DNA from: Ulota crispa
Taxonomy: Eukaryota; Streptophyta; Bryopsida; Orthotrichales; Orthotrichaceae
Assembly (NCBI GenBank): GCA_963920765.1
Contig: OY987247.1
Span: forward strand, 16,340,471-16,404,470
DNA: 64,000 bases
Direction of reading: 5' to 3'
The notes beneath the pieces were generated by a model. That model was not told the DNA's origin. It ran no database searches and saw only the letters and a list, made by a program, of their open reading frames with translations. The position numbers and the translations under genes are program-made. This document shows positions 1 to 64,000 of the stretch, one piece after another (positions within the stretch are counted from its first letter, which is position 1; each line of letters starts with the position of its first letter).

Positions 1-166
1 GAGTGACCAACTATAATATATTTAAAAATCACCAAAATTGACTATTAGCTTCCAAAAAGAGCACTTTATATTTCGCTCGAACACTGAAGGGGTTAACTAC
101 GTTGGCGATTTAAGCTTGAAGCTTCACTTTGCTAGCAGAAAAAAGTTTAGCCTTTGTTCAAGCCAC

Positions 167-1267
167 TCATCGGCAATCAAGAGCGTGGTTGATACGATTC
201 ATCACCCTTGATCCTCCATCCTTACACAACAAGCATGTCAATTTTGCAGAAAGAAAAAATCAAAGTCAATATACACGGGAACAAAGTTAATATACACGGA
301 TTGCTGAACTTACTGAACTACCAAGGCCCTGCTTGAATTCTGCTTCAACGGTACCAAGCTGGCTGCGTGCAATATCAGTACATGGACCCTCCGTTGTTCC
401 ACTCCTAATTTCATCATGCATTGGTTTCTCAGAACTTGTCCCTGCATATAATAGTTTATTTTTCTAAGTATGCGAAATTCTCAGAAACAATTTTTGCCAG
501 AGTTTTTTCCTAAGACTCACGATACATAGAGGAAAAAGTTCAATAACTAGAAAGGGAGTATTACCTGCATAACTTTTCCTGATTGCCTTTGAAGATTGCC
601 CCCCTCTTTCCTGCTTATTGTGTTTGGATTCCAAGCTCAGGGCCTCCTTCCTGGGATCATGGACTGGGATGCCAGACACGTTACAATGCTTGAATGCACT
701 CGGATGGCTTGCATCGCTACGTAGATGATATCCTTGGGCGAGTGGGGCGGACATAGAGCTATCATTACAAGATACCAAAGCAGGACTAATAGCCCCCTCT
801 GGCCCAACACCACTCGCTTGCTTGGAACTCAACCCGGAGCAAACAGAGTTATATCTCGCCAACTTCTGGGCATTCAAACGGTTCAGCTCACTCTCCTCCA
901 CCACTTCATCCCCGTTGCTTACAGTCCTTCCTTTTAATGAGCTCCCACCGTCCTTCAACAGCGAAGTTATAAAATCCTCTAAATTCGAGTATGGTTCTAT
1001 TTCAGTGAACCCTTTGGAATACCGCAATTTGTCTAACCATGTGAAAGCAGAGCGAGAGGGAGACTCTACTCTTTCAATAACCTGTCTCCCACTTTCTTCC
1101 TTTAACCCCTCCACCTCAGAGTTCAACATTTGCACTTCGTCTCCAGGTTTGTCTTTCGCTCCTCTAGAGCTTTGCACGAGCTCATGCTCTTGGCTCCCAG
1201 GATCAAGACTTGCACCCGACGATTCCCCTCCTGCACTTCCCCTCGACTGCTGCTTCCGGATACGCAT
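167..1267 (-). CDS. Uncharacterised plant protein with MRIRK N-terminus and WLDKLR motif (3 exons)
   Basis: Exons read on the minus strand are 1267-565, 441-314 and 220-167, giving 294 residues. All introns are GT-AG: the first donor is GTAATA and the second GTAAGT, and the last acceptor is the first AG after a T-rich tract. If intron 2 is retained, the frame stops at 287-289. The protein opens with MRIRKQQ. It is Ser/Gly-rich and hydrophilic, and carries SAFTWLDKLRYSKGF near residues 73-87, followed by an acidic/hydrophobic stretch (NLEDFITSLL). No signal peptide or membrane segment is visible. From memory, plants have an uncharacterised family that also starts MRIRK/R and has a WLD-x-(I/L)R-x(S)-(K/R)G motif; this favours the ATG at 1267. 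I assign no function. A longer open frame upstream (to 1421) ends in the other frame and was not used. The gene is in tandem with the minus-strand gene at 3124-3697. Confidence 0.68.
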
Positions 1268-1401
1268 TTTCTGTACTCACTAGAATTGTAGCCACAAAAC
1301 CGTCTGCCACGATGATATCCTGACCACCAATTCCAAAAGGCAGTTCAGAAAAAGGCAAGCTTTGGAGCCTAAACGATACGTAAATCTTCCGAATGACACA
1401 C

Positions 1402-1573
1402 CACCAGCTACCAAAGACCAAACTTTAAGCAGACATAGAACTCAATCATGAGCACTAAAGCAGAGAATACTTAAGCCTTAAAAGACCTGATCACCAGCTA
1501 CTAAAGACCAAACTTTAAGCAGGCATAGAACTCAATCCTGAGCACCACAGCAGAGAACACTACAAGACCTGAT
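1402..1573. repeat. 90 bp tandem direct duplication
   Basis: Two adjacent copies begin CACCAGCTACYAAAGACC at 1402 and 1492. They share about 85% of positions by eye. They lie in the putative leader intron of the gene ending at 1267. Confidence 0.8.
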
Positions 1574-2729
1574 TCCATCTCCTACACTGACAACACCAGC
1601 TCCTCTACTCATACACTCGATTCAAAAATGATTCAAGCATGACGCCACAGTCACCGATCCTGGCATGGGAAATGAGATTGTCTACTGTCACTTCCCTTCA
1701 ACACTACTCTACACTTTCCTCTTACTTTAAACATTGTAGAACAGATTCATCCAAGTGATTAGAAGTTGATCTCAAGGGAGTTTGACTCTTGTACCCAAAG
1801 TGATCACTTCAGTAAGCTTTGTAGTGATCTCTCAGTGAAAGCACACTCCTACATATTAGCTGAACTGTACAAAACCACAAAAAAAAAGTATCTTTTACCT
1901 TGCGCTAAAATTCTGGACTACCAACACGTGTGTTACCGACACTGGGGTCCAACTATCAAGGAACCGGAATCAAAGTAACAGCGCAAACAAACACACAATA
2001 TCCGAGGAACTCTCGTCTTGAATTGTCACGAGACTCAAGTACGTAAAACATACTGGCAATCATGAAATTATCATTGCCAACACTATGCTAGCAACTGGCA
2101 CACACTCTCACTCAGCAGCTACAAAAAAAAAGTCTCAAAGTACACGGAGAGTGGATTTGAGATTCACCTTGTGAAAAAAAAGCTGTAGCAGCAACACATT
2201 AGCACCAGCTCGAGTCCTCCAGCAGCTGCAGTAGGACCTGTGCTTAAAAATGAGAGAGAGGATGGACGCAATCACAAAAGGCTGCAGGGAAGATGACAAT
2301 GGCAATCTGACGGTGGGCGGTTGACAAGGCAAACGATCATGAATTTTAAGAATGACACGGAGGAGTAAAGCAAAGCTAGGTAGCTTTGGCTGGGCCTCCC
2401 TCAGCACTGAGCAGTAGCCTAAAACTATCTAACAAATGGCAGAGCCACGTGTCACGCTGGGGTCCACGCTGGCGCCGCTCTCACTTTTATGCTTTCTCTC
2501 TCCTTTCGCGCTTTCACATGTGGCTGACTCTCAAGTGGCTCCTGGTGAGAGGATTGAATGAGTGGGCCCCTGCACTAACACCATAGCCTAACTTACGTCA
2601 AAAACGTGATACTGACGTCAGATTCTGAAGTACGCTCCTTGATCAAGTCACTCCTTTCACTGGGCAAGAGAGAGAGAAAGAGAGAGAGATTTTTCAGTGG
2701 AAGGAATATAAGACTATCTATTCAGTGTT

Positions 2730-2795
2730 GGAAAGATTCCCTCGATCGGTGATGTGAACTCTGGAAAGATTCCCTCTATCGGTGATGTGAGGTCT
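2730..2795. repeat. 33 bp tandem duplication
   Basis: GGAAAGATTCCCTCGATCGG begins at 2730 and recurs with one change at 2763, continuing GTGATGTGA in both copies. Confidence 0.85.
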
Positions 2796-3123
2796 GTCAA
2801 TGGAGGACAACCATCTAGAGAATGCAAAGCACAATCACAGCTCTTCCTCTTTCTTTGTTCTTTCTGCTCATTCCTGCCTTTTGGCTCTTCTTGTCCTTTT
2901 GTCCTTTCGAATGTGCCTGAATGTTGTGTCCAGTCATGGAAGCTGGAATCGCTACAACACCAAACCCTAACGCGCATCGTAAAATGTGACGAGAGCTTTT
3001 CTCAATGCTTCACGTGAACTCACTCACTAGTTGGCCAAAACGAGAAGTAATAATACATCGCAGCAACGTTGGAAACATTGCATCTTCTATTTTCCGTACA
3101 ACTAAGAAAGAAGCGAGCTTTAT

Positions 3124-3697
3124 CTAAAGCTCGATGACAACACGATTGCTCTTCTGCTCGGGAGGTTTGTCCCACCGCCATCCCATCCCAAAGCCATAGC
3201 CGTACCCTACGCCCAATCCACACCCGGCACCAACACCGAACACAACCCTAAGAGAGCTCCACGGTGTTGCTCCAATCCCAGCACCTCCTGATCACGAGAG
3301 AAAGCAACGTCGTTAACACAAAGATGCACCTGAAAAACAACAATCCCGAAACCCTAACGACTGGGAGAAAGGTTAAGGTTAGGGTCTGGAGTATACCGGT
3401 GAGGCCAACACCGACTCCGACACCACATCCGACCCCTATTGCTCCACCAGGACCCCAGTCTATGGAAGATTTCTGATTTCCACCGAACAAGCTAAAGGTA
3501 TTCTCTTTCTGCTTCTTCTCAGCGGCGGTCTCCCACAAATGAGGAAGTCGTAGCATTCCGCCTTTCCCGTCCACCTTCTTCTTCTTTTCACTGGCTTGCT
3601 CCCACAATAGTCCCGACATCATCAAGTCTCCCTTTTCACCCCGCGACGACTCTTTACTCTCCAGCAGATTAAAGCCTGGCAAACTCGCCACAGGCAT
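3124..3697 (-). CDS. Gly/Val-rich small plant protein (TGD5-like glycine pattern), 2 exons
   Basis: Exon 1 is 3697-3397 and exon 2 is 3287-3124. The GT-AG intron (3396-3288) joins a split Gly codon, giving 154 residues. Residues 1-80 are polar and Lys/Glu-rich (MPVASLPGFNLLESKESSRG at the start). From residue 82 the protein becomes GPGGAIGVGCGVGVGVGLTG, and exon 2 continues with GAGIGATPWSSL, then VGAGCGLGVGYGYGFGMGW. A short basic/polar tail ends in VVIEL. Alternating Gly-Val runs split by one intron recall small plant glycine-rich envelope proteins such as TGD5, a lipid-transfer component, but an orthologous role is only a guess. The polar N-terminal extension is longer than I recall for TGD5. 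The open frame crosses both exons and the phase-1 junction, so the model is well supported. An AAACCCTAA box lies just upstream at 3742-3750. Confidence 0.72.
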
Positions 3698-3766
3698 GAT
3701 TTCCTCTCAGACTCTTACACTCCACTACACACGTATCCCCCAAACCCTAACTCTCCCGATTAACTT

Positions 3767-4036
3767 ATGGCTAATTCAAAATTCACTGACTCCTCTCCTG
3801 TGGCTCACTCAGATGCCAGCAAAATTCGGCAACGGCTCACCCTCACTGACTCCTCTGATCCTCTCCTGCAACTGCGCCACAGATGCCAGCAAATTAGGGT
3901 TTGGGATTCCATCACTTTTGTTTTCCACAATGGTCAAATGAGTTCACACCAAGTAGGTCCTTTTGTGGAGCAATTCGGATTGTGCAAGTTGAGTGGAGGA
4001 TTGTGTTGCGGAGTGAATCGCTTCGGTTGTCGATGA
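3767..4036 (+). CDS. Possible divergent ORF (MANSKFTDSS...), uncertain
   Basis: An 89-codon frame starts MANSKFTDSSPVAHSDASKI about 70 bp from the minus-strand gene, in head-to-head orientation. The first ~44 residues look protein-like and contain an imperfect internal duplication (CACTGACTCCTCT and CAGATGCCAGCAAA each occur twice). No homology is recognised. It may simply be promoter or leader DNA of the 3124-3697 gene, or a relic exon. Confidence 0.22.
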   Translation: MANSKFTDSSPVAHSDASKIRQRLTLTDSSDPLLQLRHRCQQIRVWDSITFVFHNGQMSSHQVGPFVEQFGLCKLSGGLCCGVNRFGCR

Positions 4037-4101
4037 TGGTGGATGGGAGGATTGATGGCGGAATCTTTTTGCTAATTCGCTGCAGGAATCCTTAACCGTG
4101 T

Positions 4102-4310
4102 GAGATTTGGCGGGGGTGGAGCTGGTATCCGGATTGCGGTGCGAGGATGATACTCGGGTGCTATGTTATAGGCAGGGTATCTGGGTTCATGTGGTAAAAG
4201 ACCACGCGAGATTTGGCGGGGGTGGAGTTCATATCCGGATTGCGGTGTGAGGTTGATACTCGGGTGCCGTGTCATTGGCATGGTATCCTGGTTTTGTGGT
4301 TAAGGTCAAC
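4102..4310. repeat. 106 bp tandem duplication
   Basis: GAGATTTGGCGGGGGTGGAG begins at 4102 and again at 4208. Both copies continue through ATCCGGATTGCGGTG and GATACTCGGGTGC with scattered differences. Confidence 0.85.
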
Positions 4311-4332
4311 CCAAAAAGCCTGTAACTATTAG

Positions 4333-4652
4333 GGCAAATTTCATGGATATCCCTGAAATTTGCAATATTTGCATGGATACCATGTTTTTTCAGAAATTGA
4401 ACAAATACCCTTAGACTATAGTTTTGAGGCATTTATTTGTTGTGCTTGTATGATCAATGTTGAAGAAGGGAATGTAATGAAACAAAAAAAAAGCAACGTG
4501 TGCACAAAGGAAGAAAAGAAGTAGCATGTAACACAAAATAAATGTTTGAAAATTATGGTCCAAGGGTGTTTGTGCAATTTTTGAAAAAGTACGGGTCTCT
4601 ATACAAAAATCGCAAATTTCAAGGATATTCATGAGATTTTTTTTAATTATTA
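4333..4652. mobile_element. Foldback MITE with ~80 bp imperfect terminal inverted repeats
   Basis: The left arm (GGCAAATTTCATGGATATCC then CTGAAATTTGC) pairs with the right arm read in reverse (CTCATGAATATCCTTGAAAT). Matching continues through CAAATACCCTTAGAC / CAAACACCCTTGGAC. Flanks AACTATTA and AATTATTA may be a mutated 8 bp target duplication. The superfamily is not decided. The right end overlaps the 210 bp duplication. Confidence 0.6.
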
Positions 4653-5050
4653 CATGCTTTTAGAGGAACTGACGATATTCTGATGGAAATGCTTCTATTA
4701 TGTATATAGACGTATTTTAATTAGATTTGTTTGGATTTTAATAAATGAAGAGTTGTAACAAAAGAGGTTGGTTGTGGTGAAACCGCAGTTTGATGATAGC
4801 AGAGCATTCGTTGATATATGGATACTATATTGTTTTGTCGATGAGATTTTTTTTAATTATTACATGCTTTTAGAGGAACTGACGATATTCTGATGGAAAT
4901 GCTTCTATTATGTATATAGACATATTTTAATTAGATTTGTTTGGATTTTAATAAATGAAGAGTTGTAACAAAAGAGGTTGGTTGTGGTGAAACCGCAGTT
5001 TGATGATAGCAGAGCATTCGTTGATATATGGATACTATATTGTTTTGTCG
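4631..5050. repeat. Near-identical 210 bp tandem duplication
   Basis: Copies are 4631-4840 and 4841-5050. The only difference I see is G/A in GACGTATTTT versus GACATATTTT. It is either very recent or an assembly effect. No gene is inside. Confidence 0.92.
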
Positions 5051-7217
5051 CATGCACAGCTCAAAGAGGTAGGTAGCGGGTTGGTTGGTCCAATTTTTAT
5101 GCTTCACAAACATGTCAAATTGTAGTCTACTTTTACAGTTTGACAAATTCGATTGATTTCAACCTAGACCAACGTGCGGCCAAAAATCACGTCTTTTTCA
5201 ATCAACCAAGTCCATGATTTGGCAACTAGAGATAAAAGTATTGTCCTTTTATACGCCTATAATGGTACGCGGATATATTATGGTGGTATTTATTTTATGT
5301 TTGTTTGTTTTATTTTTATTTATCTAGATGTTTAAAAGACCTCTATATTTAATCTTTCATTTTAATAAAATTACTAAGACATTTTGGTAGATTTGAAAAA
5401 TGAAAAAAAAAATAAGTTAGGTATCTTGATAGAGTTATGGGACTATGAGTATGGACTGATATACAACTTTTTATACATATAACAAAAATAATGAAGTTGA
5501 TAAATATTTGAGGTTTGTTTGGATATGATTGCATCAATTTTCATCTATTTCTCCTATAGAAGTGAGAAAAATGAAAATATATATCATTGAAAAGAGATTT
5601 ACAAGTGCAATTTTGTTATAGACATAAACGGATTGATTTAGTATTAGAAACATAGAAACTATTAGAATGGTCTAGCACATATTAGCAAACTCTGGAAAGT
5701 CCTAGAAGATTCTACCAAGTTATAAATTCCTAGAAGGTTCTAAAATGTTAGAAGCTTTTCAAGAAACTTTTTATCTAATAGAAACAACTCGAACACTGTC
5801 CAAATTGAAGGAAGATTTTCAAGCAACTTTCAAGCTTAAAGATATTTCTTAAGCAACTCCCAAAACTTGATGGACAATCTTTAATCCTTGAGTATATATA
5901 GGAGGCAAGATTAAGAGGTTCTTCAGTCTCAACAGCTCATTTTGTTGCCTTAGTCTTTGGCTTTCAAATCTTAACGTTGTCTTATACTGCTACCATACCT
6001 CTTTAGCCTTGGTTCAAAATACATCTTTAAGTCCATGTCTTGATTCTTGATTTTCTCTACTTTGTTCTTGGCCATGAATCCGTTCCTAACAGGTTTTTCC
6101 TTCAAAACATTCAATTGTACTACAAACTTTTTGATGCAAATAAAAGTTCATGGTTTGTTAAGTTTGTAAATGCATTATTTTTTTGTAGAGATTCAAAATC
6201 CTTGGAATTTACCTACGTTTCAGTGCAACATAATCAACAATATTGCTAATGAACTTTGTGGTAAAAATTCACAAAATTTAGGAGAAACTTTATATTGTAT
6301 TAATGTAGAAAAGCAAATAAAAGGATTAAGATTCACCAATTTTAATGAACTATAGAAATAGAATGATGGTGCCTTGTAAATATAACAAACTATAGAATTT
6401 CTATAGTATAAAAATGCATAGTATCCTAATTGGTTTCAAGTTTAATACTTCTACTATTTTTATGTTACTACTGTATTTTTCATTTCAAGACTTTGATTGC
6501 TTTTTTATTTTTATTTTTTTCAAATCTTTATATTATAGGCAATAATTGTATTTTGATTTTTTTTTATTTGAATTTTTGATCTTATAAATTCTCAATAGTA
6601 CTAATTCACTAAAAAAAAAAGTGTTCTAAATGATTGGTTTAAAACAACTACAAGTATCCTAAAAACTATACTTGAGTCATTGTACAATTATTTAAGACAT
6701 TTGTAATTGTTGTGAATTAGTTGTTTAGAACACATATTTCTCCTAGTATAATTTTAAAGCCAACTTTGCATATTTCAATCTTTTATAAATTATTACATTA
6801 CATATTTTATTAGGCCATAGTATATTGTTATATACATGCCTATTTTAAAGTAAAACTTAAAAAGTTTTAAGAACATGTAACAAAGAGGTTTAGAAGTTGC
6901 AATAATCATCATTTTGAACTTTTTGTTTGTAATGTAATTAGATCAATGGTTGGTTGCTGTATTTATAATTTTATTAAAACTTGCTAGATTAAATGGATCA
7001 AATTTTAAAATCACAATAAAAAAATCTCTTATAAAAATTGTGCAAACAAATGTTAGGGCAATTTTATAAATCTACTACAAGCTTATTTGTTATTGGATTA
7101 ACAAGTATAATAAAAAGCTAGAAGAAATATTATTTATCAAGAAAATTTCTTAACATGAAATCTAATCACATTTAATAACAATCCTAAAGAACTTTTCATT
7201 GTGATCACCTTTGGCTT
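5051..7217. other. A+T-rich stretch without genes
   Basis: No ORF with protein-like composition is present. Around 5690-5900, repeated TTCTAGAAG/CCTAGAAG motifs precede GAGTATATATAGGAGGC, an arrangement often seen in plant LTRs. I found no paired LTR, primer-binding site or coding remnant, so it is left unassigned. Confidence 0.4.
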
Positions 7218-7221
7218 TTAA

Positions 7222-7446
7222 CCTTTAAACAACCAAAATGCCCTTTGTGACCAATACAATACTGGTTATTTTTCTTATATTTGGAATGGATCCACACCTC
7301 TACTACATTTGAGACCAACAAAGAATTTGGAGAATAGATCAATGCAAATCTAGTGAGCTACTTGAGATCCAAATTAAAATTTCTTATTGGTAGGAAATGA
7401 CTATTATACGTTAGCGTATATACTATGCCCTATGGTTGTTTAAGGG
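7222..7446. mobile_element. TTAA-flanked MITE, 225 bp
   Basis: TTAA lies at 7218-7221 and 7447-7450. Termini are CCTTTAAACAACC and, read inward from the right, CCCTTAAACAACC. This is the smallest-size class of the CCC(C/T)TAAAGG group. Confidence 0.72.
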
Positions 7447-7954
7447 TTAATTTTAGTTCCTAATTATTTCTTTATTCTCTTATTTAAAAAACTATTAGTA
7501 TGTACAAATCTGCTATAATAACATAATACAATTCACCTTTTAGTGATCCATTTACCATGAGGGTAAAAAACTCATGGGTAAAAATAAAAAAATAATTTGC
7601 TGCATGTATGAACTGGATTGTGTAGGTGATGTTTTTACTACATGGTTAAACTGGACTATGTTACTAAAAACAAAAAAATGGATCCTTTTACTACGTGAAT
7701 AAAAACCAAAATTATTTTATGGCATGGCCAAAAAACAAAAATTATTTCATTACAAACAACAAATGTTTTATTGTGTGAGAAACATTTTGTGGAACTAGAT
7801 TTGAAATTATTTTACCTCCTATCGGACCAACAGGTACCTACTCTAGTACTAAATAATTGAATATGAAAATAAGACATCGAGAACATGGTGTGACTTGAAA
7901 AATTATATCCATATAAGATAAAAGAAAACAAGTTGCAAATATGTAGTAACTTCC

Positions 7955-9030
7955 AAATTGTCCAAACCATCATATACTTTTAATTTTAAATAGAAATATA
8001 AAATTACATATTCAAAATTGTAAGTACACTATGGCTTAATACCAAAGTACCTGGCCCAAATACGCCATGTATTCAAGCCTTCCCAGTGAATTTATTACAC
8101 TTGCAAAATTGCCTAACTTATGCAATGTAAATGGCATTCCTCAAGTGCCCAAGCCATAACATACTTTCATTCTTAAATTAAAACCAATCATTATAAATTC
8201 AAAATTGCAAGTATGCAATTGCTTAACCCCTAAATGTTCAAGCGACCAGATTTGGGTTTTTACAAAACTTTGAAGATGAATAAAACCTTATCAAATCATT
8301 ATTTTCAGTATGTTTTTTTCAATATAAGTTTGCTTTGAAGTCTAATTTCAACATCCAAAATCTGATTTTGAAAATGAAAGTTGATGATTTTTCTACTCAA
8401 GATTTTGTACAAGGGTGTCCACTACAATCTTGAATTTTCTAATGTAGGAAGATCTTAAAAATGAGCCTTACATACACTAGAGCTTGGAGAAAAATCCACA
8501 TTAGAAATCCATTTACAAAAAATGTAGGAGTAGATTTTAAAAATTGTAAATTGATTAGAGTTAGACATGTAATGACCTTAAACCTCATATTTTTTTAGTG
8601 ACCAACTTTGCATATTTGACATATGAAATGAGGGTTAGAAAGCTGTAAGTCACTTTTGCACTTTTAACACCCTCATGTTCAAACATTATAATCTTTCAAA
8701 CTGTAAGTGATGTTGTTGTATTTTCTTTTTCCATGTAATCTCTAACATGTTTAGTTTAAATTTGTACGGTTACAATTGAAAAAAACTTGATGGAATTTAT
8801 GAAAAGGTTGATTGATAGAAGGTCCAAGAAGCCTAGACAGGGCTTGGGCATTTAGGGGTTAATGTCAAAGTACTTGGCTAAAAATACATCATGTATTCAG
8901 GCCTTCTCAATGTTTTTATCACACATGCTACTTTGCCTAACCTACATAATATAGATGACATTCCCCAAGTGCCTAAGCCATCACAAACTTTCAATCTTAA
9001 AATAAAATATATCTTCAAAATATGAACCAA
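7955..9030. repeat. ~190 bp tandem array interrupted by a TTAA element
   Basis: Three diverged units share CAAAATTGYAAGTA...GCTTAA at the end and CAAAGTACYTGGC...CATGTATTCARGCCTT at the start. Unit junctions lie near 8034 (empty) and 8223/8859 (occupied by the element at 8227-8858). The first unit is incomplete. Confidence 0.72.
8227..8858. mobile_element. TTAA-flanked MITE, family A (632 bp)
   Basis: TTAA lies at 8223-8226 and 8859-8862. Left end is CCCCTAAATGTTCAAGC; right end read inward is CCCCTAAATGCCCAAGC. The interior is an inverted relative of the elements at 11757 and 59773. No ORF. Confidence 0.85.
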
Positions 9031-9898
9031 ATAAACAAAACATAAATACATTTTTGAAAAAATGTACATGGTACAAGTTGTCTTTGCAAAATAAAAACAC
9101 TTTTAATTCTGATACACATCATCAATTTACTTCAGACTGTTATATTAATATGTGTGCCATATTAATATGTATATAAACAAGATGCTCCATCTAGCTGCTT
9201 CCATCAAGCATCCTTCCGCCAACCCCTAAAATCAACGAGTTTACCCACAAATCAATCATTATACCTCAATGTTCAATATTTGCATGATAAATTCACATAT
9301 CCACAATAAAGTCACATTATTGCTATATTTGTTTATCATACTCATTAATTCCATATGAAAAGTAAGTACAAATCTTATCTCTATAATAGTCTTGTCTCTA
9401 TTAGTTGGATAGTTGTAAGCAAAGTATGATTTAAAAATTTGTGATTGATTGAGAGCCAAGAAGCAAAGTGAAAATTTTGTAATTGGTCAAAGGACAAGGG
9501 GTCAAAAAATGAACATGGGCATTGTGTGTGAAAGAACATTTTTGGTGGAAACCATTGAATCTTTTTCGAACTTGAATTTGAAATTCACATATAAAGGGGT
9601 GGGGAGGGAGATTAAGAGGCAAATTGATTTGAATCTAAAATTGAATTTGAGTTTATATTATCCCATGGAATATTTTTGTGAATAAAGGGTGGCATGGGGA
9701 TAGCATGGGTATGATAGCCTTCCGCCAAAACGGCGGGTGCACGAGTCCACGAGTGTGATTACATTAAAATTTAATGAAAAGGAATCCACCTAAAGGATTT
9801 GGAGATTATCCTAGGCCTAGAAGATTAGTTAGTTACTCCTTCAACGTAGCGAAGTGCCTACAGAAGCTTGCTTCAATGTATAAAGAGTGTTATGGAAG
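9031..9898. other. Intergenic, nothing assigned
   Basis: A+T-rich sequence with only short spurious frames. A GC-rich palindromic spot CCGCCAAAACGGCGG lies near 9722. Confidence 0.4.
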
Positions 9899-9902
9899 TT
9901 AA

Positions 9903-10142
9903 CCCATGAGCGCCAGGGAGACATTATAATGTCTCTGAAATAACTAAATCAACTTAATTTTGACCATATAATCTTAGTGCATGTTCAGTGAAACCACTTC
10001 CAATTTAGTCCAGCATGATAGAGACGTTTTCCACTAACAATTCATATGGTCCAATCTTGTGGATTGTATTTTTCAATCCACAAGGGCACTTTGATTACAC
10101 ACAAGTCAAACTTTTATTGTTTCAACTTTGAATGCTCAAGGG
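9903..10142. mobile_element. TTAA-flanked MITE, family D (240 bp)
   Basis: TTAA lies at 9899-9902 and 10143-10146. Ends are CCCATGAGCGCC and, inward from the right, CCCTTGAGCATTC. AGACATTATAATGTCT, a perfect 16 bp palindrome, sits near the left end. The copy at 49599-49836 is the same family in opposite orientation. Confidence 0.78.
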
Positions 10143-10528
10143 TTAAATCAGACCCTAGAGCAAAAAACTATTTTAAAGAAAATTGCATAAAAATCAAGTG
10201 ATAGACAAGCACAGTATGTCTTGCGTCAGCAATCAGGTCTGCAAACTTCTCAGATGTCAGTTCATTGCCACGTTCATCTATTAGAACTACCTACCAGGTT
10301 CAACAGACGTTTAGAAATACTTCTATCAATAGCAAAAAAATATACATTCAAACCAAAATACACAAAATTGATCAAATTTGCACAGTTGCTTCCTATAATG
10401 CATTACAGTGTAGAAAATCCTTGTTAGGCACCCTTCGAAATTAAAAGCATTCAGAAATTCTTGACACTAAGTTTGCACACCTGAAGCTCAATTTCACCAA
10501 GTGAGACCTCCCAAGTGAACGAGTCAAT
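10143..10528. other. Intergenic, nothing assigned
   Basis: Only short frames without protein character; no repeat recognised. Confidence 0.35.
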
Positions 10529-10947
10529 AGGGTAGTCACGGTTGGTGTGAGATTGAAATCGATTTCAGAGAAAATTGAGAAATGATTGAGTGAATGTAGG
10601 AGCCAATGGAAACACTTCTTCATGGAAGGAGGTGTGACACCCTTTTGCGAGTGATGGAGAATGAAGAATGAAGAATGGAGAATGTTTTATTTAGAGGAAA
10701 GCAACACAACCACTTCTTGGAGGAGCATAAAAAGTGAGGGTGAAAAGCAATTCATGAGCGAGTAAATAGGCGGACCATGGTAAGAATTCTCATGCAAAAA
10801 ATATTCTCAGCCCATTTCTTCATGCCTGGGCGTTAAGAATTCTTTTTCTCAATCTTCACAAAACTGTGCTTGTGCGAGTCGTGGAGGAAGCGCCACGGCG
10901 ATTTTATGTGACAATTGAGAATGCAAAATTGCAACCATGACTACCCC
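10529..10947. mobile_element. MITE with GGGTAGTCA termini (~420 bp)
   Basis: Left GGGTAGTCACGGTTG pairs with right CAACCATGACTACCC. The internal AATGGAGAATG-type run recurs in the element at 26347-26777, which has the same ends. No clear target duplication. Confidence 0.5.
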
Positions 10948-11470
10948 TAATGAATTCATAAGTACTAGCATGTGAAAGTCTTAGTTATTGCTTGCAAAAC
11001 CAAAATCATACTTTTCAAAAAAAAAAAGACTAGGCATTGTTTGACAGGACATCCCCTCCTAGCTTCATGCATAGTGTTACATTGTCACATTTAAGCCTAA
11101 ATTTATTAAATAAAATTGTCCCCTAAAATAATTAATAATTGAAGAATGATCTTAACCCAGGGGTGACATTATTAAAAAGGTGAGTGACAATATCGAGATC
11201 CTATATATATACATGTATATTGCATTTTAAGAACAAATTTTACAAAAACTTACTTTTGTAATTTCAACCCTTTTTGCTCTTAAATCCCTTCATATTATTA
11301 CATGCATATCACAATTTCCTACGATATTTTGACATTAGAGAGTGTGATAATGTAGATGCAAGGATGTTTGAATTTATTTATTTATTTTTTTCACAACATA
11401 GGAATGCTATCATAGAATTCTTATGGAATTGTTCCAATAGAGAATGGGCCATTAGGAAGGGTTGCATGTA
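10948..11470. other. Intergenic, nothing assigned
   Basis: A+T-rich; no protein-like frame or paired termini seen. Confidence 0.35.
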
Positions 11471-11474
11471 ACTT

Positions 11475-12481
11475 GGGAGGTTCACAACATTTCCCACATC
11501 CCATTGAAAACTGAAAATCTAAATGGTGTAAAGTCAAAAATTGGGACTTGGCCCCCTGCACACTACGTCCCACATCCCACAATTCATTGCATTTTGCTTA
11601 CATGATAATGCTTTTTGAAATATTTTTGTGTCAAAAAAGGTGGAATTTAACTCAAAGTTTGGGGTCAACAATTTTCCGAAATTCAACTTTTCAACCCAAA
11701 CCCACCAATATTTCTGCATAAATATCATGACTTTCTTTACTCATTTTTACCCTTAACCTCTAAATGCCCAAGGCTTTTTGTGAGTTTCTAGGAATTTGCT
11801 CTAAACTGAACAAAAAGCTAACATTTTGATAGGCTGTATCAAATTTTTAGAATTGTAATCATACAAATTCAAACTAGATATGTTAAACATCACATACAAA
11901 AAGAAAACACAACAATATTGCTTATGGATTGAAAGATTATAATGTTTGATCAAGAGGGTGTTAAAACTACAAAAATGACTTCAAGTATTTCAATCCTCTT
12001 TTCACATGTCAAACCTAAAATGTTGGTCACCAAAAAAATATGAGGTTAAAGGACATAACATATATAACTCCAATCCATTTATGGCTTTTTGAAATCTCTT
12101 TTACAAATTTTTAAATAGATTTTCTAGTGTGAATTTTTCTCCAAGATCTAGTGTATTTGAAGCTTCTTTTCATGAGCTCTCAACACTAAAAAAATCAAGA
12201 TTGCAATGGACACCCTTGCGCAAAATCTTGCATAGAAAATTCACAATCAATAATTTTCAAAATCGGGTTTTTGAGGCTAAAAATAGACTTCAAAAAGAAT
12301 AATTCTACAATAAAAAATACTTAAATAGTAGCTTAGTTAGGTTCTATTGAACTTTAAAATATTACCGGCACCAAAATGTGGTGTCTCGGGCATTTAGGGG
12401 TTAGTAACTCAACAAAGTTGAGATCTCACATTGAGGTGGGATTTGGAAAGATGGGATGTGGGAAGTAGTGTGAACTGCCCC
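11475..12481. mobile_element. MITE hosting a nested TTAA element
   Basis: Left GTTCACAACATTTCCCACAT matches the reverse of the right end (GTTCACACTACTTCCCACAT). The family A element at 11757-12400 lies inside, so this one is older. Confidence 0.5.
11757..12400. mobile_element. TTAA-flanked MITE, family A (644 bp)
   Basis: Left flank is TTAA (11753-11756); right flank is TTAG, one base off. Ends are CCTCTAAATGCCCAAGG and CCCCTAAATGCCCGAG. The body matches 59773-60416 in the same orientation (GAATTTGCTCTAA, ACACAACAATAT, GGATTGAAAGATTATAATG). Confidence 0.82.
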
Positions 12482-13978
12482 TTAGATGGATGGCACATGG
12501 GAAAGCCTACCGTTACAGTGCATTGAACCTGGACTGATTAATATTGAAGATGTCTACAAGGGCTGAACAAGATCCTGTCACATGCTTTAAGAAATGTTTT
12601 CTTGTCAATCTGAAACACTCCAACCCTTGCTTTTACACGGGACTTTAGTTGCATCACGGTTACAACAAGTTCCCCTGTTCTTGCGCTTCCAACAACAAGG
12701 AAATCCAAAATAGGAAAAAGAAAACAAAAAAGAAATGCCAATTTATATTTCGAATCAAGGCCATTAATAATTGAACCCTTTGACCAAAGGTTTAGCACAT
12801 TTGGTCTCAAGAATGATCTCATAATAGAAAAAGGAATATGTTTACATCTAAGACACTAGTGCTGGAGCATACAAACGGATTTCTAACTCTCAATAAATGG
12901 AAAGACTTTGTCCTTTCCCAATTCCTAATGCCATTTTCAAAATAATAAACTAAACATCCGTTGCAGGTATAGGTTGAAATGCATTGATTGATAAAATTCT
13001 TGTCCGTAGGTGATACTTAGAAATATCACTTGGTCACACTATATGACTTACAAGGGGTTGGATAAATTACAAGGGGTTGGATAAAAGATATGTTTAAATA
13101 GTTAAATTTGTATTTATTTATGAATGAATTAAATAATAATAATCTTCTAGAAGTTAATAATCTCTTCCCTTAGCCTCCTTATTCCTTAAAGATTTTTTTT
13201 TTACATTATTTTTGAAAGAGTTGGAACAAGGTTCCTCCCCCATTGTTGTTCTCATTTATGAGGGGTTTCAAATATCTCAATTAGGCAAAGTGGTCATGAA
13301 TGCGTTGTTGTGTGGTACCATGGTACACATAGTAAAGATTAGTTAAAAGTATATTAATACAATTAAACAATTAGTTAAGTATAATTCAAAAAACACAAAA
13401 GGTAAAAGTAAAACTAGACTATGACAATAAAAGTAGGAAGGGAGGAGTTATTTATTATTATGAGAGATTACTATGATATATGAATTATGATATTAATGTA
13501 TGAGAGTTATTATGTTATGAAATACACATACGTGTGTTTATTATTTATTATTATTTATGATTCACTTTTATTGATCAATTTTTTTGCAAAATAAACCCTA
13601 TATTTTCCCAACGCAAATCTCTTGCCACAACAACATACTCATTCACCGGTGAATATGCAATCACAACCTCAAAGAGGTCATCATGGCTTGTTCACACAGT
13701 GACTTGGCCAGGTTGTTCATAAATCTTATGCACATGAACAAAACTAGTGTGGAATGCCATATTTGAAACCCCCTATTATTGACATGCAAGGCGTGCTAGG
13801 GGTGTTCCCACACGTGAATAAGGTAGGAAATCCATAAACCGTTACTCCCCAATAATGGCTAGAGTAAACTGTTCTAAAATCAACAATAGCTGCCTCTAAA
13901 AAGATTCTAAAAAGATACTATTTTCTTGCATTTGATTGGTTTGTACCTATTTTGGAACAAAGTTCTAGAGGTAGCCGT
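12482..13978. other. A+T-rich intergenic stretch
   Basis: There is a short direct repeat (ACAAGGGGTTGGATAAA twice at about 13050-13085) and TTAT-rich sequence at 13440-13570. No gene or paired termini seen. Confidence 0.4.
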
Positions 13979-13982
13979 TTAA

Positions 13983-14905
13983 TCCCTAAAGGACCATGGC
14001 CTTTATTTTGTCAAAAGACACTCAAAACTGCCACCTCTATGGCAAAGAGTAGAAAAGTTTGAAAATTAGGCCTTTTGCATATTTGATTGTAGGATCTTGT
14101 GCTAGACTACTATAAGAATGTGTCGTACAAAACTCAAGAACTTTGATTGCACAAATTGGAAGATATTTGCATTTAAAAAGTAAAAAACAACTTTTTTTGC
14201 ACCTTGCTTGAGTAGATTTTTTAACTTTGAACATTTTTAACTTAAAATTTTTGCACTATGGAGTTTGGAATTCTATTTTTGCATGGTGGGAAGTTGAGTT
14301 GGGAATCTTGGGAAAAAATTTCAAAAAAGAATACTTAATTTTCATTCTTTAAAAAAACATTAGGCAGAAGAAGGTATGAGATTGAAGAAAAACTTAAATT
14401 GCTAATAACCATGCAATGGAATTGAAACGCAATAATCCCAATGGTGAGATTGTTCTAGAAAGCAAACTTCACCCTCTCCAATAATTTTTTTTGAAAAAAT
14501 GTTAGACTTGCATTCAAAAATGAAGTTCATAAGTTATTTTTTCAAGAAGATGCTTGAGTTGCCCAAAAAACAAGATTGTCCATAACTTTCTCATAACTAG
14601 TCCAAATGGAATGAATCAAAGCTTCAAAAGTAACTAAAGATATAATCTATGAGAAAAAAAAATTAAATTTTTTTTTTCAAGTTTTTATAAGAATTTTTTT
14701 TGCTGCCCCTAGTCCCCAAATTTGTGCTTATTTGGGCACAACTTTTGCTCCCTGGCATCAATTGGAACAATAATTAGATTCCCCAAAAGCTAATGTGTTT
14801 TTCTATCTTCAAAAAAAGTTTCAAAAAATTAGGACAAAAATTGAGGCCATAGGTACTTGCCCAAAATCACATTTGTCCCCCGAAGGGACAATGGTCCTTT
14901 AGGGG
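13983..14905. mobile_element. TTAA-flanked MITE, family B (923 bp)
   Basis: TTAA lies at 13979-13982 and 14906-14909. Ends are TCCCTAAAGGACCATGG and CCCCTAAAGGACCATTG. Family B has a TGTAGGATCTTG-like block in its left third and a subterminal GGGACAA at the right end. No ORF. Confidence 0.85.
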
Positions 14906-15242
14906 TTAAGGTGCACCTATGAAATAGGAATTGGGTTCAAATGAAGAATTCACATTTATATTGCATAAACTATTCATTCTTAAGTTATTTATTTATTTAT
15001 TTTTCATTCTTCCTTATCCTTATTTATTCACAGATTGAGCTTAATTTCTCAAGAAATTCTCCATACCTTATTGTTAATATATTAAAGTGATAATAACAAA
15101 AAAAATAGATACATTTAGACACACCTTTAAACTACATTCATATCACTAATACCCCTCCTAACACCAAGTGTGAACATACCTTTAAGATACTTATTTTAAG
15201 CATTTATGGTATTTCTACCTTAATGTTAATGCCGAGATTGCG

Positions 15243-15593
15243 TCACGTTCCCATTCTCTTTACAGTTTTGAACTCCTTCTGACAGAGTGCCACCTCAGCC
15301 AAAAGCCCAGAAATAAGAAAAACGCCACCCCACACCATTCTCACCTGGATCTCAATCCGGTTATAACAGTCCGAGCAACTCGTCTGCCGCTCTCTCTCTG
15401 CGCTTGGGCTCTTCAAGAGGGCGTTGCTTATGTTCTTCAATGCTCAGTTGTCGACCTTGCTAACGATTTTCCTAAAGGCCTGCATCACAGCCACGTCGCG
15501 GCCATTCAAACTCGCCAGAAGGCCACGCGCATCGCTCCATTCGCTTCCCCTCGCCTTGCTCATTCTTTTGAGCCACTCCCGGCCTCGTTTCAT
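15243..15593 (-). pseudogene. Small divergent candidate gene with in-frame TGA
   Basis: On the minus strand an ATG at 15593 opens a basic, helical-looking 49-residue frame: MKRGREWLKRMSKARGSEWS, then DARGLLASLNGRDVAVMQAF. It stops at TGA 15446-15444. The same frame then continues for 33 codons (ALKNISNALLKSPSAERERQ...) to a strong CAG/GTGAGA donor at 15345/15344. A possible second exon (KEFKTVKRMGT) ends with TGA at 15243. Either the TGA is a disabling mutation or the downstream part is untranslated. No homology is recognised. The opposite strand is also open over part of the region, so coding is not proven. It lies head-to-head with HMT, and its first codons are duplicated at 15877-16070, where a 2 bp difference breaks the frame. 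Confidence 0.35.
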
Positions 15594-16335
15594 ACTTCAT
15601 AGTGGAAATCTTGGTCGGCGAAGCTGCAACCTCGTTTTTAAGTTTAGGAGAGATCTTTGGAGGTCGCTCAAACCTGGCACGATTTTAAAGGTTTGATATC
15701 TGCATTGCGCTCTTTGGAGAAATTATTGGAGTTTAATGTATTATCTCTGGCAATATTGTTGGAATACTCTGTCTGTGCTCATTTATGCTGTACTGTTGAA
15801 GGAGGAGGATGCAAGTTATATTCTATATCGTTAATTGTTTTAGAGCAGTATTCAAGAGATTTGTGTAATTTTGATTCTAACGATTTTCCTAAAGGCCTGC
15901 ATCACAGCCACATCGCGGCCATTCAAACTCGCCAGAACGCCACGCGCATCGCGCTCCATTCGCTTCCCCTCGCCTTGCTCATTCTTTTGAGCCACTCCCG
16001 GCCTCGTTTCATGCTTCGTAGAGGAAATCTTGGTCGGCGAAGACGGTCATTGCTGCAACCTCGTTTTTAAGTTTAGGAGAGAACTTTGGAGCACACTGCG
16101 ATTTGGAGGACACTACGATTTTCGCTCAAACCTGGTACGATTTTAAAGGTTTGATATCTGCATTGCGCACTTTGGAGAAGTTCTTGGAGTTTAATGTATT
16201 TTCTCTGGCAGTATTGTTGGAATACTCTGTGCTTATTTATGCTGTGTTGTTGAAGGAGGAGGATGCAAGTTGTATTCTATGTCGTTAATTGTTTGAGAGC
16301 GGTATTCAAGAGGCTTGTGTAATTGTGATTAAAAC
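15460..16335. repeat. ~420-455 bp tandem duplication upstream of HMT
   Basis: Copies start at CTAACGATTTTCCTAAAGGC, at 15460 and 15877. Both run through AAACCTGG(C/T)ACGATTTTAAAG and end near TTCAAGAG(A/G)(T/C)TTGTGTAATT. Copy 2 carries an extra ~35 bp. It covers the likely bidirectional promoter/leader between HMT and the minus-strand ORF. Confidence 0.85.
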
Positions 16336-17108
16336 CGCCGCAGCCGCATTGTCACGCTGCTCTGAGTGTTGGATGCTGTGTGCACATAAAATCTTGTATA
16401 ATTTCAGTGTCTGTCTCTATAATCTGAGCGAGAGAGAAGCCATTTAAGATTTGTTCATTCAGATGCTCACTGTGTACTTTGTATTTGTCATGAAGTTCGG
16501 ATGGAGAGAAATTGACAGTATCATAGAGAAATACTTTCTATCCAGGGGGAGGATTTTTAAGAAAGAGGATGGAAGTTGTATTCCCTGTTGTTAATGGTTT
16601 GAAGTCAGTAATGAAGTTTTGAAGAGATTTTGGACACAAATGATTTTTTCATTTTTGTTTGAAGCCACCATAGCCGCATTGTTACGCTGTTCGACGCTAC
16701 ATGCATTTAGAATTTTGTAGATCTTTAGTGTGTCTCAGTACCCTGATCTAGAGAGAGGCCATTAGGAGTAGCATATATAGATACTTTGTGGTCACTGTGT
16801 ACTCTGTACTTACGCACGATATTCGATTGAGAGACATCATTTGACATTATTATAAATGAACACTCTTTATCAAGACTGGTTTCTTCAATCATCTGATACC
16901 AGGCTGCTTAACTAGTTTCATTTGAGGTCTGTGTAGATCGCCATTTTATCTTACCTGCTAAGAGAATGATATGTGACTTAGTTGCTCTTGATGTGTAACG
17001 TTTTTTTTGTTGGATAAGTAGTATCTCTCTGTTTGGAGATTTCTGGTCGAACTCATGATATTCCTCTCTGCAGGGCAGTCGGGAGAATTGCTCAGGAATC
17101 AAGTAAGC
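16336..17108 (+). promoter_or_regulatory. HMT leader intron region with a second, diverged duplication
   Basis: The CTCTCTGCAG acceptor at 17071-17073 indicates a leader exon 17074-17108. The donor could be AAAG/GTTTGATATC near 16148 (inference). Segments around 16332-16500 and 16660-16860 are diverged direct repeats (AGCCGCATTGTYACGCTG in both), each ending near a CACTGTGTACT block. An upstream in-frame ATG at 17055 would lie in the intron. Confidence 0.5.
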
Positions 17109-20100
17109 ATGGGATACACAACGGACGTACAGAAAGAGAGATCGAAAGAGTCGGAAGCATCCAATGTAGTGACAGAGCTTTTGAAACAGGCAGGGGGATG
17201 CGTAGCGATTGACGGCGGGTTGGCTACGCAGTTAGAACGTCATGGTGCAGATATTAATGATCCACTATGGAGCGCCCTGTGTCTTATAACCAGGCCTGAT
17301 CTCATCCGCACGGTACTCAATTGGTTGTTTACTGTGAATACCTAAGTACCTGATTTGTTTCGTTCGGCCGAGACTCGAAGTAGGCACAATTGATGAACTT
17401 GGAGTTTCTTTTGTATTGAATTGTGCTAGTTAGGGCGTTTTTGACAGGTGAGATGCCGTGTTTTCCATGACGGTAGATATGCTGCACCACGATTTAGTTA
17501 GCAGAAATGTACACCGTTTTTAGTGTGATCTTAAAGGATTATTCATTTCTTGGTGAAGGGCTGGTGTTGTTCTCTTGTTTTCGTCTACCAATGAGCATCT
17601 GGAATCGTTGAATGAAACTAGCTGCACAAGTTGTGCTGCTACACTCAAGTCGTTAGTGAACAGTGAAATTGTGGTTTCCCTATCGATATCCAACTCCATG
17701 GCGTTCAAAACTCTACACGCTGTAGAGCTTACAAGGCTCTGTAGGCTCTAGAATTGTACCAGGCTCTGGTGTAGCAATCTTTTGCCCTCAAACGAGTAAT
17801 CGATTGTCTTATTTCATATGTCGTGGTGTTGTGGATATCAGGTGCACGAGGAGTATTTGCAAGCAGGAGCTGCTATTATAGCGACGGCTTCTTATCAGGT
17901 GAGTATTTGTTAAACATCTTGGCCCCTTCCGGCAGCAGCATGCGATTCGATCTTTGTGCAAGTTCTCAGGCAATGCTTACATCTGCCATATGCAGTTCCC
18001 AATAACTCAGTAGGGACTCATTTTCAACATCCAAGAGGCACTATGTTGTCCTGAACAATGTAGCTCTGAACATTCTAGGAATACTGAACAGCTGTTTGTA
18101 TGATCGACAGGCTACAATTCAGGGTTTTCAAAGTCGAGGCTTGTCAACTGAGGAAGCAGAGGATTTGCTTCAGAAGAGTGTCCGTATCGCTCGCGAAGAG
18201 CGCGACAGGTTCTGGAAAGAATTCCAAAACAAAGTGCTCGCAGGAACTGCTAGAGCAGGTTCTCGTCAGCGTGCCCTTGTTGCTGCATCTATTGGTAGTT
18301 ATGGAGCGTATTTAGCTGATGGATCTGAGTACAGGTATGCTACAATTGTTTCGTTCTTTTGGGCGTAGGTTAAATGTTGGAAAACTTTGAATGTTGATTG
18401 ATGCTCTTCTATGAGGATGTTTATTCATATCTTTAGAATGGTCTAAAGTTTAGATTGAGGCTCCCGAGGGCTTGGAATCTTAAAAAGTATTAATCACTAT
18501 AGTTTATGTCTTGATGCCGCCATGGCTCGATTCTTATGTTGACTTCTATGTGAACACTTATGGATTTTTTGCAGTGGAGACTATGGCCCTTCCATGACTC
18601 TTGAAAAGTTGAAAGATTTCCATCGTCGCCGTCTGGTAGTACTTGCAGATGCAAGACCTGATCTTGTGGCTCTAGAAACCATTCCCTGCAAGTTGGAAAC
18701 TCAGGTCAGGACTTGTTCAATCCTTCCAAGTGGGCAGAGTGCTGACGCGATTCAACGGGTAGTGGTGTTCGGTGGAGTTCGTGCAGTGTTGTTGTAAACT
18801 GTTGGATTGGCCGTCTCATGATACAAGAAAGTCTTAGCTCATAATTCTCAATTTGAAGGTTATCTGAATTACTCATCTGTGCATAGAAGCTGATGTGTGT
18901 GAGAGAAACCTTCAAAGATTTTTTCGACTGTCTGTTTTGTGCTTGCTCTATATCTATTCGATTGTTCTTGGAGTGGTGTTGAGAAACCTGAAATTCATTG
19001 GTGGAAGTGCATGAGTGTTCTCACAATTGGTTTTTTATCTTGTGCAGGCTCTAGTCGAGTTATTGAATGAAGAAAACTTGCAAGTTCCTGCTTGGATATC
19101 ATTTAATTCAAAGGATGGCGTGAATGTCGTGAAGGGGGATTCTCTTGCCGACTGTGTTTCCTTAGTAGACAAATGTGCTAAAGTAGTAGCAGTGGGTGTC
19201 AATTGCACGCCTCCTCGCTTCATTCTTGACCTCATCTGTGCAGCGCGTGAGGTAATAATTCATTCTCTACTGACCTTTCCATTGTTGTAATTATATTTCA
19301 GCATCATTCATTAGGTATCGATAGAATGTAGTTTGTGTGTCTCTAGCCAATTTAGCAACATGATCATTATTGGGATATGCAATAATCCCTCAAGCTTTGC
19401 TGATGTTACTAATTGGTGGTATTTATGCAGGTGACAAACAAGCCAATAATGGTCTATCCAAACAGTGGAGAACATTATGATCCTGTCATCAAGCAATGGG
19501 TAGTAAGTCTTCGCCTTTATTTTTTACCTTCTTGATCATTGAATATCTTTATTAGTTCAACTTTGGTGACCGGCTCTTTAGTTTGAAATTCTTTGTTTCT
19601 GCTTGGTTTATGATCACCCGCTTGTCTGGGTGAATAGATGCTCTTAGGCTTGAGCGTTGGTTACAAATTCTAAATTTGGTCCATTGAATATGGGATAGAG
19701 TGTGTGATAAAACTACCAAATGACGGTGTCGTTTTTGACGCTTTCTTGACACATTCATGTTGAAATGAGTGTTGAACAACACCTTATTTGGTAGTATAAC
19801 CGTCACTCCTGTAGTGCTTCAAATAATTCTTTAATGAGACTCTGTAAGTTATTGAGGCCTCCTCATCAAACTTTAAGTCTCGGAGTATTAGTAAATGGCT
19901 GTTTCTGTGCAATTGATCAGTTGAACCTTAACGTCAGATTTTTGTATGGACAAATTAATCTTGATCCAAATCATTTGACATCACTCTGTGACTAAATTTC
20001 CGTGGTTGTGTCCTCATTTATCGTTTGTTGTATAGAACATTGATGCATTCAGACAACTAACGGTTCCCTGGTGTTCATTTTTGCTATATTTATAGGAGTC

Positions 20101-20254
20101 TACCGGGATCACCGATACAGATTTCGTTTCATATGTACATGAGTGGCGAAAAGCAGGAGCTCAGCTTATAGGCGGATGCTGCCGAACTACACCCAATACC
20201 ATAGGAGCCATCTCCAGGGCATTGCATGAAGATACTCATGTACATGTTACCTAG
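17109..20254 (+). CDS. HMT: Homocysteine S-methyltransferase (7 exons, 349 aa)
   Basis: Exons are 17109-17312, 17842-17898, 18111-18334, 18575-18704, 19048-19251, 19431-19502 and 20096-20254. All junctions are GT-AG, the reading frame is continuous, and the length is normal for plant HMT. The enzyme transfers a methyl group from S-methylmethionine (or SAM) to homocysteine to make methionine, and is usually cytosolic. Family landmarks are CVAIDGGLATQLERHGADIN near residues 40-60, GAAIIATASYQATIQGF, ASIGSYGAYLADGSEYSGDY, and PDLVALETIPCKLE. The zinc ligands are Cys258 in GVNCTPP and Cys325/Cys326 in LIGGCCRTTP, all present. No transit peptide is seen; the start at 17109 gives a hydrophilic N-terminus. 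The gene looks intact. Its promoter/leader is tandemly duplicated and intron 6 holds a small foldback. Confidence 0.96.
19712..19795. mobile_element. Small foldback in HMT intron 6
   Basis: ACTACCAAATGACGGTGT pairs with ACACCTTATTTGGTAGT, with about 50 bp between the arms. It is likely a miniature MITE. It does not touch the splice sites. Confidence 0.5.
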
Positions 20255-21111
20255 TGATCCGGATGCTGAGCAACTGCATCTCCCGCTGGTGTAGCACTAC
20301 TCTTTCCGAGGCCGGTGAAGTTTTGACTTGAAGAGAAACTGCTAGGTGGTAATTTTTTTTTCTCCATTTATATCTCAGTGAGTGGGGCTTGAAATCTCTA
20401 TTTTTGACCACGTACCTTAGAAATACACTGGCTGATGAATGCCAAGTTTTGACATCAGAATACTAGTCTTTCGTTCCTGAAGGGAGTTCTTCATTGCGAG
20501 TTTTCGACTCAAATCTTGAACGTTGGATACTGGGACTGGTTTTTGTATAAATTAGGTCTCTTTTTACCTCTCTTAATCTCAAAAGTAAAGTCGGTCCTAG
20601 CTCTTGGGGACCCTATGGCTCTGCATACTAATTGAGATAGTGAAGGTTCCTTATTCTAATAAATCTGGAAAGTCCCTTTGTTTGTTTCCTCCTTTTTTTT
20701 CTGTCCTATCAAACTTTGTTCGTTTGCCAAAGATGATAGTCAACCCTCTCTATTGCACATTCTCAACATTTTTTGGGATCTATCATATTAACTACACGTC
20801 TGATTGGACACCTTCCATGTGACAATCGCTATTGCCTCCGAGAGAGTGCAGGTAGAAAGCCCTGAATGTAATTAAGCTTAAAAACTTGCTCTTGATAACG
20901 ACACCTATTATGGACCTCGTTGCGACAAATCGAAGGGATTTACTCATTTTGCATACCCAGGTACTTACTTTTGTACTTTTGACTCTCCATTATGAAGCAT
21001 ATTCATCTGGCACGGGGTGAATCTGGATTGTCAGAGCCTTGAGCCACTTGATATTGGTGTCACGGAAGGACTTCAGAAATTAGGAAAATTAATTGCAATG
21101 GTCGTAGTAAG
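20255..21111 (+). other. HMT 3' flank
   Basis: It must hold the 3' UTR; no clear AATAAA was identified. Frames here are short and not protein-like. Confidence 0.4.
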
Positions 21112-21115
21112 TTAA

Positions 21116-21341
21116 CCCGTAAAGGATACTGTTGTATTGTATATGCTCTCATTGTGTTGTATATGGATGGGGTATTTGGGTAGTATATGAGTTGTAAATT
21201 TAAGTCAAGTCATAAATATACTAGCAGTCAACTAGGATCTTTTGGGGAATTTTTGACATTTGTTATAAAGCCGTTTTTTCAAGTACTAAATGGTCCTTGT
21301 ATGAACAGCCAACACTTTTGGTAGGCAACATCTTTTAGGGG
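21116..21341. mobile_element. TTAA-flanked MITE, family C (226 bp)
   Basis: TTAA lies at 21112-21115 and 21342-21345. Ends are CCCGTAAAGGATACTGTTG and CCCCTAAAAGATGTTGCC. The latter is almost identical to the start of the repeat complex at 44577. Confidence 0.78.
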
Positions 21342-21532
21342 TTAAGGGTTTAGTTATTCAAGTTTCGGGGGCTCCCTTGTGTAGGTGGAGAACTGGTATT
21401 GATGTTCTCTTGTATACTCATCTTGGAATGCTCGACCTTCAATAGTACGTGCAATCCACTTTCAGTGCATGGCTAAGTGACAACGAAGATAGCAGATGGT
21501 AGACTTGGAATGGTCGATGCAGGATGGCGTTA

Positions 21533-21938
21533 AGGTAGAAGCACCTTAATATGACACTATTCGTTTTTGGACACTTGTAAATGAACCTATATCTTAACCA
21601 TCAGGTACCCAAGTCAGACATGTAAGTCAGCTAAAGCTGTTACCATAATTGAGTATTGGAACAAAAATTGTGTAGGTGGCAGCATGTGGTATGGTCTTTT
21701 TGATGTCGCATTTGCATTTCAATACAAGCAATTCAATGAGGGTCTAGTGTTCACAATAGGTGTGTCTAGTGAGTTACCTTCAACAATTCATAGTTTATTC
21801 ACACAATCTCAAAAAATTCCAAAAATAGTTTTTTAGCACTCTCTGCAGGTTTCCTAACCATTCTACAATCTCAAAATCTTGTTGCACACTCGTAGTGAAT
21901 TGATGCAACAAAAGTGTCACATTTAGGTGCTTCTACCT
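21533..21938. mobile_element. TA-flanked MITE, AGGTAG termini (406 bp)
   Basis: TA is on both sides (21531-21532, 21939-21940). Left AGGTAGAAGCACCTTAATAT pairs with right AGGTAGAAGCACCTAAATGT read inward, followed by GACAC on both. Termini resemble the elements at 53964 and 58225. A TA duplication fits Tc1/mariner-type elements (inference). Confidence 0.68.
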
Positions 21939-22421
21939 TATTCGTTCTATCTGATTGTCTGAAAATGCAGAATGAGGATAGAACTTTGGGTACCGTCATT
22001 TAACCCCGAAGTATGTCAGCTCCCAGAAGGTGGATGACTGCAAAAGCTTCCTTTGTACGACCTACATGAAACAGATGAAGTATATCCAAGTATGCTAAGA
22101 AAGCCAAATTTGTCTGTGACTAATTTTTTTATTAGGTGTTTCATGATATTTTGTGTAAAGAATCCAAATTAGTTCATATAAAGATGAAAGAAAAAGAAAA
22201 CCTGCAAGAATGAAGATCTTAATTTTGTGATCTCCTTAGGCTATGGTTTATTTTGTCTCAAAAATCCCATATCTACATGCTACCCTTGCACTTTTAGAGG
22301 TTCAAGAGGGATGTAGTATCATGTTGGTGTCAAGATGTAATATGGCATAGATGTTGCAGAAAGTGTTTTTGAGTATAATTTGTTGGTCCTAGCAAGTGAC
22401 TTGAGCCGCAAATGGGAACAA

Positions 22422-22513
22422 CAAATTATATTCAACAATGCTCTCCCCAATGTCTATTCCATAGCGGCAAATTATATTCAACAATGCTCCCCCCAATATC
22501 TATTCCATAGTGT
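22422..22513. repeat. 46 bp tandem duplication
   Basis: CAAATTATATTCAACAATGC is followed by CCCAAT(G/A)TCTATTCCATAG, starting at 22422 and 22468. Confidence 0.85.
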
Positions 22514-23132
22514 AATTTGTTGCTTTTGCATTTCGACCAATAGTTGCCGTCCATTTAAGGTTTATGTAAGCTTTCAATGCAATGAGATGATTAATTTGGA
22601 GTGCATAAAGGTGCCCTAAAAAGCTCATAATACCGAGTAAGAGCTGATTACGGCATTTTGAAAACTAATCTTGCCATGAGATATACTTGACAAGTTTGTT
22701 GTCTTGTCTTATTTCCAAAGGAAAATTTGAAGTAATGATATGCAATAGGGATTGATTGTTGAATTAGTGAGTTTCAGGGTTCAAGCATAACCAAGTTCTT
22801 TCAAGGTTCTTCCCTTGACAAAATTGACAAAATTTTAGGAGAGATAATAGAGTTTTCTCTTGTGTAAACTTAATTTTTGTTGTGGAAAATCAAAAACTTG
22901 TTATCACATCATGAGGTGCAAGTTTTTTAACACCTCTTCTAAAGGCTCTTTGGCGTGGGAATTCAACCTAAAAGATAGGAAACCATTTGAAAATTGGCTT
23001 TGGGTGGAGGGGATAGGAGAGCTCTGAAACAACTTAGAAATGAGGATTATTCTCCTCCAAATGTGGGCAGAGAAACCATGTTTGAGATTAGAAAAAACAA
23101 TTTTGGGAAGCAAACACTAGAGGTTTGAAATC
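22514..23132. other. Intergenic, nothing assigned
   Basis: No gene-like frame or recognisable repeat. Confidence 0.35.
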
Positions 23133-23441
23133 CTAAGGCCCCCTTTTACATTAGAGCCAAGAAGTCATGGAGAGCAAAATTTCAGCCAATAAAAGTTTCA
23201 AGAATTGAGAAAACCAAGAAACGCCCTATTAGATGGGATTTTTTTTTTCCAAGGGACAAGCAAAGGAGAAAATGAGGTGGACAACACTTTTATCCTATGT
23301 GGCAATGAAAAAGCACAAGGTTGGGGTCCACCAAAATTATAGTCGGGCCCACCTAATGATGTGGGCTTGACTACAATTCTAGGGAACAAGTGCCCAAAAT
23401 TCTATTTTTAGAAAAAAACCAAAATATTTAAAAAATTATAT

Positions 23442-23506
<65 letters not shown>

Positions 23507-23630
23507 CCTCTTCTCATTTTACACTACAACAAGAAGCCTCTACCTCCAAAGGCCGGCCTCTCAAAGGCAAGCCATGGCCCATGAAAGATTTTCTTCACAG
23601 TTTCTCACCTCTAGTGTAAAGGGGCCTTAG
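23133..23630. mobile_element. MITE with CTAAGGCCC termini (498 bp)
   Basis: Left CTAAGGCCCCCTTTTACAT pairs with right ATGAGG-like CTCTAGTGTAAAGGGGCCTTAG. The internal GAGCAAAATT(T/C)(C/T)AGCCAAT block and the GGCAAGCCATGGCCCATGA block recur in 25900-26796. It contains the AT microsatellite. Confidence 0.68.
23451..23502. repeat. (TA)n microsatellite
   Basis: About 26 uninterrupted TA dinucleotides. Confidence 0.97.
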
Positions 23631-24475
23631 TGTTTCAAAATATTTAACAGTGTTGGTATGGCTTTATGAAAATGAGAAATGTTAAAAAGAAGTAATAGTA
23701 TCATATTGGAACTCATCTACATTATCCTATGTTTTTTTGTAAATTTATTTGTTTGGTTTTTAAATGGGATGATTTTATGTATAAAATTAATTTGTCCAAT
23801 TTTATCCTATTTTAGCTATTCTTCAAAAAAAATCTTTATGTTACATATACACATATGATATACACCATGAAACTAAAAACAAGCATATGAATTAAAGGGC
23901 CATTGTCTAAGTGGCAACTTTATTAACAAGTTTTAAGTATTCCTTGAATCTATGCAATATTATAATTTTTGATACCCCTATTTGTCAAAGCTAATTTATT
24001 AATAAAAGTTCCTACTACCTAATTTTTTTACACACCCTAGTTTATATAAACTACTATATATAGTATTTCATGAACCCTATAGTAACTCTACATATCATAT
24101 AAAAAATTTATTCTTTTAAATTAAATGGACAATGTCTTTTAACTCAAGTAGTTTCTAAAACATGGGTTATTGATCTCTCCAAAAAATATTCTCTTACCAT
24201 CAACAAAATTTCTTATAATTTTTGAAAATGGACACATTGCAACTCTAGAAAACCTTCAATTAAAAGCAACCCACTTCCCAAAACAAATGTCATTAATTTA
24301 TTTTATTTTTTCTCTTTACAAATTTTTGTTTCCTTGTACAAATTATTTTATTCCAAAAATTAACATGATTTCTCTTGTAAAAATCTGAAAGTAAAGTGGA
24401 AATCAAATTTCTCTTTTAACATCTTCTTTGTATAAGATTTTGATTAAAACATGCTCAACAAGATCATATTGTCTC
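23631..24475. other. A+T-rich intergenic
   Basis: No gene or paired termini seen. Confidence 0.35.
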
Positions 24476-24479
24476 TTAG

Positions 24480-25410
24480 CCCCTAAAGGACCAAGCCCTT
24501 TTTTTTGTGAAAATCACTAAAAACTGCAACTTCTAGGAGGTTTAGTAAAATGGGATTTCATGTTTTGTTTTTGGGAAATCCAACCATAGGATCTTGCTCC
24601 ATACTAGAAGAGGTACTTGTGGGAAAAAAAACCAGCTCATTCCAGATGGAGAGGAGTGAGATATTTACATTTAAAGTGAAAAAACAAGTTTTGTTCCATT
24701 TTGCCCAAAATATTTAGAAGCCTTTGACCACTTATAACAAAAAAAATTGCTCTACCCAAAGTTGCACTTTATTTTTTCTATGTAGGAGATCAAGTTAGGT
24801 ACATGTGGGAGAATTTTCAAATCAACTAGAACTATACAACACATGGGAAGAATAGTAAGTAAAAAGATGTAGAGAATGAGTCAAAACACTAAATTGTTAA
24901 GAATTTAATTATTGAAATAAAAAATGCAAATCCCAATGGTTATTTTGTTGTGATAAACAATCTATTTCCTTGGGTTTAATTTTTTTTCCAAAACATTAAA
25001 AATTGAGTAAAATAAAGGACTTCAAAGTTTATTTTAGAGTAGAGAATCCATAACTACCCGCAAACAAAATCTCCTCATAACTTTCATCTCATTGATTGAA
25101 ATGGAATGATTCAAAGTTTCTCACATATAAAAAAATTTTAAGAACCAATTTCAATTTTTTATTTTAAGATATAATAAATTTTAAAGAAGTTTTTGGGTTG
25201 CCCAGATGGACAATCATCCCCAAAATTCTGATAAATTCATGCATAACTTCTTCATCAAATGTTGGAATGAAGAAAAAATTAAATACCTTTGTAGATTTTT
25301 GAATTCCACACCTTCAATAAAAAAATTAGAAAATCACACAAAATACTTTAACCATAGGTACATGCCCAAAATCCAACCTGTCCCCTAAAGGGACAATTGT
25401 TCTTTAAGGG
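24480..25410. mobile_element. TTAA-flanked MITE, family B (931 bp)
   Basis: Left flank is TTAG, right flank is TTAA (25411-25414). Ends are CCCCTAAAGGACCAAGCCC and CCCTTAAAGAACAATTG. The subterminal GTCCCCTAAAGGGAC palindrome near 25381 repeats the terminal motif. Confidence 0.83.
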
Positions 25411-25414
25411 TTAA

Positions 25415-25899
25415 AGCTCCAAATCCTGCATTCTCTTCTACTTCAACTTTTAAGATAAAAATTGAGACTTTCAACATTAGCCCGATCATCTTGTAAAATC
25501 AATGCTTGTCTACTGATAACTTGCTTCATAATCATGTGATTACACTAACATAACGCCAATATCATAGCAAGTCTTTGCCTTTTATCTTCTATAATGCTGA
25601 AATTTTAGAGAGTAAAGCAAAAATAAGGAGAAAAGTGAGAAAATACAACTAGAGTTTTAAGAGAGGAAAAAGAGAGTTGAAGAGGGTTGTGGTGGAAGGG
25701 GTTCAAGTTACAAGCTGCTTGCCTGCTTCATATTAGGAAATGTTCTAAAAATTAAAATTCAATCTTGTAACCCGTTATAAATTTAGATTATAATCAAAGG
25801 CCGTTACCTCCAAAGGCTAGCCTTTCAAGAATAAGTTATGGTCCAAGAGAGATTTTCTTTATGTCTTATTGCCCTTAAAATTTTAAAAATAAAAGAGAC
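25415..25899. other. Intergenic with a partial CTAAGGCCC-family fragment
   Basis: The GTTACCTCCAAAGGCTAGCC block at about 25802 matches the right part of the 23133 element, so a truncated copy abuts the next element. Confidence 0.4.
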
Positions 25900-26796
25900 C
25901 TAAGGCCCTCTTTACACTAGAAGCAAAAAGCCGTGAAGAGCAAAATTCTAGCCAATGAAAATTACAAAAGTTAAACAGTCCAAATAATGTCATTTGACAT
26001 TGGAAATTTCCTTCTACAAGACAAGAAAAGGAAAAAATGAAGTGAACATTGCTTTTGTCTTTTGAGGCAATGAAAGAGCACAATTTTTGGGTCCTCTAGA
26101 TTTTGCGCTAGGTCCATCAGAAGAAATAGGCTGGACTAAAATTTCAAGGATTGTTTGGCCAAAGTCCTAACAAACAATCACTTTTATTTTATTAATGTCT
26201 TTTTAGGAAACACATTAAAGAAATAAAACACAAATATGTGACCCCTTTTCACTTTACATTACAACCAAAGGTTGTTACCTCCAAACACCGGCCTTCCAAG
26301 AACAAGCCATGGCACATGAGAGATTTTTTTCCACAACTTCTCACCACCTCTAGCAGGGGTAGTCACACCTTTTCCGAGAATGAAATTTCTATGACGAATG
26401 AAAAGTTGTAGAGTGAAATCAAGAGACAATGGGAGCACTTCTCCATGAAGGTGTGACTTTCATTTTATGACTATGGAGAATGGAGAATGAGTTTACCTCA
26501 AAAATGGTGATGTGGTAAGAAAGCAAGTTGCATTCACACACTCAACTAAGGTTTTCAACTACAAGGAGGGTGAAAGCAAGAATAACAAGGTGAAAAAGAG
26601 ACACAAATGGGTCAAAACATCACATGCTAAATACTCTTCACGCAAAATCTATGCCTCCATAGTTGAAGAGAAGAACTTCTCAATCTTCAAAGAATGAGGC
26701 TTTTGCAAATTGAGGAGAAAATGCCACAAGCCCATTCTCTAAAGAATGAGAATGGGGTGAAGAAGGTGTGACTACCTCTAGTGCATAGAGGGCCTA
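25900..26796. mobile_element. MITE, CTAAGGCCC termini, with nested insertion
   Basis: Left CTAAGGCCCTCTTTACACTA; right CTAGTGCATAGAGGGCCTAA. Similar to 23133-23630, but enlarged by the GGTAGTCACACC element inside. Confidence 0.6.
26347..26777. mobile_element. Nested MITE, GGTAGTCACACCTT termini
   Basis: GGTAGTCACACCTT on the left matches AAGGTGTGACTACC on the right. Same family as 10529-10947. Confidence 0.6.
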
Positions 26797-26797
26797 A

Positions 26798-27430
26798 GGG
26801 CATCTCCACCGGTGGTTTAAACACGCTCAAAGTGAATGAAAAGTGTTCAAGCGCCTCTCAAAACCCTGTCAAGACACTTTGTCCTATTGTGTCTAGCAAG
26901 GGCCCTCCAAGCCACTATTCATTCATTATTCACCCTAAGTTTAATGAGCTTTATCCTCTACTTTCCTTGATAAGTGGTCAGCTGCTTATTTATAGGTCGT
27001 GTTGGAGTGCAAGGCCACCTTTTCAATGAGCATGGGTGGAGATTGATGCCGGGGCCACACAGCCACAAAACTGGCAGTTTGAAACGGATGAGAAGTACCT
27101 TGTATTTTTGGAAAATTGAGAGACAGCTACTTTTCCAAATTTTCATCTACTGTTTACCTAAAGATAACCTCTCCACCATTTTAGGACAGGAGGTTTGAGA
27201 TGACAATTTGCGAATTCTCAAAACTGACAGTTTTGAGTAGACCAAAAAAATGGGCCCTTGAAAGTCAAAGAATCTGCTTTTTCACAAACATATAAAATCT
27301 ATCACTTGCTTTTTACAAACTGCCGGTTGGAAATGCTAGTTTTCACTTGTGCGGCCCGACCTTGAGAGCCTTGAGGCCTAACCAAACCAGATGAAAAACT
27401 TTGAAAAAGCCTAGACCGGTGGAGATGCCC
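26798..27430. mobile_element. PIF/Harbinger-like MITE (633 bp)
   Basis: Termini are GGGCATCTCCACCGGT, perfectly inverted. Flanks are TAA on the left and TAC on the right. A 3 bp TAA/TTA duplication and GNGCATCTCC ends are typical of plant Harbinger/Tourist elements. Part of the interior recurs inverted at 29836 and 52548. Confidence 0.75.
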
Positions 27431-27670
27431 TACAGAGGGCCAAAATGTCTAAAAGAATGACTTGCAAGCCTTTCCGACGTTTAAAGGTCAAGGTCGTGCG
27501 TGAGACCATACAGTACAAATGGATTGCTTCGACCCCTCGTGTAAAGTGGCAGTAGCTTTTAGCGATGCAAAAGGCCACCTCTTTCCCGTCAACTCAAAGC
27601 CCAGAAAATACAACAACCGAAACTTCCAGTCTTCCACTCCTCAAAATATTACAAAGCTACAGTAACTTGC

Positions 27671-27931
27671 TACAGTAGAACTCTTCTAAACCAATATCCT
27701 TTAAATTGATATCCACTATAATCTAATATATAACACAAATCTCAATGTCAAACTATATGTCAGTCATAAACCAAAGCATCTAATTTAATAGTAGTAATGC
27801 TCCTTGATGCTATCCCTGTACTAATCTCAAGGTCATTTCATTTACACTTTCACAAAATTAACTAATAACACACTTAAACTAATCTAATTCTTGGGATCCC
27901 AACCATATCAGTTTAGAGGAGTTCTATTGTA
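27671..27931. mobile_element. Emigrant-like (pogo-type) MITE, 261 bp with TA flanks
   Basis: TA at both ends. Left CAGTAGAACTCTTCTAAACC pairs with right CAATAGAACTCCTCTAAACT read inward. CAGTAGAACCTCTATAAA-like ends with TA duplication are known from plant Emigrant MITEs. Confidence 0.75.
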
Positions 27932-28266
27932 CTGCTCCCTTCCAGAATCCAGATCCATTCAGATCCTTCCAAATCCACCTCCGAGGTCAGATTCCAGCAG
28001 CAACTCACAGATGGCTGCGATGGTAATTTAATGAAGATTCTACAAGCACCTTCGAGAGGGATGGGGGGTCATGGGGATCTTTCCATTTCGTGACAGCAGA
28101 TTCTTCAGCAGCAAAACGGGCGTTGGGATCCAGATTCTTCAGCCCTGCAAGGTTCCTGCAACTGGGGCTGGGAGAACACTAAATGTCTAAATCTCTCACG
28201 CTGGCCTTAATGACTCCGACATCTTGTTTGTGGCTCCAGGTTAGGGTGGAAAAAAGCTCCGCAGCT
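27932..28266. other. GC-richer unassigned segment
   Basis: About 330 bp stands out in base composition from its neighbours and contains AGATGGCTGCGATG/GTAATT. It may be a captured or relic exon; no protein match recognised. Confidence 0.25.
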
Positions 28267-28270
28267 TTAA

Positions 28271-29410
28271 CGGCCCAAGCAAAGTTTTCACCAAAAACTC
28301 TTCAAAATTATCATTTTTAGAGCATCAATCAAATTTGAAAACAATAACATTTTTATGCATATGTGACCGTAGGATCTTGTAGAAGAATGGTTTTAAAAGA
28401 TGTGGTAAAAATTTCGGAGTTTTCCACCTTGTGGATTGGAAGTTAGAATGGTTTGAATATTCAAAAATGTCTTGTGAAAAACCCGGCAACTACCTTTCAG
28501 AAAGTGAAATTCCTAAGGAAAAAAGGCCTTGTGGGTGGTGCTTCTCTAAATTCCTCATTCCACTTAAGTAAAGTACATGTCAAAAAAGTGTCAAATCATT
28601 TGGAGTTGTATAACATATGGAAGAAAATTAGTAAGTAAAAAGAAGTAGAGAATGAGTCAAAACCAATGTATGGAGAGTTTTTGAGCTCCTTTGGCAAAAA
28701 GCCGACATTTTTCATTTTCATTCAGTTTCTTCAATGAATGCACCGGCTATTCCCTATATAGTTATACTATAATTAGAAAATTTTCAAAAATGTAGTTGGT
28801 TTTTAGCTGGAAAATACATATTTCCATCGATAATTTGCACATTTCATTTGGCTGACTTTCTATTGTTTTTCAACTCTCCTCGTTCATTGGTCAAAACACT
28901 AAATTGTTAAGAATTTAATTATGGAAATGAAAAATGCCAATCCCAATGGTCATAATGTTGTCATAAACAATATTCATCCTTTGGTTTTGTTTTTTTTCCA
29001 AAATGTTGAAAATTGAGTAAAATAAAGGACTTCAAAGTTTATTTTGGAGTAGAGAATCCATAATTGCCCGCAAACAAAAAATCCTCCTAACTTTCATCTT
29101 GTTGATCCAAATGGAATGATTCAAAGCTTCCTACATTCACATAAATCTCCTAAACCAATTTAAAAATTTTGTTTTTGAAAAAAGTGATTTTCAAAAATCT
29201 GCCTAGGCTGCCCGACAAATGTAAAAAACAACATATTAGGCCATAACTTTTTACTCATAATTCCAAATGTCATGAAATTTTGTGCATATGAAAGATAAAC
29301 CTCGTCCCCACATTTCATTAAAATTTCAGCCTAAAATATGAAAAGCTCCAATCATAGGTACTTGCCTGAAATTGCTATGTTTCTAAAAAAGAGATCTGGT
29401 CCTTTAGGGG
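28271..29410. mobile_element. TTAA-flanked MITE, family B, with nested insertion
   Basis: TTAA lies at 28267-28270 and 29411-29414. The right end is intact (CCCCTAAAGGACC read inward). The left end has lost several bases (CGGCCCAAGCAAAG versus CCTCTAAAGGACCAAGCAAAG in its close relative at 50788). Confidence 0.8.
28664..28889. mobile_element. hAT-like MITE nested in a family B copy (226 bp)
   Basis: An exact 8 bp duplication GTCAAAAC lies at 28656-28663 and 28890-28897. The empty site is seen in the related copy near 51180 (TTCAAAACAC). Ends are CAATGTATGGAGAGTTTTTG and, inward from the right, CAATGAACGAGGAGAGTTG. An 8 bp duplication suggests hAT. Confidence 0.85.
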
Positions 29411-29528
29411 TTAAGAACAAAGGATGTATGTAAGAATTTGTCCCTATTTTGGAGATTCCAACCTAAAACAGGGTCTATATATCAACCTTCTTTTTTGTGT
29501 TTTTGTCAAAGTAGAGCCACTCTCATTA

Positions 29529-31560
29529 CAGGGTTTAATTTTTGTTTTTGCGAGGGTAGAACGACCAACACCCCGGAATGCACGCAGGTAAGGAAAATTG
29601 GGCTAAAAATGGAAATAATGAATGATAAGCAAAAGCTCATCCAAACAATTACTAATATAAGCTACTTTCATTCAAAATATGGTGAACTGGGTTCTTGCTC
29701 CAAGAAGGATATGGCGATTTCATCCAAATATTCTTCCAAATTTTCACCCAAATTTCTTAATGTATGTGTAGCAAATGGCCTTTTGAGGTAAGGTCTTGGT
29801 GAAAATTCATTAATAAATTAAACATTGACTCTCAAAGTCGGGCCACACAAGCCAGAACTGCCAGTTCAAACCGATAGTTTGTAAAAAACAGGTGGCAGTT
29901 CTTACATGTTTGTGAAAAAATAGATTCTTTCACTTTCCAGGGCCCACTTTTCTTGTCTATACAAAATTGCCAGTTTTGAGAGTTCACAAACTGCCGTCCC
30001 AAACCTCTTGTCTTGGAATGGTGGAGAGGTTACTTTTAGGTGAACAGTGGATGAAAACTTGGAAAAGTGGCTATCCCCAAATTTTCCAAAAATACAAGTT
30101 ACTTCTCATCCGTTTCAAACAGCCAAATTTTTGGGCCTGTGTGGCCCGGACATCACCTAGGGTTTAAATTTTGTTTTTTCACTGATTGCGAGACCAACAC
30201 CCACCAATGTCAGCAGGTAAGGAAAAATTGAATAGAAATGAAGAAAATCGACGACAAGCACGCATTCGACCATTAAATACTAATATTAATAAATTTCATC
30301 CATATTTTGACAAATCTAGTCTTTGCTTGGGCAGACACTTGGAAAATTCATCTAGTTTCTCACCCTAATTTTCTAGTGTTGTAGTCTCCATGCACAAATC
30401 CAAGTAAAATTTTGACAAAATTTTGCCAAAAATTTAAAAGCTGCCAAGGTTTTGTTTTGTTTTTGTCAGGGTAGACAGATTGACACCCCAAAATGCCACA
30501 AATGTAAGGAAAACTTGGCTAAAGTTAGAATGAATGAACAATTTGAGCATGTTCATCCAATAAATTTACTTATATAAGTCACTTTCATCCAAGATCTAGA
30601 GAACAAGGTGTTGGAGTAAGGAGGAATGTGGCAATTTCATCCACCTTTCCACACAAATTTCTTAGTATCCATAGCCAATATGAGGTAATATTGTGGCAAA
30701 ATTTTGTCTAAAAAAGAACCTTGACTCTTGCTCCAAAATGCACGCATGTAAAGAAAAATCAACTAATATAGGAATGAATTAATGAATGTTGTAAGCACAT
30801 CTATCCAAGAAGTTTGTTAGTATAACCTACTTTCATCCAAAATTTGGCAAATTGGGTGTTTGCATGAGGAGGGAATTGGTGATTTCATCCAATTTTTCAC
30901 CAAGATTCCTTAGTGTAATAATCACCAGTTCCAGTTTGAGGTAAGATTTAGGCAAAAAATTGTCAAGAAAACAAATGATGCTGTGTATCAAAGGTTGAGG
31001 TTAGATGACATACCTATTTATGGGGTTGAGGTAGAAAATTTCAACATTTTCACCAACTTCAAAATGTTAAATTTTAGATGTTTGCCATTGATAGATTGAA
31101 TATGGGAATTTTGGATTCATATTTGGATTTAATGATCTTGCTTTAGTCTAAAGTCATGTAGGAGGATACCATTGAACAACGCCAAAATAGAGGGTAAATT
31201 GTTACTTTTTCCTTAGTAGAGAAGAACTCTCAAATTTTGCCGCCCCTGGACTCACAAAATGGTATGTCATCTAACCCCAACTACATCAGGATTTATTTTT
31301 GTTTTGGTTAGAGTATAATAACCAGCACCCAAGAATGCAAGCATGTAAGAAAAAATTAGATAAAATTGGAAAGAATGAACAGTGTGTACATGTTCATCTA
31401 AAAATTATTAATGTTAGTTATTTTCATCCAAAAATTGGCAAGCTTGATGTTCACTTGAAGAAGAATTTGGCAATTTCACCCATATTTCCACCTAATTTTC
31501 TTATTAAGTGGTAGCCAGTGTCACATTGAGGTGAGATTAGGTAAAAATTTCACTAGGAAA
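29529..31560 (+). repeat. Cluster of ~270 bp dispersed repeats (at least 4 copies)
   Basis: Copies lie near 29529-29815, 30158-30400, 30447-30715, 30740-30975 (5' truncated) and 31284-31560. They begin like AGGGTTTAATTTTTGTTTT and share ACACCC..AATGCA-GCA-GTAAGGAAAA. Middle blocks are TTTCATCCAAAAT..GGCAA and CAATTTCATCCA. They end with GAGGTAAGATT followed by a short GGC-AAA-TT-GCC hairpin. The open frames in them are not conserved. Class unknown. Confidence 0.75.
29836..30151. mobile_element. MITE with GTCGGGCCACAC termini
   Basis: GTCGGGCCACACAAGCC pairs with the right end GGCCTGTGTGGCCCGGAC. The body is an inverted copy of 27040-27370 inside the Harbinger-like element. Confidence 0.55.
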
Positions 31561-32060
31561 ACGATCCTTATTGGGCATCCAAATGTGAATTCAAAATTCT
31601 TGAATTCAATCTCTTGATGGTAAATTTCTAAACTCTTACATTTTTGGGATGTGATAAAACCAATATGACCACACAGATATGACCATACAATCAAGGTGTA
31701 AGGTAGGACAATCCATTCCTAATAGGGCCCCATTTCCATACTCTAAATTTGGGGTGTTCTCCACACACTATTGAACCCAAAGTGGAGCAATGAATGCCAC
31801 TTATTCAATCAAATCTTGTCATATGTCAACTTTGGAGCTACTTTGAGAGGTTTGGGATTGGGACCATCAAGTACACTGTGTATGAACACGTCCAAGCAGA
31901 TTCAAGGTAGGAACCCTATGAGTTGCAACTTTTCCCTTTAATATAAAATAATCTACAATACTTTTTTCCCCAAAATTTTTGTTCCATGATGGTTTATTGA
32001 AAGGTTAACCCTATAGATTTTTATTTTATTTTTCCAAGCCCTTGAGGTACCCCAAACCCT
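31561..32060. other. Intergenic with a repeat shared with ~51850
   Basis: TTCAATCTCTTGATGGTAAATTTC and neighbouring bases recur near 51860. No gene seen. Confidence 0.35.
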
Positions 32061-32063
32061 TAA

Positions 32064-33014
32064 CCCCTAAAGACCCAATTATCCCCTTAGGGGACAAATG
32101 AATTTTGGGCATATACCTATAGCTAAACTAGTTTGTGTGATTTTTTGAAACTTTTATTAAAGGTAGGGAATTCTAAGACCTACATGGGCACCTAATGTTT
32201 TCTTCATTGTCACATTTATTGAAGAAGTTGTGCATGAATTTCAGAAAATGGGGGAGGGCGGGCAATCTAGGTAGCCCAAAAAACTTCTTAAAAACTTGCA
32301 TTTAAAAAAAATAAAAATCTGAAATTGGTTCTTTAGATTTATGTATATGTAGGAAGCTCTTAATCAATCGATTTTGATTGATGAGTGAGAAGTTTTTGTT
32401 TGCAAGTAGGTATGGGATTCCCAAACCTCCATTCTTTTTGCCCCTTGTAAACTTTGGTGCTTTGCATTTTTGAGCTCTTTGTGTATTTGATTTTTGATTA
32501 GTTTTTTTCCCAAGTTGTAGTAAGCTAAGAACCATTTTTTTCTCACTATTTGGATCAATGTGATTTGAATTTTGAGTTTTGCATAAATCCTCCTATTTTG
32601 CCTAGTGTATATGCAAATTTCATAACCTTCTAGCATTGCAAGATTTTACAAAGTATGTTTTATATCTCCAATTGATTTGAAAATTCTCCCACACACAACT
32701 AACTTGGTTTTCTACATGATAAAAAAAAATCTCAACTTTGTGTAGAGCATTTCTTTTTATATAGGAGCAGTCAAAGGCTTCTGAAATTTTTGGGTAGCAA
32801 GGAAAACTTTTTTTCTTCACTTCAGATGTCAATATCTCTCTCCTCTACTTTTAGAATGAGCTGCTTTTTTTCCTTCGTATACCTCTCGTAGTCTAGGGCA
32901 AGATCTTACGGTTGGATTTCCAAAAAAACTTTTTACCTACTTTTCTACTCATTCCTCCAAAAGTGGCAATTTTGAGTGACTTTCATAGAAAAATGGGCTT
33001 GGGCCTTTAGGGGG
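32064..33014. mobile_element. TTAA-type MITE, family B inverted (951 bp)
   Basis: Left TTAA (32060-32063) then CCCCTAAAGACCCAATT and the subterminal palindrome CCCCTTAGGGG. The right end read inward is CCCCCTAAAGGCCCAAGCC, with a mutated flank (TTCA). The body is family B in reverse orientation. Confidence 0.8.
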
Positions 33015-33047
33015 TTCAATAGTCAAGTATGGGTATGTCTCCTTTGA

Positions 33048-33399
33048 CCCTTAAACCTTGGGATGGTCACCATGACTAGCCCGGCTACAATACTTTACAC
33101 ACTTTTCATCTGGCCAAGCAATTATAATAACATTTTCCAAAGTTGCAAGAGTCAACAGTACATGGTGCATGAGCAAGAAGGGCAGCTTGGGACCTAACAC
33201 TGTGTTTATGAATCTTATCACAATTTGGGTTACCTAAAAATATGAAAGCATCTGATGAGGTAATTTTGTTGCCTTCCATGATGGACCAAGTATTTATGAT
33301 CACTTTTGAAAAAAATCAGATGAGAAACAACTTTTTCTGTATTATAGAATATTTTTTCAAAAGCAAAGGACGTTCTTTGTCCTCTTTGACGTTTAGGGG
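33048..33399. mobile_element. Probable TTAA-type element (352 bp)
   Basis: The right end, read inward, is CCCCTAAACGTCAAAG with TTAG flank. The proposed left end CCCTTAAACC has TTGA flank. Both flanks are one base off TTAA, so the left boundary is uncertain. Confidence 0.4.
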
Positions 33400-33431
33400 T
33401 TAGTAGTCAATAAGTGCAGTTGAGATTTAGT

Positions 33432-33764
33432 GTTACAATTACACCAAATAGTGCATTTAGATTACCTTATCAATTAGGTTGCTTTATCATGAAAAATTAC
33501 CTTATGGCTCATGACTTAGTCACTTAGAGGCACATGCAACTCTTTAATTATAAGGATTTCACATGATTTGCCACATGGACATCACTAATTTTGTCTTTTT
33601 GCAATTATGTTGTTACTGCCAAGGTCTTTAAAAGTTACTTTTTGCAGTAATTATTGCTGAAATTACAATAAGTATTCAAATAGTGCAAAATGCCAAGAAA
33701 TTAGTATGGGACTATGTCACTATGGGCAACCTAAATGCACTATTTGGTGCAAGTTATTGTGGTA
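33432..33764. mobile_element. MITE with CACCAAATAGTGCATTTAG termini
   Basis: CACCAAATAGTGCATTTAGA lies at the left; the right end reads CTAAATGCACTATTTGGTG. Related copies lie at 45968-46285 and 61368-61940. Confidence 0.65.
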
Positions 33765-33962
33765 TCAAGAGAAAATTTATTTGGCATTTCTCGCACCTTT
33801 GCAGATTTGCGGGTGCTAAAGCGGCGAGGATCCACGTATCAATAGCACAAATGGGGTAGTGGGTGTATTTCTTTTCGTGTGTGCGCAGCCAACACCGCAG
33901 GAGTTGGGGCCACGGAGGAATCTGGTGCAGCAGTGTCTAAATATCTGGCGCTTTGCAATGAC

Positions 33963-34245
33963 GAGCAGGGTTTAATTTTTGATTTTGTCAAGGTAGAGCA
34001 ATTCCCACCCTAGACTGCTGGCAGGTAAGGAAATTTTGGTTAAAATTGGAACAAATGAATGATACATGGAAATTCATCCAAATAACTGCTATTATAAGCT
34101 TATTTCATCTAAAATTTGACAAATAGGGATTCTGCTCCAAGAAGGCTTTGACAATTTCATTGAGTTTTTCACACTTATTTATTAGTGTAAAGGTCGCCAG
34201 TGCACATCAGAGGTAAGATTTTGGCGAAACTTCGCCAAGAAATTA
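33963..34245 (+). repeat. ~270 bp dispersed repeat copy
   Basis: CAGGGTTTAATTTTTG...GGCAGGTAAGG...GAGGTAAGATTTTGGCGAA. It is the best-preserved copy of the 3' hairpin GGCGAAACTTCGCC. A GC-rich 190 bp segment of unknown origin (33775-33962) precedes it. Confidence 0.7.
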
Positions 34246-34345
34246 AACCCTACTGACGAGTGACTTCCAATTGGTCATCGGTGCCAAGCCTGGAAGTGCA
34301 GGAGCAGAATTGCCAAGAAACACAGAGCAGTTATGTTATTTACTA

Positions 34346-34852
34346 AGGAAAATATCAATAATGTCCCTCCATTCTTTCAAAATATCAAATATACCCCTAC
34401 ATTATCTGAAATATCAAATATATCCCTGGTTTAATATCAAAATATCAATTATACCCCTAGTTATCTTTAACAACAACTAATATTCTTAATTTTGTTATGT
34501 CTTTTTACTGAAATTTTTGTAAGTCAGATTTGCACCAAAGGCAGTGAGAAATATTAGTCAATACATGGCCACAATAAACTTAAATGCAAAAACCTTATAT
34601 TAAACTTGCCTCCAAGATTTGACTTATAGGCAATTTGCATCTAGATTTTGTAATTTTCATTGGCATCCCAATATTTACAAAAAATTGTTGTCAAGAAGTA
34701 CAAAATAGTAAAGATATTAGATGTTTTCAAAGACAATTGAGGGTATAATTGATATTTTGACACAGAAGTAGGGATATTTTTTATATTTCAGATAATACAG
34801 GGGTGTATTTGATATTTTGAAAGAACCGAGGGGCATTTTTGATATTTTCCCT
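34346..34852. mobile_element. hAT-like MITE with ~125 bp inverted repeats
   Basis: An exact 8 bp duplication ATTTACTA lies at 34338-34345 and 34853-34860. Arms begin AGG(G)AAAATATCAA and stay matched through ATATACCCCTA-type blocks for about 125 bp. No coding capacity. Confidence 0.85.
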
Positions 34853-34860
34853 ATTTACTA

Positions 34861-35219
34861 CTCCCTCCGTCCCAAAATGATCTTCTTGTTACATAAAATG
34901 TTATAGATTAAGCTAAGAAACAACTATTTTTCAAACTTTCTTTGACTTATGAATAGAATTTGATGTCCTTCTATTGTTCTAAATTTTTGAGTTTCAAATT
35001 AGTTTTCAAAGTGTGGTTTCAAAGTGCTTGAAAATTGAATTTTTGAGGCATTTTTGAAGAGCACCGGTGACCACTCACTTGATGGCATGGGATTGGTTAG
35101 CATGCCCATGCTTTTGGACTATGTGCAAGTGTCACTAGCTCCCTTCCTCCTCCAACAAGAAGATCATTTTGGGACACTAAATAAAGGCCAATAGGAAGAT
35201 CTTTTTGGGACGGATGGAG
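34861..35219. mobile_element. Stowaway MITE (359 bp)
   Basis: TA duplications lie at 34859-34860 and 35220-35221. Left CTCCCTCCGTCCCAAAATGA; right, inward, CTCCATCCGTCCCAAAAAGA. This is the classic plant Stowaway terminus (Tc1/mariner superfamily). Confidence 0.93.
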
Positions 35220-35729
35220 TATCATTTTTTGCTACACAAACAAATACAGTCCATAGCAGAAAAGTAAGTAAAAATACAAGAACCCCAGCCCAAACCAGGG
35301 GTGCTAAAGTGTGAGCGGGGAGCTGCAAGCAATGAGAGTTGAACAGTGAGAGGTGAGCAATAAGAATTTGAAATCACACACATTTAAAAATGTTGAGGTA
35401 TATTTTGTTGAAATTGAAACTATGGAGAGGGGTCGAATGCATATTTGTGGATGGATAAACTCACATGGTTCTCTACATTCATCCATTAACATGGATGAAT
35501 GAAAATTATTTTGGATGGATGAAAAAGAAAACAGATGAATGTAGATGAATGTAATGTGTGATTCTAGGTGAATATATTGGATGAAAAAAATTAGGGGTAT
35601 TAGTACTGGAAGGTAAGTTGCGTGGAAAATGCAATGTTGCAAAGAATGGGAGTATGTACCACGTGAGGTTAGAATGCATCAAAGATTAAGAAAAATAGCT
35701 ATCCTTGAAAGGGTGACCTCATTATTACC

Positions 35730-36480
35730 AATCAGGTTTAGCTCCACAAATTTCATGAAGGTTTGATTGCATAATTTCCATTCAACTTTTTCAATTTATA
35801 TAAGTGATTTGACTCCACAATTTCCTTGAATGTTTGTATTCATAATTCCCATTTAACTTTCTCAATTTTTATAAGTGTTTTGATTTCACAATTTTCATAA
35901 AAGTTTGATTGCATAATTTCCATTCAACTTTCTCAATTTCCCTAAGTGTTCAACTCTAGAATTTCCATTCATGTTAGATTCTATTGTTCCCATTAAATGG
36001 TGACTCCATAATAGACATTAAGTCCGGTTCCATAATTTCCAATTATTTTTTAATCTAATTTACCATGAGCGTTTGACTCCACAAATGCCATTAAAGTTTG
36101 TCCGCTAAATTACTATTAGTGTTTAATTACACAATTTGCAATGATGATTGACTGCAAAATTACTCGCAAAAATACCATCATAGTTATTCTCCACGATTTC
36201 CATCAAACTTTTTTATCTGAATTTCTTTTACTCGTTGACTTTACTATTCTCCTATATAGTTTGATTCCTTAATTTCTATTAAACTTTGTAATCTCAATAT
36301 ATATGAATTTGTGACTGCACAGTATCCAAGATTGTTGGATTTCGTAACTTCCAGTTAGGTGTGAGTCCTTTTTTTTTGGAAAACTTGATAAAGGAATTTC
36401 TATGACGGTTTGATTAACCAATATTCAACAATGTTTTAGCTCCATAATTCTCATCTACTAGGAGTTTAGTATTTCAATTA
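35730..36480. repeat. Degenerate minisatellite
   Basis: Irregular units around TTTGATTCCATAATTTCCAT, then TAAACTTT, recur roughly every 40-100 bp, about a dozen times, without ORFs. Confidence 0.6.
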
Positions 36481-37719
36481 AAATGATTAATTAAAGCTAG
36501 ATATGAGAATGTTCCAATGCAACCACATGACGAATCTGTTCACAAACGGGTGATTGCAAGAATGACTTGTACTACATTATGTCCTCCTCACCTTCTGCGG
36601 CTTATTTTTTGCTTGTAACTTTTGTAAAAGAAGTCATATTGACTTATCCTTTTAGGGTAATGTGAACATGCAAGTTATTGATGTTCAATGATTTTTTGGT
36701 TTCTTTTTAAAGTATTTTGCTATTTTTGAGTAGCCCCTAAATAGGTGTCTACCTTGACTATTTTGGGGGGTTTTTAGTACTATTTTGGGTCCAAAAAAGC
36801 TTTTCTAGGGCTATAAATCAGGGATGTTGTTTATGGAACATGCTTACATGCATTTGTAGAAGGATTTTCCAAAATTATAAATTCCATGGCATCTAAATTG
36901 TCTCAAAGTGGGCATCCTATCTCCCTTCATTGGCAAAATATGAAGAAATTTCTCAGCAAAGTAATTGTACCATGTGAATGTGTTTAATGGGTTCTCAAAT
37001 GGCCATTTTTTATTTTATTTTTTTGAATTATTTTACTATCTTCTAAAAAGCAAGAAACAAATTGGCTTTTTGTTGGTGATTTTGTTTTGTGCATAAACTT
37101 TAGATTAAAAAATTTCTAGGTTTGAATTTTCACAAGTATGCTATTTTAAGTGCTTTACAAATTGTCCATATTTTATTTAATTTAAAAATATATATTTCAA
37201 AAGCTCATAGTACTACATGGTACTACCAGTTTTAAGGGTGTTTGAGACAAAACTGGCAAATCATTCTTGCAACTACCCAAATGAGATATAGCAAATATGT
37301 AATAATATTATATGCTTCCAACACGTAAGACCTTGCTTGGATTCCGAGGGGGTCTCCCGGAAGCGTTTCAAAAACATGACAGTTCTAATTTAATTAAACA
37401 TGACATGGCACAAACATAGATTGCAAAGTAATTTGGTAAACGGGGTTGCTATGATCTAGAGGGTGTAGTTGTATGTCTTACACAAGATTTTAGTTTGATA
37501 ACTTATAATTGCAATTTCTACTAGAAATAACTCGGGCTTCAATTTATGACAACTACCAATAACTTAAACAAGAAGAGACATATTTTTAATTTTAAAGGGC
37601 GGCATCTTACCCACCTTATAATTCTAAATCCCAAGAATCCCCCTTTCTTTTCAGTGAATTGCGCTTTAGAGTAAATGCCTCTTGATGGAATCCCTTCCTA
37701 ATACTGGTCATATTTCCTA

Positions 37720-38300
37720 CTCCCTCTATCCTATTATAAAGCTCCAAAAAACTTCTCCATGAGGGATTAACTACATTTTTAGTCATTATGCTAGTGACAA
37801 ATGTATTCTAGAATTAATATACCACCTACCAAATATTTGCAAAATCTCAAGTTTTTATGTTGTCGTTTAGACACCCAAATTTCATATAAAAGTACCATCT
37901 TTGTGCATAGTTTGTGAAGGCTGCCAGCTCCTCATTATTTTAGACTTTGTATTAATGACACATGCATTCTACAATCAATATACCACCTACCAAATGTGTG
38001 CAAAATCTCTAGCTTTGATGTTGCCATTTGGGCACCCAAATTCCATGCAAAAAGTACCATATTGGTACATGTTGCTAGCTCCTCATTATTGATGATTTAA
38101 AGATTAGTAGCAACAATGATACCTCATATGGGCAAGACCAAGCTTGTTAGAAGAGGAATGCTCTTTAATAGCTTACCTTGCCCACATAAGATTATTGGAT
38201 ATAACAAATACTTTCTCAGAAATTGAAATTAACAAAAGGGAGCTTTTTAGTGGGACAAGAACTATGCCTAATTTGGAACTTTATATTGGGACAGAGGGAG
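37720..38300. mobile_element. Stowaway-type MITE (581 bp) with internal duplication
   Basis: TA on both sides. Left CTCCCTCTATCCTATTATAA; right inward CTCCCTCTGTCCCAATATAA. A ~170 bp internal unit (ATACCACCTACCAAAT...) is duplicated. Confidence 0.88.
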
Positions 38301-38931
38301 TACTAATTACCCCTCGGAATCCGAGGGGCCTGGTGGCACCTGAAGGGATGGATTCGTGAGGACACGCCCTGCCTAGAACTCTTTCCCTCTGAATCCAAGG
38401 AGGTCGGATGCAAGACAAACGAAGAATTAGAAAATCAATATACTCTGTTTGTAAACCATCTGAATTCGAAGAGATTCTGTGCACCTCCACTGGCAAATTA
38501 ATTAGGCAGTTCGAGCATGCAAATTTCCTCCTCGGAATCCGCGGTGATCAGAGACTTTGAAATTCAATACTCGAAATATCCGGAGCCTGACCTTTTCTTG
38601 CAGTAACTAGCTTTAAAATAAAAAATAGCATAATAACTAAGAGACCTAATTCAAAATTCCTAGCTTGTTTAATATCCCTTCGGAATCCATGGAGGTTTCA
38701 GGCAGATTATTAAGATGAGGATTTGTTGATAAAGCGGTCTCCTCCTATGCCATCTCACTTCCGAGATATTGAACTGCTCCTTATCTAAGGGCCTACTATT
38801 ACAGATTCAGAGGTTGATAAATCCCACCTCGGAATCCGAGGAGCTCAATGTCTACTAACTGGAAAAATTCCTTGTTGATATTCCTGGCTGAAGCACTGCC
38901 CAACAAAGTCCGAGTAGCAACTGGAAACGAG

Positions 38932-39260
38932 CCTCCAAACAACGAAAATCATTAAACGGCCCTCTTCTATGCACTCAGGATTTTGAGGAGCTCAAAGGCA
39001 CCATAAAAATACGGTTGTTGGAGGTATGAGAGGTGTTCTTTGGACCTCCAAATTTGAGGTGGTCGTTGCTGCCTTTTCTGTAGAGAATCCTATGCGCCAC
39101 CAAACAACGGAAATCTGTTCACGGCCCCCTTCTACAAACTCAGGATTCCAAGGAGCTCAAAGGCACCGTATAATACGGTTGTTGTAGGTACAAGAGGTGT
39201 CATGTGGACCTCCTCGAAATCCGAGGTGGTCGTTGCTGCCCGTCCTGTAGAGAATCCAAT
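38932..39260. repeat. ~164 bp tandem duplication within the palindrome array
   Basis: Both copies share CAAACAACG, AGGAGCTCAAAGGCACC, TACGGTTGTTG, AGAGGTGT and GGTGGTCGTTGCTGCC. Each carries two palindrome variants. Confidence 0.8.
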
Positions 39261-40158
39261 GGCTAGACCTAGCTTTAATGAAATCAAATAACTCATTTGC
39301 TTGTATACTCAAAGCCTTCTCAGATAAGCTATAGTAGCTTCAACCCCTCTGGATTTTCCAAGAGCTTAAGCACAGTAAGGGTCAGGGTGGTTTTTTATGG
39401 TAATCGGAGGCTATGTTTCTAAACCTCGGAATCCAAGGATGATTAAGTAAGCACAAACTTGGCAATGAAGATTGAAATCCGGGCTTATGCTACCCTCTTT
39501 CTATTCCAAAGAACAAAGAAATGCATGCAACCTAAGAAAAATGTATAGTCTTTACGGACCCCTTGGAATCCAAGAGACCCTACGAGAGTGCAAAAACATC
39601 AAATAAAGAACCTTTTTAACTATTTAAATGAAGTAAGATATGATTAAGCATCTAATTGTTGCCTCAAGTATGAATATTGCTCCTTTAATCTCAAAAACCA
39701 GTACCTTATGAGCAATTCCTATGGTAATTGATGTAATTTTTGTTTAAATATAAATTGTTGAGACCATTCGCCCCCTTTGTCGATTCCAAAAGGCCTGAAG
39801 ATAATGTTCAAAATATTACTAGGTGGCTGTGACTTCAAACTTTTAAGCTTATTTATTTTGAGCTAACTTAAATTGGAGAGACCAAGTAATCAAGGTTGGA
39901 CACTTATGGATTTCATACACTTTCTAACCTAAAGTAATTGGCCTTTAATATTTCCTCAAGTTTGAATATATTCAATGTCTTAATATTTAGGAATACAACA
40001 ACTAACTACTATAACAAGCCTTTCTAACTCTATTATAGAAAGAACAAGACTAGGTAAATGCTCCCTGATTTCGAAGGGATTTCAACATGCGCTGGTTACT
40101 TGGAAAAGCTCTCATGTGAAACACAAAAAACAGATTTCAAAAGTAGAAAGACACTAAC

Positions 40159-41330
40159 CTCTTCCAACCATCTTTTTCCATGCACAAGTTTTGCTATGGC
40201 ACTCAACTTCTCAAACTCCGTGTGATAGGACTTTACTCTAGCCTTCTCAGCTATTTCCATTGCAGATTGGATGCCAATAGCCGTTTTGTCCTCCAACAGG
40301 ACTTGCTCTTTGTAAGCAAAGCTGCTGCCTTAGCTGCAGCATTGCCTTCTTGCTGGCAGCATACACAATACATTTGTTATATATCACTGATAAAAAATGA
40401 GTAGTTCTGATTTGGCAATGCCTTAAGGGTTTACTTATTCGGAGTAAGAAACAAATAAAAATATCTGTTGTCATTGGATGCCAAGCAACCATCTTCCGGT
40501 TTTTGCACGCTTTGTACTCTTCTTTTGTTAGCAAGTCCTTTAGGTCTGAGAGTTGCAGCAAACCATACGTATTGATTTTGTGAATTTTGTGGCAAATGTT
40601 GGTTTTCACGTGGGCGCTTCCTATCTGCCTGCATTGCCACTGAGTTAAATAAGAGTATCTAGATTCCAAAGAGCAATTGTTAGGTTTGGCAACACTTCAT
40701 TTACAAAAGGGCCTATATGTTAATTACTGGCATTTGGTTCTAACCTGATTTGTAATGTAACTAGTATGATAATACTAACATAGAAGCAATTCATCATAGC
40801 ATTTTGATGAAAAAATACCTGTTGACCTCATTCATGGCATGCATGACGGTAGCAGCGCAATCTTTTGTGTTTAACAGTATGATGTTGACCCTGAAGCGCC
40901 ATAAAGCACCGATAGACTTCATCTTCTTAATGTAATTTGACCAAGCCACCACCTTGTGTTTCCCATCCCAAACAAAGAACATATAATTACTCAAGACCTT
41001 CCTCTCTAGATGCTTCAGCAGCGAGATTTTGAATTTTTTGTTCTCAATGACCCACAGCGGGTCCCAAGTGTTTTGGATCTCTTCAGATATCCAAACAGTA
41101 TCTTCTTAGTCATTGGTAATTGACACGTAAATCACCCTGTCATCGTCGTTGTAACCGTATACAAACTCATACTCTACACGGGTCACGTCATTCTGTAGAA
41201 CAGGGCTCACGAGAGGAAGGGAAATCATCCGACGGAAAGGAATCTTAAACAAGCTCGCCTCCTCAGGTTGAAATCAAACTTTCTTGATGATCTTGTTTAG
41301 ATCCGCTTCAAGTTGACTCGGAACTTGTCA
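40159..41330 (-). pseudogene. Decayed gene with DGNHR-like (ParB-type) motif
   Basis: A spliced reading on the minus strand gives one coherent protein: an exon ending at 40819, GT donor at 40818, an exon starting at 40628 after GCAATGCAG, and a further exon ending at 40159. Recognisable text includes FKIPFRRMISLPLVSPV, then EEIQNTWDPLWVIENKKF. Next come MFFVWDGKHKVVAWSNYIKK (the DGNHR position reads DGKHK) and later QLSDLKDLLTKEEYKAC. Stops break it at 41274-41276 (TGA) and 41106-41108 (TAA), and the donor after MTT is degraded. From memory, plant proteins with a DGNHR motif of ParB/sulfiredoxin type have this layout. Function unknown; it lies divergent from the SWIM pseudogene in the same element. 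Confidence 0.55.
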
Positions 41331-42107
41331 ATAACCTCCTCGTGTGTCTTCTGGACTACCTGAGGTGCCTCAATTATCTCTAAATTCTGGAGGGGCATAT
41401 TGAGAATAGTATTCACAAAGTCAAGACCTGAATCAAATGCGAGTTACAACCCTAAACCACTTGTAGAATGTAGCTTCAGCAATTGCAATCTATTTTTGCA
41501 TATAACTCAAGGTCATTGAAATACAGTGCTTCCAGTACTTCATGTCCATTACACGGAAAAAAAAGACAGTAGTATAGTTTTCACAGCTCTCTATGTTATC
41601 CTAAATTGAGCCCTATGTTTGGTGATTATAAAATTGTGTAGGTACCAATTAGAACAAGGATAGTTCTGCATACTCATTTAGTTCCTTGATGGACAATTTC
41701 TTCTCTAAGAGAATACACTGCAATGAACTGCGGCTCCCCACTACTTCCCAATCTGAACCTCTGTAAGTGGGACTCTATTCCGCCCTGATATCTGAGAATC
41801 AGAACATTAAAATTCTTGAGGAAAAGCTCCTTGGAATTTGACTTATCATTCATACCCTAATAACTTAGCCTTTCCTACTTAGAGAATCGGATTCTCTAAT
41901 GGCTGATCATGCACACAAAATATCATCTTCCCTCACGTGAGCACAGTCAACAACTCTCAAAATAAAAAAGACAACACATGAAACGAATTCATGACACGTA
42001 AACCACACCTTGAAGGGGAGGAGGTTTTTGGATCTGCTAAGTGAAAGCTCAACATACCACCTAGAGCTGATAATGACTCTCATCGTCACGACACTAGAAG
42101 CTTCTCT

Positions 42108-43110
42108 ATGCCCAAGGTCACCACAAGGTCAACCAAAGCATGTATTGAGGCAGGACCTTCTATAGTTACCCCATGCCGAGTAGCACAACCTAGTGATACA
42201 ATAGTGCATGCTACAAAGGTGGTGGAAACAGATTGCAATCCGTCCTTGTGGCATATTGCAAGGTGTGCAAAAGAGGGTAAGAGCTATTATGGGATGCAAG
42301 CAAAAAGCAAGAAGAAATGTGGCGCAAGGATTAATAAGTTGAAAAGAAGGGTACTGCGGCACCAGCATACAATGGCCGCATGAGAGTATGTAACCAAGGC
42401 AATAGTGAATGTTAATTGATTTCTGGTTTTGTCTTGATGATCTACACCGATGTGCAAGTGCACCTAGTTGTAAGTGGGTTCACGGCCGACCATCACTATC
42501 CAAAATATGGCCTGTCGCTTATGGTACACACCTTACTAAGGCTGAGATACTATCTCTAGAAGATGCCGGATTCCAACTACAGACTACGTTGGCTGATGCA
42601 ACTCTCAAAGAAGTCTTTGAAGATAAGCTTCTTGTTGATGTTGCCACCTCTGGAGTTCAACCAAAAGACCATCAACAAGTTTTACCAGCTGGTGCTGAAA
42701 CCCACCCAACCAAGCGTAATGGCAGAACTATGAGATGTAACCCAAATGCTCCAACTGTTGACCATTGCAACAAATGGGAGGTTGCGCATAACTTGAAGGC
42801 AATTATTGATAGTGTAGTTGTTATACCCTACCCTAGGTATGGTAGAGTGATATCAATACTTTCTAGCATATATCCTAACCACACAACTTACCGCATCACG
42901 GTTTCAGACTTTTGGTCTTGCACTTGTCCAAATTTCATTTCCATGAGTGCATTTGCTTTAGGGACTAGAAAGTCATGAGTAAACTATAAGCACTTGTACT
43001 ATGTCTACAAAATCTTATGCAAGGCCAACTCTGAAGACAACAAGTACATACATGCTCCTAGTTTAAGTTTTGAAGAGGTCAAGCAGTTCTTATCTGGTAG
43101 TAACATCTAG
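42108..43110 (+). pseudogene. Decayed SWIM zinc-finger protein gene
   Basis: The start-like frame at 42108 (MPKVTTRSTKACIEAGPSIV) closes at 42383. A second frame runs from about 42409 to TGA at 42976 and then stays open to 43110. The C-terminal part reads VDHCNKWEVAHNLKAIIDSV, then VSDFWSCTCPNFISMSAFAL, GTRKS, stop, VNYKHLYYVYKILCK and IHAPSLSFEEVKQFL. This is a SWIM finger (CxC...CxH), as found in Mutator transposases and plant SWIM proteins. The TGA most likely replaces Trp, and Tyr replaces the third zinc-binding Cys before KH, so the finger is doubly inactivated. No MULE catalytic domain is recognisable upstream. Confidence 0.65.
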
Positions 43111-43636
43111 TGTAGTGCTCTATAAGGTAGTGAAAGCTTCCAATTATATCACTAAGTACCTTGTAGAACGTCTTGTGGTGACAACCTATATGTCATCTTT
43201 ATTTGTAGTTAAAATTTTGTCATGAATGATTGGTATACTTAACCTTACTCTATTCTACTATGCAAAGGATTGATGTTACTTACACATGTCCATATATGAT
43301 GCAAACAAAAATCATAGTAAGCGACTTACATTTTACAATGCTACGTATTTATTTTAACGCATTTGAAATGTTCTATATCATGCAAGAAGTAAAGTTCACA
43401 CTGATTCTGGCGTTCCTTGACATTCAAATTGTCGCCCACAAGTTGCCCCTATTGCTTGGTGTACATTTGGATGTTCCAATGTTATTTTCTAATGAGATCA
43501 TGCATAATAAGTCTATTGGCAAGGTTGTTCAAAGAATTTCCATTCATAGAATGATATTATTGACCCTAATTGAATTTCAGGAGTTTAGGCCTTCTCAATT
43601 TGAGGTCTCACATTTTTAATTTTCTTGACCATGATC
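43111..43636. other. 3' region of the SWIM pseudogene
   Basis: A 129-codon open frame (43230-43619) is hydrophobic and A+T-driven; I do not regard it as coding. Confidence 0.4.
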
Positions 43637-44576
43637 CTCCTCGGAATCCGAGGCCCCAATTCTTGAGGGATGTATCACATACGAATCCAAGTTGGTTAAG
43701 TTTCGTAGGGGCCCGAATGCCCTTTGGTTCTGAGGTGCCTTTGACGACCTACCCCCGAACCCATTGACATGCAACTAAAGACTGCCTTGCCTCTTTGGAT
43801 TTCGAGGTGGATCAACCTTGCACCCAAAAAACATCACAATGCTTGAACACCTTCTTTTCCGACCCTGAGTTCATATTGACAAACACATCAAAGATAATTA
43901 CTATTTGAGTAATAATATAGTAATAAGATGATCTCTATATTGTATCTTAGATTCATAGAGCATTATCTAAATTGGGATTTTTTGGGATAATATCAATAAT
44001 ACTAATACTTTCACTTTGAGGAATGTTTTGAGGCCCTCTCAACTTCACTTAAGTGCATGTTTGTGTACTTTGGATGATGCTTGGATGGATGAAGGATGAT
44101 TCTCATTAATAGAGTAGATGAACTACATTCATCCATCATCCAATTAGACTTCTCAATGAATTGATTTCTTCTAATTTCCTTTACTTCTAAAGCCACCTTA
44201 CCTAAATTTTGCCCTTCTTTACACCCTTAAAATAGTATTTGTAATCTGTTTTTTTGAATAAAAATGGGTTGTTTTTTTCATATTTAAAGACCCAACTTAT
44301 CAGTTTTGTGACTTTTTCCCTTTAAAATCACTCTTTATCACTCAAAACTAAGCGCTCACTGCTCAACGCTCAACATTCATTGCTCCCCGCTCACACTTTA
44401 GCTGCGCTGAGCCCAAACCGGACTTGGGGAAGTGGTAAGGTAGACAAACCCTTGGAGTACCATAAGGTCTCGGAAAACTTAGGAAAAAATCTGTATGATT
44501 AGCCTTTCGACAAGCTATCATGGAAAGTCATTTTTGTTGGAAAAAGTATTATATATTATATTTTATTAACCCTTAA

Positions 44577-45960
44577 CCCCTAAAGGATGTTGCCTACTAA
44601 AAGTGTTGTATGTATTGTACAGTACCTTCCCATAAATTTTTGGCACTTTCATCTGTAGTTCAAAAACTTTGCATTGCACGGAGTATAATTAGTATTTTGT
44701 TGATTTAAACCTTAGATGTTGGATTCTTATGCAATCCCAATCAAGCACACCAAATTTCAATTCTTCAAAATCAAAACCCTATTTTTAGTGGATTATTTTG
44801 TATTAAATTCATGGTTTTACATGATAATTGATTTAAGAATAATGGTGATGAATTTTTGAGATGTGATTGCATGAGTATGTAGGAAGCATCACATGCACAT
44901 CTTCTATGTTAAAAAGAACTCCCTTTAGTAACAAAAATTTGATCTGCAAATATTTCAATGAGAACTTTGGTATGCCCAAATTTTGTAAAATAGATTTTTA
45001 TTTTTAACTAGATTTTCACCAAGGAAACATAACAATTTGTTAGAAGGTACAAACTTAGTCACAATCTAGGAATGAATTAGCAACTTTTGATTTTCTCAAA
45101 GAAATATCTATTTTCAAACTATAGATGAAAGTGACAAAAATTTATGGGAAGGTACTATACAATACTCTCTCATAAGTTTTTGTCACCTTGTTCTTGAGAT
45201 CAAAGAACTTTGCATCATACAGAACCTAAACAATATTTTAATGATTTGAATTGTAGAAACCTGATTCTTATGTGACCCCAATCAAGCATACCAAATTTGG
45301 ATTCTTAGATATAAAAACTCCATATTTGGAGAGTTATTATATTGTAAATTCATGGTTTTACAAGAAAATTGATTGAAAAATATTGGTGATGAATGTTTGA
45401 GATTTGATTGCATGAGTATGTGGAAAACATCCATATGCACATCTTCCATGCTAAAAATGAACCCCTTGAGTAACAAAAAAATCATCCAATTTTTTTTCAA
45501 TGTGATTTTTGATATGCCCAAATTTTGTAAAATAGATATTGCGTTGTTATAATCAAATTTTGTGAATCAATCCATACATTGTGACAAGATTCTATACATT
45601 TAAACATGATATTACATTTACTTGGTGAAAAGTTAGCTAAAAATTCAAAAAAATCAAGGGGTTCTTTTTTAGCATAGAAGATGTGCATATGGATGTTTTC
45701 CACATACTCATGCAATCAAATCTCAAACATTCATCACCAATATTTTTCAATCAATTTTTTTGTAAAACCATGAATTTATAATCAAATAACTCACCAAATA
45801 TGGAGTTTGGTTTTTAGGAATCAAAGTTTGGTATACTTGATTGGGATTGCATATGAATTAAGTTTCTACGATTCAAATATAAAAAGCACTAATTATGTTT
45901 TGCATGATGCAAAGTTGTTTAATCAAAAGAACAAGGTGACAAGAACTTCTAAGATGTTAC
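44577..45960. repeat. Three-copy repeat complex with ~300 bp inverted arms
   Basis: It starts TTAA-CCCCTAAAGGATGTTGCC (family C end). Copy 1 (about 44616-45030) and copy 2 (about 45165-45580) are direct. Copy 3 (about 45660-45960) is inverted to copy 2 with a ~100 bp spacer, so a long hairpin is possible. Landmarks are CATGGTTTTACA, GAGTATGT and ATGCACATCTTC. No clean right terminus was found. Confidence 0.7.
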
Positions 45961-45967
45961 TCTACCC

Positions 45968-46285
45968 TGAATATTGCATGTAGGTTGTCTTGACAATTAG
46001 GTAGCCTTACCTTGGCAAAGTTACCTCATGACTCACCCTTGGCCATTTGGAGGAGCATGCAACTCTCTTTTTGTGACAATGATTCTTGATTCTATTCAAA
46101 ATCCAACTTCCTTGTTCCTTGGCTTTGACACTTATTGCCGCATTTAACCTTTGCTTGCTTCCTCCATGGTTTATTACAATAATTCTTGAAAAGAGTTGCT
46201 GTAATCTTAATAAATATTTCAACAATGTGAAATGTTAAGAAATTAGTGTGGGGCAACCTAAAGTGTAATATCTGGTGCACAATTT
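45968..46285. mobile_element. Diverged MITE related to 33432-33764
   Basis: It shares GGTTGC/TTACCTTGG..AAAGTT, CATGACTCA and GCATGCAACTCT with the copies at 33432 and 61368. The right end is GGCAACCTAAAGTGTAATAT. Ends are worn. Confidence 0.5.
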
Positions 46286-46304
46286 AGGGAGTTTTTTAGC
46301 TTAA

Positions 46305-47133
46305 CTTCTAAATGACTAAACCATTTTTTTAGTGAAAGTTACTGCAAACTGCTACTTTTGGAGGATTGAGTAGAAAGGTACAAAAAACAATTATTTTGGA
46401 AATCCAATCATAAGATCTTGCCTTAGACTATGGGAGGTAATTGTAGGAAAAAAATCAACTCATTCTAGATGTAGAGGAGTGAGATATTGACATTTGAAGT
46501 GAAAAAGAGTGTTTTTTTCCCTACTGCCCAAGAATTTTGAAATGAATTGGAGGTGTGAATCATACTTTGTAAAATCTTGCAATGTCATAAGGCCATCAAA
46601 TTTGCATATACACTAGGCAATTTCAGAGGATTTATGTAAAATTCAGAAATTTGAATTACTTTGATCCAAATTGTGAAAACCAAGGGATCTTAGTCTACTA
46701 CAACTTGGAAAAAAAAGAAGTCAAAAAACAAATTCACAAAGAGCTCAAGAAAGTAAAGCACCAAAGGCAAAAGGATGGAGGTATGGGAGTCCCATATCCG
46801 CCCGCAAACTAAAACTTTTCACTCATAAATCAAAATTGAATGACCCAAAGCTCCCCACATAGGTATAAATCTAAAGAACCAATTTCAGATTTTTATTTTG
46901 AAAAAAATGCTATTTTAAAAAAGTTTTTGGCTGCCCACTCTCCCTTGTTTTTCAAAAATTCATGCACAATTTTTTCCATAATTGTCAAAATGAAAAAAAA
47001 TTTAGATTCCCACACAAATCTTTGAATCCCCCATCTTCAATAAAAGTTTCAAAAAATCACACAAAGTAGTTAGCCATAGGTACATGCCCAAAAATCCCAT
47101 TTGTCCATCAAAGGGACAATGGTCCTTTTGGGG
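46305..47133. mobile_element. TTAA-flanked MITE, family B (829 bp)
   Basis: TTAA lies at 46301-46304 and 47134-47137. Ends are CTTCTAAATGACTAAACC and CCCCAAAAGGACCATTG. It has a subterminal GGGACAA. It shares its right TTAA with the next element. Confidence 0.8.
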
Positions 47134-47137
47134 TTAA

Positions 47138-47361
47138 CCCTTGAACGTCACGAAAGCCCTTTGCAGTCGTATGTATGGCAATATGTATAGACGTATTTGA
47201 GGTGCTCTAAGGGCTTTCCAATTTCTTTTATGCACCCACCATCATACAACCCTTTAGTATGTATTGTTGTAACACTTAATTTCCAATTGATTCAAACTAC
47301 TGAATATTGGTTAAGGCCGTATTTGGTACCATAGCTCCAAAGCCCAAGGGCCCTTCAGGGG
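47138..47361. mobile_element. TTAA-flanked MITE (224 bp)
   Basis: TTAA lies at 47134-47137 and 47362-47365. Ends are CCCTTGAACG and CCCCTGAAGG, both continuing to an AAGCCC/GGGCCC block. Size matches the ~225 bp class. Confidence 0.6.
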
Positions 47362-47539
47362 TTAACTGGTCAATATCCTACATTCTCTTGGGCCAACCGG
47401 TTGTCTTGAATGTACTCTCAGCTAAGCCTATAGAAATAAAGAATATTCTCTATTTTTCCTCTTAAATGGTCAATTTATTTCCTAAACTTTTGAATTCAAT
47501 TTGGGAGTTCTCAAAATCAACCGGCTAACTCGTAACTAA

Positions 47540-47960
47540 GAGCTTTTCCACTCTTCCCCTCCAAACAAAACACTCCAAACGAACTGTGCAGCGTCACTTT
47601 TTGTTTCCAGGGAGCAGCTCCCGGTTCGAGATCCACCCTTCTACACCATATAGAAACACCAAATGTGCATGTGGACCCATGTCAGAAATTCCGAAACCCA
47701 TATTGTTCTTTTGCGCCAAGATTTCTACTCCAACAGCTCCTGGGCCCTCATGTTCCTGACTGGCAGGTTCCTCCAACCGCTCTGTGCCAAGCAAATCGTC
47801 CTACAATCAAGCTCGTCATATTTGAAGAAGACCCTGGAATTTGGTGCCTCGAAGTGAGATTTTGGCAATGCCTACGAAATTTATCCGTTTGACGATTAAA
47901 GAGCCAAAACCAGCCCATGCCCAGTATTTCCCAGTTTGGAGCGCCAGGGTGGAGATGCTC
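47540..47960. mobile_element. Harbinger-like MITE (421 bp)
   Basis: TAA lies at 47537-47539 and 47961-47963. Ends are GAGCTTTTCCACTC and GAGCATCTCCACCC. Confidence 0.6.
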
Positions 47961-48260
47961 TAAATGCTGGTAAACCCAGTACACCAAATTTTGGTGTATG
48001 TGGTTCCGGGCTACAGCTAAAATTTCCATGCTGCCCGATTCTTCTGCATAGGAAGACGGCGGACCCACGCCGGGGACCCACGATGATACCCGCAGCAATT
48101 CCATGGAATCCACTTGAATTTCCTTGAATTCTCCGTCGTGGAATGTTCCGAAGAGTGAAGATGCATCTTGATTCATCTGGATTCTTCCGGATTCCTGTCC
48201 CTCTAAAGATTCACAGACAACTTTATTGAGTATGACAGCCGCAGTTTCCAGCTCATTCAT
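47748..48260 (-). CDS. Unidentified 170-codon ORF, partly in a MITE
   Basis: Starts MNELETAAVILNKVVCESLE. Codons 1-100 lie in a GC-richer unique segment (47961-48260); the remainder lies inside the Harbinger-like MITE. No family is recognised. It could be a relic exon truncated by the MITE, or chance. Confidence 0.22.
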   Translation of the reverse strand: MNELETAAVILNKVVCESLEGQESGRIQMNQDASSLFGTFHDGEFKEIQVDSMELLRVSSWVPGVGPPSSYAEESGSMEILAVARNHIHQNLVYWVYQHLEHLHPGAPNWEILGMGWFWLFNRQTDKFRRHCQNLTSRHQIPGSSSNMTSLIVGRFAWHRAVGGTCQSGT

Positions 48261-48578
48261 GCCGGGAATTTTTATTGCATTTCCATTGGTTGAACTGATG
48301 CATCCTTTAAGGCACTTATTTTAAGGTAAAAATGGATTCAATCCTTTGTTTTGTCTTGCTTTTGGATTTTTTTTTTCATTTTCATTTTTTATTTTTATTT
48401 TATTTTTTGTGGTCTGTTGATTCTGTGTTTGCTTTTATTTTTGGTCATTCGAGCCGAGGTTTAATTTTCTGGTGAAGGAGTGCTTCGTTTGTCCCCTCCT
48501 CAGTTGAGAATATCTGGAGGGAAAGGAAATTGTTGGAGGAAATCTGTTAGAAGTGGCAAATTTTTGTCAAAACATTAT

Positions 48579-49436
48579 CCCCTAAAGGATCAAGGGTGTT
48601 TTTTGAGAAAAAATCTCAAAAACTGTCAACTTTTAGTGCATTGCCCAAAATCAATTTTTTTTTTTTTTTTCTCAATTTCAATTGTACAAAAGTTTGTAAA
48701 ACCAATAAATCAACATGTGCAAAAAAATTCAGCCCATTGACCGCGCGGATTGTAAGACTATAATGTTTGAAGTGAGAAAAAACAACTTATTTTCATTCTT
48801 GCAAAACAAGGTCAATAGACTTTGAGCCTTCATAGAGTAAAATTTTTACTCTACACAAACTTGAGCTTTTTAACCATTCACAAGTATATGATGTTAGGTT
48901 CCCTCATGAAAATTTTCAGATGCAAATATAGAGTCTAGCTTATTCTAAATCACCCTCCAATGCAAGGAGGTTTAGTGAATTGGCAATACATTAGTCATTC
49001 TTTCATGATTTCTTGTGCAATGAGGAAGTCTTTTATTTGAAATCTAAACGGCAAAATGTTGGAGACAGACATTTGGAATATGTGAAAAAAAGTTTCAAGA
49101 GATTCGGATTTATAAATTGAAAGATAATAGGGCTTGAAGTCAGAGGATTTTTTTTTTGAAATTGCCCAAATATAGTTAACAAAGTTTGACTCCCTTCAAA
49201 ATGTGATGAGAGTTTTAGCATAAGATTCTCCAAAGATGCTCAAATTGCCCAAATTCTTTTGGGCAACATAACTTTTGAACCGGGCATCTAATTGGGAAAA
49301 AAATTGGATTTCCACTTGGGGGATACATACTTGCACCTTGTGTAACAATTTTGAGAACATCTAGTAAAAATTAAATCCTTATGACCCTACCCAAGTTCTC
49401 AAGTGGTTGTTGCACAGCCACTTGGTCCTTTAGGGG
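48579..49436. mobile_element. TTAA-type MITE, family B-like (858 bp)
   Basis: Left flank TTAT, right TTAA (49437-49440). Ends are CCCCTAAAGGATCAAGGG and CCCCTAAAGGACCAAGTGG. Confidence 0.8.
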
Positions 49437-49598
49437 TTAAACCTTGATTCTAGCATGTAATAAGCATGCGGCAAAATTAGCCCAAAGGCAAATGAGTTGT
49501 CCATATCATGCATATCAAAGTTTGGTTTTAAGTATTACCAAGGATGGTTTTGTTTTGCTTTGGACCAGCAACTTCTCAGGCCATCTAGTAATCTTTAA

Positions 49599-49836
49599 CC
49601 CTTGAGCGCCCAGTCTTTGAACCTAAAATGTTTGACTTGCTTGCAATCAAAGTGCTCATGTGAGTCAAAAAATATAATCCACAAGATCGGACCATATGAT
49701 TTGATAGTGGAAAGCATCTCCATTGTGATGGGCTCAATTGGAAGTTTCATGGAAGGAGCAATGAGATTTTATAGGTCAAAAGTGTCTTGACCCAACATTT
49801 TGAGAGACATTATAATGTCTTTTGAGCTCTCAAGGG
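49599..49836. mobile_element. TTAA-type MITE, family D (238 bp)
   Basis: Left TTAA (49595-49598), right TTGA. Ends are CCCTTGAGCGCCCAG and CCCTTGAGAGCTCAAAAG. AGACATTATAATGTCT is near the right end. Inverted relative of 9903-10142. Confidence 0.78.
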
Positions 49837-49875
49837 TTGATGGTGTAGATATGGTCACATGGGGGTGTTTTTAAA

Positions 49876-50280
49876 CCCTTTAAGGGCCGTGGTTGATTTG
49901 GGGGGTGGACAATCCTTTGTATGGCCATTTGGGGGAGATTTTCAAACTTTTGAATATAGATGTCTACGACAGATCTAATCGTACAAAAGGAAGTATCTTG
50001 CAGGGTTTAGTGTTATGCATCATGAATTATGCTCACTCTTTAGTTGTTATGGCCATCTTTTTGCATTTATTGGTGCATTTTCAGCCAGTACTTTTTTAGT
50101 GTTTTCAACCCTCTAGCCACATGCCACCTCAGATTGGCCTAATTATTGTCTTAAACTCTTCACTTTCCAATTCCCGAGACCCGTCTCCTTTGCCACATCA
50201 TCAAATTCCTTAACATACTCTCTCTACAAATTAAAAAAAGTCAAAATCAACCACAAACAGGTCGACCGGTCCTTAAAGGG
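49876..50280. mobile_element. TTAA-flanked MITE (405 bp)
   Basis: TTAA lies at 49871-49874 (one extra A) and 50281-50284. Ends are CCCTTTAAGGGCCGTGG and CCCTTTAAGGACCGGTCG. Confidence 0.7.
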
Positions 50281-50787
50281 TTAAGTGCAAAACTAGGCAG
50301 CAAGAATTTCATTTTGAGCGTGTTAGTTGTGACTAGATTTTCCTAATACTACAAAATGGCATTGTGAAAAATGAGTTTTATCAAAATGTGGGTCACAAAA
50401 TTCAAAAACCTATTACAAAAGAGGCACTATCCTAATTTTTTTTTTAAGGGCAACTTGTTTTTCATACAACATGGCTCTTCATGGCGTGAAGACCACATTG
50501 TTTTCTGCCCAAAATCCTAGTTGATTGACTGCAAGCATCAACACATTTCTTCTTCTAATATGCGGCAGGCATCTAGATTTGGAATTTGAGCATCATTTGG
50601 CATCACAATACTATTTTTTATTCATTTTATTTGTGAAGACATGTTGCTTGAAATTTTTCATAGCATTTTGGCATTTAAGTGCCTAAATAAAGACCATATC
50701 ACAAAGTGTATTAAGAGACGCGTATTTTGCTATGCAAGCCGTTGCAGGTCAAGCTAACCTAGATGAGTAGAGCTAGGGCTTTGTTAA

Positions 50788-51699
50788 CCTCTAAAGGACC
50801 AAGCAAAGACTTCACCAAAACTCTTCAAAACTGCCACATTTATAGCATCAATCAAACTTGAAAACAATAACATTTTTATGCATGTGTGACTGTAGAATCT
50901 TGTAGAAGAATAGTTTTAGAAGATGTGAAAAAAAAATTTAGAGTTTTCCACCATGTGGATTGGAAGATAGAATGGTTTAAATATTCAAAAACATCTTGTA
51001 AAAATCAGGCAGATATCCTTCAAAAGGTGAAATTCCTACGGAAAAAAGGCCTTGTGGGTGGTGCTTCTCTAAATTCCTTATTCCACCTAAGTAAATTACA
51101 TGTCAAAAAAGTTTCAAATCATTTGGAATTGTATAACATATAGAAAAAAATTAGGAAGTAAAAAGAAGCAAAGAATGATTCAAAACACTTAATTGTTAAG
51201 AATTTTATTATGGAAATGAAACATGTCAATTCCAATGGTCAAAATGTTGTAATAAACAATTTGCATCCTTTGGTTTTGTTTTTTTTCCAAAATAATGAAA
51301 ATGAAGTAAAATAAAGACTTCAAAGTTTATTTTAGAGAAGAGAATCCATAATTGCCCGCAAATAAAATCTCCTCATAACTTTCATCTTGTTGATCCAAAC
51401 AGAATGATTTGAAGCTTCCTACATTCACATAAATCTCCTAAATTGATTTTAAAAATTTTGTTTTTGAAAAAAGATCTTTTTAAAAATCTACCCATGCTAC
51501 TCAACAAACGTAAAAAGCAACATATTAGGCCATAACTTTTTAGCATAATTCCAAATATCATGAAATCTAGTGCATATGAAAGACAAACCTCGTTCCCACA
51601 TTCTATTAAAATTTCAGCCTAAAATATGAAAAGCTTCAATCACAAATACTTGTCCAAAATCGCTAAGTTGCTTTTAAAAGGGATCCGGTCCTTTAAGGG
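50788..51699. mobile_element. TTAA-flanked MITE, family B (912 bp)
   Basis: TTAA lies at 50784-50787 and 51700-51703. Ends are CCTCTAAAGGACCAAGC and CCCTTAAAGGACCGG. It is very close to 28271-29410 (for example GGCCTTGTGGGTGGTGCTTC in both) and shows the site before the hAT-like insertion. Confidence 0.87.
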
Positions 51700-51703
51700 T
51701 TAA

Positions 51704-52060
51704 CTTGCATATTCATGTTTTGGATCAATGTAGAAAAAGCACCACATTTTGTTATAGACAAAGATGAAAGTAAAGGCCCGTCTCTGATTTGGAGTTGATC
51801 AATTTGCCTCGTTTTGAGTCTCTAAATTGAAGTAGGGTCTCTAAATTCAAATGTGAACTCAAAAATTCCAAACTCAATCTCTTGATGGTCAATTTCCAAA
51901 CTCTCATAAATTTTGAGATGTGCAAAAGCTCCAATTTTTACCGTAGCCCCACAAACTCATAAAACTATTGACCGAGATCTCAGCCCCATTCATCCAGACA
52001 AGGGCCAATGATGTTTGGGCCACATATGCCAAAACATTCGGTTTGAAACATATGAAGAAG
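51704..52060. other. Intergenic, repeat shared with ~31,600
   Basis: AATCTCTTGATGGTCAATTTC recurs near 31,610. No gene. Confidence 0.35.
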
Positions 52061-52063
52061 TAA

Positions 52064-52544
52064 GAGCATCTCCACCGGTTGGGCCAAGCTGGGGAGATGG
52101 CGAGGCCTGAGGTTTTTTTACATGTTTTGGAGCTCCATCGGTGACGTGCCACTGGCTTCTTTTTGCCCAGCCTTGTCAAACTTGCCTCCGAGGCCTCTAT
52201 CCTGCTGGGGCAGTTCTAGTTTTAGCGTGCTTGTTTTCCAATGTTCTGACAGGTTCATTTATTCACCTGTCAAGCAACCAAAACCAAATCCGAGGCTCAC
52301 AGCCAGTAGTATTGGTTTAAACTAGGGCCCCATTTAAAAATGCCACAACATCCTGAAAACTTAGGAAATCTGTCAAGGAACAAAGCAATCCCAGCTCATT
52401 TTAGTGAGCCTTTAATAGCTGATCATGTATGTGGCGCGTCTCTAAGAAGGCTAATTGGTGGAAATCCAAGCAAATCACTAGACATGTTACTCCAAATGGG
52501 CCACTCAATCCTTGGAAGGCTAGAGCCAACCGGTGGAGATGCTC
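52064..52544. mobile_element. PIF/Harbinger-like MITE (481 bp)
   Basis: Exact TAA duplication at 52061-52063 and 52545-52547. Ends are GAGCATCTCCACCGGTTGG, perfectly inverted. Confidence 0.85.
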
Positions 52545-52547
52545 TAA

Positions 52548-52861
52548 GAACATCTCCATCTGTCCGGGTTTTTTCAAACTTTTCCATTTGTTTTGGCGAG
52601 GCCTCAAGCCCCTTGATCTCCACCCATGCTCATTGAAAAGGTGGCCTCGCACTCCAACACAACCCATAAATAAGCAGTTGACCACTTATCAAGGAAAGTA
52701 GAGAATAAAGCTCACTAAACTTAGGGTGAATAGTGAATGAATAGTGGCTTGAAGGCCTCTTGCTAGACATGGTAGGACCCAGTGTCAAGAGAGGGTTTTG
52801 AGACGGGCCTCAGCATATTCCATCCAATTTTAGCGTGTTGGAATCATTGGTAGAGATGCTC
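52548..52861. mobile_element. Harbinger-like MITE abutting the previous one
   Basis: Left GAACATCTCCATCTG; right inward GAGCATCTCTACCAATG. The body is an inverted copy of part of 26798-27430. Confidence 0.5.
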
Positions 52862-53963
52862 CAACTTGTATTTTTGAATAATAGTCAGGCAATCACTTTT
52901 TCATACTATTGTTTTACTAATGATAACCTCTCCATCATTCTAGGACAAGAAGTTTGAGATGCTGGTTTGTGAGCACTCAAACACAATGAACAAACCAAAA
53001 AAGTGGGTATAAAAAATCAAAGAATCTACTTGTACACAAAGAAGTAAACGCCACCTCTTGTTTGCTTTTTGTAAAACACCGGTTTGAAACACATGTTTAT
53101 TCTAATTTGGCTTGGCCTTGAGGGTGTCACTTCACTCTAAGGGTCAGCTTTCATGGAGGGCCGGAATTGGAGGCCCATCTAGGCTGACCTGGATAGAACA
53201 ATGAAAAAATCCTAAAATGTTCAGATTGCATAGACTTCATAAAGCAACCTCTGATTTTGGGTTTAGAGCCTCCAAGGATGTAGTTTGACTTTTACAGAGT
53301 TGGAGGTTGGACGTACAGGTCAGATCCTTCCAGCCCTCCGTGAAAATTGGCTCTAACCTAGTTCTCCTCAATCCTAGGATTCAAACTAAAAATGTATTCA
53401 TACTTGATGTTAGGAGAGATATTAGCTACATGAATGCAATCTAAAAGTGAGTCAAAATTTATCTAATTTTCCTTTGCTGCTACCACTCCTAACACCAAAT
53501 GTGAACATACCCTAAGGAAAATAAGGTTTTTAGGAATGATGCAAAGAGGGCCTTTTGGTTCTTAGAAGAGACACATTTGGACTGACTAGAATCTACGCCT
53601 GTCGTTTCCCATTTGCGCACTTCTTTTTCCTAGGACCTTCGGTGCTAGTATGTCCCAAGCTCCCTGGCGTGCAAACATCAAAAAGATAAGAAAATTCAAG
53701 AAAGACAAAGAACGGCTCAACGCTCATTCCTCATCCCCCAATCAGAAACTTTTACGACATGGGCATCACGCTGAGATGAGATGGCACACCGTTTCGTGGG
53801 GTCAAGGTGGAAGATGGCAGCTATTTCATTGGCCAGAAAATGTCAAGAGTACAAATTTACCTTGAGAATTTTGAGTTCACGTTTGGATTTAGGAACCCTG
53901 ATTTAGGCTAGAGGCAAGGTAGAAAAAAACGGTAGAAAAAAAAAAGAGGACAAAAACTGACTA
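52862..53963. other. Intergenic with one possible MITE (53137-53361)
   Basis: CTAAGGGTCAGC...GGAGGGCCGGAA pairs loosely with the right end CCTTCCAGCCCTCC...CTAACCTAG. The 71-codon frame at 53650 has no recognisable features. Confidence 0.4.
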
Positions 53964-54289
53964 AGGTAGGAGGCTCATAAATCGACCATCTAAGGTTGAA
54001 ACTAAATTTTGGCGGAGGTGGACCTTTTTGAACTATTTTTCAGTAGATTTTTCTTGAAAGATAAGAAGTATTTACATCTAATCCAAGTTGTTTCATATTT
54101 TTTGGAACTTTGTGGAATTAGTTATAAAATTTTGAAGTGAAAAGGCCATAGGGCTCTAAAACAATTCACCTCCTCAAATGTACTCTGCGCGTACATTTTT
54201 GAAACCTACAAAAAACAGCATGTACACATGAAATACATTTGAGAAGGTGGATAGTTTTAGAGCTTGTGCAGAATATGAGCCTCCTACCT
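53964..54289. mobile_element. TA-flanked MITE, AGGTAGGAGGCTC termini (326 bp)
   Basis: TA lies at 53962-53963 and 54290-54291. Ends are AGGTAGGAGGCTCATA, inverted. The interior shares a CACCTCCTCAAATGTAC block with 58225-59626. Confidence 0.78.
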
Positions 54290-54755
54290 TAACTCAAAGA
54301 GATGGAGGTAGATTATTACTTTTACTCTTGTTTGAAAAGAGTTGAAGTTTTTCATTCTAGTCCCACCAAACGGTTTGTCACGGTAGGAGAATTCATAAGC
54401 ATGAAATTAAGGGTTTTGGGGTAGAAAAATCTGTTGGTGAAATTTGAAAAAAAAAATAGTGTTAAGCAAGGCTATTTTTTTCATTTTTTAAGAAGTGTGA
54501 AGGTAGCAATTTAAAATGTTACAGTTGTGCTCCAAATTTCAACAATCATCCACATATTGGATATAAAATATCACATTAGTACATATTACATGTCTATAAT
54601 TTTGTCTATAATTTGGTTTTCATCCACACAATTTGGCAACTTCATCCAATTTATTAAAAAAATTGAAGCCTTGTGGCAATTTCATCCAAGTTTTTTGGCA
54701 TTTTTTTAATGTTTTTTAGCCAGATTTTTTTGGGTGCAATTTGGCACCAAAAAGC

Positions 54756-54786
<31 letters not shown>

Positions 54787-55065
54787 AAAAAAAAACTTTG
54801 GTGTTAAGTTAGGAAGAGGAAATCAAAAATATTATTTTCAATTTGAAAGTTCCAATTGCAAACATTTGTTCACAAATATTTTTAAAGTCCTAAATCATTG
54901 AAAATGTTTAGTTGTGAGATGGGGCACTCAAAATTGTCATGCCTAGTCACCCAAAACCATCACTTTGTCACCCACAACCAATTTTTTTAGTTGTCAATCA
55001 CTAACATCATTGACACAAGTAGGTATGAGGGGTGGGGGCATTAACCGTGCCGGGTGCTCCTACCT
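54290..55065. other. A/T-run-rich intergenic
   Basis: An almost pure A tract spans about 54758-54797. TTCATCC motifs near 54540-54690 recall the ~270 bp repeat but are badly degraded. Confidence 0.4.
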
Positions 55066-55068
55066 TAA

Positions 55069-55476
55069 GAGCATCCTCAATCTAGCTGGGTTAATTCCCC
55101 TCCATTAGTACTATAAAGGTGGAGAACTGCAAACTTGGTCCAATGCACTTGGCAGGTGGAACACGATCTTGAAAGGGATTGCAAAACCTAGTCCACACTC
55201 GGTAGTTTTAGCATTCTTCAAGAGGCCTTCAAATTCCTCTCTATACTGCTGTTAGAGCAATGATGACTACTTTGCAAACCGGAAATAGAGATTGTGTCAA
55301 AAACACCTAACAAAAGTGTGACATAAACAAAGTTCACAATCTTGATACGTCTTGATACATGTGTGCACGTTGGATCGGAGGAGCCGGCTTTCCGCACGCT
55401 TCGGATGAGGCCACACGATGAAGCTTGCTAATTGTCATTAACTGAGCCTAATGGAGGATCTGGATTAAGGATGCCC
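55069..55476. mobile_element. Harbinger-like MITE (408 bp)
   Basis: TAA lies at 55066-55068 and 55477-55479. Ends are GAGCATCCTCAATC and GGGCATCCTTAATC. Confidence 0.75.
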
Positions 55477-55479
55477 TAA

Positions 55480-56125
55480 GATCACCTCTACTCCGCCTTT
55501 GCGGAAAATTTGGAGAATTAGTGGTGAAATGTTGCCAGTAAATTTGCAGGCCAGAGTTATTAATAGACTTCATCCACACTAATCCTACCCTTTGTGCTCC
55601 ACGCTACATAAGCAACCCCAACATTATTCATTTTTTGTCTCTTCATAAAATACCCCTCTCACAACACATCTTAATAATAGGAAATGACACAAACAAAGAT
55701 AACGATGATAGATTGGAGACAATCATAGTATAGAAAGTACTAGATAATTGACTAGTTAGGGCTAGTTTTGCATTCTAGTGAGGTCGCGGGCGAGGCAGCT
55801 GGCCAAATCAGAATGCAAAAACCAGCCCTAACTGGCCAGTTATCTAGTGTTAAAGCTTTGGGGAGGCCAATTTGGCTAGTTCTCTCAATGATTTGCAAAT
55901 ACAAGATCGAATCTGCCCAAGGTGTTGATTTTGCCCCAGCAAACGGCTCCCAAATGAGCCAAATCGGCCTCCCCAAGCTTTAACACCAAAACATTGAGCA
56001 ACAAAATCAAATGTTGTCTCCGCAAAAATGCAACAACTTGAGCTCAAAAAATTATTCAAAATACAAGCAATTGGCAAAATCCTATCCTAATTGGGCTTTA
56101 GTTTGTAGGTTGAGTGGAGATGCTC
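55480..56125. mobile_element. Harbinger-like MITE (646 bp) in tandem with the previous
   Basis: It shares TAA 55477-55479; the right TAA is 56126-56128. Ends are GATCACCTCTACTC and GAGCATCTCCACTC. A foldback is nested inside. Confidence 0.6.
55848..55986. mobile_element. Nested foldback MITE (139 bp)
   Basis: GTGTTAAAGCTTTGGGGAGG pairs with CCTCCCCAAGCTTTAACACC, extended by CCAATTTGGCT/AGCCAAATCGG. Confidence 0.75.
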
Positions 56126-56351
56126 TAAGAGTAGAGCATTTTCACTGTTGCTCTTCATACTTGACACGTCAAAAGATTACATCTATGTTACAAAAGCCCT
56201 AAAATTTTCTTGTTCCCCACCCTTGCACTTCAAACACGCCTCATAAATAGTCATTGGACCATTCACCAAGGGGAACATAGGATATAGTTCACTAAACTTG
56301 AAATGACTAGTGCTTTGGAGGGCCATTGTATTGACACACTAGGATGAAGTA

Positions 56352-56620
56352 AGGGTTTTTTTTCTTCTTCTTTTGGTTAAGATAGAGCAACCCGCACCCT
56401 AGAATGTACGTATGTAAGAAAAAAATGGATGAAATTAGACAAAGTCAACAACTTGTGTACATCCATCCAAATATTTTACTAAAATCAATTACTCTCATCT
56501 AGATTTTAGCAAGCATGGTGTTTTCTTGGAGAGGGATGTGGCAACTCCATCCACTTTTTCAACCAATCTTTCTAGTGTAAAGGTAACCAGTGTCATGCTG
56601 AGCAAAAAAATGCCAAGATA
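56352..56620 (+). repeat. ~270 bp dispersed repeat copy
   Basis: ACCCGCACCCTAGAATG...GTATGTAAG...CATCCATCC...TCTAGTGTAAAGGTAACCAGTG. Same family as 29529-31560. Confidence 0.65.
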
Positions 56621-56639
56621 AAAAACCTTGGGATGGAGT

Positions 56640-57470
56640 ATCATGAGAATATTTTGAAGGCCCTGGACCGCTTATTCAGCCTTATTGTGCATGCTTGAAG
56701 TGTGTAAACCCCGATAGGGCAATGCCAAAGATGCCCTATCCCTAATTATGGGCACCATCAAGGTTCGGGGAGAAATTTTAGCTTCACCAGTTGAAATCCA
56801 GCAGTGTCTTGTTTCAACAGGATTTTCATTAACATGGACCAGTTATTTTTGTAAAACTTCTAAATTTCTATTGTAAATGTACTGTATTTAGATTTTTTTG
56901 AAAAATGAACTGGATTTTTAAACAATGATTTTAAGTTTCAACCAATTTTTTTGCAATTTCAACCGACTGCCACTACACTAACCGCCGGTTCTCCTCGAAC
57001 CCTGGGCACCATGGCCTGTAAAATTGGTTCGTAGCAGCAGCACAAGGCAATCTGACAGCTGGCACTAATTCCAAACTCATTGTATTCTCCAAAAATGCGA
57101 TCAGGATGTTTCCATGCACGTATCTTTAGTGGACAGGCTTCTACCTCCATACTTCTGTCAGTCTGTGTATTAAATTCTTCCTTTTTTTCGTTCTTCTATA
57201 TGGCCCTTTGACAAATGGATCGTCTGCTCTATATGCCTTCCAAGTGGCAGCATGTTGTGCCATTCTATATAATCATGTGCCCAATCCAAAAAGATTAATA
57301 AAATCATGGGGTCCCAAATTCCCAATCTTCCAAACCTTTTATTTGCTTTTTATATTTATTGTTGAATTTACTATTATACGGCGTTGCAATCCATTCTAAG
57401 TTGTCCTAGTGGTGCAGCGTGCTCAAGCAACACCAAATTAATCAAGGATGTCGTGGGGGAATGTTTTATA
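56640..57470. other. Intergenic, nothing firm
   Basis: A 63-codon minus frame at 56959-57150 (MEVEACPLKI...) sits in a slightly GC-richer patch. No support for a gene. Confidence 0.3.
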
Positions 57471-57700
57471 GTGAGTGGGGATCAGTGAGCCCTGAGTTGT
57501 AAGCTTAGATCTTTTGTCCAAATACTTAACTTTACCTATAATTGTGTACATATGGTCTTATGATTATGCATTTTAAATATTTATCATTTTAAAAACTTTT
57601 TTTTCTTTCAGATTTATTATTGATTTTGAGCTCAAAATTGATTCCTAGTCATCAAATCTTGACTCACCATGCACATGCTCACAATCTTAACCTTACAAAA
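57471..57700. repeat. ~235 bp repeat, copy 1 (copy 2 at 58367-58605)
   Basis: Both copies share TGTGTACATA(T/G)G, TTATGCATT/GTGCATTATAAATAT, ATTGATTTTGAGCTCA and AAATCTTG(A/G)CTCACC. GCTCAC/GTGAGC motifs are dense near both ends. Copy 2 lies inside 58261-59302. Confidence 0.7.
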
Positions 57701-57805
57701 TAACATTTTTAGGTTGTTGTATTGGAAGGAATCATATTATCAAGGTTGGATTGAAATTGCTTGTCAATTTTCCTTCATGATAGTTTACTCAAACAATACA
57801 TATGG

Positions 57806-58035
57806 ATATCAAGGTTTTTGTTTTGTTTTTCTTTTTATACCATACATGCATCCTAGACGCTTGCAAGTACGGAAAATCAAACATAGAATCTTCAATATGT
57901 GCATATTCATCTACAAATCCAATTTAGTTGCCATTAGTAATCTTTGTTCAATTGTTGATAAACCTAAGGTTTTAAAAGAGTATTTGGGAATTTTATCCAA
58001 TTTGGCTCCTTTATTTTTGGTTTAGTGATAAGGGC
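57806..58035 (+). repeat. Diverged ~270 bp dispersed repeat copy
   Basis: It has the AAGGTTTTTGTTTTG start, CTTGCAAGTACGGAAAATC, TATTCATCTACAAAT and TTTATCCAATTTGG. A 118-codon frame here is by-product. Confidence 0.5.
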
Positions 58036-58260
58036 CACCTTCCATGTTACACGGGAATATTAAAATTGCAAAAACCAACAAAATAGTTATGAAGCCATGC
58101 TAGAAAACAACAAAATTGGAATTGATGTTGCAACAAGCATAATAAATTTGGAGAACTAAGTTTCCAAAACCTGGAAACGCTTCTAAGCTCCGCCAATTCC
58201 CATGTGCCATGAAAGTTGGCACTAAGGTAGGAGGCTCTTAAATGGAGCATGTAAGGCAGG

Positions 58261-59302
58261 CCACCTTAAAAGTGGTAACCTATAGATATTTACCACTTTT
58301 ACCACTTTTAAGGTTGGCGGTTTACCACTTTTAGGTCTTTTGATCAATATGGGAAATGCTAAATTATGAGTGTGGATACATGAGCCATGAGCCGTGAGCC
58401 TATATTCATAATCAAAATACTAAATTTCACTTGTATTTGTGTACATAGGCCCTTATAGTTGTGCATTATAAATATCTTCCTCTTGAAAAACTCGTTATTT
58501 TTAAAGTTTTTTCATTGATTTTGAGCTCACAATTGGTGTCTGCTCACAAAATCTTGGCTCACCGCTCATGGGCTCATGGTTTTACGCTCACAAAATAGCG
58601 TTGTCCGGATGGATACACCACTCATGTATGAGGTTCACTACTTCTTTGCGGATGTTCCCCATTCCACCATTCCCCACTTCTTTGCAAACCATTTCTAGTC
58701 CAAGATGGCATTTGCCAAATGGCCTTGTATCGGATTTTTGTCTAACCATGCTCTTTAGCTTGCATGGATCACTATAAGTAAACAATATTTGAATTGACAC
58801 GTCCAAATTGACTAATTGTGTCTGAAGTGACAAAAAGATGTTTAAATTGACAAGATTCCTTTGTAGTGTCAAGTTGAGATGAACCACAAAATCATGCACA
58901 CACCATACTTGGAGGGGAACGGTTTTGCTACCGTGTTTGATAACTACAAACACAAGACTACATTTGAAGTTAGTTGGAAGCTTGTCGATTAGCAATCTCA
59001 ACCTTGTTTGATTGGAAGGGAGGTATTGCCACATTATTCTCAAATATTACATTTGTGGAATTTGACTTTTCCATTCTTGCTTAGGAAAAAGACCAATATA
59101 GCAAGTCCATCACTAATTTGTTTTTGAAAGGTGATTCACAGTCTAAAATATTTGCACATTTGAATCAAATAAGCTTATTGGCATCAACACAAATAATTAC
59201 ATGATTAAATGATTAAAAGTGGTTGTAAACACTTTTAACTCTAACCAATTACCACTTTTAAGCTAATTGTGGATAAAAGTGGATTTACCACTTTTAAGGT
59301 GG
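58261..59302. mobile_element. Nested element, CCACCTTAAAAGTGG termini (1042 bp)
   Basis: CCACCTTAAAAGTGG on the left and CCACTTTTAAGGTGG on the right are near-perfect inverses. ACCACTTTTA is repeated many times near both ends. A 151-codon minus frame (58588-59043) lies inside. Confidence 0.68.
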
Positions 59303-59470
59303 GTTGATGTAAGGGCTAATCAAATTTTTGATAGGTGAAACTCCTTGAAATGCTTTTCAATAAACTTTCCTTGAAAGTCAAGAAAAATTGGCATCTAACG
59401 CCCAAGTTGTTTCATATTTCTTGGAACTTTGTGGAATTAGTTATGAATATTTGAAGTGGAAAGGCCATAG

Positions 59471-59584
59471 GGCTCTAAAATGGAGCACCTCCTCAAATGT
59501 ACATGACATGTACATTATTGGAGGGCTATGAAAAAAAACATGTACAAAAACAGGACATTTGAGGAGGTGCTCCATTTTAGAGCC
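59471..59584. repeat. Hairpin with 30 bp perfect arms
   Basis: 59471-59500 (GGCTCTAAAATGGAGCACCT...) is the exact reverse complement of 59555-59584, with a 54 nt loop containing ACATGACATGT. It lies inside the AGGTAGGAGG element. Confidence 0.9.
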
Positions 59585-59772
59585 TGCTCCAATTTAGAGC
59601 CTGCTCCAAATTAGAGCCTCCTACATTAAGGCAGAAATGGTCATAATGAGGTATAGATTCTGGACAAAATTATCTTAAAAGAAAGGTCAATAAGTTTATA
59701 AATTTGGATCCATGATTTTCATTCATGACAAGACAAAACTCAACCTCTAGCATGGAACTTTACCCATTTTAA

Positions 59773-60416
59773 CCCCTAAAGGACCCTAGAATTTCCAGAG
59801 CTTCTAGGAATTTGCTCTAATTTGAACAAAAAGCCAACATTTTGATAAGTTGTATCAATTCATTTTTAAATGTAACCATATAAAATCAAACTAGACATGT
59901 TAGAGATCACATTAGAAAAGAAAACACAACAATATCTCTTATGGATTGAAAGATTATAATGATTGATCATGAGGGTGTTAAATTTGTGAAAGTGACTTGG
60001 AGTCTTTCAATATTCTTTTTGCATGTCAAATTTAAAAACTTTGTCAACAAAAAGAAACAGGATTAAAGAGCTTAACATGCATAGCCCCAATCAATTTATG
60101 ACTTCTCAAAATCTACTCTACAATGTTTTTAAATGAATTTCTAATATAATTTTTTCTCAAAGATCTAGTGTATTTGAGGCTCATTCCCAAGAGCCCTCAA
60201 CACTACATAAAGTCAAGATTGCAATGGACACTTGTGCACAAAATCTTGAATAGAAAAATCATGATCAATCATTTGCAAAATCAAATTGTTAAAATAAAAA
60301 CTAGAGTTTAAATGAAAATTTTAAAAATAAACTATTAAAAATAGTAATTTGGTAAGGTTTTATTTAACTTTGAAAATTGGTTGAGGACACGTTCTCTCCT
60401 CAAGGTCCTTTAGGGA
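59773..60416. mobile_element. TTAA-flanked MITE, family A (644 bp)
   Basis: TTAA lies at 59769-59772 and 60417-60420. Ends are CCCCTAAAGGACCCTAG and TCCCTAAAGGACCTTGAG. Same length and orientation as 11757-12400. Confidence 0.87.
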
Positions 60417-60420
60417 TTAA

Positions 60421-61132
60421 CCCCTAAAAGCTCACTTCTCCCTTGGGCAGCTCACCACAAGTGGAATTATTATCTTTTTTTTTGAAATTTTCATACATGA
60501 TGTGCCTAGGAAGGTCCAACAATTTTCATAACTTTTGACAACATGGTTGAAAAGTTATTGCATGATGTGTTGTTTTTTTTGAACTCTAGGCATCCTAGGC
60601 AGTTCAAAAGACTTTTATAGTAATTCCATTTTTTTGGATTTTTTTTTTGAAATTGGTTCTTTAGACTTATCTGTATGTGGGAAGTTTTAGATCATTTGAT
60701 TTTAATTAATGAGATGAAACTCATGAGAAGTTTTAGTTTTAGGGTAGGAATGGTTTTGAGAGACTCCATACCTACCCACAAACTAAAACTTTTCAAAGTT
60801 TTTGATTCATTAATCAAAATTGAATGATTCAAAAGCTTCCCACATACATGTAAGTCTAAAGAACCAACTCCAAAAAAAAATTTAAAAATGTGAGTTTTAA
60901 AAACACTTTTTAGCTACCTAAATTGCACAAAGTTTAATAAAAAACAAAATATCATGCAATAACTTTTGAACCATGTTGCCAAAAGTTATGAACATTGTTG
61001 GACCTTAAAACTACTCCTTGGACACATCATGTGTGAAAATTTCAAAGAAAAAAAGATGAAACATCCACTTGTAGTGAGCTGCCCAAAACTGCTATGTTGC
61101 AAAAAAAAAGACAGTGCTTGGGCCTTTAGGGG
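60421..61132. mobile_element. Full-length foldback TTAA element (712 bp)
   Basis: TTAA lies at 60417-60420 and 61133-61136. Ends are CCCCTAAAAGCTCAC and CCCCTAAAGGCCCAAGC. Almost the whole element is one inverted repeat with ~350 bp arms meeting near 60770 (GGGTAGGAATGG / CCATACCTACCC). Arm sequence such as GGTTCTTTAGACTTA and GTATGTGGGAAG is the 3' half of family B. Confidence 0.85.
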
Positions 61133-61367
61133 TTAAAGTACTATGTTACTTTATAACTTGAACTAGTGCTTGAGGAGAAATTTGAACTTCTCCGACTAAA
61201 CTCTAACATTTTCCATTTTAAACAGGTTTTTAGCAAGTATGCATTGGTTATTCATATAAATCTCTTATGTTAGTATTCAAAAAAATAATTGTAATGAAAT
61301 ATTGAGAATTTTGGCTGATTATATATCCATTTGTTTAAATTTTCACCTAAATTTTTGCAATTTTACC

Positions 61368-61940
61368 TACACTAATTAGTACATTTAGGTTGCCTTACCT
61401 TGGAAAGTTGACCCATGACTCATTGTTTGGTAAGTTGGAAATGCATGCAACTCTCTAGATATTAGAATGTCACATGGTTAAACCCCTAAAGGATCAACTG
61501 TCCCCTTAGGGGACAAATGGGATTTTGGGAATGTGCTTACAACTAAACTACTTTGTATGATTTTTTGAAATTTTTAGAGAAGATGGGGAATTCAAAGATC
61601 TATGTAGGCATTTAATTTTTTCTCTGACATTTATTGAAGAAGTTAAAAATGAATTTATGGAAAAAGGTCAAGACCGGGCAACCCAACAAATTATTTAGAA
61701 ATTGCATTCAAAAAATATAAAAATATGAAATATATGGTTTTGAGACCCATTTATCCCCCAAGGGCACAATTGGTCCTTTTAGGGTTTAACCTGAATGCCG
61801 TTAGATTGTTTATCAGCACCAAACCCTTCAAGAAATTTTGATTGCATGAAAATTATTGTAATACCAATATGTATTTTTATAATGTATAATGTCAAAAAAA
61901 TTTAAAGTGGATCAACCCAAATGCAATATTTGGTGTAACT
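61368..61940. mobile_element. MITE hosting a nested TTAA element
   Basis: Left ACATTTAGGTTGCCTTACCT; right CCAAATGCAATATTTGGTGT. Same family as 33432-33764, enlarged by the insert at 61483. Confidence 0.6.
61483..61785. mobile_element. Deleted TTAA element (303 bp), family B ends
   Basis: Flanks are TTAAA and TTTAA. Ends are CCCCTAAAGGATCAACTG and CCCTAAAAGGACCAATTG. The subterminal palindrome TGTCCCCTTAGGGGACA is at the left. The middle of family B is missing. Confidence 0.75.
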
Positions 61941-61986
61941 AACAATACACTAGATGCCAATTCTACCCAAACCGTAGTTCAAACTC

Positions 61987-62420
61987 GGGGAAATTACAAA
62001 TAGGGGCATGAAAACGTAAAATATTACAAATAGGGGCACAGTTTCAAAATAATTACAAAGAGGGGCACAATTTCAAAAAAAGTTGTAATTTTTTGTTTTT
62101 TGTTTTTGGTTTAGGCATTGGTTGATTTAGATACATCACATCAAATGTTAACTAACTTCCAAAAAACTTTAAAATCTTCAAAAATTGCCATCCCCTTTAC
62201 TGAAATTTATTTATTTAGGCTTGATTTGGAGAGTCCTTTAAGTTTTCAAAAATGAGCTAACATGTAATGTGATGTGTCTAAATTAGGCAATGTCCAAACT
62301 AAACAAAATTTTAAAAAACTACAACTTTTTTTGAAATTGTGCTCCTATTTATAATTATTTTGAAACTGCGCCTTTATCTGTAATATTTTACATTTTCATG
62401 CCCCTATTTGTAATTTCCCC
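61987..62420. mobile_element. Mutator-like MITE with ~100 bp inverted repeats (434 bp)
   Basis: Exact 9 bp duplication TTCAAACTC at 61978-61986 and 62421-62429. Arms begin GGGGAAATTACAAATAGGGG and contain three AATTACAAA(T/G)AGGGGCA-like blocks. No coding capacity. Confidence 0.87.
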
Positions 62421-62429
62421 TTCAAACTC

Positions 62430-64000
62430 ACTACAGTTCAAGTGCCACCAAATCCAGAATCACAGCATGTACGACCTTTTCTGTCCCCCAGCTCTCCCAA
62501 ACATTCAAAAGCAATTTTAGTCACAGAATAGATATGCACCAGTTAAAAGTAACCAGAAATAAATAAAAACCAGTTAGTCATTAACTCTACAAAAGCTCTA
62601 TTTCTAGGTTCTGTCCCTATATGTCTGGGGCCCTAAGGTTCCAAGTGGAGCATTGTTGGGAGGATAGTGACAAGAGACTCCATGTCCTTGGTCCTTCCTA
62701 ATGGACCAATCAAATATTGAGGGGAGCATCACCGCAATCACCTTCTTGTCAATTTTGTATCTACTTTTTGAAAAAGAACAATCATGTACAAAGTTTCTTA
62801 TAGAAGACAATTTTAGTGGGATACATGAGAACTACAAGACATGGTTCGCTCAATTGTAACTCAAAAATTAGAATAGTTACGGTTTGGTGGATTGTTAGCA
62901 TGCTCAAATTTAGAACAATTAGAACTTGTTAATTGGTTGACAAAAGAGGTCCACTATTGAAGCTTAGCTTTTGTCTTTTGATATGCTCTCAATGCTTGCT
63001 AGTACTTGCTTGGGGACAAGAGTGGGATATCCAAGATTTGAGCAAACCTGTGGTTATGGATACAACTTTGACACCTGGTTTCAAAGGCGCCAAGTTGCGT
63101 GCAAGGTGCAGATCCAAAAACCTAATATGCAAAAAAACAATTGCAAGCTCCAAACTGTCATAGTGTAAAAAAATTAAACAAGTTGATTCACTATCTAGTT
63201 TCTTTAGGAATTAAAGTGTTCCATCAAGTTCCAAGAAGGGAAAAAAGAGTTCATTGTTTATACATGTAATTTTTTACTTGAAATACAAAATGCAAAGTTT
63301 AATACAAAAAAGAAAAAGAAGTCAGTCAATTTACTTACAATCTAGCTAAAGGCCGATTCTCACCTGGCTTTTGGAAGGAGCGCTTTCAGAAGATAAAATT
63401 AATTCCTGTAGCAAAGATAAATGGGTTCTTAGCTTAGGTTTATAGATTCTAGGGTCCCATAATCTCAGGATCGGTCATAAGTGCAGGCTGTTCACACTTT
63501 AGGTTTTTTTTTCCTCTAGTAAGTGCCAGCAAGGCAAATACAATGATGGCTACAAAAGGGTGTTCACATCACCTGGTAATGTCATTGCTTTTGTCCCTTT
63601 GTTGGCCGTTGCGCCTCACTTGAACTTCATCACTATGCATCCCTTCAGATTTGGCACTCCGTCTCAATTCCGCGCTTCACTTCTGAGGTTTGCTTTTGCA
63701 GTTTGCTTCTGAGCTTTGATATTGCAGTTTGTTGTTGCGCTTCACTTTGTTCCGTCTCTTCCTTGCATTCAATTCCTAAAATTGGTGTTCCTGTGTGCTG
63801 AGCTAAGTTGTTTGTGTACCTCCACAACACAATTGATGACACCGTTTTCTGTAGCGGAATGTGATCTCCTTGCAGAATTGGAGAGTTGTAGAAACCTAAA
63901 GTCAACATGACTATTCTTTGTTATGTGTGTTGTCTTCTCCTGCAAAGATCCCCAAACTAAAAACCCAAACAGAAATTGGGTTATATTAACCCATAAATGC
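62430..64000. other. Right edge, nothing assigned
   Basis: Frames at 62933 and 63645 are short. The second, on minus, has Gln/Lys-rich text and TTGCAGTTTGCTTCTGAG is locally repeated (63690-63740). A gene beginning beyond the window cannot be excluded. Confidence 0.3.

Follow-up and report, generated by a model that had tools for sequence, protein, structure and literature searches.

Probable piggyBac MITEs and their diverged transposase-bearing relatives in a green plant genome

The repeats of the window (the whole stretch of 64,000 nucleotides analysed here) are very probably non-autonomous members (MITEs) of the piggyBac superfamily, resident in a green plant genome. A preliminary description had read the shared ends in this way and had ascribed them to one transposase source; piggyBac is indeed favoured over Kolobok or PIF/Harbinger, but the single source is doubtful because three deep clades are seen among the 14 transposases examined, and the terminal inverted repeats (TIRs) differ among the transposase-element ends read. 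As judged from sequence comparison, the assignment to piggyBac is supported by an abundance of the transposase domain PF13843, by a transposase-bearing element whose ends correspond to those of a window MITE, and by a subterminal box that transposase elements have in common with families B and C.

The repeated ends first described stand far above expectation: the window contains 37 TTAA+TIR-like ends and 15 facing TIR pairs at a spacing of 60-1500 bp, versus 1-8 and 0-1, respectively, in 10 order-2 Markov shuffles, and a separate paired-element scan likewise returned 15 elements. With two further pieces of family A (28265-29410 and 46308-47133) the elements number about 16-17, where about 19 had been estimated, and they cover 16.2% of the window, close to the earlier ~18%, as measured with a library of 50 elements that was drawn partly from this window, so that single-copy families match themselves. 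Copies with two ends measure 224-950 bp, in keeping with most of the range first given (225-1140 bp), although no two-ended element of 1140 bp was recovered; the 2,557-bp stretch at 44577-47133 is a composite and was left out of the size range. The window also contains a homocysteine S-methyltransferase exon. The elements and boxes are as follows:

7222..7446, plus strand: family E MITE, 225 bp, TTAA on both sides
8227..8858, minus strand: family B MITE, TTAA on both sides; window 7956-8183 is a related empty site with a single TTAA
8679..8696, minus strand: subterminal box, 162 bp inside the TIR at 8858
11757..12400, plus strand: family B MITE, flanks TTAA / TTAG
11932..11949, plus strand: subterminal box, 175 bp inside the TIR
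13983..14905, plus strand: family A MITE, TTAA on both sides; L018 2191-2520 is a related empty site with a single TTAA
21116..21341, plus strand: family G MITE, 226 bp, TTAA on both sides
24480..25410, plus strand: family A MITE, flanks TTAG / TTAA
28265..29410, plus strand: family A copy with an interruption at 28664-28885; the right end (29410) is exact and has TTAA, no left end was found
32064..33013, minus strand: family A MITE, TTAA on the left, GTTC in place of the lost right flank; L012 5404-5584 is a related site with a single TTAA
44577..44608, minus strand: unpaired family-G-like end with TTAA, no second end found
46308..47133, plus strand: family A copy that has lost internal sequence, TTAA at its right end
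47138..47361, plus strand: family D MITE, 224 bp, left TTAA in common with the neighbouring element
48579..49436, plus strand: family C MITE with CCCCTAAAGGAYC ends, flanks TTAT / TTAA
48753..48770, plus strand: subterminal box, 174 bp inside the TIR
49876..50280, plus strand: family F MITE, homologous at both ends to the transposase-bearing L041 699-6346
50788..51699, plus strand: family A MITE, TTAA on both sides
59773..60416, plus strand: family B MITE with a CCCCTAAAGGACC end, TTAA on both sides
59949..59966, plus strand: subterminal box, 176 bp inside the TIR
60421..61132, no strand assigned: rearranged MITE derived from family A (matches to A in both orientations), left TTAA in common with its neighbour
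61483..61784, minus strand: short family A derivative, flanks TAAA / TTTA

Exact TTAA is found at both flanks of nine of the 15 window pairs, the composite 44577-47133 counted among them. Four of the remaining six have a one-base TTAA variant at one flank and 61483-61784 has flank variants at both sides; the earlier statement that the elements lie between TTAA or one-base variants therefore holds for most pairs, but fails at the right flank of 32064-33013, where TTAA on the left is matched by the unrelated GTTC. The paired-element scan gave exact TTAA at both flanks in 41/61 paired elements and single-base variants at all four TTAA positions, but it favoured TTAA-like flanks, and the unbiased figure is the genome-wide one. 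Both checks on the target that had been suggested, a scan of the genome and a comparison with empty sites, bear it out: the exact sequence CCCCTAAAGGACC occurs 9,597 times (4753+4844) versus 3 (2+1) for the reversed pattern, with TTAA directly outside it in 8,154 cases (4072+4082; reversed control 0), and for eight elements the related empty sites have a single TTAA, some related sites reading otherwise. Matching flanks other than TTAA were found in one pair only (TTAG/TTAG, L009 1491-1732), which has weak TIRs. Insertion into TTAA with TTAA on both sides, as in piggyBac, is accordingly what the elements display, though a duplication of TTAA is inseparable by sequence from one of TA or TTA because the palindromic TTAA abuts the element ends. 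The TIRs are ~13-17 bp long, mostly CCC(C/T)TNANNGNCC and imperfect in some families; they start with CCC except at one family E consensus end (CCT), and one G end reads CCCG.

A genome-wide search with the piggyBac transposase profile PF13843 (DDE_Tnp_1_7) listed at least 120 matches at 116 loci (best E 1.3e-73), with 116 of 528 first-look candidates scored; none of 14 control genomes gave a match. The copies are mostly decayed. Among structures in the PDB their relatives are piggyBat (9c0f, 2.6e-24) and piggyBac (6x67, 7.6e-20), and by alignment L042 appears to possess the complete DDD set, retaining all three columns aligned with the catalytic Asp residues of 6x67; L039 has Asn at the third of these positions. 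Five transposase frames used as queries found no remnants at E 0.01 in the window or in L009-L028.

Transposases and MITEs are joined most directly in family F. A transposase frame lies within the element L041 699-6346. The ends of this element align over 230 and 109 bp (~70%) with those of the window MITE 49876-50280, and over 207 and 80 bp (71%) with those of L027 1717-2123, thus placing a PF13843 transposase inside an element with the ends of this family. In L042, TIRs CCCCTTAGGGCCC that match at 13/13 positions surround a transposase, and 181 bp are in common with L013 9415-9595 at 75%; its flanks are ATAA and ATGG, unlike TTAA. At least two transposase copies hence sit within elements with matching TIRs. 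The right TIR only was present at L029, L034, L038, L039 and L040, no convincing left TIR being found at L039 and L040, and no such end was seen in the 1.5 kb read either side of L030-L033 and L035-L037. TIR forms of the MITEs grade into those of PF13843 elements, as in CCCCTCATTGCCC (L011 232) versus CCCTTCATTGCC (L029). A piggyBac transposase within matching ends, which the preliminary description had proposed to look for, is present for family F, but none was found between CCCCTAAAGGACC termini, the ends of families A and C: the 67 exact family-C 5' ends are all 8.3 kb or more from each of the 120 listed matches, and none of 100 listed ends (from 178 with TIR and box) encloses any of 55 transposase positions within 10 kb on C1-C4. 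As this sample is partial, the claim for A and C is lowered and not abandoned. Evidence on the host comes from TTTAGGG telomere repeats observed close to where contig C1 ends, and from the methyltransferase exon in the window.

The window has at least six interiors that are unrelated to one another, in agreement with the five or more originally reported. Family A (930 bp) is a distant relative of family C (952 bp), with 69% identity over the first 300 bp, and the interiors of B, D, E, F and G match neither these nor one another at E 0.01, except for 24 bp between B and C that correspond to the subterminal box; family H, absent from the window, has 33 bp in common with C. Families D, E, F and G have TIR variants of their own, and D, E and G are tied to piggyBac by TIR and TTAA only. 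A 5.1-kb element with family C ends (L023 1883-6965) was at first taken to have captured host exons in two frames. These frames have 29 genome matches, several of them full-length without a gap and with stops, so that the interior belongs to a degenerate repeat family and we make no claim of capture; a Pfam search with ten L023 frames gave nothing convincing (best E 0.21).

The box is an 18-bp sequence ~175 bp inside one TIR in families B and C, and it recurs at the same distance in the transposase elements L029, L038 and L034. Within 400 bp of 188 TIR ends there are 29 boxes matching at least 16/18 positions, 28 of them at 155-179 bp inward, versus nine from 188 random starts, spread over 0-400 with one in that interval. 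The last 300 bp of L034 and L038 align at the box only (E 0.05 cut). Genome-wide, the exact box of L029 occurs at 29 places, and CCCCTAAAGGACC with the box at 178 (reversed control 0 in each case). The box was not found at the tested ends of L039, L040, L041 and L042. In family A it is weak (consensus 15/18 at 176; 12-15/18 in 17 copies, 4/17 at or below a shuffle P of 0.05), and family A's link to piggyBac therefore runs through family C.

PiggyBac transposases of several related lineages, not one, would probably have recognised the TIR and perhaps also the box, excising the elements and pasting them into TTAA; the short elements probably started as internally deleted copies that kept the recognised ends alone, spread to thousands and are now in large part fossil. 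We tentatively suggest further, with somewhat less than even confidence, that several deeply diverged piggyBac lineages have long been maintained together in this genome with a common putative second recognition site, the box ~175 bp from one TIR. If so, the box would let the transposase of one lineage mobilise MITEs of other lineages, and would explain the side-by-side amplification of unlike interiors with unlike TIRs. At its fixed distance it is a directly testable candidate for an end sequence required by the transposase, and the genome offers natural comparative data on the end sequences that piggyBac transposases need.

Rather unlikely is the alternative that a single CCCCTAAAGG-specific piggyBac lineage, lost or unsampled, moved the MITEs, the other piggyBac lineages being irrelevant to them. 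The lack of a transposase within CCCCTAAAGGACC ends in the partial sample would fit such a lineage, as would the scoring of 116/528 candidates, but families with unlike TIRs have the box in common and separate TIR variants mark D, E, F and G, which points to several related transposases. We regard as highly improbable that a Kolobok transposase moved the major CCCCTAAAGG families. Kolobok likewise duplicates TTAA, so that the target alone cannot separate it from piggyBac, and no piggyBac transposase with exactly CCCCTAAAGG-type ends was found in the partial sample; against it stand the fixed-distance box that B and C have in common with PF13843 elements, the graded TIR forms, and the direct tie of family F to L041. 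Tourist and Stowaway MITEs resemble the window elements in their small size, high copy number and AT-rich targets in plants, and differ from them in their termini. That the window elements are Tourist-like (PIF/Harbinger) or Stowaway-like (Tc1/mariner), with targets that a passage of a 2023 review gives as TAA/TTA (3 bp) and TA (2 bp), respectively (PMC10004981), and a TTAA misread via its palindrome, deserves scarcely any credence: duplication length is unreadable from TTAA sites alone, but the full TTAA at 8,154/9,597 TIRs, single-base variants at all four of its positions, ends starting with CCC and the piggyBac links through the ends of L041 and the box all speak against it.

The piggyBac element of Trichoplusia ni has TTAA as its target, short TIRs starting with CCC, and 19-bp subterminal repeats close to the TIR. 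The plant elements are like it in target and TIRs, and like it and piggyBat of Myotis in the PF13843 catalytic domain and the aligned catalytic Asp positions; they differ from both in their distant sequence (PDB matches at E 1e-20 to 1e-24), green plant host and thousands of MITEs, and the box ~175 bp inside some ends is unlike the subterminal repeats of T. ni. Excerpts from a survey of animal piggyBac families give TTAA as the target of most, CCCTT and CCCTC among the 5' TIR motifs, and rare target variants (TTAG, TAAA, CTAA, TCAA, GTAA) that the flank variants of the paired elements resemble, although the hosts there are animals (PMC10813416).

For plants, PiggyBac is one of the seven superfamilies of angiosperm MITEs named in a passage of the 2023 review (PMC10004981); its members are likewise plant MITEs assigned to PiggyBac, but according to that review were grouped by TIR/TSD and interior composition, whereas here transposase-bearing relatives share the genome. 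The available part of a 2022 review names six plant TIR superfamilies and has no word starting with 'piggy' (PMC9033089); the earlier remark that such elements are not well documented in land plants is thus fair, if not without exception. Titles and abstract openings in the open-licence literature yielded nothing on piggyBac transposases from bryophytes or any other land plants, one moss paper (PMC10619864) having matched only through the word 'piggybacking', and among the matches listed for the TIR string the titles were unrelated to transposons. From this survey, PiggyBac in plants is already listed in reviews, and its scale, its diversity and the box appear little described. This genome, in which the listed transposase loci number 116, those sampled fall in three clades and TTAA MITEs run to thousands, indicates a superfamily able to amplify massively in plants. 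PiggyBac is a workhorse of animal genetics, and in the portions seen of plant transposon reviews it is absent or merely named in a list; a table for the fern Ceratopteris gives 1,230 PiggyBac annotations (PMC6890710), and an extract of a 2015 survey places PiggyBac among the superfamilies present in all groups studied, land plants included (PMC4438587).

The major terminal inverted repeat (TIR) motif of the short non-autonomous elements (MITEs), CCCCTAAAGGACC, occurs 9,597 times in the 274.8-Mb assembly, whose contig C6 contains the window, against three occurrences of the reversed pattern. The preliminary description had placed such ends beside TTAA, and the genome scan, made without selecting for TTAA, bears this out: exact TTAA directly precedes 8,154 of the 9,597 motif copies and none of the reversed ones. 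In the window, 37 TTAA-plus-TIR-like ends and 15 facing pairs of them were found, against 1-8 and 0-1, respectively, in ten order-2 shuffles; a first scan for the exact motif, allowing up to four mismatches, gave 36 matches against 0-6 in eight first-order shuffles. By blastn, a library of 50 paired elements covers 16.2% of the window (10,338 of 64,000 bases). The window and 20 stretches of 10 kb (a non-random sample, two adjoining the window and 18 on contig C1 picked around listed motif copies) contain 182 ends, among them 61 pairs that are adjacent and face each other. Of these pairs, 41 are flanked by exact TTAA at both ends, another 13 depart from it by one base at one end, and seven differ more; the fractions are biased towards TTAA because the scan scored TTAA-likeness. 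Neighbouring insertions have a single TTAA in common at window 47133/47138 and 60416/60421, and also in the sampled stretches L011, L012 and L013, which is consistent with TTAA at element ends being used repeatedly.

The elements fall into eight families.

Families of short elements (length; copies; mean pairwise identity)
A: consensus 930 bp; 19 copies; 64%
B: consensus 645 bp; 8 copies; 75%
C: consensus 952 bp; 6 copies; 86%
D: consensus 224 bp; 3 copies; 79%
E: consensus 225 bp; 2 copies; 91%
F: consensus 407 bp; 2 copies; 84%
G: 226 bp; 1 copy
H: consensus 900 bp; 2 copies; 72%

The divergence of the copies suggests that most families are old. Over their first 300 bp, families A and C show 69% identity; the likeness of B to C is limited to the TIR and a match of 24 bp (position 170-193). 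TIR identity spans roughly 13-17 bp in families A, B and C and is imperfect in the other families. By eye, a candidate subterminal hairpin, differing in sequence from family to family, lies directly inside one TIR at the 3' ends of A, C and F and at the left end of the transposase stretch L041.

Insertion was also examined by joining the flanks of each element and matching them to the window and sampled stretches, leaving uncounted the elements that matched themselves or neighbours. Insertion at TTAA, as proposed earlier, agrees with related element-free sites for eight elements, which carry one TTAA, and not with those for five others, which carry other sequence.

Elements and their related empty sites
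window 8227-8858: window 7956-8183, one TTAA
window 13983-14905: in L018, one TTAA
window 32064-33013: in L012, one TTAA
L012 2825-3751: five sites, four TTAA and one TCAA
L012 6700-7632: in L016, one TTAA
L013 7945-8586: in L013, one TTAA; two more in L025, TTAG and TCAG
L014 2731-3648: in L023, one TTAA (68%, gaps adjoin the junction)
L009 7994-8062 (69 bp): in L009, one TTAA
window 11757-12400: TTAT
L025 6422-7333: TCAT, TTTT
L025 789-1743: gapped, T--A
L026 916-1835 and 7800-8719: TTTG, CAAA

Since TTAA is palindromic, these sites do not fix the exact length of the target duplication. Two copies of family A lie inside family C elements (L013 3724, L021 898), and their flanks are altered.

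The piggyBac transposase domain (PF13843) has at least 120 matches in the genome, at no fewer than 116 loci once pieces less than 2 kb apart are joined (best E 1.3e-73), a lower bound because scoring covered 116 of the 528 first-look candidates; all 120 listed matches exceed the curated cut-off, and 10 of them are stop-free inside the match. A Pfam scan at E 0.001 assigned five frames from four loci to PF13843 and to no other domain. The 389-aa frame of L042 matches piggyBat (2.6e-24) and piggyBac (7.6e-20) in the PDB and has Asp in all three columns aligned with those Asp of the piggyBac structure 6x67 that we take to be catalytic; L039 has Asn at the third. A rough FastTree phylogeny (rows anchored on L042; 47 sequences of >220 residues retained) places 14 transposases in three clades.

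Clade 1: L031, L032, L036
Clade 2: L033, L039, L041, with environmental relatives
Clade 3: L029, L030, L034, L035, L037, L038, L040, L042, with environmental relatives

The tree's two organism-named insect proteins, P0030 and P0034, fall outside. In a search reaching only relatives with short exact words in common, the better database matches (about 45-69% identity) are metagenome or sequence-archive proteins, some 'hypothetical', and the first organism-named ones are insect, at 33%.

Two transposase elements have both ends.

L041: 699-6346, 5,648 bp; TTAA left, TCAA right; transposase frame 3451-4866
L042: 5,498 bp; TIRs CCCCTTAGGGCCC, matching 13/13, around the transposase at similar spacing to L041; flanks ATAA and ATGG

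The left boundary of L041 is slightly ambiguous (repeated CCCATTAA). Its left 228 (~230) bp are 70% identical to one end of the window MITE 49876-50280 and its right 108 (~109) bp 72% identical to the other; the ends of L027 1717-2123 match it over 207 and 80 bp (71%). Judged from these ends, the relation of L041 to these two short elements is the classic one of parent family to deletion derivatives. One L042 end resembles a short-element end at L013 9415 (181 bp, 75%). The right end alone was found for L029, L034, L038, L039 and L040, and no such end within the 1.5 kb read on each side of L030-L033 and L035-L037. A transposase-bearing element, of the kind that the preliminary description proposed to look for, was found with ends matching those of MITE 49876-50280. 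Between CCCCTAAAGGACC ends, a search by coordinates only detected no transposase: the nearest of the 120 listed PF13843 matches lies 8.3 kb from any of 67 exact family-C 5' ends, and none of the 100 listed of 178 TIR-plus-box ends (the box is described below) encloses, within 10 kb, any of the 55 transposase positions used on C1-C4. At up to 12 kb there are two end-transposase pairs: in one the end points away and the distance is 4.1 kb, and in the other the distance is 11.5 kb. At L023 1883-6965, family C ends of 66 and 102 bp, with TTAA on both sides, bound a 5.1-kb element that encloses a degenerate frame; the frame belongs to a repeat family with 29 genome matches and no convincing Pfam match.

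The box is an 18-bp sequence of approximately [GAT][AG]AGATTATA[AG][CT][GA][TA]TTGA, placed about 175 bp inward from one TIR. Within 400 bp of the 188 available TIR ends, 29 boxes score at least 16/18, 28 of them at 155-179 bp; 188 random starts gave nine, scattered, one at 155-179 bp. Because the matrix was made after the first matches had been seen, and many matches are B and C copies, the independent evidence comes from transposase elements: L029/L038 and L034 show no likeness over their last 300 bp apart from the box, which they carry at the same distance. Genome-wide, CCCCTAAAGGACC is followed by the box 178 times (reversed, 0), and the exact L029 box stands behind a generic TIR 29 times (reversed, 0), among them L029 and L038, a handful of others, and a further family whose ends are of the CCC(C/T)TGAGCGCC type. 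In that family the box lies at the same distance (for example, C1:14862960-14863154). In family A the box is weak (consensus 15/18 at 176; 17 copies scoring 12-15, with shuffle P <=0.05 in four), and family H scores 15 at 179; none was found at that place in D, E, F and G or at the tested ends of L039, L040, L041 and L042.

The likeliest mechanism is that transposases from several piggyBac lineages recognised the short CCC-type TIRs, perhaps together with the box, and moved elements between TTAA sites, and that internally deleted copies took over. PiggyBac itself is known and plant reviews differ (the available portion of PMC9033089 gives six TIR superfamilies in plants and leaves PiggyBac unmentioned there, that of PMC10004981 counts it among seven angiosperm MITE superfamilies, and that of PMC10794571 has it in a general list), so we file the system as a known kind, unusual in scale, host and end structure. 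The host is likely a green plant, given plant-type TTTAGGG repeats near the end of C1 and a homocysteine S-methyltransferase exon at window 18006-18368 (PF02574, E 1.4e-7). One sequence, repeated in direct and inverted orientation, forms clusters at window 44659-45954, where complementarity reaches 95% over 155 bp, and at L027 2845-5061, and occurs also inside L023; window 4631-5050 is a perfect 210-bp tandem duplication.
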